37,146 nt of DNA, taken from Opitutaceae bacterium (GTDB taxonomy: Bacteria; Verrucomicrobiota; Verrucomicrobiia; Opitutales; Opitutaceae). Below, one piece after another: positions 1-37,146 of this stretch. A model generated the notes under the pieces. The model was not told where the DNA came from and did no database searches. It saw only the letters and a program-made list of their open reading frames with translations. Location: the NCBI GenBank assembly GCA_018667915.1, contig JABIRI010000150.1:1-37146 (forward strand), read 5' to 3'. The translations under genes were made by a program, and so were the position numbers. How positions within the stretch are numbered: the first letter of the stretch is position 1; every line of letters starts with the position of its first letter.

Positions 1-707
1 AACACATAGGCACCGGGGCGCATGGCTTGGACGCGTCCGTTGGCCGCAGTCGCGACGGCGCGGGCCGAAACACTGCAGCCGGGCCATACGTCGAGACTGG
101 GATTGATGGCGTCGCGGATACCGCACAGGTGAGCGAGTAAGGCGTCCACATCGGCGGTGCGCTGGCTATGATCGTGGCCGTAAAATTGGCCCTCATGAGT
201 ATAGAACCCAGCGAGCGTCGTGAGGGGCTCAGCGGCGATGAATTCGGCGATACGTTTCGCAGCGTCGTCCTGCCGAATCCCCTCGCGGTTAAGACCTGTA
301 TCCACGGCGATCATAACTGAAACGGGACGATTGACGCGTTGGATCAGGGGCAGAAATGCATCCAGGTGCGCCTCGCTGGTAACGGCCAAACGCAGCTCGT
401 CGAGTTGGTCGGCGAGGGCGGCGATACGTGGCGCTTGTCTGAGATCGACTAAGGAGTGGGCGATAAAAATCTCCCGCACGCCGCTGGATAGCATGGTTTC
501 AGCTTCGCCAAGTTTGGCACAGGTCAGGCCCTTCGCGCCTAACTCTAATTGCCGTCGGGCGATGGGCACCAGCTTGTGGGTTTTGATGTGCGGCCGCAGT
601 GCGATGCCAGCGACGTCACAGGCTTGCTGCATGTTGCGCAGGTTTCGGTCCAGCCGGTCTTCGTAAACCAGAATACTGGGGGTGAGGAGGTCGTCGAGAG
701 AGGTCAC
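1..707 (-). CDS. D-threonine aldolase / D-serine dehydratase-like PLP protein (alanine racemase N-terminal fold), 3' end outside window
   Basis: The reverse strand reads open from a GTG at 707 to the window edge (235 codons), so the C-terminus is missing. The protein begins VTSLDDLLTPSILVYEDRL and carries RPHIKTHK at residues 38-45, the motif that holds the PLP lysine in the D-threonine aldolase/DSD1 family (alanine-racemase-type TIM barrel). It continues with GAKGLTCAKLGEAE, also typical of that family. Members cleave or dehydrate D-3-hydroxy amino acids; the metal-binding C-terminal domain that would separate the two activities is not in view. The GTG overlaps the TGA of the upstream SDR gene as GTGA, which fixes the start and implies translational coupling in the 2402-to-1 operon. 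It could also be a non-catalytic family member. Fold confidence is high; substrate is unknown. Confidence 0.85.
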   Translation of the reverse strand, partial: MTSLDDLLTPSILVYEDRLDRNLRNMQQACDVAGIALRPHIKTHKLVPIARRQLELGAKGLTCAKLGEAETMLSSGVREIFIAHSLVDLRQAPRIAALADQLDELRLAVTSEAHLDAFLPLIQRVNRPVSVMIAVDTGLNREGIRQDDAAKRIAEFIAAEPLTTLAGFYTHEGQFYGHDHSQRTADVDALLAHLCGIRDAINPSLDVWPGCSVSARAVATAANGRVQAMRPGAYV

Positions 708-1465
708 GGGGTGATATTGCCGATCTGGCTGATGCCCATGCCGCCATCGACGGCGAGCACCTGACCGGTTATGTATCCGGCTGCTGGTGACAGTAGGAAT
801 GAGACCGCGCCGGCGCAGTCTTCCGGCGTGCCGAGGCGATTGAGGAGGGTGCGTTTGGCGTAGAGTTCGGCTCCGGCGGGATCCTGATTCAACCAACGTT
901 CGGTGAGGGGCGTGCGCATTATGCCGGGGGCGATGCCGTTTACCCGGATGTCGTGGGCCGCGAGCGCTTGGGCAAGGGTGCGGGTCATCATGACGAGCGC
1001 GCCTTTGGAGGTGTCGTAGGCACTCGAATCAATCTCGGCTTGTTGCCCGTTGATGGAGGACGTGATCACGATCGCTCCGGCACGCTTCCGTTCGACCATG
1101 GCGCGGGCGAACGCCTGCACTAAAAAATAGGTGGCACGCACATTGAGGTTTTGAGTGCGATCCCAGCGCTCGAGATCCATTTCGAGGAAGGGGATGTCGA
1201 AGATGCTGCCTGCGTTGCAGACGAGTAGGTTGAGGTCCGGCTGGGCGGAAAACGCGTCGGTGAGGAGCTGGGCCGGAGCGTTCGTATCGAGCAGGTCGGA
1301 CTGCAGGTAAGGCGCATTTTTAGGCAACCCACCCGGGCGTTCATCATGGCCGTGAAAAACGACGTCGGCTCCGGACTCGATCAGCCCGAGGCCGATGCCG
1401 AGGCCGAGGCCGCGCGACGAGCCTGTGACGAGGGCGGCGTTACCCGAGAGCGAGAGGGTTTCCAT
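704..1465 (-). CDS. SDR family NAD(P)-dependent oxidoreductase
   Basis: Classical short-chain dehydrogenase of 253 aa, the usual length. Seen: the cofactor motif TGSSRGLG at 14-21, NAG at 84-86, N108, catalytic S137, and YDTSK giving Y150 and K154. The end VDGGMGISQIGNITP is typical. The tetrad is complete, so it should be an active alcohol, sugar or sugar-acid dehydrogenase in the cytoplasm. The start ATG at 1465 lies inside the 3' end of the amidohydrolase gene (26-nt overlap), and its TGA overlaps the GTG of the next gene by 4 nt. It is therefore the middle gene of a tightly coupled three-gene operon. The substrate cannot be read from sequence; a hydroxy acid or 2-keto-3-deoxy sugar acid is plausible from the setting. 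Confidence 0.93.
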   Translation of the reverse strand: METLSLSGNAALVTGSSRGLGLGIGLGLIESGADVVFHGHDERPGGLPKNAPYLQSDLLDTNAPAQLLTDAFSAQPDLNLLVCNAGSIFDIPFLEMDLERWDRTQNLNVRATYFLVQAFARAMVERKRAGAIVITSSINGQQAEIDSSAYDTSKGALVMMTRTLAQALAAHDIRVNGIAPGIMRTPLTERWLNQDPAGAELYAKRTLLNRLGTPEDCAGAVSFLLSPAAGYITGQVLAVDGGMGISQIGNITP

Positions 1466-2402
1466 CTTTCAGTTGAAGAAGGTTGAGCAGATTGTCGCAC
1501 GTCACCACCCGATGAAGTGCGGGCGGAAGCGCGTCGAGACAGGCGGCTTCCTCCGCGTAGGTGCTGCGCAGTGACATGGTGTTGTCGACGTAGCTTTGAA
1601 ACGGGGTATCGGACCCCCAAATGAGTTTGGTCGGGTAAGCCTCGGCCAACGCGAGTAGCACGGCGGCCGGGTTGCTGTAGTCGGCGTCGAAACGACGTTC
1701 CGGAGGAGCGATATTGGGGAATCCTTTGACGGCGCAATCGCAGTGAATCCGATGGGCGGAGCAATCGAACCACGTGTTCGGGAGAGCTGCGACGCGGTCG
1801 AGGCATTCGCGGTCATAGCGACAAGAATGGGCCAGACAGAAACGCACGTCGGGTGTGGCCTCGGCGACCTTTAGAATGCTGGTGGCTTGTGCCCAAGTGT
1901 CGGCGGGGTCGACGCTCGAGTGAATGATGAAGGGCAGATCAAATTCTGCGGCAAACTCTAGGAAACCACGGCCGGTGGTGAGCAGCGCTTCGACATCGGA
2001 TTGAATCATGGTGGGCTGAATTTTCAGACCATAGAACGGATACCTGAGACGGAGTTCGCGGAGCTTGGCGAGTTGGGCCGCGGGTTCGCGCATGGGGTCG
2101 AGGATCGCGAAGGGGATCGTGTGGGCGCCGAGGTCAGGGTAGAGCTCGTAGATCTCCTGAAACATACGCTCGTTTTCGAACGCGTAGGGAACGGCCTCGA
2201 GTCCGCCGGGCACGATTTCCTTGCGACGCATGGCCTCCAAATCGAACGAAAGATTATTCACCATCGGGAAAACGACCCAACGATCGACGCCACAGTGGCG
2301 ACCTTCAGTTACCATCTGAGGCAGATCCTGAGCGTAGGGGTGGTAGCTGTTGAGGTAGAAATAAGGATCTACGCCGAGGTGGTTGTGGCAGTCGATGATC
2401 AC
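1440..2402 (-). CDS. Amidohydrolase family 2 (metal-dependent TIM-barrel hydrolase)
   Basis: From the GTG at 2402 this is a 320-aa protein of the Amidohydro_2 type. The metal and catalytic set is visible: DCHNH with H6 and H8 at the N-terminus, K127 in YGLKIQP, H161 in FIIHSS, H192 in LAHS, and D265 in WGSDTPF. Such proteins hydrolyse lactones or amides, or decarboxylate aromatic or keto acids. The frame stays open upstream to a GTG at 2525, but that stretch is the end of a REP-like repeat and reads MGRALRPT, so it is unlikely to be protein. The HNH motif normally sits within about ten residues of the N-terminus, hence GTG 2402. No good ribosome binding site precedes it, so the start is moderately certain. 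First gene of the operon, divergent from the aminotransferase. Confidence 0.87.
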   Translation of the reverse strand: MIIDCHNHLGVDPYFYLNSYHPYAQDLPQMVTEGRHCGVDRWVVFPMVNNLSFDLEAMRRKEIVPGGLEAVPYAFENERMFQEIYELYPDLGAHTIPFAILDPMREPAAQLAKLRELRLRYPFYGLKIQPTMIQSDVEALLTTGRGFLEFAAEFDLPFIIHSSVDPADTWAQATSILKVAEATPDVRFCLAHSCRYDRECLDRVAALPNTWFDCSAHRIHCDCAVKGFPNIAPPERRFDADYSNPAAVLLALAEAYPTKLIWGSDTPFQSYVDNTMSLRSTYAEEAACLDALPPALHRVVTCDNLLNLLQLKDGNPLALG

Positions 2403-2500
2403 GGGGTGGGGAGGTTTGCGAAGTTTCGGTTCTAACCAAATCGCGATGGGATTAAATATCAATCCGATGTCGGCCGAGAGGGCGAGCGGGAAGCGTGAAA

Positions 2501-2573
2501 CTGTCGGGCGTAAAGCCCGACCCACGTTGGGCAGCGCGTGTTGTATGGGTGGGTCAGGCTATACGCCCGACAG
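2501..2573. repeat. REP-like nested inverted repeat, copy 1
   Basis: Two 25-nt arms (2501-2525 and 2549-2573) are inverted copies of each other with two mismatches. The left arm is itself a hairpin: stem GTCGGGC / GCCCGAC with a five-base loop at 2503-2521. It lies between divergent genes. Four more copies occur at 24551, 25722, 28570 and 31523. Doublets of imperfect palindromes like this resemble bacterial REP/BIME elements. Confidence 0.9.
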
Positions 2574-2630
2574 CGCCACCAAAGGTTGCGTCCCTTTTGG
2601 AAAATTGCTGAAGTAACGTTATTCGAATCG

Positions 2631-2644
2631 GATGAAATTTCATT
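2631..2644. promoter_or_regulatory. Candidate operator palindrome, site 1
   Basis: GATGAAATTTCATT is a near-perfect 14-bp palindrome ending 15 bp before the aminotransferase start. The same motif occurs at 13038-13051 and 23568-23581, always between divergent genes. The bound factor is unknown; the position would suit a repressor. Role inferred from recurrence only. Confidence 0.5.
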
Positions 2645-2659
2645 ACCCTATTTTCGATC

Positions 2660-3998
2660 ATGCCCTACACTTTTTCTCGCTCTCAGGAACTCTTTAAACG
2701 CGCCCATGGCAGTATTGCCGGCGGCATTAATAGTGGGATCCGTTTGCTCGAGAAACCGGTGCCGTTGTATTTCGATCGAGGCGACGGATCACGGGTGTGG
2801 GACGTCGATGGTAACGAGTATATCGACTTTCAGTTGGGCCAAGGCGCGCTGCTTTACGGTCATGCACCGGCCGGCCTCGCCGATGCGATTGCAGCTCAGG
2901 CGAAGTTAGGTCTGCACTGGGCAGCCCAGAGTGAGCTGGAATTGGATGTGGCGGAACGGATCCAGCGTATGGTGCCTGCGGCGGAGTTGGTGCGGTTCAA
3001 TAACTCCGCGACCGAGGCCGTGATGGCGGCGTTTCGTCTGGCGCGGACGCATACGGGCCGACGATTGATCCTGAAGTTCGAAGGCCACTATCATGGCTGG
3101 GGCGATGAAGGACTGGTCGGTTTTGCGAATCCGCCGAGCACCTGGGATGATCCCGAGTCACCCGGGCGGGCGCATCCGAGTAAAGGTATCATCTCCGAGG
3201 TGACCACAGTTTGTGGTAGCGCGTTGGAATGACGTCGACCACCTGCGTCGTCGCGTCGCCGAATTTAAGGGGCAAATTGCGGCGATCGTCTGTGAGCCAG
3301 CCATGTGCAACACCTGCTGCATCGAGCCGGGCGAGGGCATGTTGGAGACGATTCGCGAGCTTTGTGATCAGGAAGACATGCTCATGATTGCCGACGAAAC
3401 GATTACGGGTTTCCGCTTCGGTCCGGGTGGCGCGCAAAGCTACTATGGCGTGCATCCGGACCTCACTGTGTTCGGTAAAGCGATTGGTGGCGGCACTCCA
3501 TTTGCGGCGCTGGCCGGGACGCGTGCGGCGATGGCGAAAATTATTTCGGGCGAGTCGATGCATGCCGGCACGTTGAATGCGAATCCACTGTGTTTGGCGG
3601 CCAGCCGCTGGTGTCTGGATCAAGTGATCGAGCGCGGTGCCGAAAGTCCGGCGAAGCTGAATCGATTGGGACAAAAACTGATGGCCGGACTGAGAGCATT
3701 GGCGGATGAGCATGATGTGCCGCTGCGTCCGCAAGGACCGGGATTGGCGTTTCACTCCTTGATGGTAAAGCCGGGTGCCGACGAACGGCCGGTGCAGAAT
3801 TATCGGGACTATGCGGAGCTGCAGGACGTCCCACGTTGGACACATCTACGGCTTTGTTTGTTGGAAGAAGGCGTGCGGGCGATCGAGCGTGGATTGTGGT
3901 CGATCAGCTTTGCTCACACGGAGACCGATATTGACGAAGCGCTCGAACGATGCGCGGTGGCATTTAAGCGTCACGCGGAAGGTTGGCCTGAAGCGTGA
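2660..3998 (+). pseudogene. Class-III PLP aminotransferase (glutamate-1-semialdehyde aminotransferase-like), interrupted by a +1 frameshift
   Basis: The first frame runs from the ATG at 2660 and stops at 3232. The matching C-terminal part continues in another frame from about 3213 to 3998. Joined, they give one protein of about 445 aa. The N-terminal part has the substrate and PLP region (FNNSATEAVMAAFRLAR, FEGHYHGWGDE). The C-terminal part has IADETITGFR with the PLP-ring aspartate and TVFGKAIGGG with the Schiff-base lysine. Removing one T from the run at 3210-3212 restores ...EVTTVVVARWND, which fits the family. The gene is either a young pseudogene, programmed to frameshift, or hit by a sequencing error. 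Relatives of GSA aminomutase move amino groups between carbons or onto keto acids; outside a haem cluster, a catabolic aminotransferase is more likely. It is followed by M81 and RidA genes (27-nt gap), probably co-transcribed. Confidence 0.85.
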
Positions 3999-4025
3999 GG
4001 CGAAGTCGCCCCTGACTCACCGCTC

Positions 4026-5534
4026 ATGAGTGCCCGCATTCTCTTCGGCAGTTTCTTTCACGAGACACATACGTTTCTCGAGGAATCCACCGCATGGGAG
4101 GATTTTATGGTTACCCGAGATGCGGACATTTTGGCGAAGCAGGGTGACGGTTCTCCGACCGATGGATTTTTAACCACTGCAGGAGAACTGGGACTGACGG
4201 TCGTGCCTACGGTGGATGCGCGCGTATTCCCCAGTGGCATGGTGGAAGATGCGGCGCTCGAAACGTTTTGGCAGGAGTTTTCTGAACGGGCGCGACCGGC
4301 GCTGGCGGAAGGAATTGATGCTATCTTTTTGGTCCTGCACGGCGCGATGGTGACGGCATCGCTGACTGATCCGGAGGGAGAATTATTGGAGCGAATCCGG
4401 GCGCTGCCGGGCGCGGGGGACTTACCGATCTTCGGGGTTTTTGATTTGCATGCGAATTTGACCGAACGGCAGTGTCGGCTCGTCAACGGACTGGTGGCGT
4501 ATCGCGAGAATCCCCACACGGACGCGAGAGATGCAGCGGTGCGTGCGACACAGTTGATGGGGCGGGCATTGAGCGAAGGTGCTCAGTTGCGTATGACCCT
4601 ATGTCGGCTGCCGATTGTCTGGGCTCCGCCCGGCACCGGCACGGCAACGGATCCGATGCGAGCATTGCGCGCAGCCATGGCGGAAGTGGAAGCAACCAAC
4701 CCTGCGGTGTGGGCGGGCAATGTGGTCTCAGGGTTTTCGTTTGCGGATACACCGGACACGGGAGTTTCGCTGAGCCTGGTGCATACCGGAGGGGTCGAAA
4801 CGGTGCGGGACGACCTGGAGCGCATGGCGCGTTTGGCTTGGGAGTTGCGGGCGAAAGGCGTCGTGAATTATCCAACGGTGGATGCGGTTTTGCGTGAGTT
4901 GTCCGCGCCGACGAACGGTCCGATTATACTGGTGGAGCCCTCCGATAACATCGGTGGCGGAGCGCCGGGGGATGGCACGGGAGTATTGCGCGGCTTGCTT
5001 GAGCACGGGACCCCAAATGCGTTGGTAGCGATCAACGATCCGGTGGCGGTGGAGCGTTTAGCGGCAATCTCGATCGGCGATTCACTGACCGTTTCGATTG
5101 GAGGCAAAGGCTCTCCGCTAGATCCCGGTCCGGTGGAGGCCGCCGTCACCTTGGTCTCGAGGAGCGATGGGGAATTTCAATTGGAAGATCCTAATAGTCA
5201 TTTGGCGTCGATGAACGGCACTTCGATCGCGATGGGACCCTCTGCGGTCGTGCGCGCGGGGGGCGTGACGATCCTGCTGACGAGCCGCAAAACACCGCCG
5301 TTTGATCTCGGCCAGTTTCGGAGTCAGGGCATTGAACCGACCGATTTTGCGGTGATCGGGGTAAAGGGGGCCGTCGCGCATCGACGGGCTTACGATCCGA
5401 TTATGAGCGCGACATTTTTTGTCGATACGCCGGGCCCGTGTCGCAGTGATTTGACCGCGTTTCCGTGGCAACACCTCCGTCGTCCGGTTTGGCCGCTCGA
5501 CGATATTACTGAACCTCAATTCCAAATTTCATGA
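4026..5534 (+). CDS. M81 family metallohydrolase (MlrC / microcystinase C-like)
   Basis: 502 aa, the usual length for MlrC-like proteins. N-terminal catalytic domain: FFHETHTF at 10-17, VLHGAMV at 103-109, and the zinc motif DLHANL at 140-145 with a further histidine H164 in ENPHTD. The C-terminal MlrC domain is marked by VEPSDNIGGGAPGDGTG near 300. The founding member cleaves the linear tetrapeptide left from microcystin; most relatives in marine bacteria have no tested substrate and sit in amino acid or amide catabolic clusters. Cytoplasmic, no signal peptide. The gene lies 27 nt after the aminotransferase, and its TGA overlaps the RidA ATG (ATGA), so the three act as one unit. An amidase acting on an acylated amino compound is the likely role. 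Confidence 0.9.
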   Translation: MSARILFGSFFHETHTFLEESTAWEDFMVTRDADILAKQGDGSPTDGFLTTAGELGLTVVPTVDARVFPSGMVEDAALETFWQEFSERARPALAEGIDAIFLVLHGAMVTASLTDPEGELLERIRALPGAGDLPIFGVFDLHANLTERQCRLVNGLVAYRENPHTDARDAAVRATQLMGRALSEGAQLRMTLCRLPIVWAPPGTGTATDPMRALRAAMAEVEATNPAVWAGNVVSGFSFADTPDTGVSLSLVHTGGVETVRDDLERMARLAWELRAKGVVNYPTVDAVLRELSAPTNGPIILVEPSDNIGGGAPGDGTGVLRGLLEHGTPNALVAINDPVAVERLAAISIGDSLTVSIGGKGSPLDPGPVEAAVTLVSRSDGEFQLEDPNSHLASMNGTSIAMGPSAVVRAGGVTILLTSRKTPPFDLGQFRSQGIEPTDFAVIGVKGAVAHRRAYDPIMSATFFVDTPGPCRSDLTAFPWQHLRRPVWPLDDITEPQFQIS

Positions 5535-5932
5535 ACCATCCCGCAGTATCCTATCCGCGCGAAGCCGGCACTCCGGTTTCGCATCTTCCTTTCAGTCCAG
5601 CCGTTCAGGTCGGCGATCTGATTTTCGTTTCCGGTCAGGCTTCGGTCGACCTGACCGGCAAAATTGTGACGGACACGTTTGAGGGCGAGTTCCGTCGATC
5701 AATTGAAAACCTGCGGGCCGTGCTAGAGACCTCCGGTAGTGATCTGGCCCACGTGGTGAAGACACACAACTTTGTGCGAGATCCGGAAGACGTGCCAAAA
5801 TTCAACGAGCTTTACCGGGAGTATTTTGATGCTCCGTATCCCGCCCGCACGACGATCACGAGTTGCTTGGGTAAAAACCTGAAGTTCGAGATGGACTGCA
5901 TCGCCGTGCCGAAGACGGCGCCGTCAGCCTGA
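5531..5932 (+). CDS. RidA family protein (enamine/imine deaminase, YjgF/UK114 type)
   Basis: 133 aa, full length for a RidA monomer (these form trimers). Seen: VGDLIFVSGQASVD near 26-39 and the C-terminal signature YPARTTITSCLGKNLKFEMDC, cut here to its core ARTTITS around 110-116, whose arginine binds the substrate carboxylate. RidA proteins hydrolyse reactive 2-aminoacrylate-like enamines or imines released by PLP enzymes. That fits its coupling by ATGA overlap to the M81 gene and its closeness to a PLP aminotransferase. It may instead be a pathway-specific deaminase or lactamase of the same fold. It ends the operon; an imperfect inverted repeat (5948-5957 with 5971-5980) follows. Confidence 0.92.
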   Translation: MNHPAVSYPREAGTPVSHLPFSPAVQVGDLIFVSGQASVDLTGKIVTDTFEGEFRRSIENLRAVLETSGSDLAHVVKTHNFVRDPEDVPKFNELYREYFDAPYPARTTITSCLGKNLKFEMDCIAVPKTAPSA

Positions 5933-5947
5933 GGTTTTCCCACGAAA

Positions 5948-5980
5948 GGGCACGAAACCGTCAGCCCGATTTTTGTGCCC
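5948..5980 (+). terminator. Possible terminator or repeat hairpin after the RidA gene
   Basis: GGGCACGAAA at 5948-5957 pairs with TTTTGTGCCC at 5971-5980 (nine of ten positions), 16 nt after the RidA stop. There is no T-run after the stem, so intrinsic termination is uncertain. The sequence also belongs to the repeat mosaic that fills this gap. Confidence 0.35.
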
Positions 5981-5983
5981 ACG

Positions 5984-6075
5984 GACGAAGCGCGCAAGTG
6001 CCTAGATGGTGCGCCAGATCGGTGCGCCCCGAAGGGGTGATGATACGGGTGCCCGATTCGGGCAGTTGAAGAACA
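5984..6075 (+). repeat. Structured interspersed repeat, copy A (about 92 bp)
   Basis: This stretch is the reverse complement, at roughly 80% identity by eye, of 7690-7783 on the far side of the TIM-barrel gene. It contains successive small hairpins: GCGCC/GGTGC, GCCCC gaa GGGG, and TGCCCGA/TCGGGCA. In the other copy the first stem is a perfect GCGCC/GGCGC and the third uses different outer pairs, so pairing is kept while sequence changes. Rest of the 5933-6327 gap: a purine-rich unit (6103-6147) and an inverted-repeat pair (6162-6257). No gene is seen. Confidence 0.7.
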
Positions 6076-6102
6076 ACACCCAGAATCCGTGGGGCTGGTC
6101 TA

Positions 6103-6147
6103 TTTAACAGGAGGTAGCCGAGGAAGGGGAGACGGGTGGATGGAGCT
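6103..6147 (+). repeat. Purine-rich direct repeat unit, copy 1 of 4
   Basis: A 45-bp unit with core ACAGGAGG...GGGGAG...GGATGGAGCT. Related copies lie at 7274-7315, 7513-7559 and 7585-7630 in the same orientation. At 6103 and at 7274 the unit is followed by the same second block (ATTGCCACA..GGCACAAAA), so a composite repeat exists in two places. Confidence 0.6.
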
Positions 6148-6161
6148 GGGGTGTCTTAGGA

Positions 6162-6257
6162 TTGCCACAGGAGGCACAAAAGACACAAAACCAGCACGAC
6201 ACGGTGAGTTTTGAGTTTCAAATTAGAGTCATGTGCTTTCTGTGCCTCATGTGGCAA
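6162..6257. repeat. Long inverted repeat closing the 5'-side mosaic
   Basis: The 25-nt arms 6162-6186 and 6233-6257 are inverted copies (TTGCCACA.GAGGCACA core) with five mismatches by eye, separated by 46 nt. The arm sequence belongs to the GGCACAAAA-type periodic intergenic repeat seen again at 7314-7339. It ends 71 bp from the 3' end of the TIM-barrel gene. Confidence 0.65.
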
Positions 6258-6327
6258 AACTAGCAGTGTGCTGGCTTAGTTCTTTTTGTTACCTTCTGGG
6301 CAAATAGCGATAGACGGGAGGCGTGGC

Positions 6328-7164
6328 TTACCGAATTGGCTGCGTGGATTTCCAGGTGCGGCGGAGGTCTTTGATGAGGGCTTGGGCGTCTTGCCAGGTG
6401 TCGCCGAAACAACTGAGTCCGTAGGCGGGGGCGGCGTTGCCGAGTTCGGGGACGGCGAGGACGGGTGCCGTCGTCTTCTGTGCATGCAGGTGCGTGAAAA
6501 GTCCGTTGAGGTAAGTGAGCCAATCGCGGTATTCGGGGGTGCGGCGACCGTTGGGGGTGAGCACGGGAATTTGGCAGTGATGGCCGTTGAAGGGGCGGAG
6601 ATGAAACTGGGTGGCTGCGTTGAGGTGCTCGACGGGTTTGCGCAGTCGCTCCCAATAGGTGCCGGGGGCGTGATGACGGACAACCGCAAAGTGGGAGTGA
6701 TCGAGGCAGAGCGGCAGGGTCGTCTTATGTTGGCGTCGAAATCCGCGGGTCAGGGCAAGGGTATTTTCCGGAGTTTCGGTAAAGGTGTCGCGATGCGTTT
6801 CGATGGCGTAGGGCAGATCGAAATCACGTGCGACCGCGTCGATGTGGATCGCCAGTTTAATCATGTCGGCTAACGACGAATCCGTGTCGCCGAGCTGGAT
6901 GCCAAGGGCAACGGCGCCGAGTTTTTTGGCGGCGCGGAACTGAGCCTTAACCGGAGTGGGTTTCCCGAAACTGGCAACGGCAAGGTATTGCAGTGACCCG
7001 CGTTCGGCGAGCTCGGGAATGGGAGCTGAAAAGAGTCCGTCACAACCGGCATCGGCGACAGCCGCGAATTTCTTAGCCCACGACCACTCGCGCGACTGGG
7101 AAGGATACTGGCGCAACGACCAAAGCGTTCCGAAAATGTGAAGCGGACGGGTGGATATACTCAT
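6328..7164 (-). CDS. Sugar phosphate isomerase/epimerase-like TIM-barrel protein (xylose isomerase-like, AP_endonuc_2 fold)
   Basis: 278 aa, a normal length for the family. The metal-binding set of an epimerase is readable: E122 in AIETHRDTF, D155 in CLDHSHF, H188 in QFHLRPFNGHH, and E240 in AVPELG. Such enzymes isomerise or epimerise ketoses or act as inosose-type dehydratases, and often travel with Gfo/Idh/MocA dehydrogenases, which are present from 11022 to 13024. No signal peptide. The start ATG at 7164 gives MSISTRPLHIFGTLWSL, with the first beta strand in place. It stands alone: 395 bp of repeats lie downstream and 690 bp of repeats upstream. Inverted copies of a structured repeat bracket it, so it may have been inserted or moved as a unit. 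Exact substrate is unknown. Confidence 0.87.
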   Translation of the reverse strand: MSISTRPLHIFGTLWSLRQYPSQSREWSWAKKFAAVADAGCDGLFSAPIPELAERGSLQYLAVASFGKPTPVKAQFRAAKKLGAVALGIQLGDTDSSLADMIKLAIHIDAVARDFDLPYAIETHRDTFTETPENTLALTRGFRRQHKTTLPLCLDHSHFAVVRHHAPGTYWERLRKPVEHLNAATQFHLRPFNGHHCQIPVLTPNGRRTPEYRDWLTYLNGLFTHLHAQKTTAPVLAVPELGNAAPAYGLSCFGDTWQDAQALIKDLRRTWKSTQPIR

Positions 7165-7273
7165 GCGAAAAGGTTAGGATTTTTTGAGTCAGGATTATTT
7201 TTCACCACGTCTATGAATGAAATGAATGGCCTGACATGGCCACGAATAACACGAAAGCTAAGAGGCCGGGATT

Positions 7274-7341
7274 ATTTCACAGGAGGGAGCAGAGGTAGGG
7301 GAGGCAGGCTGGAATTGCCACAAAGAGGCACAAAAGGCGCA
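7274..7341 (+). repeat. Composite repeat: purine-rich unit copy 2 plus GGCACAAAA block
   Basis: The purine-rich unit (7274-7315) is followed at once by the TTGCCACAAAGAGGCACAAAA block (7314-7334), in the same order as at 6103-6193. Upstream, 7234-7256 also has the loosely periodic GCCACGAATAACACGAAAGC tract. The 690-bp gap 7165-7854 holds these repeats, a 16-bp palindrome, two more purine units, a structured repeat and a long inverted repeat. I see no gene in it. Confidence 0.6.
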
Positions 7342-7364
7342 TGATCGAGAGCGGTTGTCGGGTG

Positions 7365-7380
7365 TGAGCCTATAGGCTCA
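7365..7380. promoter_or_regulatory. Perfect 16-bp palindrome
   Basis: TGAGCCTATAGGCTCA is identical on both strands. It lies 200 bp upstream of the TIM-barrel gene start inside the repeat mosaic. It could be a protein binding site or a piece of a repeat; nothing else in the window matches it. Confidence 0.35.
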
Positions 7381-7512
7381 TCGCGGCAGTATGGTTTTGT
7401 GCATTTTTGCGGCCCAAAATCTTTTTTGGAATGACTCTGTTATTCTCGGTTCCCTCATGGGGATGGAAGAGGACTAAGAGGTTCAGGGGCAAAGGGCTTG
7501 CGCACTGAATCT

Positions 7513-7559
7513 GTTTTACAGGAGGGAGCGGAGAAAGGGGAGCTAGGTGAATGGAGCTA
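7513..7559 (+). repeat. Purine-rich direct repeat unit, copy 3 of 4
   Basis: Begins TTTTACAGGAGGGAGCGGAG and ends in GAATGGAGCT, aligning with 6103-6147 along its whole length. It is followed by TATTTTGAA, which also follows copy 4. Confidence 0.6.
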
Positions 7560-7585
7560 TTTTGAAGGCTGAGAGGCTGGCTGAT

Positions 7586-7832
7586 TTTTACAGAAGGAAA
7601 CGAAGAGAACAAAGCCGGGAGGATGGAGTTATTTTGAAATACTGAATTTGGAAAGCGGTGTGCTGGCTCTGTTTTTCTCTGCTCCCTATTGTTCTTCAAT
7701 TGCCCTTCGGGGCACTCATTTCATCACCCCTTCGGGGCGCGCCTGTTCGGCGCACCATCTTCGCGCTTCCGCGCTTCGTGTGAAAATCAACGGTCCGTTA
7801 GCCCTTCGTTCTCTTCGTTACCTTCTGTGAAA
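7586..7832. repeat. Long inverted repeat bracketing the 3'-side mosaic; left arm is part of purine unit copy 4
   Basis: The arms 7586-7610 and 7808-7832 are inverted copies with about two mismatches (core ACAGAAGG.AACGAAGAGAAC). The left arm is the start of the fourth purine-rich unit (7585-7630). The interior holds the structured repeat copy B. The whole 247-bp block ends 23 bp before the 3' end of the symporter gene, so its transcript could form a large stem-loop downstream of that gene. Confidence 0.65.
7690..7783 (-). repeat. Structured interspersed repeat, copy B
   Basis: Reverse-complement counterpart of 5984-6075. Read on the minus strand it gives three clean hairpins in a row: GCGCC/GGCGC, GCCCC gaa GGGG, and TGCCC/GGGCA. 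The shared flanks ACGAAGCGCG and TTGAAGAACAA mark the element ends. Confidence 0.7.
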
Positions 7833-7854
7833 CTAGCAGTGGAGTGGATTATCT

Positions 7855-9297
7855 TTAGCTGGTCTCGGGTTTACGGCGGAAGCAGAAGGATATGCCTAAG
7901 GTTACGATGAGTGACCCGGTGGCGACCCAGAGGTTGGAGATGGCGGAGAAGGCGATCATCCAGCCGGCGACGGTGCCGAGGCCCATACCAAGGAGGACAC
8001 CCATGGGTCGAATTTGCCATTTATTCACCACGATCATCATACAGCCCACCATGGGTCCGAAGAAGGCGCCCATGATCGCCTGGGTGCTTTGAAACAACGA
8101 GCCCATGACCGTGGCAAATCCGGCGGCGGCGATCGCGAGCGCGCCCACCCCGACGGTGGCATAGCGTCCAAAGCGCAAGAGCTCTGCTTGGGTGCGGGCT
8201 CGTCCAAATCGCTCAAGCCAATCGTTGGTCAAGGTGCCGGCCAGCGCGATGATGCCGCTGGTCATACTGCTCATCGTGGCGGCGAGGATGGTAGCGATCA
8301 AGAGGCCAGCGATGCCGGGCGGCAGTTCGGTGGTGATAAAGTAGGCGAGGACCTGATCGGCGTTTTCCGGCAGGTTAGGGGCGGGGTGATTTTGAAACCA
8401 CACCCATAACAGTAGACCCGCTGAAACGAGTAAAACGCAGACAATGATCACGCCCCATGTATTGATGGCGAATGCCTTGGCCGCGGCCTGCGGCGACTCG
8501 GCAGCGTGGTAGCGTTGGAGCATCATCAGGTCGCCGGTGTAGCTGCCTAAGTTGCCGATCATCAGACCGATCACGACCGTCCAAAATGTGAGATCGACGG
8601 TGAGGTCGAAAGAGAAGTTAAAGAGGTTCAGCCGTTCGCCGACATCGAGCTGAGCGTAGATTTCGCCGATCGGGAGATCCAGTTTGTGGAGGATGAATCC
8701 AATGATGAATGCCATGCCCAGGGCCATGATACAGAACTGGATGGCATCAGTCACAATAACACTGCGAATGCCGCCGATCGCAGTATAGGCCGTGCAGGTA
8801 ACACCGATACTGATTACGATGGGCCAGAACCAGGAATCATCCAGGCCGGTCGCACCGATGAGCACCAAAGTAGGCGCGACCAGAATGGCGGCCATCCAAC
8901 CAATTCGTAGGAGAATAAACATGGCCGACAGACAAAGTCGGACCGGTGTCCCCAGACGCTCTTCAATGATGTCGTAAGGGTGATTACCGCCCCCGGCGAG
9001 GTAGCGGGGCAGGAACCAAAATCGCAGTAGCGCCCACGTGAGCGGAAACCCCAGCATGCCCATGACAATGCCTGCGCCGGCCGAGAATCCTACGCTCGTA
9101 TAGATCACATAGCTGACCCCGCTAAACAGCGTCGCAGCCATACTGAAGCCGACCATGATCATACCGAGTCGACCGGTGAAAGCGCCTTTCGAAGTAAAGA
9201 ACTCGTCGCTGTCTCCTTTCTTCCCGCGACTGGCGAGTCCCGCCCAGACGACACCGATGAGATAGAGAATGATTACAGCAATATCGAGTGGTCGCAT
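7855..9297 (-). CDS. SSS family sodium/solute symporter
   Basis: 480 aa with about 13 hydrophobic segments, the size and layout of sodium:solute symporters. It starts MRPLDIAVIILYLIGVVWAG (helix 1), followed by the loop DSDEFFTSKG. The conserved region MIMVGFSMAATLFSGVSY and later IGGIRSVIVTDAIQF are SSS hallmarks; the latter is the usual IGG..AVIWTD.IQ site. It would import a sugar, sugar acid or amino acid with sodium across the inner membrane. It is the last gene of the minus operon with SDRs and Gfo/Idh/MocA oxidoreductases (49-nt gap to the SDR), so it probably brings in their substrate. No clear ribosome binding site precedes the ATG at 9297. Confidence 0.93.
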   Translation of the reverse strand: MRPLDIAVIILYLIGVVWAGLASRGKKGDSDEFFTSKGAFTGRLGMIMVGFSMAATLFSGVSYVIYTSVGFSAGAGIVMGMLGFPLTWALLRFWFLPRYLAGGGNHPYDIIEERLGTPVRLCLSAMFILLRIGWMAAILVAPTLVLIGATGLDDSWFWPIVISIGVTCTAYTAIGGIRSVIVTDAIQFCIMALGMAFIIGFILHKLDLPIGEIYAQLDVGERLNLFNFSFDLTVDLTFWTVVIGLMIGNLGSYTGDLMMLQRYHAAESPQAAAKAFAINTWGVIIVCVLLVSAGLLLWVWFQNHPAPNLPENADQVLAYFITTELPPGIAGLLIATILAATMSSMTSGIIALAGTLTNDWLERFGRARTQAELLRFGRYATVGVGALAIAAAGFATVMGSLFQSTQAIMGAFFGPMVGCMMIVVNKWQIRPMGVLLGMGLGTVAGWMIAFSAISNLWVATGSLIVTLGISFCFRRKPETS

Positions 9298-9346
9298 TAA
9301 ACAGGGGTAGGGTGGAGTGACTTAACTTAGAGGTAGAAAGGGCGAC

Positions 9347-10126
9347 TTACCAACTGGTCCAGCCGCCGTCGACGACCAGACTGTGGCCCGTGACGTAGGA
9401 CGCACTATCGGAAAGCAAAAATAATGTAGGTCCCACGATTTCTTCATTCACGCCGCAGCGGTTGAGAGCGGTTTTAGCGTGCAGATCGGCGGCAAATTTA
9501 AGGTTGGCCTCCTGCACCGCGGGGGGAGGAAAGGGCCCGGGGGTGATGGCGTTGAAGCGCAAGTTGGCCGGACCGTAGTGGACGGCCAAATACCGGGTCA
9601 TCTGCAGGAGCGCCGCTTTGCTCGCGCCGTAGTCGATGGGATTGGGGGTCATTGGTTCGCTGTAGATCCGGGGATCGGGCGCGACCACCCCATACATGCT
9701 GGAGAAGACGACGATGTTGCCGGTGCCACGCGTTTTCATTTTTTCGGCGAGGGCCCGGCACAGGACGAATGCAGGAGCGAGTGAACGCGCAAAGGTGTTC
9801 TGGAAAATTTCGACAGGAAGATCCTCCAGCCGGTGCCCGCTGGAAGACGCAAATGCAAGGTGGGCGACACCATCGGGTAGGCCGTGTTGGACCACCAGCT
9901 GATCGATCGCGGCCGGGAGCGTGTCCGGGTCGTTGACGTCGAGCGTCACCGGGATGGTGCGTTGCAGGTCGTGTTCCCGGACGAGGGCCTCGGCCTTGCC
10001 GGGCAAGTCGATGCACACCACTTGGGCTGCTTCGGTGTCGAGCGCCCGGGTGATCGCCGAACCGAGATAGCCCGCGCCGCCGGTGATCCAGATTGATTTA
10101 CCAGCTAAATTGCGCGCGTAGCTCAT
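9347..10126 (-). CDS. SDR family oxidoreductase with altered NAG motif
   Basis: 259 aa. Cofactor motif TGGAGYLG at 15-22, FSSM with S142/S143, and IDYGASK giving Y166 and K170. The end SYVTGHSLVVDGGWTSW is typical of classical SDRs. The usual NAG after beta-4 is replaced by HLAFASSSG near 89-97, a variation seen in some extended-type or polyketide-type SDRs; the active-site S/Y/K is intact, so it should still reduce or oxidise. CIDLPGK after beta-2 has an acidic residue, favouring NAD over NADP. It lies 49 nt before the symporter gene and 117 nt after the next SDR, with a palindromic element in that gap. Confidence 0.92.
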   Translation of the reverse strand: MSYARNLAGKSIWITGGAGYLGSAITRALDTEAAQVVCIDLPGKAEALVREHDLQRTIPVTLDVNDPDTLPAAIDQLVVQHGLPDGVAHLAFASSSGHRLEDLPVEIFQNTFARSLAPAFVLCRALAEKMKTRGTGNIVVFSSMYGVVAPDPRIYSEPMTPNPIDYGASKAALLQMTRYLAVHYGPANLRFNAITPGPFPPPAVQEANLKFAADLHAKTALNRCGVNEEIVGPTLFLLSDSASYVTGHSLVVDGGWTSW

Positions 10127-10142
10127 GGGATTGATTTGCTTG

Positions 10143-10230
10143 AGGTAGGGACGGCCCGCTGGGCCGTCCGCCGATTGAATGGAGCGGGCTGAGAAGCAGG
10201 AGCGGACGGTCCGGCGTTCCGTCCCTACCT
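10143..10230. repeat. Second-family nested inverted repeat
   Basis: Two 29-nt arms (10143-10171 and 10202-10230) start and end alike (AGGTAGGGACGG and CCGTCCGC) and form an inverted pair; mismatches lie in the centre of the arms. The left arm is itself a perfect nine-base-pair hairpin with stem GGACGGCCC. It has the same doublet architecture as the five GTCGGGC elements but a different sequence. It lies between two SDR genes of one operon, where it could act as a processing or attenuation site. Confidence 0.85.
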
Positions 10231-10243
10231 TTGATGGCGTGAC

Positions 10244-11029
10244 TCATTTGGCGGTGTAGCCTCCGTCGATGGGGAGGTTGGCGCCGGTGATATAGGTGGA
10301 GGCGTCACTGAGGAGGAACACGACGCTGCCGCCGATTTCGGGAGCGTCAGCCATACGGCCGAGCATCGTCATTTTGCCGTAGCGTTCGAGGAAGGCGTCG
10401 GCTTGGGGTTTTTGCGGATTGTAGATACCTCCCGGTGAAACAACGTTTACCCGCACATTTTTGTCGCCGTAGTGGGAGGCGAGGTAGCGGGTGAGATTGA
10501 TCATGCCACCTTTGTGGAAAAAGTAGTCGGGTGCAGCTGACATGTTGGTGCCTTCGTAAAGCCAAGGGTTCATGCCGATGGTGCCCATTTGGGAGGCGAT
10601 GTTCACGATACTGCCGGAGCCCTTATCCGCCATAGCATCGCCGAAGGTGCGCACTGTCGCGAAGAATCCGGTGGCATTTACCTCCATGGAGGCGCGCCAG
10701 GTTTCGAGATCGCTATCGAAACCCGACATGGTGCGGCTCACGGCGTTAAATACGATGCCATCGACACGGCCGTGCTGAGCGAGCACGCGATCGCGTAGCG
10801 CTTGCAAGGATTCCTCGGAGCCGATGTCGACCTCGTCGACTTGCACCGCGTGACCCCGCGCTTGTTCGGAGGCGGCGAGGGCGGCGAGTGCCTCGCGATT
10901 GCGGGAGGCCACGATCAAGGTCGCGCCCGCCGTGGCCAACGCGTCGACTAACGCACGACCGAGGAGGCCGGTGCCGCCGAATTGGATAATAACTTTTCCG
11001 GAGAGCGAGAAGGAGGCGGGGTCAGACAT
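10244..11029 (-). CDS. SDR family oxidoreductase
   Basis: 261 aa classical SDR. Cofactor motif GGTGLLG at 18-24, with ASRNRE after beta-2 (the arginine suggests NADP). NAV at 95-97 replaces NAG, catalytic S146 in IASQMG, and YFFHK gives Y169 and K173. The end TYITGANLPIDGGYTAK is standard. Such enzymes in Gfo/Idh clusters oxidise sugars, sugar acids or polyols. The ATG at 11029 overlaps the 3' end of the oxidoreductase gene by 8 nt, so the two are coupled. Having two SDRs in one operon suggests successive oxidation steps or two epimeric substrates. Confidence 0.93.
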   Translation of the reverse strand: MSDPASFSLSGKVIIQFGGTGLLGRALVDALATAGATLIVASRNREALAALAASEQARGHAVQVDEVDIGSEESLQALRDRVLAQHGRVDGIVFNAVSRTMSGFDSDLETWRASMEVNATGFFATVRTFGDAMADKGSGSIVNIASQMGTIGMNPWLYEGTNMSAAPDYFFHKGGMINLTRYLASHYGDKNVRVNVVSPGGIYNPQKPQADAFLERYGKMTMLGRMADAPEIGGSVVFLLSDASTYITGANLPIDGGYTAK

Positions 11030-12005
11030 CGGCGGGGGCGTTTAACGAGATTTCGGAGAGGGGCACGACGCGGCCACCTTGTTCGCGGCTTAGTTTTCCG
11101 GCGATGACGAGCTGCATCAATTCGGTGGTTTCGGCGAAGGGGAAGGGAAGCTCACCGTTGCGTAAGTAGTCGACGAAAGCGACGAGTTGGGCCTTGAAGG
11201 CGTAGAAACTATCGGAGGATGCGGTCTGCACCCGGCCGGCGGTGCCACAGAGTTGCAGGCAACCAAATCCACCGAACATGTCTTGGTTGGCGATCACGAC
11301 GATATCGACGCCGCGTTGGTGGGTGAGGTGGACGACGTTGCGATCGATCGTGCCCGTGTTTTGAGCGGTTAGAAACCCCGGGCCCAGAATCGGGTAGATC
11401 GCTTCCAGTGCGTGGATGCCGTAGGTTTCCCAGGACTTCGCCGTGGTGATACTGACAAAGCGAAGGTCGCCGAGCTCTCGGGTCGATTCGCGATAAGGCA
11501 TGAACTCCTTCGTGTAGCGCATACTGCTGGAAGACATGATGGCGCGCCCTTCGCGAACCCACTGATTAAACGTCTGTAGATCAGGCGTATTGTCGGTGAG
11601 CGGTTTGTCGATGAAGACAGGTAAGCCTGCTTCGATGAAAGGTCGGGCACGCTCCACATGTTCGCTACCGATATCGGTGCCAATGATGACGGCATCGACC
11701 TCGCCAATGACGTCTTCAGGTGCCGCCACGACGTGCGGAATGTGTGAACACTTCGCGACGTGTTCGGCGGTGAATCCGCCTTCACCGGCGCAATGGATAT
11801 GGGTCACAGATGCGCCCGGGATGGGGATGGTTTCGGGCGGCTCCTTATTGAGATAGGCGGGGATACCGGGGAAAGGGCACTCGGCCGTCATGGCTTCGCG
11901 ATCGTAGCCATTGAACATGGCACTCCACGAATACGGGTGGCCGTTGCCGGGAGTGCAGCCGAGCATGGCGAGGCGAATATCATCGGGGTCGGGAACCAAT
12001 TTCAT
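11022..12005 (-). CDS. Gfo/Idh/MocA family oxidoreductase (unusual N-terminus)
   Basis: 327 aa from the ATG at 12005 (MKLVPDPDDIRLAMLGCTPG). The family motif appears as DKPL at 133-136, preceded by VDAVIIGTD, where the dinucleotide-binding domain ends. The usual G.G..G loop is replaced by LGCTPGNGHPYSW, so cofactor binding may differ. The sequence SSSSMRYTKEF and the motif HALE near 215 fit the C-terminal alpha/beta substrate domain. A longer reading from an ATG at 12035 would overlap the preceding gene and adds only MPRHWPPPLT, so 12005 is preferred (2 nt after the previous stop). Members oxidise sugars or cyclitols with NAD(P). Second gene of the minus operon from 13024. Confidence 0.85.
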   Translation of the reverse strand: MKLVPDPDDIRLAMLGCTPGNGHPYSWSAMFNGYDREAMTAECPFPGIPAYLNKEPPETIPIPGASVTHIHCAGEGGFTAEHVAKCSHIPHVVAAPEDVIGEVDAVIIGTDIGSEHVERARPFIEAGLPVFIDKPLTDNTPDLQTFNQWVREGRAIMSSSSMRYTKEFMPYRESTRELGDLRFVSITTAKSWETYGIHALEAIYPILGPGFLTAQNTGTIDRNVVHLTHQRGVDIVVIANQDMFGGFGCLQLCGTAGRVQTASSDSFYAFKAQLVAFVDYLRNGELPFPFAETTELMQLVIAGKLSREQGGRVVPLSEISLNAPADV

Positions 12006-12007
12006 GG

Positions 12008-13024
12008 TTAGGGGAGGGGGCCAATGTCTTGGCAATTTAGCCGCTGACCGGAATCAGCGGATGCGAGCGCGGTGAGATTGAAGCGAAGGGTTTGGATGGC
12101 GTCGTCGAGACTGCACAAGCGAGCGGGTAGGCCTTCCATTTGATCGAGAAACGCCGCCGCCTGGTCTTGGAAATGGGAGTCGCGATCGGGCACGGCGCCG
12201 TCGTGCCACGTCCAGTTTTCCTCACCGAGCATTAATACGCCCCAACGTTGGTGATGGTATTCAATCTTCACGGTGCCCTCAGCGGTATGGAACTGCAGGG
12301 TGCTTTCGGACGGGGCCTGAAATTGATTCAGCGCATAACTTACCAACACTTCGCCGTGACGCGCGCTGATGTTGACCGTGTCTTCGATATCGACGCGCGG
12401 CAGCGCTTGATGAGCACAGTCGCAATACAAGGAATCGGTCGGGCCGATCACACTCTCGACGAAATTAGCCGTATGGGTGATGGCATCCTGGATGACACCG
12501 CCGCCCGTCTCGCGGCGGGCGTAGTAAGTTTGGGAGTAATGCGCGGTGTGCGCCGGCCGACCGGTAGGGAAATGACCCCCGCCGGAAAAGGTCACGTGCT
12601 TGATGTCGCCAAGCGCATTACTTTTCAGGAATTCACGCGCCGCTGTCAGGAATGGAAACGTATGTTGCACGTAAGCCACGGCGATTTGGGTGCCAGATTC
12701 GGCGACGGCTTTTTGCAGTGCCGGAATTTCGTTCAAGTCAACGGCCAGTGGTTTCTCGATGAGCACGTGTTTGCCGGCTCGTAGCGCGGCCAGAGCCATG
12801 GGGATATGCAATGGCGGCGGGGTGCAAATTACGACTGCGTCTGAAATTTCATTCAGAGCCTTTTCGTAGTCTGCGTGCATCTTCACGTTATACTGGTCCG
12901 CCAAGGTTGAGCGCAGTTCTTGGCTCGGATCGCAGCCGGATACGTTGGCGCGCCCGGTTTTTTGAAAGCACCGCAAATGGCGTTCGCCGATACTGCCGCA
13001 GCCGACCACGAGAACAGAATACAT
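12008..13024 (-). CDS. Gfo/Idh/MocA family oxidoreductase
   Basis: 338 aa from the ATG at 13024. Rossmann motif VVGCGSIGERH at 6-16, VVICTPPPLH at 64-73, and the family motif IEKPLAVD at 89-96 with K91. ETGGGVIQDAITHTANF near 170-185 carries the catalytic histidine region. These enzymes oxidise or reduce sugars, cyclitols or amino sugars. The frame is open upstream to 13120, but only the sequence from MYSVLVVGCG fits the fold, so 13024 is used. A candidate operator (13038-13051) sits 13 bp upstream. First gene of the minus operon that ends with the symporter, and divergent from the secreted-enzyme operon, so the two could share control. Confidence 0.92.
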   Translation of the reverse strand: MYSVLVVGCGSIGERHLRCFQKTGRANVSGCDPSQELRSTLADQYNVKMHADYEKALNEISDAVVICTPPPLHIPMALAALRAGKHVLIEKPLAVDLNEIPALQKAVAESGTQIAVAYVQHTFPFLTAAREFLKSNALGDIKHVTFSGGGHFPTGRPAHTAHYSQTYYARRETGGGVIQDAITHTANFVESVIGPTDSLYCDCAHQALPRVDIEDTVNISARHGEVLVSYALNQFQAPSESTLQFHTAEGTVKIEYHHQRWGVLMLGEENWTWHDGAVPDRDSHFQDQAAAFLDQMEGLPARLCSLDDAIQTLRFNLTALASADSGQRLNCQDIGPLP

Positions 13025-13037
13025 CACAAAGGGGAGG

Positions 13038-13051
13038 AATGAAAATTCATC
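13038..13051. promoter_or_regulatory. Candidate operator palindrome, site 2
   Basis: AATGAAAATTCATC matches the ATGAAWWTTCAT core found at 2631 and 23568. It lies 13 bp from the start of the minus-strand oxidoreductase operon and about 154 bp from the plus-strand secreted-enzyme operon, so one factor could control both. Inference from recurrence. Confidence 0.5.
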
Positions 13052-13205
13052 GAAAGGGAGAGGAAGGTGTCGCGAAAGCGGCCGCGCCAAAATTAAGGGG
13101 GTATCGGCTTGGCCCACCATTGCGCTTGGGTGTCTTCACGCAAAATAAAACTGAAAATCTCGCTCATCGCTTGCGGCCAGAGAAGTGAGTCTTGAAGATC
13201 CGCGC

Positions 13206-14663
13206 ATGAACTCCCCGTTACCCCTCTTGGCGGCGATCACTGGTTTGACGACCTCCGTGATTTCAGCGCAGGTGCTGGAGATTGGTTCGCAACGCGAACT
13301 GATGATTGACCATCACTTGATCGATTCATTGCAAGGTGTGGAATTGCGGTTGCAAGAACCCCACAATGAAGGTGTCGCGTTCGCGTTTGATCGACCGCAT
13401 GAGGGGCTCTTTAGCGGGTATGTCACGATCGTGACGCTACCCGGCGGGGCAGGGTATCGCGCTTATTACCGCGGATTACCGGTGTTGGCCCGAGCGGGGG
13501 CACCGGAAGAGTCCACGTCCTACGCGGAATCGAAAGATGGTATCACGTGGACCAAACCGACTGACAATGTCACCCTGCGCGATGAGCGTTGGGTCACGCA
13601 CAACCTTTCCGTTTTCTACGATGCCAAACCCGGGGTGCCGGATGACGAACGGTGGAAAGGCATCGGCGGACTCAATACGTCTGGGCTGATTCGGGTGGTT
13701 TCAGCCGATGGTCTGACTTGGCGCAAACCCTGGGGCGACGATCCGATCCTGCCGGCGATTCCGGAGGAGCGGAAGATGTATCGTTATGATTCTCAGAATC
13801 TCGCGTTTTGGTCGGAGTCGGAGGAACAGTATGTGTGCTACTTTCGTCATGTGCGCGCGGTGCCGGGAATGGGTGATCGCGTGCGATTGATCGGTCGAGC
13901 CACGAGCCCAGATTTCATTAACTGGACTGACGAAGGAGAAATGTCATTTCGCCGCGCCGATGGTTCGGCGGCGACCGTCGAGCACCTCTATACCAACCAG
14001 ACCTCCCCCTACGCGCGCGCGCCTCATCTCTATGTGGCCATCGCGGCACGTTTTCTTCCGGGCCGCCAGGTGCTCAACGACGCCGAGGCGAAGGAGGTTG
14101 GGGTAAGTCCCGAGTATTTTAACGACATCTCTGATAGCGTGCTGATGACGACGCGCGGTGGCACCGTCTACGATCGCACGTTTATGGAAGGATTCGCTCG
14201 GCCAGGAATCGGATTGGGCAATTGGACTTCCCGCACGAATTATCCGGCGCTGAATGTCATTCAAACGGGACCGACAGAAATGTCGTTCTTTGTGCAAAAA
14301 GGCTATGGTCAACCCGATCACCGGTTGGAGCGGTATTCGCTGCGGCTCGATGGGTTCGCCGCGTTACATGCCGGCTACGACGGTGGAGAGATGGTGACCA
14401 AACCCTTCACGTTTTCGGGCGAAGAGCTGGAGATCAATTATGCGACCTCCGCGGCGGGGAGCCTGCGCTTCGAGTTGCAGGACGAATATGGTGTTGCTCT
14501 TCCGGGTTACGCGCTGGCGGATTCGCGCGAGATCATTGGTGACCAAATCGCGCGCACCGTGGCTTGGACCGGAGGCACCAGTGTGAAGGCCCTCGCCGGT
14601 AAAACTGTCCGCCTGCGTGTCGTGCTGAAGGATGCCGATTTGTTTTCACTTCGATTCCTATGA
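13206..14663 (+). CDS. Exported glycosidase-like beta-propeller protein, paralogue 1
   Basis: 485 aa from the ATG at 13206. MNSPLPLLAAITGLTTSVIS is a short signal peptide; a start 7 codons earlier would place charged residues before it. It belongs with 16714-18234 and 26920-28563. Shared landmarks with the latter are IGSQREL.(I/V)D, YAES.DGI.W.KP, YDSQNLAFW, a LYTN...PY.RAPHL block, SDSVLMTTR, and the tail RYSLRLDGF...VTKPF.F. followed by ATSAAGSLRFELQDE. The repeated DGI.W strands look like blades of a five-bladed propeller as in GH32/GH43-type enzymes. I do not recognise an assigned GH family, and catalytic residues cannot be named with confidence. The TGA overlaps the next ATG by 4 nt. First gene of the five-gene export operon. 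Confidence 0.8.
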   Translation: MNSPLPLLAAITGLTTSVISAQVLEIGSQRELMIDHHLIDSLQGVELRLQEPHNEGVAFAFDRPHEGLFSGYVTIVTLPGGAGYRAYYRGLPVLARAGAPEESTSYAESKDGITWTKPTDNVTLRDERWVTHNLSVFYDAKPGVPDDERWKGIGGLNTSGLIRVVSADGLTWRKPWGDDPILPAIPEERKMYRYDSQNLAFWSESEEQYVCYFRHVRAVPGMGDRVRLIGRATSPDFINWTDEGEMSFRRADGSAATVEHLYTNQTSPYARAPHLYVAIAARFLPGRQVLNDAEAKEVGVSPEYFNDISDSVLMTTRGGTVYDRTFMEGFARPGIGLGNWTSRTNYPALNVIQTGPTEMSFFVQKGYGQPDHRLERYSLRLDGFAALHAGYDGGEMVTKPFTFSGEELEINYATSAAGSLRFELQDEYGVALPGYALADSREIIGDQIARTVAWTGGTSVKALAGKTVRLRVVLKDADLFSLRFL

Positions 14664-15511
14664 AGTGGAGCGAAATCAAGTCGGTGGGCTGGAGTGCTCT
14701 AGCCCTGCTGATGCTCGGAACGAACCTCGTTGCCGCCGCTGATAAGGAGCCGGTATTGGCGCGAGGAGTAACTGAATCGGGCGTGGCTTATGGGGTTTGG
14801 GGATACCCCGTTGAGGGGCCGTCTCCGGTGCTGATTAATTTGGGGAGCACCATCGATGATATTTTAGGCAGTGCCTATTATAGGCAGTCCGGAAATGAGT
14901 TGGCGGAGCGCGGTTACTTGAGTGTGTCGATCGATATCCCGGGACACGGTGATCAGCACCGATCGGGCGAGCCGGAGGGGTTGAAGGCCTGGCGTTTTCG
15001 CTCGGATCGGAACGAGAACTTTGTCACGGCCAACAACCGACGATTGGCGGACGTGATTGATCACCTGATCAGCACCGGCGTGGCAGATACAAAGCGCATT
15101 GCCGTCTGCGGGACCTCGCGAGGCGGCTTCCTTGCGCTTCATTTTGCGGCTTTCGATTCGCGCGTGTCGGTGGTCGCGGCCTTTGCGCCGGTGACAGATT
15201 TGTTGGTTTTGCGCGAGTTTGATGGAACGGATGAGGTGAGTGTGGTGAATGAGCTGGCGACGGAAAAACTGGCCGACCGTTTGAGGAGTAAATCGGTATG
15301 GATCATTATCGGAGATCGCGACGAACGGGTGGGCACGGATGAAGCGATCGCAACTGCTCGGGCCATCACGCGAGCAGCTTTAAATCACGGACAGTCGAGC
15401 CAGGTTGAGCTGCACGTATTGCCGGAACCGAAGGGACACACCACACCGCAAGGTGCAGCGGCGATGGCTGCCACATGGATTTATCAACAGCACCAAATCG
15501 AAACGGAGTAA
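14660..15511 (+). CDS. Exported alpha/beta hydrolase (dienelactone hydrolase / prolyl oligopeptidase-like)
   Basis: 283 aa. Signal peptide up to about LVAAA (residues 11-27). Alpha/beta hydrolase core: IDIPGHGDQH at 91-100, nucleophile motif CGTSRGG with S153, acid D219 or D221 in IIGDRDERVGTD, and H260 in EPKGHTT. A serine esterase or peptidase active outside the cytoplasm is expected. In a polysaccharide operon, removing acetyl, feruloyl or methyl esters from sugars is a sensible guess, not shown. Coupled by ATGA overlap to the upstream propeller gene, and followed 5 nt later by the BNR protein, so expression of the three is linked. Confidence 0.85.
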   Translation: MKWSEIKSVGWSALALLMLGTNLVAAADKEPVLARGVTESGVAYGVWGYPVEGPSPVLINLGSTIDDILGSAYYRQSGNELAERGYLSVSIDIPGHGDQHRSGEPEGLKAWRFRSDRNENFVTANNRRLADVIDHLISTGVADTKRIAVCGTSRGGFLALHFAAFDSRVSVVAAFAPVTDLLVLREFDGTDEVSVVNELATEKLADRLRSKSVWIIIGDRDERVGTDEAIATARAITRAALNHGQSSQVELHVLPEPKGHTTPQGAAAMAATWIYQQHQIETE

Positions 15512-15516
15512 CTGAC

Positions 15517-16695
15517 ATGAAAATGCACTCGAGATTAATTGGAATTGTGGTCGGCCTCGTGGGTGGGTTCGGCGCGTCGATCGTGGCGACGGCAAGCGTC
15601 CCCGGTATCCACAAGGTGAAGGACGTGATTATCTATCAGGACGATCGATTCCACTCCGCGTTTCCCTCGGTGGTGAAACGTCCTGACGGCGAGTTGTTGG
15701 TCGCGTTTCGGCGGGCGCCCAATCGGCTGCTGTGGGGGGAAGATCACAACAACCACGTTGATCCCAATAGCTATATGGTGATGGTGCGATCTTCGGATGG
15801 AGAGAACTTCACCGCCGAACCGGAACTGATTCACGCGAACAACTGGGGCGGTTCGCAGGATCCGTGTATGTTGCAACTGCGTGATGGGACGATTCTGTGC
15901 TTCAGTTATGGCTGGACGTTTGTGCGGCCCGACGGCGTGCCGAATTTGAAACCCCCGGTGCGAAATGTCGGATACAACGCAATTTTTAACGGCGGGTATT
16001 ATCTACGTTCGGAGGACGGGGGGCAAAATTGGCAGGGACCGATGCGAGCCCCGCATATCGAACCGGAGTTGCTGCTCGATCCGTTTGGTGAACCCATTAC
16101 GGCATACAACCGGGGCGCCGCGGTGGAAGGTAAGGATGGACGGCTCTTCTGGGTTGCGGCGGCGACCGATCGGATTTCACCGCATCGCACCTCCACCCAT
16201 CTTCTGATATCGGAAGATAAGGGACTGTCGTGGGAATATTCGACACCGGTGGCGGCCGATGAGGACGTGACGTTTAACGAAGCTTCGATCTATGAAACGC
16301 CGAAGGGGGATTTGGTGGCGTTTTTGCGCACGGCGAATTTTGAGGATCAAGCGTGTATCGCTCGCTCTACCGATGGTGGAAAAACGTTCGAACCGTGGCA
16401 GGGAATGGGATGGCAAGGTCATCCGCTCCACGCCCTTCGTTTGCCGGATAATAGGGTGTTGTTGGTTTACGGCTACCGTCATGCCCCGCGCGGGATTCGC
16501 GCCCGGGTGTTGAATGCCGAATGCACGGACTATGCGACGGCGGCGGAGATTGTGCTGCGCGATGATGGCACGACCTCGGATCTCGGTTATCCGTGGTCGG
16601 TGATGCTGGATGATAAGCGCGTTTTGGTAACCTATTACATGAATGTCGACGGAGGCCTGCCGCACATTGCAGGCACGATCTTGGCGCTGAATTAA
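15517..16695 (+). CDS. Exported sialidase-like BNR/Asp-box beta-propeller protein
   Basis: 392 aa from the ATG at 15517, 5 nt after the previous stop, with GGAG about ten bases upstream. Signal peptide 1-27. Asp boxes mark a six-bladed propeller: SSDGENF 92-98, SEDGGQNW 165-172, SEDKGLSW 232-239, STDGGKTF 284-291. FHSAFPSVVKRPDGELLVAFRR near 45-66 has the arginine placed as in sialidases, cut here to its role. Family members include exo-sialidases (GH33) and many untested enzymes on uronic or deoxy sugars. The full sialidase set (arginine triad, Tyr/Glu pair) is not obvious by eye, so sialic acid is not asserted as substrate. Lies within the export operon; an outer-membrane or periplasmic site is likely. 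Confidence 0.82.
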   Translation: MKMHSRLIGIVVGLVGGFGASIVATASVPGIHKVKDVIIYQDDRFHSAFPSVVKRPDGELLVAFRRAPNRLLWGEDHNNHVDPNSYMVMVRSSDGENFTAEPELIHANNWGGSQDPCMLQLRDGTILCFSYGWTFVRPDGVPNLKPPVRNVGYNAIFNGGYYLRSEDGGQNWQGPMRAPHIEPELLLDPFGEPITAYNRGAAVEGKDGRLFWVAAATDRISPHRTSTHLLISEDKGLSWEYSTPVAADEDVTFNEASIYETPKGDLVAFLRTANFEDQACIARSTDGGKTFEPWQGMGWQGHPLHALRLPDNRVLLVYGYRHAPRGIRARVLNAECTDYATAAEIVLRDDGTTSDLGYPWSVMLDDKRVLVTYYMNVDGGLPHIAGTILALN

Positions 16696-16713
16696 TCCTC
16701 TCTAGAAATCCCC

Positions 16714-18234
16714 ATGAAAATCTCCTCTATCCGAGCAGCGCTGGTGTCGCTATTGTTAGTATCCGCGCTACGACCAGATGTCGTGGCGGCAGGTCTCAAC
16801 CCGATCGGCCAGCAACGTCAGTTTTTCTTCGATGATGCTATTGTTGAAACACTGGAGAACACCCGCCGGAAACTGAACCCGGCGTTGAAGCTTGCAGATA
16901 ATCCCGTGATCAAACGGGACAAACCTTGGGAAGGGCCGGACATGCGTTTGGCCTGGGTGATCTTTGATCAGCGCATGGGCAAATTCCGCATGCGTTATTC
17001 GTCCGGAGTGTTTCGGGCGGCGGGGCGCGACGAAAAGGGCGAGGTTATCGTAAAAGGAGAGCACGATGAGGAGTCGGCCAAGCGCGTGGTTTGCGAAGCG
17101 TTCTCCGATGACGGGGTGAATTGGGTGAAACCGGAGTTGGGCTTGGTTGAATTCGAGGGATCGACCGCGAACAACATCCTGCCGGAATCGGCGCTCTATT
17201 ATTACCTGTTTGAAGATCTCCATGACCCCGATCCGGCGAAGCGTTACAAAGCGCAGGTGCGCACGGGGACTTACGATGGCAATGGCATGACCTACGCGAT
17301 GTATTATTCGTCCGACGCCTACGTCTGGACGGCTTACGCTGAGAATCCCATCATCGACACGGGCACGCAACCCGGTCGGTGGGGTCCGTCGGATTTCATG
17401 GGTTGGGATCCGATTCGTGAGACTTACGCGGTGCACATGGAGAACAATTTCCATATGCATTCACCCACTCATCACCGCCGATCCATTGGGCGAGCGGAGA
17501 GCCCGGACATGATCCATTGGTCCGAACCCGCAACGATCATCGTGGTGGATGATGAGGACTATCCTGACACGGAGTTCTATCATTTTCCGGCCATTACTCA
17601 CGAAGGCTGGTATATGGGTTTCCTGTGGATGTTTTCGACGACGAACACTCAACACGAACCACACTTCGCGTTTAGTCGGGATGGGATTAATTATGATCGC
17701 ACTTATCGGGAACCAATTATTCGTCGCGGGGACAATGGACGATTTGATGCGGTATCTGTTTATGCCAATCGCCCGATTATTCACGGCGATGAAGTGCTCT
17801 GCTATTACACGGGCACGAACTGGCGTTCGCCGGAGCAGCTGGTGGTGTTGGGGGATAAGGCGGAAGCCAAGATTGGCTTGGCCAAGCTCCCGTTGGATGG
17901 GTTCGTTTCGCTTGAAGGCGCGCGCCATAATTTCAGTCGTGTCACGACCCGCACGTTCACTTTCGAAGGAGATAAATTGGAGGTGAACCTCCAGGCAGCA
18001 TTGCAGCAATGGGGCGCGGAACCATGCGAAGTGAAGGTGGAAATCCTTAACGGGCGACACGCCCCGATCGAGGGTTTTGGTTTTGATGACGCCGATACGC
18101 TTTCGACCACTGCGGTTGATCATGTCGTAACCTGGCGCGGCGGTGATGCGGATGTCTCCGCATTGGCTGGCCAGCCCGTGCGCTTAAAAATCCATTTCAA
18201 GAACGCCAAACTCTACACGTTCCAATTCCGATGA
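16714..18234 (+). CDS. Exported glycosidase-like beta-propeller protein, paralogue 2 (divergent)
   Basis: 506 aa. Signal peptide MKISSIRAALVSLLLVSALR to about AAG at 27. The N-terminus QQRQFFFDDAIVE, then SDDGVNWVKPELGL..FEGSTANNIL and the blade repeats MIHWSEP and SRDGINYDRT show kinship to paralogues 1 and 3. The tail LDGFVSLEGA..TTRTFTFEG..LEVNLQ ending VSALAGQPVRLKIHFKNAKLYTFQFR (shown in parts) is the same C-terminal beta module, here without the ATSAAGS box. It therefore probably acts on a related but different linkage. No GH family is assigned. It follows the BNR gene by 18 nt and overlaps the next gene by ATGA. Confidence 0.78.
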   Translation: MKISSIRAALVSLLLVSALRPDVVAAGLNPIGQQRQFFFDDAIVETLENTRRKLNPALKLADNPVIKRDKPWEGPDMRLAWVIFDQRMGKFRMRYSSGVFRAAGRDEKGEVIVKGEHDEESAKRVVCEAFSDDGVNWVKPELGLVEFEGSTANNILPESALYYYLFEDLHDPDPAKRYKAQVRTGTYDGNGMTYAMYYSSDAYVWTAYAENPIIDTGTQPGRWGPSDFMGWDPIRETYAVHMENNFHMHSPTHHRRSIGRAESPDMIHWSEPATIIVVDDEDYPDTEFYHFPAITHEGWYMGFLWMFSTTNTQHEPHFAFSRDGINYDRTYREPIIRRGDNGRFDAVSVYANRPIIHGDEVLCYYTGTNWRSPEQLVVLGDKAEAKIGLAKLPLDGFVSLEGARHNFSRVTTRTFTFEGDKLEVNLQAALQQWGAEPCEVKVEILNGRHAPIEGFGFDDADTLSTTAVDHVVTWRGGDADVSALAGQPVRLKIHFKNAKLYTFQFR

Positions 18235-19931
18235 AAGGCCGCTTGATTACCGCCGCAGCGCTTTTTTGGGTCGCGGGACTTTCCGCCACTGAACGTTTGC
18301 TCTTCGACGACTACTATCAGCATCCGCGCGATGACGCGCAGTATGGCCAAGGAGTAGCGCGGGGCGATGCCACGTTGCGGGGACTCTCCAATTTCTATGC
18401 GCCTCATGCGACCGGGATTCCCAATGGCACCTTTGTTTTCGCGGAATTGATCGCTGAGAAATGGGTCACGGAAGTGAGTGACCAACCGATCTCGAGCGAG
18501 TTACTGGAGGGAGTGGGTGGCTACATGTTGGTATGTCCGGTGCGCAAGGAGTTGGACGGTCGGGCAAATTTGACCGAGCATGAGGCGGACATCCTGGAAG
18601 CATTTGTGGCCAACGGCGGCAGCCTGATAATGGTGGCCAACAGTGTTTCGGATCCGGATAAGATTGGTTTCGATTTTGCCGGTATGAATCTCATCGGAGC
18701 CCGCTTCGGTGCTCAGTTTTTACCGACCCAGACGGATACCATTTCGGTGCCGATCGCACCGGATCATCCCGTGTTTGATGACGTGTCCGATATCATCTTT
18801 GGCAATGGCGCGACCATCACGATCGCGGAGAAGCCATCGGTCGATGCCGTGGTGTTGATGGCCAGTCATCGTGAGGGCGTGGAAGGACCGGTCGCGGTAT
18901 TGATTACGCATGGGAAGGGCAAGGTGCTGATGCTGGGAGATGCCGGCACCTTGGGGAATGCCCACGCGTTCCGCGGCGATACGGATCACGCGGAAGGTTT
19001 GCGCCAGATGATGTTTGCGCTGCTGCCTGATGGACCGATGCCGCATTACGTTTGGAGGCTAGGGACGTCGCTGAGTGTGAACGTGCGCGAAGAACAGGTG
19101 GTGTCCGGCTATCCCGAGTTGATGGAGGTGTTCCGGCTCCCGCATCCGGCGGGCGCTCAAGTGTTTTCAAGTGCGATGCGGCAGATCGATTTGGAGGCGT
19201 CGGGCGCGTCCGCGACTGCGGCGTCGAGCAAAGATTTTGTTTCGGCGGTGGCAGAGCGATCGGGCGAGTTTTTGTTGGAGGTCGGAGAGGCCCGTGGCGG
19301 TGGGTTTGCGGTGGATTGGCAGATCGGTGATCAGGCGATGGCTGCCAAACTGATGCCCAATGGCCGAATGCAGGAGGGCGAGATGCCACGTGATCAGGCT
19401 GGGGACGATTGGTCCTCCGTTCTGATGAACGAAATCATTGGCGGTCCTTTACGGTCCCACGCGCAGCCCGGTGAACGTTGGTCGGCGTCGACGCTTGCGC
19501 GTTGGCCGCAGTTGCAACTGGGTGCGGTGGCGCGCCACGAGAAGACGGCAGGGACGTTTCATTTTGTGGGCGAAGCCAACTTCGCGGGTGAACCGTGTTA
19601 TCGCGTGAAGCGAGTCGTTGAATTGGATGGGAGCGACTGGTCGTTGGGTGACCTTGTGGACGCCGAGTATGCGACGCAGATGGAATCTCTCGGACTTAAA
19701 GTGCAGGCCGGAGGAATGCTTACGGTGTCCGAGTATTGGATAAGTCGGACCACGCGTTTACCGGTGCATACCAAGGTGAGCACGACGGCGACGGTGTGGT
19801 GGGAAGATCCTCGGTTCCCCGCTAGATACGTGGGGAGCCACGATTCCAAGAATTACGAAAATTGGGAGCGGACCAATTTTGTGATCACTTACGGGCGGGT
19901 GCTGGAGGCGGATTTTTCTGACCGGCGGTAA
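18231..19931 (+). CDS. Exported protein of unknown function with a GATase1/DUF4350-like N-terminal half
   Basis: 566 aa; not recognised with confidence. Signal peptide MKGRLITAAALFWVAGLSA. The N-terminal half (about 20-275) reads like a class-I amidotransferase or DUF4350-type fold: LTEHEADILEAFVANGGSLI near 115-134, PDHPVFDDVSDI, then GKGKVLMLGDAGTLGN near 227-242. No cysteine-histidine amidase pair is seen, so a binding role is more likely. The C-terminal half (about 280-566) has many beta strands and no motif I know; WIS..TRLPVHTKV and WWEDPRFPARY recall lipoprotein-type carrier domains (weak). It is the last gene of the export operon, coupled by ATGA to the propeller gene. A scaffolding or glycan-binding helper is possible. 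Confidence 0.65.
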   Translation: MKGRLITAAALFWVAGLSATERLLFDDYYQHPRDDAQYGQGVARGDATLRGLSNFYAPHATGIPNGTFVFAELIAEKWVTEVSDQPISSELLEGVGGYMLVCPVRKELDGRANLTEHEADILEAFVANGGSLIMVANSVSDPDKIGFDFAGMNLIGARFGAQFLPTQTDTISVPIAPDHPVFDDVSDIIFGNGATITIAEKPSVDAVVLMASHREGVEGPVAVLITHGKGKVLMLGDAGTLGNAHAFRGDTDHAEGLRQMMFALLPDGPMPHYVWRLGTSLSVNVREEQVVSGYPELMEVFRLPHPAGAQVFSSAMRQIDLEASGASATAASSKDFVSAVAERSGEFLLEVGEARGGGFAVDWQIGDQAMAAKLMPNGRMQEGEMPRDQAGDDWSSVLMNEIIGGPLRSHAQPGERWSASTLARWPQLQLGAVARHEKTAGTFHFVGEANFAGEPCYRVKRVVELDGSDWSLGDLVDAEYATQMESLGLKVQAGGMLTVSEYWISRTTRLPVHTKVSTTATVWWEDPRFPARYVGSHDSKNYENWERTNFVITYGRVLEADFSDRR

Positions 19932-19981
19932 GGGCGGGCGCCGAGTAGGGGTGGAGGGGGGGAATTTGATAAAGATAAAGA

Positions 19982-20016
19982 TCCGCCATTATCCCGCTGG
20001 GCGGGACAATGGCGGA
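19982..20016. terminator. Strong stem-loop after the export operon
   Basis: TCCGCCATT (19982-19990) pairs perfectly with AATGGCGGA (20008-20016), and inside it TCCCGC pairs with GCGGGA around a TGG loop: 15 base pairs with one internal mismatch. It is flanked on both sides by TAAAGATAAAG. It lies 51 nt after the stop at 19931, so it may end or stabilise that transcript; no T-run follows. Rest of the 406-bp gap: two large palindromes (20088-20238) and small hairpins at 20271-20296. No gene is seen. Confidence 0.5.
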
Positions 20017-20087
20017 CAAGTAAAGATAAAGAGAAAGAACTGGGAGGCAGGTGCGCTTGACGGGACTTTTGGTTCGCTCGGTTCGAA

Positions 20088-20156
20088 GGGGTCACGTCGG
20101 AAAAAATTAACTGCCCCTGCTCCGCGGGATTCGTTAGTTTTTAACGACATGACCCC
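20088..20156. repeat. Large imperfect palindrome A
   Basis: The 24-nt arms 20088-20111 and 20133-20156 pair at 20 of 24 positions, with outer ends GGGGTCA and TGACCCC. Further out, GTTCGAAG (20081) and CTTCGAAC (20162-20169) also pair, off register by a few bases. The interior has a CCGCGG core. It looks like a decayed mobile palindrome or a transposon-end remnant. Confidence 0.6.
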
Positions 20157-20174
20157 GTGGGCTTCGAACGTCTT

Positions 20175-20238
20175 GGGGTTGGTGTCGCTAAAAAGTATAA
20201 CGAAGCAAAGCGTAGTTCACTTTTTGCGACCCGACCCC
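20175..20238. repeat. Large imperfect palindrome B
   Basis: GGGGTTGGTGTCGCTAAAAA begins the left arm (20175-20196); the right arm 20219-20238 ends GCGACCCGACCCC. The inner segments CGCTAAAAAGT and ACTTTTTGCG pair almost completely, and the loop AACGAAGCAAAGCGTAGTT is partly self-complementary. It follows palindrome A directly and shares its GGGGT...ACCCC ends. Confidence 0.6.
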
Positions 20239-20270
20239 TTACCCGCACGATCGCACGGACTCGAGAACGA

Positions 20271-20296
20271 TCCGCCTTCGCCGAGGCTTCGGCGGA
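20271..20296. repeat. Small GC-rich hairpin with alternative pairings
   Basis: TCCGCC (20271) can pair with GGCGGA (20291), or CGCCGA (20279) with TCGGCG (20289) around GGCT. The TCCGCC...GGCGGA ends match those of the stem-loop at 19982. Flanking ACGAGAACGA-like repeats occur on both sides. Between two genes that both end here (convergent), so bidirectional termination is possible. Confidence 0.4.
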
Positions 20297-20337
20297 CAAG
20301 GAACGAGAACGATTACGAGGCTGATTGGATTATTGGC

Positions 20338-21231
20338 CTACTTCCTCCCACTCGCCGCTAGAATGACCCAGGCGGCGGAGGTGCGGGCGTCGGGGGCGGG
20401 GTGATCGAGGAGGGGCACGAGGTCCTTGATATCGCTCGGGTCGTAGTAGGGCATGATGCCCTGCACGCTGTGGAAGATCAGGAGCGGATCGCTCGTGGCG
20501 ATGGCGGCTTCCAGAAACTTGCGCCACTTCGGCATGTCGGCGGGAGAGGCATTCAGAAAGTGGGCGTTGGCGACGACGATCGTATTCACGAGATCAACCC
20601 CTTCGGCGGCGTTGGCGGCCGCGGCGAGTGCCGCTAAGATTGTCGGGTCAGTGGGTTTTAGGCGGGCCAGCATGTAGGCGACGCGTAGCCGAGTATCCCC
20701 ATCGCCGGTTTCCAGCCATTTGACAATTTGCGGGGTAGCGGAAGCGGGCAGGTCGCGCGACCAATTGCACCAGAGCGCGAAGGCGGCGTCTTTATCCGGG
20801 GCTTCGGCGGCCCATGCTTCCATGTTGGCTACCACATGCGGCGGAGGAGGCGCGAGTAGCTTGGCGACGGATTCGGCGGCGTGGACGCGATCCGGGAGTC
20901 CGAGCGTGGTGGCGATATTGAAGATCTGGTTGATCCAGATCTGACGGGCTTCGGGGGTGCGATCGACCCGGGCCAGGGCACGCCAATTCGTGATACGCAT
21001 GATGGGGGTATCGTCCTGCTCGAATCGAATCGGATAATAATGCTCCCAGACTTTGCGGCTGTGACCAAAGGGAATGAGGACTTCGGCGGCATGAATCTGA
21101 TCGACGGGTGTGCCTACTTCGAGGACTTCAAGCAGGGTGTCTATCGCGCGATCAGTGAGTGATTCAGCGGAAGCGGCGAGGGCGACGGAAGCTGATAGCA
21201 CGAGGGAGAGGAGTAAGGATCGAGAGGTCAT
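20338..21231 (-). CDS. Exported HEAT-like helical repeat protein of unknown function
   Basis: 297 aa from the ATG at 21231, giving MTSRSLLLSLVLSASVALAA, a clear signal peptide; a longer reading to 21270 would bury it behind 13 residues. After the signal the protein is all-helical with alternating hydrophobic pairs (AESVAKLLAPP, VAYMLARLKPTDPTILAAL, LVPLLDHPAPDARTSAAWVI), typical of HEAT or armadillo-like solenoids that bind proteins. No catalytic motif is seen. It follows the D-2-hydroxyacid dehydrogenase gene by 14 nt and is the last gene of the minus operon starting at 23478. A periplasmic adaptor is a fair guess; it could be unrelated to the pathway. Confidence 0.72.
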   Translation of the reverse strand: MTSRSLLLSLVLSASVALAASAESLTDRAIDTLLEVLEVGTPVDQIHAAEVLIPFGHSRKVWEHYYPIRFEQDDTPIMRITNWRALARVDRTPEARQIWINQIFNIATTLGLPDRVHAAESVAKLLAPPPPHVVANMEAWAAEAPDKDAAFALWCNWSRDLPASATPQIVKWLETGDGDTRLRVAYMLARLKPTDPTILAALAAAANAAEGVDLVNTIVVANAHFLNASPADMPKWRKFLEAAIATSDPLLIFHSVQGIMPYYDPSDIKDLVPLLDHPAPDARTSAAWVILAASGRK

Positions 21232-21245
21232 GGGACGATGCGGGT

Positions 21246-22220
21246 TTAAACTGAGCTGGGGTGTTGCCAAACGACGTTATGGTGCGGTGTGCCGTTGCGG
21301 TGGTGGGCGATATTTTCAGCGATCACGCCCCAGCGGTAAGCCATGGTTTCATGGGTGGGTTTATGCGGTGTCATGACCACATTGTCCAACTCGTGGAAAG
21401 GAGCGGTGGAGGGATGGCAGGGCTGATTATCTGTCGGGTAGGTCCACCAGACATCGAGTCCCGCGCCGCCAATTTTTCGTTCCTTCAAGGCCGTGTAGAG
21501 CGCGGCTTGATCGATGACGGGTCCGCGCCCGATGTTGATGATAAAGGCGGAGGGTTTCATCAGCTGGAGCTCAGGAATGCTGATTAAATCGATCGTGCCC
21601 TCGGCGCTGGGAATGGCGACGATCACGAAGTCGGCCGAGGGGAGCCGGATGGCTAGATCTGAGAGTGGCCCGAATGCTTGGAGGTCGAGATCTATGGCGC
21701 GCTCGGGATTGGCGGTGCGGGTGAGCACGGTGATTTTCATGTCGAGAAACTGTCCCCAGCGGACGAGTTCCCGACCGATGTGACCGAGGCCGAGCACGAG
21801 GAGATTCTTGCCGCTGACCTCGGGGAGGAAGGGACGCTCGGGCGTCCAATTGCCTTTACGAAGGTTGCGGTCGAGATTGAGCACGCCTTGTTGCAGATTG
21901 AGCATGTGGGCGAAGGCCCGTTCCGCGACCGCGCGCTCGTGACCGTAGACATTGCAAACCGTGCAGCCGGGTGGGAGGGCCTCGTGGGCGATCCCGTCGA
22001 CTCCGGCTCCAACACTTTGCATGAGTAGGGGACGGTTCGTAGCCGGAACGTGCCACTCGGATTTGAACAGCCCGGAAACAACGGCATCCCAATCGGGTAG
22101 CTGATCCGCAACCTCATCGTCATCGAGGGTGTCGAGGTGGATCAACTCATGCGGCACGGTTAAGCGTTCGGCTAGAGCGGGAGCAAAGCTGGCGTTGATG
22201 GCGATACGGACGGGAGGCAT
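21246..22220 (-). CDS. D-2-hydroxyacid dehydrogenase family protein
   Basis: 324 aa from the ATG at 22220; the frame is open further upstream only as the antisense shadow of the enolase gene. NAD motif GLGHIGR at 144-150, R232 in NIGRGPVID, and H286 in MTPHKP. The catalytic glutamate normally found just after LDV (as in DVFE.EP) is absent: the sequence reads GLDVWWTYPTD at 254-264. Subfamilies with DVWW or DVWY followed by YP may still be active, but the change is worth noting. Typical reaction: NAD-linked reduction of a 2-keto acid or oxidation of a D-2-hydroxy acid. It lies 22 nt after the enolase-superfamily gene, so it could handle the 2-keto product of that dehydratase. Confidence 0.87.
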   Translation of the reverse strand: MPPVRIAINASFAPALAERLTVPHELIHLDTLDDDEVADQLPDWDAVVSGLFKSEWHVPATNRPLLMQSVGAGVDGIAHEALPPGCTVCNVYGHERAVAERAFAHMLNLQQGVLNLDRNLRKGNWTPERPFLPEVSGKNLLVLGLGHIGRELVRWGQFLDMKITVLTRTANPERAIDLDLQAFGPLSDLAIRLPSADFVIVAIPSAEGTIDLISIPELQLMKPSAFIINIGRGPVIDQAALYTALKERKIGGAGLDVWWTYPTDNQPCHPSTAPFHELDNVVMTPHKPTHETMAYRWGVIAENIAHHRNGTPHHNVVWQHPSSV

Positions 22221-22242
22221 GGCAGCAGCGAAGTTGGCGGAG

Positions 22243-23478
22243 TTACGCGAGAAGGGTTTCGCCCGGTTCAAGGTGCTCGCGGCAGACTTCGAGATCGAGT
22301 TCGACGCCGAGGCCAGGCGCATCAGAGAGGGGGATGTGACCGTCACGGAAAAGGGGAACGTCGCGCCGCACGTATTGGCCGATCCAGTCGGTTTCGATGA
22401 AGTGGTATTCGACGCCGAGGAAACTACGGCAGGTGGCCGCAACGTTAGCGGCGGCGATAGTGGCGAGTGCGCCGCCATTGCCATGGAAGGCGGCCGAGCG
22501 GTGATGGACCTCAGCGTATTGGGCGATCTTTTGGAGCTCGTGCATGCCGCCGCAGAACATGACGTCGGGATGAATGATGTCGCAGGCCTGATGGTCGATG
22601 AATTGGCGGGCCTGTTCTAGGCCGAGCATCTCGCCGATACAAATGGGTATGGGGCTACCGGCGCGGACCTCGGCACAGGAATCGGGATTCACGATCGGAG
22701 TGGGATCCTCGAGCCACAGTAGGTTCAGAGGCTCGAGCGCTTGGGCCAGCCGAATGACGTCGGGCACGTTGTATTGCATGTGGCAATCGGCGCAGAGCTC
22801 GAAGTCAGGTCCCGCGGTTTCGCGCACCACGGTGAGTCGCTCCACGATGCGGTTGATTTGGGTGAGGGTCAGACTGCGGTTCCAAACATCGGTGTTAGCG
22901 TCGGGCGCCATGAAATCGATGTCGAACTTCAGTTGGGAAAATCCTTCGTCGCAGCTCGATGCGGCCATCTCTTTCCAGGCGTCGAGATTGGTGACGTCGG
23001 GTGGGGTGCTGCGATCGAGGTAGACTTTAACTTGATCGCGAAAGCGTCCGCCAAGCAGGTTGTAGGCGGGCGTGCCGAGCGTCTTACCGATCAGATCGCA
23101 GAGCGCGATTTCGACGCCACTCACCGCCCAAATTGGCGGTCCCCATGGTGTCGCGGTGGGCGAGCAAAATGGGACGGCGTTCATCCCGGGTTTCATCTCA
23201 TCCGCCCGCGAGGTCGGGGCGTGCGGCGCAGCGGTGCCGTAGAGCGTTTCGGAGACGATGGCATTGACGGCAAAAACGTCCCGTCCGGTGAAGTAGGCAT
23301 CAAGGTATTCGATGCCTTTGCGAATGCCCATGAAGTTATCACATTCGCCGAGTCCGAACTGACCGTTGTCGGCGTCGACGCGAATGATGACTTTGGTAAT
23401 TTTGGCGTCACTTTCGCCACCGACGCCGTGTTCACGGGGACCGCGGAGACGCATCATACGGATGGAGGTAATTTTCAT
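22243..23478 (-). CDS. Enolase superfamily protein (mandelate racemase / sugar-acid dehydratase type)
   Basis: 411 aa. N-terminal capping domain to about 125, then the barrel. Seen: K184 and D186 in LKFDID, metal ligands D231 (CADCHMQYN), E257 (WLEDPTP) and E283 (CIGEM), and H332 in FHGNGG. The DCH at 231-233 is reminiscent of mannonate or related sugar-acid dehydratases, which remove water from aldonates or uronates to give 2-keto-3-deoxy acids. The ATG at 23478 gives MKITSIRMMRLRG, a standard start for this family. First gene of the minus operon with the hydroxyacid dehydrogenase and HEAT-like protein; the candidate operator at 23568 lies 89 bp upstream. The specific sugar acid cannot be told. 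Confidence 0.9.
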   Translation of the reverse strand: MKITSIRMMRLRGPREHGVGGESDAKITKVIIRVDADNGQFGLGECDNFMGIRKGIEYLDAYFTGRDVFAVNAIVSETLYGTAAPHAPTSRADEMKPGMNAVPFCSPTATPWGPPIWAVSGVEIALCDLIGKTLGTPAYNLLGGRFRDQVKVYLDRSTPPDVTNLDAWKEMAASSCDEGFSQLKFDIDFMAPDANTDVWNRSLTLTQINRIVERLTVVRETAGPDFELCADCHMQYNVPDVIRLAQALEPLNLLWLEDPTPIVNPDSCAEVRAGSPIPICIGEMLGLEQARQFIDHQACDIIHPDVMFCGGMHELQKIAQYAEVHHRSAAFHGNGGALATIAAANVAATCRSFLGVEYHFIETDWIGQYVRRDVPLFRDGHIPLSDAPGLGVELDLEVCREHLEPGETLLA

Positions 23479-23567
23479 AGAAAAGGAAATACCGCTCAGT
23501 CATGAAGCCAGATCACTAACGATCAAAAAAACGCGAATGACGGGCGAAGGGAATCAGGGGTAAGGTG

Positions 23568-23581
23568 GATGAAATTTCATC
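23568..23581. promoter_or_regulatory. Candidate operator palindrome, site 3
   Basis: GATGAAATTTCATC is a perfect 14-bp palindrome in the 281-bp divergent region between the enolase-superfamily gene (start 23478) and the SDR gene (start 23760). It matches sites at 2631 and 13038. The rest of this gap shows no gene or further repeat. Confidence 0.55.
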
Positions 23582-23759
23582 CCGGGTGAGTCAGGGGTTT
23601 ACATCAAAGCCGAATGAGTTGATGACGAAGCCAACGTTTTGGTTTTGGTCCGTCATCGCAACGTTCATGTGCGTGATTCGTCATGAAAGTTCGCCTGAAA
23701 GTTTCAATCGAAGTGTCCTGAATCTTGCGCTGAGGATCGGTCGTATCCAGATTCGCCCG

Positions 23760-24500
23760 GTGCAGCGCGTGATTGTAACCGGAGGAGCAACCAATATCGG
23801 TCGAGCGATCACGGAGGCGTTTCTCGCCCAAGGCGCAAATGTGGTGGTAGGACAGCTGGATGCGGCGTCGGCCGCGCCGCTGATCGCTCAACATGGTGAT
23901 CAGGTGTCCGTGCTGGAATTCGATGCGGGTGATGCCATGCAATGCCGGCAGTTCGTCGATCAAGCGGCGGAGAAATTGGGTGGACTTGATGTCTTGGTCA
24001 ACAATGCGGCAATCACGGGCGTTAAAGCTCTGACGACCTTAGCCGAATTGTCGTCCGATGATTTCGACCGAATGACTAAGGTTAATTTGGGCGGTCCAAT
24101 CTTCTGTGCTCAAGCCGCCGTGCCACATTTTCGAGAAGCCGGCGGTGGTGTGATTGTGAACATCTCTTCGGTGAATGCATTCAAACCTCAGGCGGGAGGG
24201 ATGGTCTATGCGGCGAGCAAGGCGGCGCTCGGATCCGTGACCCAATCCATGGCTCGCGAATTGGCCGCGGATGGCATCCGCGTGGTCGCGGTTGCGCCCG
24301 GAGATATCCAGGTAGACACCTCAGCCGCGTCGGCAAAAATCATGTGTGAACGTGGGCTGGATTCCGAGATCGCGGAGCAGACTCCGTTGGGGCAGGGGGA
24401 GCCGAATGACGTGGCGGAGACGGTAGTTTTTCTTGGTTCGGGCAAAGCTAAATTTGTGACCGGAACCACCTGGATCGTTGACGGCGGCTTACTCGCATGA
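23760..24500 (+). CDS. SDR family oxidoreductase
   Basis: 246 aa from the GTG at 23760, a normal SDR length; an open frame continues upstream to 23565 but codes for nothing family-like, so the later start is chosen (moderate certainty, no clear ribosome binding site). Seen: TGGATNIG at 7-14, NNA at 81-83, S137 in ISSVNA, YAASK giving Y150 and K154, and end TGTTWIVDGGLLA. The TGGATNIG form with N is common in sugar and polyol dehydrogenases. Divergent from the enolase-superfamily operon across a shared candidate operator, so it probably works in the same pathway, for instance by oxidising a sugar to a lactone or a keto-deoxy acid. A repeat element follows its stop by 50 nt. Confidence 0.9.
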   Translation: MQRVIVTGGATNIGRAITEAFLAQGANVVVGQLDAASAAPLIAQHGDQVSVLEFDAGDAMQCRQFVDQAAEKLGGLDVLVNNAAITGVKALTTLAELSSDDFDRMTKVNLGGPIFCAQAAVPHFREAGGGVIVNISSVNAFKPQAGGMVYAASKAALGSVTQSMARELAADGIRVVAVAPGDIQVDTSAASAKIMCERGLDSEIAEQTPLGQGEPNDVAETVVFLGSGKAKFVTGTTWIVDGGLLA

Positions 24501-24550
24501 AGCGATTTTCCCAAAACGACTGCGGTCCAAACGGAGCGAGCTGGATGAAG

Positions 24551-24624
24551 CTGTCGGGCGTAAAGCCCGACCCACCCAGCAGGGCGCAGAATCTGAAATG
24601 TGGATCGGGCTTTATGCCCAACAT
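24551..24624. repeat. REP-like nested inverted repeat, copy 2
   Basis: The left arm (24551-24575) is identical to the left arm at 2501-2525. The right arm (24600-24624) has drifted at a few positions. The spacer begins CCAGCAGG, as in copy 5. Lies between convergent genes, 10 bp from the deacylase stop, where it could act as a two-way terminator. Confidence 0.88.
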
Positions 24625-24634
24625 TCCGTCTTCT

Positions 24635-25612
24635 TCAGAGCGGCACGATAACAAACAGGGCGTCGCCGGGCTGCACCACACACTCATGCCGCCGCAAGAC
24701 GACCGTGCCGCTGGTCTCCGCGAAAATCGGCGTCGGTGGTTGATCGAGGATCGGGCGGACTATGCCCAAGGTTGCACCCGCCTCGACGACATCCCGCAAA
24801 GCGACGATGGATTCAAAAGTCCCCGCGTGCGGCGCCGGATGGTGCGCTTGCAGATGAGTTTCTTCGGCATCGGTCGATTGGTGAAACGATTGAACGGCCA
24901 ACGGCGGCTGGGCTCCCGCCACGCAACTGAGTTCGATCAACAAATTTTGCAGTCCCTGGTCCAGGTCGGCGAGGTCGGCGGGCAGCACTTCGCCTGCACC
25001 GCGACACTCCGTGTAGATGGCAGCGACCTTGCGGTGGAACGCGGCACTCAGGGTGCGTCCCGGCAGGTAAGGGCCCGCCCAGCACCAGAACGAATCAAAG
25101 CAGGCTGCCATGGCGCGTTGGGTGGCGTCGATGTCGGCTCCCCCGCCGACGATGTAGCCGACCCACGGATGAAGTTCGAGGGCCTGACCGCCGCTGTGCA
25201 GGTCGACGTAATGGGTCGCGTGAGCGAGGACTTGAGTCTCGAAGAGGTGAGCCAGTCGGCTTGTCGGCGCACCCTCCGGCGCACCGGGAAAGGCCCGAGC
25301 CAGATTTTCGCCGTCGATCGGATGACAACGCTGTTTAGCGGCGAAGGCCGCCTCGTTGAGCACCGGCACGATCACGACGGTGCCGCAGAGATCGACGGGT
25401 TGCCACGTTTCTACCCATTGGCGCAAAAGCGTGGGGCCTTCATATTCGTCACCGTGCGTCGCGCCGTTGATCACCAACGCGGGACCGGGTTGATCGCTCC
25501 GCCAGATCCACGCGTCGAAGCCGAGGTCAGTGTTGCCGAACCGATGCTGAAGGCGACCGACGGGGAGCGTGGTTCCGGCCAACGGCGAAGAAGCGGAAGG
25601 GTCGTCCGTCAT
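24635..25612 (-). CDS. Succinylglutamate desuccinylase / aspartoacylase family deacylase
   Basis: 325 aa from the ATG at 25612 (MTDDPSASSPLAG); an upstream ATG at 25633 adds only seven residues. Zinc site of the AstE/ASPA family: ATHGDEYEGP near 50-59 (H and E) and DLHSGG near 138 (H). ECRGAGE near 205 carries the likely catalytic glutamate. The C-terminal beta domain (AGTFESIV, GDALFVIV) is typical. The family removes acyl groups from N-acyl amino acids or diamines. It is alone on its strand, bracketed by two REP-like elements (24551 and 25722). With M81, aminotransferase and threonine-synthase-like genes nearby, deacylation of an N-acyl amino compound is plausible. Confidence 0.87.
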   Translation of the reverse strand: MTDDPSASSPLAGTTLPVGRLQHRFGNTDLGFDAWIWRSDQPGPALVINGATHGDEYEGPTLLRQWVETWQPVDLCGTVVIVPVLNEAAFAAKQRCHPIDGENLARAFPGAPEGAPTSRLAHLFETQVLAHATHYVDLHSGGQALELHPWVGYIVGGGADIDATQRAMAACFDSFWCWAGPYLPGRTLSAAFHRKVAAIYTECRGAGEVLPADLADLDQGLQNLLIELSCVAGAQPPLAVQSFHQSTDAEETHLQAHHPAPHAGTFESIVALRDVVEAGATLGIVRPILDQPPTPIFAETSGTVVLRRHECVVQPGDALFVIVPL

Positions 25613-25721
25613 GATTGAACGAGGATCAGGCAACGCATGGACGCACGAAAAACGGCGAAGCCGGTTGGAGCAACTTCGGATCGCAGGCGTGGGGTCGTAT
25701 GAGGTTATTCAGAGGCAACGG

Positions 25722-25792
25722 TTGTCGGGCATAAAGCCCGACCCACGGCGAAGCAGTGCAACTAAAATATGGGTCGGGCTTTACGCCCGACT
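25722..25792. repeat. REP-like nested inverted repeat, copy 3
   Basis: Arms 25722-25746 and 25769-25792, each with its own GTCGGGC/GCCCGAC hairpin. Lies between the divergent deacylase and threonine-synthase-like genes. The right arm begins ATGGGTCGGGC, which makes a false upstream start (reading MGRALRPT) for the PLP enzyme gene. Confidence 0.88.
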
Positions 25793-25834
25793 TCATCTGC
25801 CTCTCAGCCGCTCGCTGACAATCGGAGGAGCCGC

Positions 25835-26914
25835 ATGAGCATTTGGAAATATGCCAAACGTTGGCAGGCTCCGCCACGCGACATCGCGGTGACGATGGGC
25901 GAGGGCAACACCCCCCTCATCCGTTCGACCCGGATTGGTCCGGCGCTGGGTCTTAAAAATCTTTGGTTCAAATACGAAGGCGGCAACCCGACGGGCTCAT
26001 ATAAAGACCGTTTTGCGGCGGCAGCGGTGACGCACCTGAAGCAGGCCGGCAGGCGCGTGTGCCTGGGCACCTCAAGCGGAAACACCGGCGCAGCGGTGGC
26101 GGCGTATTGTGCGCGGGCGGGAATCGCGTGTTATCTGGCGATCGTGGAAGGCGCACCGGACGGGAAGCTTCGGCAGATGCGGGCGTATGGCGCCCACCTT
26201 TATCGGGTGAAGGATTTTGGCAAATCGCCGGAAGTGAATAAGGCGGTGATGTCGGGTTTACGGGAACTGGCCCAGGAGTTGGACGCCGGATTCGAGGTGA
26301 GTGCGTTTGCGCTTTCGCCGCGTGGCATGGCGGGGGTAAAAACGATCGGTTACGAAATCGCCGAGGCTTTGGCGGATGAATCGTTTGCGGTTTTCAGTCC
26401 GGCAGGCGGTGGCGGGTTGACGTTGGCGGTCGCTCGCGGAGTGGAGGAATTCGGTCGCGGTGGCCGCGTGCATTGTGTGCAGCCGCTCGGAAACGATACC
26501 ATCGCGACGTCGTTGCGAAGTGGGGCGGATCGAGCCGAGGCGGTAGATTCGACTACGACGATCAGCGGCCTGCAGGTTGGCAGTGTTTTGGATGGTAATG
26601 AGGTAATCGCGGAATGCCGGAAGCAAGGCGGCACGGGTTACGTCGTGGCGGATGAATCCGTGCTCGAGTGGCAATCACGATTAGCGCGCGAAGAGGGGAT
26701 TTTTTGCGAGCCCGCCGGAGCGGTGGCTTTGGCCGGAGTGGCGGAGGCTTGTCGTCGGGGTGAGATAGACTCGGCTGAGCATGTGGTGTGTCTCGTCACG
26801 GGAGTGGGCTTCAAAGATGAGCAGTCGGTGATCGGTATGATCGGGCCCGAACCTACTCCGATGCTGACGTCCTTTAGTGAATTTTCTGCGGCGGTAAAAT
26901 CGGCGGTTTCTTAA
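25835..26914 (+). CDS. Threonine synthase-like PLP-dependent lyase (fold type II)
   Basis: 359 aa from the ATG at 25835, chosen because GGAGGAG lies 5-11 nt upstream (one of the few strong ribosome binding sites here); an in-frame ATG at 25769 is inside a repeat. Seen: MGEGNTPLIRS at 21-31, PTGSYKDR with the PLP lysine near 58, TSSGNTGAAVAAY near 80, the phosphate-binding SPAGGGGLT near 190, and CEPAGAVAL near 293. Threonine synthase converts O-phosphohomoserine to threonine, but close relatives are serine, threonine or 2,3-diaminopropionate lyases and cysteate synthase. In a catabolic region with RidA and a DTA-like protein, a lyase role is as likely as biosynthesis, so no symbol is given. 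It sits 5 nt before the propeller gene. Confidence 0.85.
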   Translation: MSIWKYAKRWQAPPRDIAVTMGEGNTPLIRSTRIGPALGLKNLWFKYEGGNPTGSYKDRFAAAAVTHLKQAGRRVCLGTSSGNTGAAVAAYCARAGIACYLAIVEGAPDGKLRQMRAYGAHLYRVKDFGKSPEVNKAVMSGLRELAQELDAGFEVSAFALSPRGMAGVKTIGYEIAEALADESFAVFSPAGGGGLTLAVARGVEEFGRGGRVHCVQPLGNDTIATSLRSGADRAEAVDSTTTISGLQVGSVLDGNEVIAECRKQGGTGYVVADESVLEWQSRLAREEGIFCEPAGAVALAGVAEACRRGEIDSAEHVVCLVTGVGFKDEQSVIGMIGPEPTPMLTSFSEFSAAVKSAVS

Positions 26915-26919
26915 AAGTG

Positions 26920-28563
26920 ATGATGAAAAACGAAATAAAGTTAAGCGGGCGCAGGACGAATCATTGGGTGTTGGGACTCGTGGCGATGGTGGTCCTCGGT
27001 GACGTGTCGATGGCGGCGGCTACCGACATCGGGTCACGACGAGAGTTGTTTGTGGACGACGCGTTGATCGAGCGGTTGGAGGGTGGGGCGGAGCTCCGAC
27101 TTCATCATCCCGTGCCGCAAGAGATCGTGCTTGAGCACAATGAACTCTGGGAAGGCACGGGCAGTGGCTACCACAGCGTGTTTCAAGATGGGGATCTTTA
27201 CCGCATGTATTACAAGTCCTGGAATATTTCGCCGTTTTCCGAAGCTGAACCAGGCGAAAGTATGTCGCATCCTCGCTTGTGCGCCTATGCCGAGAGCGAT
27301 GACGGGATCCATTGGCGCAAACCCTCCCTCGGTCTGCACAAATTTCAAGGCTCCACCGACAACAATATCGTGCTCGTTCAGGAAAAAATGGGCGACTTGG
27401 AACTTGATGCGGCGCACCCGGCGGTGTTCCTCGATACGAATCCTGACGCTCCGGCAGATGCGCGCTACAAGGCGATCATCCGGCAGATGTCCCATCCCGA
27501 CTCCACGCTCATCGCGCTCAAGTCGCCTGATGGTATCCATTGGTCGCTGTTGCATGACGAGCCCATCATCACGGATGGCAAATTCGATTCCCAGAACCTG
27601 GCTTTTTGGGATGACGTTGCGGGCTGCTATCGCGCCTATTGGCGTTACTTCATCCCGGATGAAGACGATTACTGGATGGGCAGTCGTGCGATTCGCACGG
27701 CGACTTCAAAGGATTTTATTCACTGGGAAAATCAGGCAGATCTGACCTACGAAGATTCCCCGCTGGAGCAACTCTACACCAACGTGGTTAAACCCTACCA
27801 TCGCGCCCCGCATCTACTGTTGGGGTTTCCGGCTCGTTATCTCGAGCGTGGTCACGAGGACAAGACAGTGGAGGAGCGGGCGGAGCTCGGTGAATTGGAA
27901 GACCCTGAACGGGTGGCCCAGTGGTCGGTCTCGATGTTGGCGCTGCCGGAGTTGGATGCGCGCCAGAGTCGAGGCCATGCTTCCGAGCGCTATGGCGCTG
28001 CGCTTACGGATACGCTGCTTATGGCCAGTCGAAATGGGGTGAGTTTCAAGCGTTGGAACGAAGCTTTCTTAAGCCCCGGCATGGAACGGCCCGGCACCTG
28101 GCACTATGGCCAACAATACATGGCGTGGCATGTCGTTGAAACGAAGTCAGCGCTCCAGGGTGCGCCAAACGAGTTGTCGCTGTATGCGGTGGAAAGTTAT
28201 TGGACCGCACCGGGGAGTGCGTTGCGGCGTTACACGTTGCGGTTGGATGGATTCGTTTCAGTGCGAGCTCCGTCGACGGGTGGCGAACTCGTGACTAAAC
28301 CAATCCGATTTGAGGGTTCGGCGTTGGCGCTCAATTTTGCGACCTCGGCCGCGGGAAGTATTCGCGTTGAGATTCAAGACGAAAGGGGCGAGCCGCTGCC
28401 GGGCTTTGGGCTGGAAGATTGCGCCCCGCTTTATGGCAATACGGTGGATCGATCACTGACATGGACGAGTGGTCGCAGCCTCAAGGATGTGGCAGGCCAG
28501 CCGGTGCGACTACGGTTCGTGCTGCATGATGCGGATATTTACGCCTATCAGTTTCAGCCGTGA
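26920..28563 (+). CDS. Exported glycosidase-like beta-propeller protein, paralogue 3
   Basis: About 547 aa from the ATG at 26920 (another ATG follows at once, and a GTG precedes). Signal peptide with core WVLGLVAMVVLG, cleaved near AAA at about 34. Closest to paralogue 1: IGSRRELFVDDALIERL, YAESDDGIHWRKP, FDSQNLAFW, ATSKDFIHWENQ, EQLYTN, YHRAPHLLLG, LTDTLLMASR, then RYTLRLDGF, LVTKP and FATSAAGSIRVEIQDERG. It has an extra insert of about 60 residues after RAPHLLLGFPARYLERG. Family unassigned; five-bladed propeller glycosidase by analogy with GH32/GH43. It follows the PLP gene closely, which is an odd pairing, so the transcript may serve two purposes or the PLP enzyme may belong to the glycan pathway. 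Confidence 0.8.
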   Translation: MMKNEIKLSGRRTNHWVLGLVAMVVLGDVSMAAATDIGSRRELFVDDALIERLEGGAELRLHHPVPQEIVLEHNELWEGTGSGYHSVFQDGDLYRMYYKSWNISPFSEAEPGESMSHPRLCAYAESDDGIHWRKPSLGLHKFQGSTDNNIVLVQEKMGDLELDAAHPAVFLDTNPDAPADARYKAIIRQMSHPDSTLIALKSPDGIHWSLLHDEPIITDGKFDSQNLAFWDDVAGCYRAYWRYFIPDEDDYWMGSRAIRTATSKDFIHWENQADLTYEDSPLEQLYTNVVKPYHRAPHLLLGFPARYLERGHEDKTVEERAELGELEDPERVAQWSVSMLALPELDARQSRGHASERYGAALTDTLLMASRNGVSFKRWNEAFLSPGMERPGTWHYGQQYMAWHVVETKSALQGAPNELSLYAVESYWTAPGSALRRYTLRLDGFVSVRAPSTGGELVTKPIRFEGSALALNFATSAAGSIRVEIQDERGEPLPGFGLEDCAPLYGNTVDRSLTWTSGRSLKDVAGQPVRLRFVLHDADIYAYQFQP

Positions 28564-28569
28564 GGATGG

Positions 28570-28647
28570 AGCCTGTCGGGCATGAAGCCCGACCCACATT
28601 TCTGAATCAGCACTTTGCTGTGGGTCGGGCTTTATGCCCGACAGGCT
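28570..28647. repeat. REP-like nested inverted repeat, copy 4
   Basis: Arms 28570-28597 and 28620-28647 match over 28 nt with one mismatch, the longest of the five copies. Starts 7 bp after the propeller gene stop. It may form a strong transcript-end hairpin. Confidence 0.9.
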
Positions 28648-28747
28648 GCGTCTTATTTCCGGTGATTCACTTTCAGTGAACTGTTTCAACGGAACGTCGA
28701 TTGCCGCTGGACCCAAAGCGACGGGAGACTAGTCGCGGTTCACTTAA

Positions 28748-28764
28748 TGGAATGCATGATTCCA
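28748..28764. promoter_or_regulatory. 17-bp palindrome upstream of the lactonase gene
   Basis: TGGAATGCATGATTCCA has a six-base inverted repeat (TGGAAT/ATTCCA) around five bases, about 90 bp before the start at 28855. Possible operator; seen once only. Confidence 0.35.
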
Positions 28765-28854
28765 CGGGTCCCGGATTATTGTGTTCAATGCGGGACTTGA
28801 TGAGTGAGATTTGACGGAGTCCCGCTTAACCTTGGCTACCAATCCCCAGTTCCC

Positions 28855-29694
28855 ATGATCGATTCGCACCAACATTTTTGGCAATATTGTCCCGAGGACT
28901 ACGATTGGATCAGTGATGAGATGGCGGTTATTCGTCGCGACTTCATGCCGGCGGATCTCCGAGAGACCGCAGCGAGCTTAGGCGTGAAAGGATCCGTAGC
29001 GGTGCAGGCGCGCCAGACGTTGGGCGAATCTCAATGGCTGCTCGATCTCGCGGCGGCCGATGACTTCATCCGCGGCGTGGTCGGGTGGGTGCCTTTGGCC
29101 GAGCCTGCTGTGGCGGACGACCTGGCGGCTTTGGCGAGCAATCCGATTTTCAAAGGCGTGCGGCACGTGGTGCAGGGAGAGTCGGATCCTGCATTTTTGG
29201 TCCGACCCGAATTCAACGCGGGAATTCGAGCCGTCACGCGGCAGGATCTCGTTTACGATATTCTGATTATGGCGCCGCAGCTTGCCGCCAGTATTGATTT
29301 TGTTGATCGGCATCCCTCCCAACGGTTCGTGCTCGATCACATTGCTAAACCCGTGATTGGGGCGGATGGTCCGCCCTCGCGCTGGCGCGACGATATTACT
29401 GCGTTGGCCCATCGGCCGAATGTGAGCTGCAAGTTCTCCGGCGTCGTGACGGAAGTTGCCGGTGAGTTGTGGGACGCCGAGTTGCTGCGACCCTATTGGG
29501 AAATCGTGCTCGAAGCCTTTGGCCCGGACCGGTTGATGTTTGGGTCGGACTGGCCCGTATGTCTCGTGCGCTCGGAATACGATCGGTGGCTTGAGTTTGT
29601 GCGGACGATGGCGGGAAAACTATCGGACACGGAACAAGAAAGAGTCTTGGGTGGAACGGCCACGGACGTATATCGTTTGGATGTCTCGGTCTGA
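28855..29694 (+). CDS. Amidohydrolase, L-fuconolactonase / L-rhamnonolactonase-like
   Basis: 279 aa from the ATG at 28855 (MIDSHQHFW); the reading from 28804 only adds residues ahead of the universal start motif. H5 and H7 in SHQHFWQY, H104 in KGVRHVVQGE, H162 in LDHIAKP, and D232 in FGSDWPV follow the pattern of the Amidohydro_2 lactonases, whose best-known members hydrolyse L-fucono- or L-rhamnono-lactone. Size and motif order match that group well, especially GVRHVVQ and MFGSDWPVC. Sits 42 nt before the sulfatase gene on the same strand, and a rhamnose-mutarotase-like gene lies nearby, which supports deoxysugar use. The exact lactone is inferred. Confidence 0.87.
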   Translation: MIDSHQHFWQYCPEDYDWISDEMAVIRRDFMPADLRETAASLGVKGSVAVQARQTLGESQWLLDLAAADDFIRGVVGWVPLAEPAVADDLAALASNPIFKGVRHVVQGESDPAFLVRPEFNAGIRAVTRQDLVYDILIMAPQLAASIDFVDRHPSQRFVLDHIAKPVIGADGPPSRWRDDITALAHRPNVSCKFSGVVTEVAGELWDAELLRPYWEIVLEAFGPDRLMFGSDWPVCLVRSEYDRWLEFVRTMAGKLSDTEQERVLGGTATDVYRLDVSV

Positions 29695-29736
29695 ATCGTT
29701 CGGACCATCGCATTTTAGTTTTACCCTCATACCCCT

Positions 29737-31512
29737 ATGATTGCTCGATCAATTACCCGTCTCTGCGGGTTCCTCATCATTGCTGGCACCCTCGTCGCGG
29801 AACGCCCTAACGTCGTCATCGTTATCACCGATGATCAAGGTTACGGCGACGTCTCCGCTCACGGTAACCCGACCTTGAAGACTCCAGAGATGGATCGCCT
29901 GCACGGGGAGTCGGTTAGGCTAACGAATTATCACGTAAGCCCAACGTGTGCGCCTACGCGGGGCGCTTTGATGAGCGGCCACTATACGAACCGCGCCGGA
30001 CCTTGGCACACGATCATGGGCCGCTCTTTCTTGCGCGTCGGTGAGACCACGCTAGGTGAGGTATTCTCGGCCAACGGTTATGCGACTGGCATGTTCGGCA
30101 AATGGCATCTCGGTGATAATTACCCTTATCGTCCCCAAGATCGCGGTTTCACCGAGGTCGTCGCTCACGGGGGCGGAGGCGTCGGTCAAACTCCGGACTA
30201 TTGGGACAACGCTTACTTCGACGATACTTATTCCCACAACGGAGTGCCGACGAAATATGAGGGTTATTGCACCGACGTTTATTTTTCCGAAGCCAAGCGT
30301 TTCATGGCCGAGTCACAGGCTGCCGGAAAACCGTTTCTTACCTACATCTCGATGAATGCGCCGCATAGCCCGTTTCATGCGCCCGAGAAATATTGGAAAC
30401 CCTACATCGAGGCAGGACTCCCTCAGAAGGAAGCGATCTTCTTTGGCATGATTGCCAATATCGATGAGAACCTAGGAACGCTGCGCACCTGGCTCGCCGA
30501 CCGCGGGATCGCGGATAATACCATCTTTATTTTCACCACCGACAATGGCACCGCTTCGGGGGATCAGGTTTTCAACGACGGTATGCGAGGCAAGAAAGGC
30601 AGCGCTTACGATGGTGGGCACCGTGTGCCGTTTTTCATGCACTGGCCGGACGGTGGCTTCACTCAGGCCCGCGATATTTCAGAACTCACCGCCCACATCG
30701 ATATTCTGCCGACGCTGATGGAACTGTGTGATGTCGAGGGCCCGGCAGACTACAAATACGATGGGCTGTCGCTCCGCCCACTACTGCGGCCATCAAAAGG
30801 ATCCGCGCCCTGGGAAGACCGCGTGATTATCACCGACTCGCAACGGGTGGTAGATCCGATCAAATGGAAGTCGTCTTCCACCATGAGCCAACGCTGGCGC
30901 CTGATTAACGGCGAAGAGCTCTATGATATTAAACATGACGCCGGCCAGACCACCGATGTTGCCGCGCAACACCCGGGGGTCGTTGCGCAGCTGCGCGCCG
31001 CTTATGATGCGTGGTGGGCGGACATTTCACCGTCGTTTGTGATCGATGAGCGTCCGGTGCTCGGCCACGACGCGGCCAACCCGACGCAACTTACCGGTCA
31101 CGATTGGCTCACGGATGGCAGAATCTCTCCATGGAATCAGGCACATATTCGCAAAGGGCATACGGGCGTCGGCTATTGGGCGGTGCGGGTTGCTGAAGCA
31201 GGGCGTTACAAAATCTCTCTGCGCCGTTGGCCTCAAGAACTCGACCGAGCAATCACCGCTAAAGTTGCTCCGGGCGCACCCGTGCCCGGCGGAGCTGCAT
31301 TCCGTGAAACGCCCGGTGAGGCACTCGCGATCAATCAAGCTACCCTGCGCATCGGCGGTCATGAATTGACCCAACCGGTTGGACCCAATGACGAGGCGGC
31401 GGTATTTACCGTCGAGCTCAAAGCGGGTGATGCGGAACTCGAAGGCGTCTTCGAGTTCGCGGATGATTCTGCGGCGTTAGGGTCTTACTACGCCGTGGTG
31501 GAACGGTTGTGA
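29737..31512 (+). CDS. Exported type-I sulfatase (arylsulfatase family)
   Basis: 591 aa. Signal peptide to about VAE at 20-22. Formylglycine motif CAPTR at 71-75 inside SPTCAPTRGALMSGHY, so C71 would be converted by a maturase encoded elsewhere. Metal ligands: TDDQG at 31-35 (D32, D33); FGKWHLGD near 119-126 and FTTDNGT near 268 complete the site. Catalytic domain to about 470. The last 120 residues (ARIRKGHTGVGYWAVRVAEA onward in part) form a beta-rich tail, probably a carbohydrate-binding or packing domain. Such enzymes remove sulfate esters from marine glycans such as fucoidan, ulvan or carrageenan. With a lactonase upstream and a mutarotase-like gene next door, a sulfated fucose- or rhamnose-containing glycan is a good guess. 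Confidence 0.93.
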   Translation: MIARSITRLCGFLIIAGTLVAERPNVVIVITDDQGYGDVSAHGNPTLKTPEMDRLHGESVRLTNYHVSPTCAPTRGALMSGHYTNRAGPWHTIMGRSFLRVGETTLGEVFSANGYATGMFGKWHLGDNYPYRPQDRGFTEVVAHGGGGVGQTPDYWDNAYFDDTYSHNGVPTKYEGYCTDVYFSEAKRFMAESQAAGKPFLTYISMNAPHSPFHAPEKYWKPYIEAGLPQKEAIFFGMIANIDENLGTLRTWLADRGIADNTIFIFTTDNGTASGDQVFNDGMRGKKGSAYDGGHRVPFFMHWPDGGFTQARDISELTAHIDILPTLMELCDVEGPADYKYDGLSLRPLLRPSKGSAPWEDRVIITDSQRVVDPIKWKSSSTMSQRWRLINGEELYDIKHDAGQTTDVAAQHPGVVAQLRAAYDAWWADISPSFVIDERPVLGHDAANPTQLTGHDWLTDGRISPWNQAHIRKGHTGVGYWAVRVAEAGRYKISLRRWPQELDRAITAKVAPGAPVPGGAAFRETPGEALAINQATLRIGGHELTQPVGPNDEAAVFTVELKAGDAELEGVFEFADDSAALGSYYAVVERL

Positions 31513-31522
31513 CGTTGTCGAG

Positions 31523-31592
31523 CTGTCGGGCATAAAGCCCGACCCACCCAGCAGGATGGATCAATACGTGGGTCGGGCTTTACGCCCGACAA
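31523..31592. repeat. REP-like nested inverted repeat, copy 5
   Basis: Arms 31523-31547 and 31568-31592, inverted copies with two mismatches, spacer starting CCAGCAGG as in copy 2. Fills the 86-bp space between the convergent sulfatase and mutarotase-like genes. Confidence 0.9.
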
Positions 31593-31598
31593 CTTCGC

Positions 31599-32312
31599 CT
31601 AGCGCATGAGGGCCTGCATCGTGGTCCAGTTTTCTCCGCCGGGAGTGAGCGGGATCAGGCAGGGTTCCGTGAATTTCCACCAACGCTGAGTTACCGGGTC
31701 GGCGGCAGTCGCAGCATCGTCGGCCGCGTAGTCGTCGCCCACGTATTCACTGTAGGTGAAGAGCCAAAGTTGTTCGCCAAAATCGATGAGGAAGGTCACC
31801 CAATACCGTCGATTGCTACGGGCCATTTGATCCACGACACCGGGCCAGTTTGTTTGGTGGAGGGTGCGGTATTGCAGCTCCGACGCCGGTTCTAAACCCG
31901 CCATCAGGCCGGAGCGTTCGATCGGACGGCCGTTGGTGGGTTCGGGCAGGGTGGGGCCGATTATGTTAATCAGTTCCATCGGGAGCCATACGGAGTCGAC
32001 TGCGGCCCGAGGGTGCGCTTGCAGGAGATCGGCCAAGGTCGCAAAGAAGGGATCTTGTTGCACGAGTTCCGCGGCGACTTGCGAATCGCTGCCCGTGAAT
32101 TCTGTGAACAGAAAGATGAACGTGGTATCTGTTGTGCCCTGAAGATGGATACTTACGTTGGCTAAGCCGAGTCCGGCCCAACGATCGCGGGTGTTTTTAT
32201 CCGGTGAGGTGGTGGCGGCAGATAACTCACTGAGCTTTCCAGGAAGAACCGTAGAAATCAGACCAACGCGACGAAAGCTCTCAGAGCGTAGGCGGTTTTC
32301 GTAAGGAGACAT
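31599..32312 (-). CDS. Tandem L-rhamnose mutarotase-like protein
   Basis: 237 aa, about twice the 104 aa of RhaM. Two halves share the fold: half 1 (about 14-115) has FRRVGLISTVLPGKLSEL then ANVSIHLQG and FIFLFTEF; half 2 (about 145-237) has LQYRTLHQTNWPGVVDQM then RRYWVTFL and LWLFTYSEY. The order beta strand, helix with W or L, strand with LF.Y.E is that of the dimeric alpha/beta-barrel mutarotases. RhaM interconverts alpha and beta L-rhamnose. A fused pair could form the barrel within one chain. The usual histidine (as in Y..H) is replaced in the first half, so only the second may be active. Cytoplasmic. Convergent with the sulfatase gene. Confidence 0.75.
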   Translation of the reverse strand: MSPYENRLRSESFRRVGLISTVLPGKLSELSAATTSPDKNTRDRWAGLGLANVSIHLQGTTDTTFIFLFTEFTGSDSQVAAELVQQDPFFATLADLLQAHPRAAVDSVWLPMELINIIGPTLPEPTNGRPIERSGLMAGLEPASELQYRTLHQTNWPGVVDQMARSNRRYWVTFLIDFGEQLWLFTYSEYVGDDYAADDAATAADPVTQRWWKFTEPCLIPLTPGGENWTTMQALMR

Positions 32313-32403
32313 AGGTTAAAGCAGAGGAAGGGAGCGGTGAGGCGCGGTGCTGCGGAGGTAAATCTGGAGACATCGCGGGTCGGAGCCACCACGGTCGTGG
32401 TTA

Positions 32404-32418
32404 AACTATAAAGTAGTT
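32404..32418. promoter_or_regulatory. AACTA-N5-TAGTT inverted repeat
   Basis: AACTATAAAGTAGTT lies 92 bp upstream of the mutarotase-like gene and 20 bp past the stop of the phosphatase gene. It could be an operator or a weak transcript end. Single occurrence. Confidence 0.3.
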
Positions 32419-32438
32419 CAAGATCACGACTTCGGAGT

Positions 32439-34811
32439 CTATCGCAGGATGTTTTCGCCGCGGTTTTCCGCTTGGTGAATCGTGACGGGCCAGCCGGGGA
32501 ATTGATTCTCAGGATTTCCGTCGAGGGCGTCCACGGAGAATCGGAAGGATTCGATGTGGTAGGTCTTGGCTTCGGTGTCGAAGGTCACGAATCCAAACCC
32601 GCTCCCTTTTTCATGGGCCTTGTCGTAGCGGTTGGGAGCCTTGCCTACAACGGGATTGCCGACGGCGTAGACGTAGGCGCGGTTACCAAACGAATCGAGG
32701 AACTCACCGGTGTTGGCGTGACCGTGTGCAGGGCGATTGGTGTGGGCCATGCCGACATCATCTGGGCGCCACCAGCGGGGGTATCCTGCCGAGATCGCCG
32801 GGGTGCAGAATGACCAGTTGCTGTTACGCTGTTCGGTGGTGCCGTATTGCACTAGGGTTGTAAGATGCTGGTCGCCGTTGATATGCAGGGGCATTGCAGG
32901 CCGCATGATATCAATCGCCCGGTTGCGGGGAGTTTGGGGCCAGGCTCCGGAATCGAGATCGCCTTTGAGGAACTTATCTTTGCCGCCATGGTGGGTCGCG
33001 ACGCCGGCTAAGACGGTTTGAGAGAGCACGGCCTTGAGGCTGTGGCCTCGCCAGTCTTGAGCCCAGGTTTCGAGGAATTTTTCTTGGCGTTCGCCGAGGA
33101 GAACCAAGCCGGGTTTGTCCAGCGTGGTGCAATCGAAACCGGGGTCAGTGACGTGATCGGCCCGGCCTGATCCGGTGTCGACCTTCTCGGGGCCGCTTTT
33201 AAACATGCGATCAGCGAGAATCGCGAAGCTGACGCCGCCGTAAACCATGTCGCCGTAGTAGGCGCTGATATTTTGCAGTATCGGGGTGGGGTCGAAGGCG
33301 TCTGGGTGGTGGGCCACGTGGGTCTTGTGCACGGCGTGGACCATGCGAGCGGGTTGGATGTATCCGCCTTTTGAGGACGCACCGCCATCGCGGGTGTCCA
33401 TGGGTTTGCCGCCTTCGCCCCAGATGTTGCCTTGGAAGACGTCGTGATCGTCGGGGAGGACGATCGTGGGCTGGTTGCGCATGGCATCGCGGAAGGCCCA
33501 GCCAAATTGGTAGTATTTGCGCAGGTAATTGAGAATCGCGGGCGCGGCGGGTTCGCGAATGATGCCGAAGCCACCGTGGCTCTCATAGATCTGGTCACCC
33601 GAGAAGAGAGCGATGTCGGGATCCATGGCGATGACGTTGTTGGCGACAGGTTCGTAAGGAAATCCGTAGTCGTTTTGGCAGGTGAGGGCGGCCATGCGAA
33701 GGGGGCGACCAACAGGATTGGCGCGGACGATTCCGGTCCATTCATCAGGGGTCTCTGTGCCGTCGTTATGCTGTTCGTTGTAAACCAGCTTGTAAGGTGT
33801 GTCGATCGACTCGTCCCAGTTGGGAATACGGAATGTCGCCACCCAGGCGTCGCGATCGAGCGGGGCTTCGCCGAGGCTCTCCCATACACCGTTTCGCTCC
33901 ACCTGGAGTTCGACGTTTTGACCGTCCTTCGTTCCCATTGGCCCCGTGAGTGCACTGATTTTCATGACAAACCCCTCGGTGCTGCGGGAGTCGCTGAGGG
34001 AATACATGGACCAAAGTAATGGGCCGAACCGTTGTTCCGGTTTTACGGAGAACGCGGTGCCCGAAATGGCCCAGTTGGCGAAGCTGTGACGTGAGCCGTT
34101 TTTCGAGTCGACGTCGCGGTTGCGCGGAGTCGCATCGGCGTAGTTGCTGACGAGAGCGACATTGCCGAGAACGGAATCAAGGTTGGTAAAAAAAATGGTG
34201 CTGGCAATCGGCCGGCCCTTGTTGGGGTCGTAGGCATCGAGCGTGAGTTGATAGTTTCGGCCCTGTTTTCGCCCCTTCAGTTCCAAGCGAACGGTTTGGG
34301 GGATTTTATTTTTACCAAATGATCCTGCCACGTCGCCCAGGACCAGACGGCCATTGGCGAAGCCGGCATTGATGCCCGTGCCCACGAAACAGTTACTGCG
34401 GTGCTCATTGAGTTCGCTGCGGATACCGAGACGAAAACCACACCCGCCGTCCTCCCCGGAGCTGTCGATGGTGGTGACGTCGACCACCATACTGATGCTT
34501 CCTTCGTTGTTGGTCAGCTGGTGGGTGAGGGAGTGAATACTGCGATTGGTGCCGAGGCTGAGGCACTCGGCGCTACCGTTGTTTACGCGCCAATCTTCCA
34601 TCGGATTTGCCCAATATTCTCCGCCCAGCCAAACGCGATCGTGTGTTTTACGCCATGAGTCGCGCGTGTAGTTGGGATCCGAACTGACGGCCGCGAGACT
34701 CTTGTGCGTCTGGCCGCCCAAACCTACGAGCGTGCCCGCGGTAACGAGTTTCAAGGCCGTGCGGCGAGTAATTTGTTCGTGAATAGGGAGGGCGGATTCG
34801 GGTTTCTTCAT
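32439..34811 (-). CDS. PhoD-like metallophosphatase, Tat-exported, with N-terminal beta-sandwich
   Basis: 790 aa, longer than ordinary PhoD (about 520-580). Twin-arginine signal RRTALKL at 16-22, with a hydrophobic core to A40. Residues about 55-255 form a beta-rich domain (WLGGEYWANPMEDWRV, GGCGFRLGIRSE) like LamG or DUF1080-type sugar-binding sandwiches. Then a Fn3-like stretch (about 260-370) and the PhoD catalytic part: GDQIYE 405-410, LPDDHDVFQGN 452-462, LGERQ 572-576, GDQHL 646-650. These residues bind Ca/Fe in PhoD phosphodiesterases. It should release phosphate from phosphodiesters outside the cytoplasm, perhaps while holding a glycan. Monocistronic or followed by the mutarotase gene (126-nt gap). 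Confidence 0.88.
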   Translation of the reverse strand: MKKPESALPIHEQITRRTALKLVTAGTLVGLGGQTHKSLAAVSSDPNYTRDSWRKTHDRVWLGGEYWANPMEDWRVNNGSAECLSLGTNRSIHSLTHQLTNNEGSISMVVDVTTIDSSGEDGGCGFRLGIRSELNEHRSNCFVGTGINAGFANGRLVLGDVAGSFGKNKIPQTVRLELKGRKQGRNYQLTLDAYDPNKGRPIASTIFFTNLDSVLGNVALVSNYADATPRNRDVDSKNGSRHSFANWAISGTAFSVKPEQRFGPLLWSMYSLSDSRSTEGFVMKISALTGPMGTKDGQNVELQVERNGVWESLGEAPLDRDAWVATFRIPNWDESIDTPYKLVYNEQHNDGTETPDEWTGIVRANPVGRPLRMAALTCQNDYGFPYEPVANNVIAMDPDIALFSGDQIYESHGGFGIIREPAAPAILNYLRKYYQFGWAFRDAMRNQPTIVLPDDHDVFQGNIWGEGGKPMDTRDGGASSKGGYIQPARMVHAVHKTHVAHHPDAFDPTPILQNISAYYGDMVYGGVSFAILADRMFKSGPEKVDTGSGRADHVTDPGFDCTTLDKPGLVLLGERQEKFLETWAQDWRGHSLKAVLSQTVLAGVATHHGGKDKFLKGDLDSGAWPQTPRNRAIDIMRPAMPLHINGDQHLTTLVQYGTTEQRNSNWSFCTPAISAGYPRWWRPDDVGMAHTNRPAHGHANTGEFLDSFGNRAYVYAVGNPVVGKAPNRYDKAHEKGSGFGFVTFDTEAKTYHIESFRFSVDALDGNPENQFPGWPVTIHQAENRGENILR

Positions 34812-35118
34812 CGGGTGCGGTAAGGTAAAGTTGAGGGAAGGGGGCAGGAGACATCCTATAGGAGATAATCCTGACGAATGACGAATAGCCTAGCCGGTCA
34901 GCGACTGTGATTGGGCGAATTTACGGCTAAGAATGAGCCATCAGCGGAATGTTCAGCAGAGTGGTGCCTCAGCAAGGGCATGAGTCCCAACATTAACCGA
35001 AATTCGCGAGAATGATGCGGCGCAGGGGATAGTGTAAACACCCCATGAACTTCGGCATTCGTATCCGAAAACTCAACCCCAGAGCGGTCGCCTTCTCGTT
35101 ATTTTATGCAAAAGCATA
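34812..35118. other. 307-bp intergenic region without a recognised gene
   Basis: Between the phosphatase start and the symporter stop, both on the minus strand. It contains a 10-bp palindrome TCCTATAGGA (34854-34863), which may be part of the phosphatase promoter, and a small hairpin TATGC aaaa GCATA near 35105, just after the symporter stop. No repeat family from elsewhere in the window is present and no plausible small gene was seen. Confidence 0.5.
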
Positions 35119-36588
35119 CTAAGCGGAGCTGCCCCCAGGCTCTTCCATGGTCGCACGCCTCTTATCGAGTATGGCAATAATGTCTTCCTGTGAAAGTGCG
35201 TCGGGCGGTGTAATAAGCGTCACGATCACTCCGGCCAGAGCTGATACCGTCAGCGCGGGAATAATCGATCCGCCCCAATACGCGGTCCAGTCGGGCTGCA
35301 AGCGGAAGGCAAGCGCGGTTACGAATGCACCGATCAGAGATGCGATGGCTCCGCCGGAATTGTAGCGCGCCCAGAGTCGACCCAAAATAGCGCAAACGCA
35401 CATGCCGGTGATGAACAACGAAACCATATCGCGGATGTAGCCCAGAATATTGTCGGCGGAGAATGCCATCATCAACGCGAGGCCAGTCGTGGCGGCCAAT
35501 CCGATCCGGGAGAAGAGCACCACGTTTTCCGGTCTGGGTAGGCGCTTAAATATGAGTTCAAAGATATCACGCACCGCGATGGTGACCCCAGCGATCGCGT
35601 CGGAACTGGCACTCGACATGGTGGCGGAGAGGCCGGCGAGCAGGGTCAGGACCCCGATCGAAACGGGGAGCATTTCCGTGGCCATAAACGGGAAGGCGAG
35701 GTCGGCGTTGGCCAAGTCCGGGTTGTGATGGTAGGCCGCCATGCCGATGATCGAGGGCAGCAGTGCGAAGCTGATCGCCAACACGGCCGAGAGGTAAAAT
35801 GCCTTGCGAATATCGCCGACGGAATTGCCAGAATAGATGCGCTGGCGGAAGGACGGTGTCGCCAAAATACTGACCGCGATCGTTATGACCAAAGAAATTC
35901 CCGGGAGAGACGAAGGGCCAGCGGTGCTGGTTGCCGTTTGCTCCGAAAGGATCGCGCTGGTTTCGCGAAGACCTTCGATGCCTCCGATGGAGCGAAAGGC
36001 GAAAAAAGCCGTGAGCACGAAGCCACCGAATAGCACCACGGCTTGAATCGTATCCGTCCAAACCACGGCGCGATAACCGCCGATGGTTGAGTAGACTGCG
36101 AAGCCCAGCGCGATTAATACGAGCGCATAGCTTAGGTCGATCTGGGTAACATATTGCAGGTAGCGGCCGCCGCCGAGGATGTGGGCACCGAGCCAGCCGA
36201 CACAGGCCATATACGTGAAGACGGCCACCAAGTTGCTGACTACTTTGCTGCCGCCGACGTAGGACGAAAGCTCTTCGGCCATCGTCATAAATCTGTGCCG
36301 CCGAGCCGGCGCAAAAAGGATCGCGGTGAGGACTACGCCAATGAACGAACCGAGTCCGAAGAAGGATCCCATCCAACCGGAAGAGTAGCCTTTTCCCACC
36401 GAGCCCATGGACGAACCGGTGCCGATGATTGTCGCGATCGTAGTGCCCAGCGTGAGGTAGAGCGGAAGGGAGCGCCCGCCGAGCAGGAAGTCTTCGCCGG
36501 ATTGTTTGCGGCGAGCCACCCAGGCGCCGAAAATGGTCACGCCTACGATATAGATTCCAAAACAAGTGAGAAACAGGGTTGGGGTCAT
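35119..36588 (-). CDS. SSS family sodium/solute symporter
   Basis: 489 aa from the ATG at 36588 (MTPTLFLTCFGIYIVGVTIF), which begins with the first helix; the frame extends to 36645, but those 19 residues are polar. About 13 membrane helices. Family marks: the GEDFLLGGRSLPLYLTLGTT region after helix 1, IGGYRAVVWTDTIQAVV near 185-201, and LLAGLSATMSSASSDAIAGV near 320-340 (a sodium-site stretch). It imports a sugar, sugar acid or similar compound. Distinct from the copy at 7855 (GTGSSMGSVGKGY versus AATLFSGVSY), so the two likely carry different substrates. Monocistronic; its leader has two hairpins (36613-36653). Confidence 0.93.
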   Translation of the reverse strand: MTPTLFLTCFGIYIVGVTIFGAWVARRKQSGEDFLLGGRSLPLYLTLGTTIATIIGTGSSMGSVGKGYSSGWMGSFFGLGSFIGVVLTAILFAPARRHRFMTMAEELSSYVGGSKVVSNLVAVFTYMACVGWLGAHILGGGRYLQYVTQIDLSYALVLIALGFAVYSTIGGYRAVVWTDTIQAVVLFGGFVLTAFFAFRSIGGIEGLRETSAILSEQTATSTAGPSSLPGISLVITIAVSILATPSFRQRIYSGNSVGDIRKAFYLSAVLAISFALLPSIIGMAAYHHNPDLANADLAFPFMATEMLPVSIGVLTLLAGLSATMSSASSDAIAGVTIAVRDIFELIFKRLPRPENVVLFSRIGLAATTGLALMMAFSADNILGYIRDMVSLFITGMCVCAILGRLWARYNSGGAIASLIGAFVTALAFRLQPDWTAYWGGSIIPALTVSALAGVIVTLITPPDALSQEDIIAILDKRRATMEEPGGSSA

Positions 36589-36612
36589 TGGGGATATCTC
36601 GAGGGGGATTAC

Positions 36613-36657
36613 CCGTGCGGGGCGCACGGTTTGGGGGGAGCCCACGAGGGCTCTTTT
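36613..36657. promoter_or_regulatory. Two leader hairpins upstream of the symporter gene
   Basis: CCGTGC/GCACGG (36613-36629) and GAGCCC acga GGGCTC (36638-36653) lie 25-65 nt before the symporter ATG. On the plus strand the second is followed by TTTTAT, a terminator-like form, but no plus-strand gene ends here. They may act as leader structures of the symporter mRNA. Farther out, GATCGGCT (36701) and AGCCGATC (36726) also pair. The 334-bp gap holds no gene. Confidence 0.35.
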
Positions 36658-36898
36658 ATGAGCTGCAGAAAGGGCTTAAAATAAACCGCTGTCGAGGGTG
36701 GATCGGCTCTCATGGAGGCGCGGACAGCCGATCGGATTCGATCTTCCTCTGTAGGGAATTGCAGGGTGACAGGATTCGAGATCACTTTACGTTTTGGGAT
36801 ATCCCCTGATGCTTTAACCTCTAAGTTTGGCCGTTACCGATTGAGTTCGATTGATATGCCGCTCGGCTTGGTTTGAGCCTAGGATCGATCGAATTTTA

Positions 36899-36908
36899 CC
36901 CCCCCCCC
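36899..36908 (+). repeat. Poly-C tract (10 C) just before an SDR start
   Basis: A run of ten C ends 14 nt before the ATG at 36923, followed by AATTTTTAGACACC. Tracts of this length are prone to slippage; here a change would alter the spacing in the 5' leader, not the reading frame. Confidence 0.6.
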
Positions 36909-36922
36909 AATTTTTAGACACC

Positions 36923-37146
36923 ATGCCCCCTGATCCTTCTCCTTTGGCCGATCGCGTTGCCGTAATTACGGGCGGCGCGGGCGAAATCGGCACGGCCTTC
37001 GCGAAGGGTTTGCTTTCTGCCGGTCTAAAGGTGGCGATTCTGGATTTGGATGAACCGAAGGCCAAAGCGCTGGCGGCCCGCTTGAGCGAAAACTCCGATG
37101 CGACCGTTTTAGGATTTTCGTGTGATGTGCTCGATGAAGCTTCGAT
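36923..37146 (+). CDS. SDR family oxidoreductase, N-terminal part (runs off the window)
   Basis: The ATG at 36923 opens MPPDPSPLADRVAVITGGAG; 74 codons are present and the frame stays open to the edge. Cofactor motif TGGAGEIG near 16-23, and an acidic residue after beta-2 (VAILDLDEPKA) that favours NAD. CDVLDEA at the end matches the adenine-binding D region. The N-terminus fits fructuronate reductase-like or sugar SDRs, but the catalytic part is missing. Divergent from the symporter at 35119, so the two may share regulation and substrate. No good ribosome binding site; the poly-C tract lies at -15 to -24. Confidence 0.87.
   Translation, partial: MPPDPSPLADRVAVITGGAGEIGTAFAKGLLSAGLKVAILDLDEPKAKALAARLSENSDATVLGFSCDVLDEAS

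Follow-up and report, generated by a model that had tools for sequence, protein, structure and literature searches.

Three exported propeller proteins of an Opitutaceae bacterium belong to a widespread, unnamed family of candidate glycoside hydrolases

Five-bladed propellers are found in several described groups of carbohydrate-active enzymes, which are the closest points of reference for the proteins considered here. GH130 enzymes possess an invariant catalytic aspartate in an EDPR motif (Asp142 in BT3780; PMC4599007), while the GH32 invertases and levanases (clan GH-J) combine the propeller with a C-terminal sandwich. The GH43 enzymes, among them versions with a CBM6-type C-terminus (PDB: 3c7e and 8hcj), and the GH159 enzymes share a catalytic Asp-Asp-Glu set. 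The same fold is also seen in a GalNAc deacetylase from Flavonifractor plautii (PDB: 6n1a). Here we describe three proteins encoded in a 37,146-nucleotide stretch of DNA from an Opitutaceae bacterium (contig JABIRI010000150.1; henceforth the window) and compare them with these systems.

The three genes, PropA (13206..14663), PropB (16714..18234) and PropC (26920..28563), all lie on the forward strand, with the coordinates and reading frames given in the initial annotation; alternative GTG starts are possible upstream of PropA (13185) and PropC (26917). Each product begins with a hydrophobic stretch of the signal-peptide type. Comparison with the orthologues in genome G005 gave dN values of ~0.04-0.17 against dS values of 0.4-2.5, indicating that these are real, constrained genes: all three are full-length and under strong purifying selection. 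BLASTP comparisons of each pair alone recovered PropA and PropC with 35% identity (E 1e-83), PropB and PropC with 26% (E 1e-35) and PropA and PropB with 22% (E 2e-19), so that at the sequence level their homology is far above chance and PropB emerges as the divergent member, at 22-26% identity to the other two. The proposal that the three share a set of motifs thus stands as far as common descent is concerned, but the C-terminal strings LRLDGF, VTKP, ATSAAGS and LPG are literal only in PropA and PropC; their counterparts in PropB are PLDGF, TTRTF, an insertion replacing ATSAAGS, and IEGF. Likewise, the N-terminal RELF.DD motif reads RELMIDH in PropA and RQFFFDD in PropB.

Of the 288 genomes sampled from the phylum, 60 contain relatives of these proteins, one genome giving as many as 29 matches. 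Relatives also occur in many other phyla, and a plasmid collection yielded one that is distant and annotated as 'hypothetical protein'. The source genome itself encodes a fourth copy elsewhere (G000:C93:44462-45895), which groups in one clade with PropA. In a phylogenetic tree PropA, PropB and PropC fall in three deep clades, which rules out a recent local triplication; the earlier view of the three copies as a local expansion gives way to one of genes drawn from three old clades. Certain family members are fused to SASA/SGNH esterase, BNR or LamG domains.

Scans of the Pfam and NCBIfam collections returned nothing above cut-off for PropA, PropB or PropC, and, with a Pfam scan of 75 relatives added, the family falls under no entry of either collection, in agreement with the initial annotation, which could not place them in a named one. 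A search of one literature library recovered no description of the propeller family. Specifically, the GH43 (PF04616) and GH130 (PF04041) models detected neither the three proteins nor any of the 75 relatives, the latter model being without a match in the entire source genome. The GH32 model (PF00251) missed the three proteins and recovered three of the 75 members at E <=0.1 (best 4e-4), and the BNR/sialidase model (PF13088) missed the three at E <=1 and matched one of the 75 weakly. Single proteins searched against PDB with phmmer gave nothing meaningful. The profiles, in contrast, were informative: an HMMER search of PDB with the family profile recovered the GH130 structure 7fip (E 1.1e-9), and one with a broader profile (A6) recovered 6n1a as the best match (3.1e-12; profile positions 194-423), followed by 7fip (1.1e-11), GH117 (2.8e-6) and GH32 (7e-6; GH32 matches lie at around 1e-5 to 3e-4). 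Profile-profile comparison with hhalign gave GH32 a probability of 84%; unlike HMMER against PDB, it gave no strong match to a local GH130 set and only 0.5% probability for a local GH43 set.

An AlphaFold2 model of PropC (pLDDT 91.3, pTM 0.90) predicts a five-bladed propeller (residues ~62-447) followed by a C-terminal beta-sandwich (~440-547). Structural comparison of the propeller with GH43, GH117 and GH130 enzymes, as the initial annotation had proposed, gave Z-scores of 21-24: GH130 was highest, though tied (Z 24.2, rmsd 3.1 over 281 residues), with GH43 at 22.3 (rmsd 2.8, 256 residues) and GH117 at 21.3 (rmsd 3.3, 266 residues). Comparable values were obtained for the GH137 enzyme BT_0996 (Z 23.6, rmsd 3.6, 295 residues), 6n1a (Z 22.5) and GH159 (Z 21.3, rmsd 3.5, 267 residues), and Foldseek matched the model to GH43 enzymes bearing a C-terminal sandwich with E 1e-11. 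The model thus supports the presence in PropC of the fold of the five-bladed glycosidases; for PropA and PropB the predicted propeller is supported by the family-wide alignment. The C-terminal module (28240..28560, forward strand; 108 residues) remained at noise level in structure searches, with borderline CBM6-like matches (best Foldseek E 8.5e-3; best Z against CBM6/CBM35/CBM36 7.6, rmsd 2.7, 94 residues).

Examination of the conservation pattern across 75 members revealed an acidic pair. The first, E78 of PropC (codon 27151..27153, forward strand), precedes the inner strand of blade I and is conserved in 96% of members (72/75 Glu, with Asp in a further 2/75); the second, D223 (27586..27588, forward strand), precedes the inner strand of blade III and is conserved in 93% (70/75). 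In the PropC model each is situated 4-5 residues ahead of its strand, a register that would place both at blade entrances facing the funnel. Neither of the outcomes listed as counter-evidence in the initial annotation (a clear match to a characterised GH family, or no conserved acidic pair in the funnel) was seen in these searches and alignments, the position in the funnel being judged by strand register. PropB displays a glycine in the D223 column and an aspartate three columns later. Ahead of blade IV there is no strictly conserved glutamate among the 75 members: E283 is found in 44/75, N288 in 64/75 and H298 in 57/75.

By position E78 and D223 would correspond to the first two residues of the GH43/GH159 Asp-Asp-Glu set, and the D19 and D142 of the GH159 enzyme Ch_Gaf159A (PMC9278983) are similarly acids that, by our own inferred blade equivalence, precede blades I and III. 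The overall layout and fold (Z about 20-22) are also alike, but the third acid (E190 type) is not conserved in the propeller family, and there is no significant GH43 profile match. With GH32 the family shares the propeller and C-terminal sandwich, and in a HMMER alignment with invertase the RDP aspartate of blade III falls within one residue of D223 (PropB differs). However, it shows no strictly conserved glutamate corresponding to the blade IV acid/base of the EC motif and no PF00251 match above cut-off, and the blade I NDPNG nucleophile column aligned by hhalign lies in the stretch WEGTGSGYHS without an acid at that point, E78 being three residues earlier. Like GH130, it has a WE motif before blade I, in which E78 aligns with the glutamate of 7fip; unlike GH130, its members are exported and possess the C-terminal sandwich, and the invariant EDPR aspartate is without a certain counterpart.

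Certain observations weigh against a glycosidase reading, namely that the blade IV glutamate providing the third carboxylate of GH32 and GH43 has no equally conserved equivalent, that a deacetylase heads the PDB matches of the broad profile, and that PropB has no D223 in register.

We consider PropA, PropB and PropC to be members of a large, widespread and unnamed family of exported five-bladed-propeller proteins of the GH43/GH32/GH130 type with a C-terminal beta-sandwich, for which glycoside hydrolysis is, by a modest preference, the most likely activity. They are probably periplasmic and exo-acting. A distinctly less likely alternative is that the family, or part of it and PropB above all, deacylates glycans, removing for instance N-acetyl groups in the manner of 6n1a, alongside true glycosidases. 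The rank of 6n1a among the profile matches, its structural similarity, an aspartate aligned with the D223 column of the broad profile, a GH20 gene at one locus of the family (see below) and the esterase fusions would all fit this, but the GH130 matches are equally strong and no histidine is common to all members, H298 being found in 57/75 and absent in PropB. We regard it as unlikely that these are non-catalytic propellers presenting glycans to partner enzymes; the fusions to enzymes and LamG domains, the borderline CBM6-like C-terminus and the incomplete catalytic triad are compatible with such a role, but the retention of two blade-entrance acids across very distant members is what catalysis would predict. 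Least probable are GH130-like phosphorylases (or lyases): GH130 is closest by Z-score, though tied, and among the two closest by profile, and shares the WE glutamate, but sugar phosphates would be lost by exported proteins, PF04041 matches none of them, and D172, the conserved residue that HMMER aligns with the EDPR aspartate, falls in the model where the inner strand of blade II ends, opposite the position expected for the catalytic aspartate.

The gene-neighborhoods provide further evidence on the glycosidase reading. PropA opens a tight forward-strand run and is divergent from a reverse-strand group (7855..13120) coding for an SSF symporter, two SDR proteins and two GFO/IDH/MocA oxidoreductases, whose order is conserved across the genus and partly in genome G014. 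PropA overlaps by 4 bases an exported alpha/beta-hydrolase with a signal-like N-terminus (14660..15511, +; Peptidase_S9 1.4e-9, Esterase 4e-7), followed by an exported sialidase-like BNR_2 protein (15475..16695, +; PF13088 2e-16). PropB in turn overlaps by 4 bases an exported protein with a weak DUF4350 match (18231..19931, +), which stays with it in G005. A few bases ahead of PropC is a PLP enzyme resembling threonine synthase/dehydratase (25769..26914, +), which also adjoins PropC in G005, G007 and G002 and lies near a PropC homologue in L039. An AstE/AspA-type deacylase (24635..25633, -) is likewise conserved near PropC, its synteny matches being recorded under an antisense ORF (x24497). 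The window further encodes an enolase-superfamily sugar-acid dehydratase (22243..23478, -; highest scores, none reaching cut-off, with models for gluconate/galactonate and L-rhamnonate dehydratases), an L-fucono-1,5-lactonase-like amidohydrolase (28804..29694, +; 273.6 bits against an equivalog cut-off of 400), a sulfatase (29737..31512, +; PF00884 2e-53) and an L-rhamnose-mutarotase family protein (31599..32312, -; PF05336 1.6e-14). The esterase-like, BNR and sulfatase genes noted initially are thus all present.

We compared 20 propeller loci, several from one genus and some overlapping and hence not all independent, with 40 control loci. SDR genes (13/20 against 1/40; P 2e-7), GFO/IDH/MocA genes (8/20 against 1/40; P 4e-4) and MR_MLE genes (4/20 against 0/40; P 0.01) were enriched near propellers. 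Sulfatases were not (5/20 against 5/40; P 0.19), making this neighbor uninformative as a pointer and leading us to reject the argument for a sulfated substrate drawn from it. BNR genes (2/20 against 0/40) did not reach significance, and with them a sialic-acid-type substrate, considered from the BNR neighbors and SASA fusions, was set aside. Fucoidan or L-fucose, considered from the fuconolactonase-like, rhaM and MR_MLE neighbors, was also dropped; as these neighbors score below equivalog cut-offs, we retain only 'sugar or sugar-acid catabolism'. Pooled Pfam assignments for 128 neighboring genes were too varied to tell more than that BNR_2 leads, with five members. Parapedobacter soli KCTC 12984 displays two family members within one SusCD locus, comprising a SusC-sized gene, SusD, a propeller, an SGNH esterase, GH20, an SGNH-propeller fusion and a BNR gene. 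Together with the SDR and GFO/IDH/MocA enrichment, this bears out the glycan-catabolic surroundings first suggested for the family.

Under the glycosidase reading, the terminal sugar of a glycan would enter the propeller funnel and be hydrolyzed in the periplasm or outside the cell, with E78 and D223 as the best candidates for base/nucleophile and acid/pKa modulator, and with the C-terminal sandwich, packed on the propeller, possibly aiding glycan binding. The released sugars might then be imported by SSF symporters and oxidized by the neighboring SDR, GFO/IDH/MocA, lactonase and MR_MLE dehydratase enzymes. More tentatively, these proteins may constitute a new GH family or subfamily cluster among the superfamily of five-bladed propellers. 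Its catalytic set would depart from those of GH32, GH43 and GH130 in having Glu ahead of blade I, Asp ahead of blade III and no Glu at blade IV, and its target would be a glycan unit degraded via SDR, GFO/IDH/MocA and sugar-acid dehydratase steps. With two members present in the SusCD locus of a named strain, P. soli KCTC 12984, the function of the family is open to direct testing. A proven activity would identify many 'hypothetical proteins' of Verrucomicrobiota and Planctomycetota as carbohydrate enzymes, and would throw light on the glycans used by these bacteria.

PropA (13206-14663, +), PropB (16714-18234, +) and PropC (26920-28563, +), which the initial annotation had described as paralogous exported propellers with a common C-terminal module, are found as reading frames at these positions and are homologous over their full length. 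Pairwise comparisons gave 35% identity for PropA-PropC (E=1e-83), 26% for PropB-PropC (E=1e-35) and 22% for PropA-PropB (E=2e-19); the conserved strings named in that annotation occur literally in PropA and PropC, with PropB retaining only their outline. Each protein begins with a signal-like hydrophobic stretch, and comparisons with the sister-genome orthologues (dN 0.04-0.17, dS 0.4-2.5) reveal purifying selection on each gene.

No Pfam or NCBIfam model matches the three proteins, and a fourth copy lies on a different contig of the same genome (G000:C93). A scan of named genomes recovered at least 549 confirmed relatives, the matches listed including Verrucomicrobiota, Planctomycetota, Bacteroidota, Acidobacteriota, Hydrogenedentota, Poribacteria, Latescibacterota and others. 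Members occur in 60 of the 288 genomes from the window's phylum (E up to 1e-20), and one relative's genome has 29 matches; to judge by named relatives that share its gene sets, this phylum is probably Verrucomicrobiota. In a 116-member tree, derived from a short search and with PropB placed uncertainly owing to long branches, the three fall into separate deep clades; they are old subfamilies gathered in one island rather than a recent expansion. An Opitutaceae contig carries five family genes in direct tandem (L047:5008-13519), one of which encodes an 821-aa protein that includes an additional, unidentified region.

The family profile recovered GH130 in PDB (E=1.1e-9), and a broader PropB-led alignment recovered 6n1a (3.1e-12), GH130 (1.1e-11), GH117 (2.8e-6) and GH32 (7e-6). 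With hhalign, local GH32 sequences were matched at 84% probability and local GH43 sequences not at all; in membership tests none of the three proteins qualified for GH32, GH43 or GH130. A PropC model built from 75 relatives (pLDDT 91.3, pTM 0.90; propeller at about residues 62-447) ranked GH130 first in VIA-align (Z 24.2, rmsd 3.1, 281 residues), followed by GH137 (23.6), GalNAc deacetylase (22.5), GH43 (22.3), and GH117 and GH159 (both 21.3). This modeled fold firmly indicates the five-bladed propeller superfamily, but not the nearest member within it, because many rows are tied. The C-terminal module, modeled alone (pLDDT 93), matched CBM6/CBM36-like sandwiches at noise level (Z 7.6).

Two acids stand out in PropC numbering: E78 (Glu in 72 and Asp in 2 of 75 members), five residues ahead of the blade I inner strand, and D223 (Asp in 70 of 75), four ahead of that of blade III. 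GH43 and GH159 enzymes have three acids, and on the blade equivalence we infer, the first two (D19 and D142 in Ch_Gaf159A of GH159; PMC9278983) would fall at these positions. The third acid, ahead of blade IV, has no equal in the family (E283 44/75, N288 64/75, H298 57/75). The remaining invariant Asp residues (S-x-D-G-x-x-W), in repeated Asp-box-like turns, look structural. Most sequences of distant subfamilies keep the blade I Glu, and an Asp near D223 is usually kept. The three proteins most probably act like five-bladed-propeller glycosidases, and E78 and D223 would be candidate acting residues in a presumed exo mode. Phosphorolysis is a live alternative. The GH130 catalytic Asp (Asp142 in BT3780; PMC4599007) pairs with D172 in HMMER, but the model has D172 at the opposite end of that strand. 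Deacetylation is likewise a live rival, with GalNAc deacetylase among the structural matches. PropB retains the Glu (in PWE) and has Gly at the D223 column and an Asp three columns later, so its putative active site may differ. Glycan binding by non-catalytic propellers is also a live explanation.

The PropA gene is followed by genes for an alpha/beta-hydrolase, a BNR protein, PropB and then another exported protein; these genes overlap or nearly touch, as would be expected of one transcription unit. A PLP enzyme gene ends a few bases before PropC. This last pair is found in further genomes of the genus, and an Opitutaceae contig (L039) has this set too, at a distance. PropA, SDR and GFO/IDH/MocA genes recur together in another genus (G014), and homologues of the aminotransferase, SSF, propeller, BNR, GFO and SDR genes are together on a Sphingobacteriales contig (L086). 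In Parapedobacter soli, SusD, a SusC-sized gene, GH20, SGNH esterases and BNR share one locus with two family members; this locus also encodes a 989-residue protein with no Pfam match (L066:12860-15826).

We compared 20 propeller-centred 20-kb stretches, some overlapping or from sister genomes, with 40 controls, nearly all from the same genomes. SDR (13/20 versus 1/40, P=2e-7), GFO/IDH/MocA (8/20 versus 1/40, P=4e-4), MR_MLE (4/20 versus 0/40, P=0.01) and SSF (4/20 versus 1/40, P=0.04) were more frequent near propellers; sulfatase (5/20 versus 5/40, P=0.19) and BNR (2/20 versus 0/40, P=0.11) gave no significant difference. As the P values are uncorrected across 18 families, the queries mostly come from the window itself and the stretches are partly dependent, only the SDR and GFO/IDH/MocA enrichments are firm.

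Elsewhere in the window, an amidohydrolase and a class III aminotransferase are encoded by separate adjoining genes (1440-3998); these are fused in the Sphingobacteriales contig (L086:1222-3540), which suggests that they serve one pathway. A frameshift near 3156-3202 moves the aminotransferase gene (2549-3998, +) from frame 2 into frame 3 and breaks it; its orthologue in the sister genome G005 reads through 487 codons without interruption. The break could be a sequencing error or decay. Genes for an M81 (MlrC-like) protein and then a RidA-family protein follow (4026-5932, +), in an order conserved throughout the genus. A long ORF (24497-25618, +) runs antisense to an AstE/AspA-type gene (24635-25633, -), the latter likely being the real gene. 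In Prosthecobacter (L048), a relative with 67% identity to the window's PhoD-like protein (32439-34811, -) is encoded close to a propeller gene.

The propellers represent a sizeable uncharacterised family inside a known superfamily, a useful rather than an astonishing addition.
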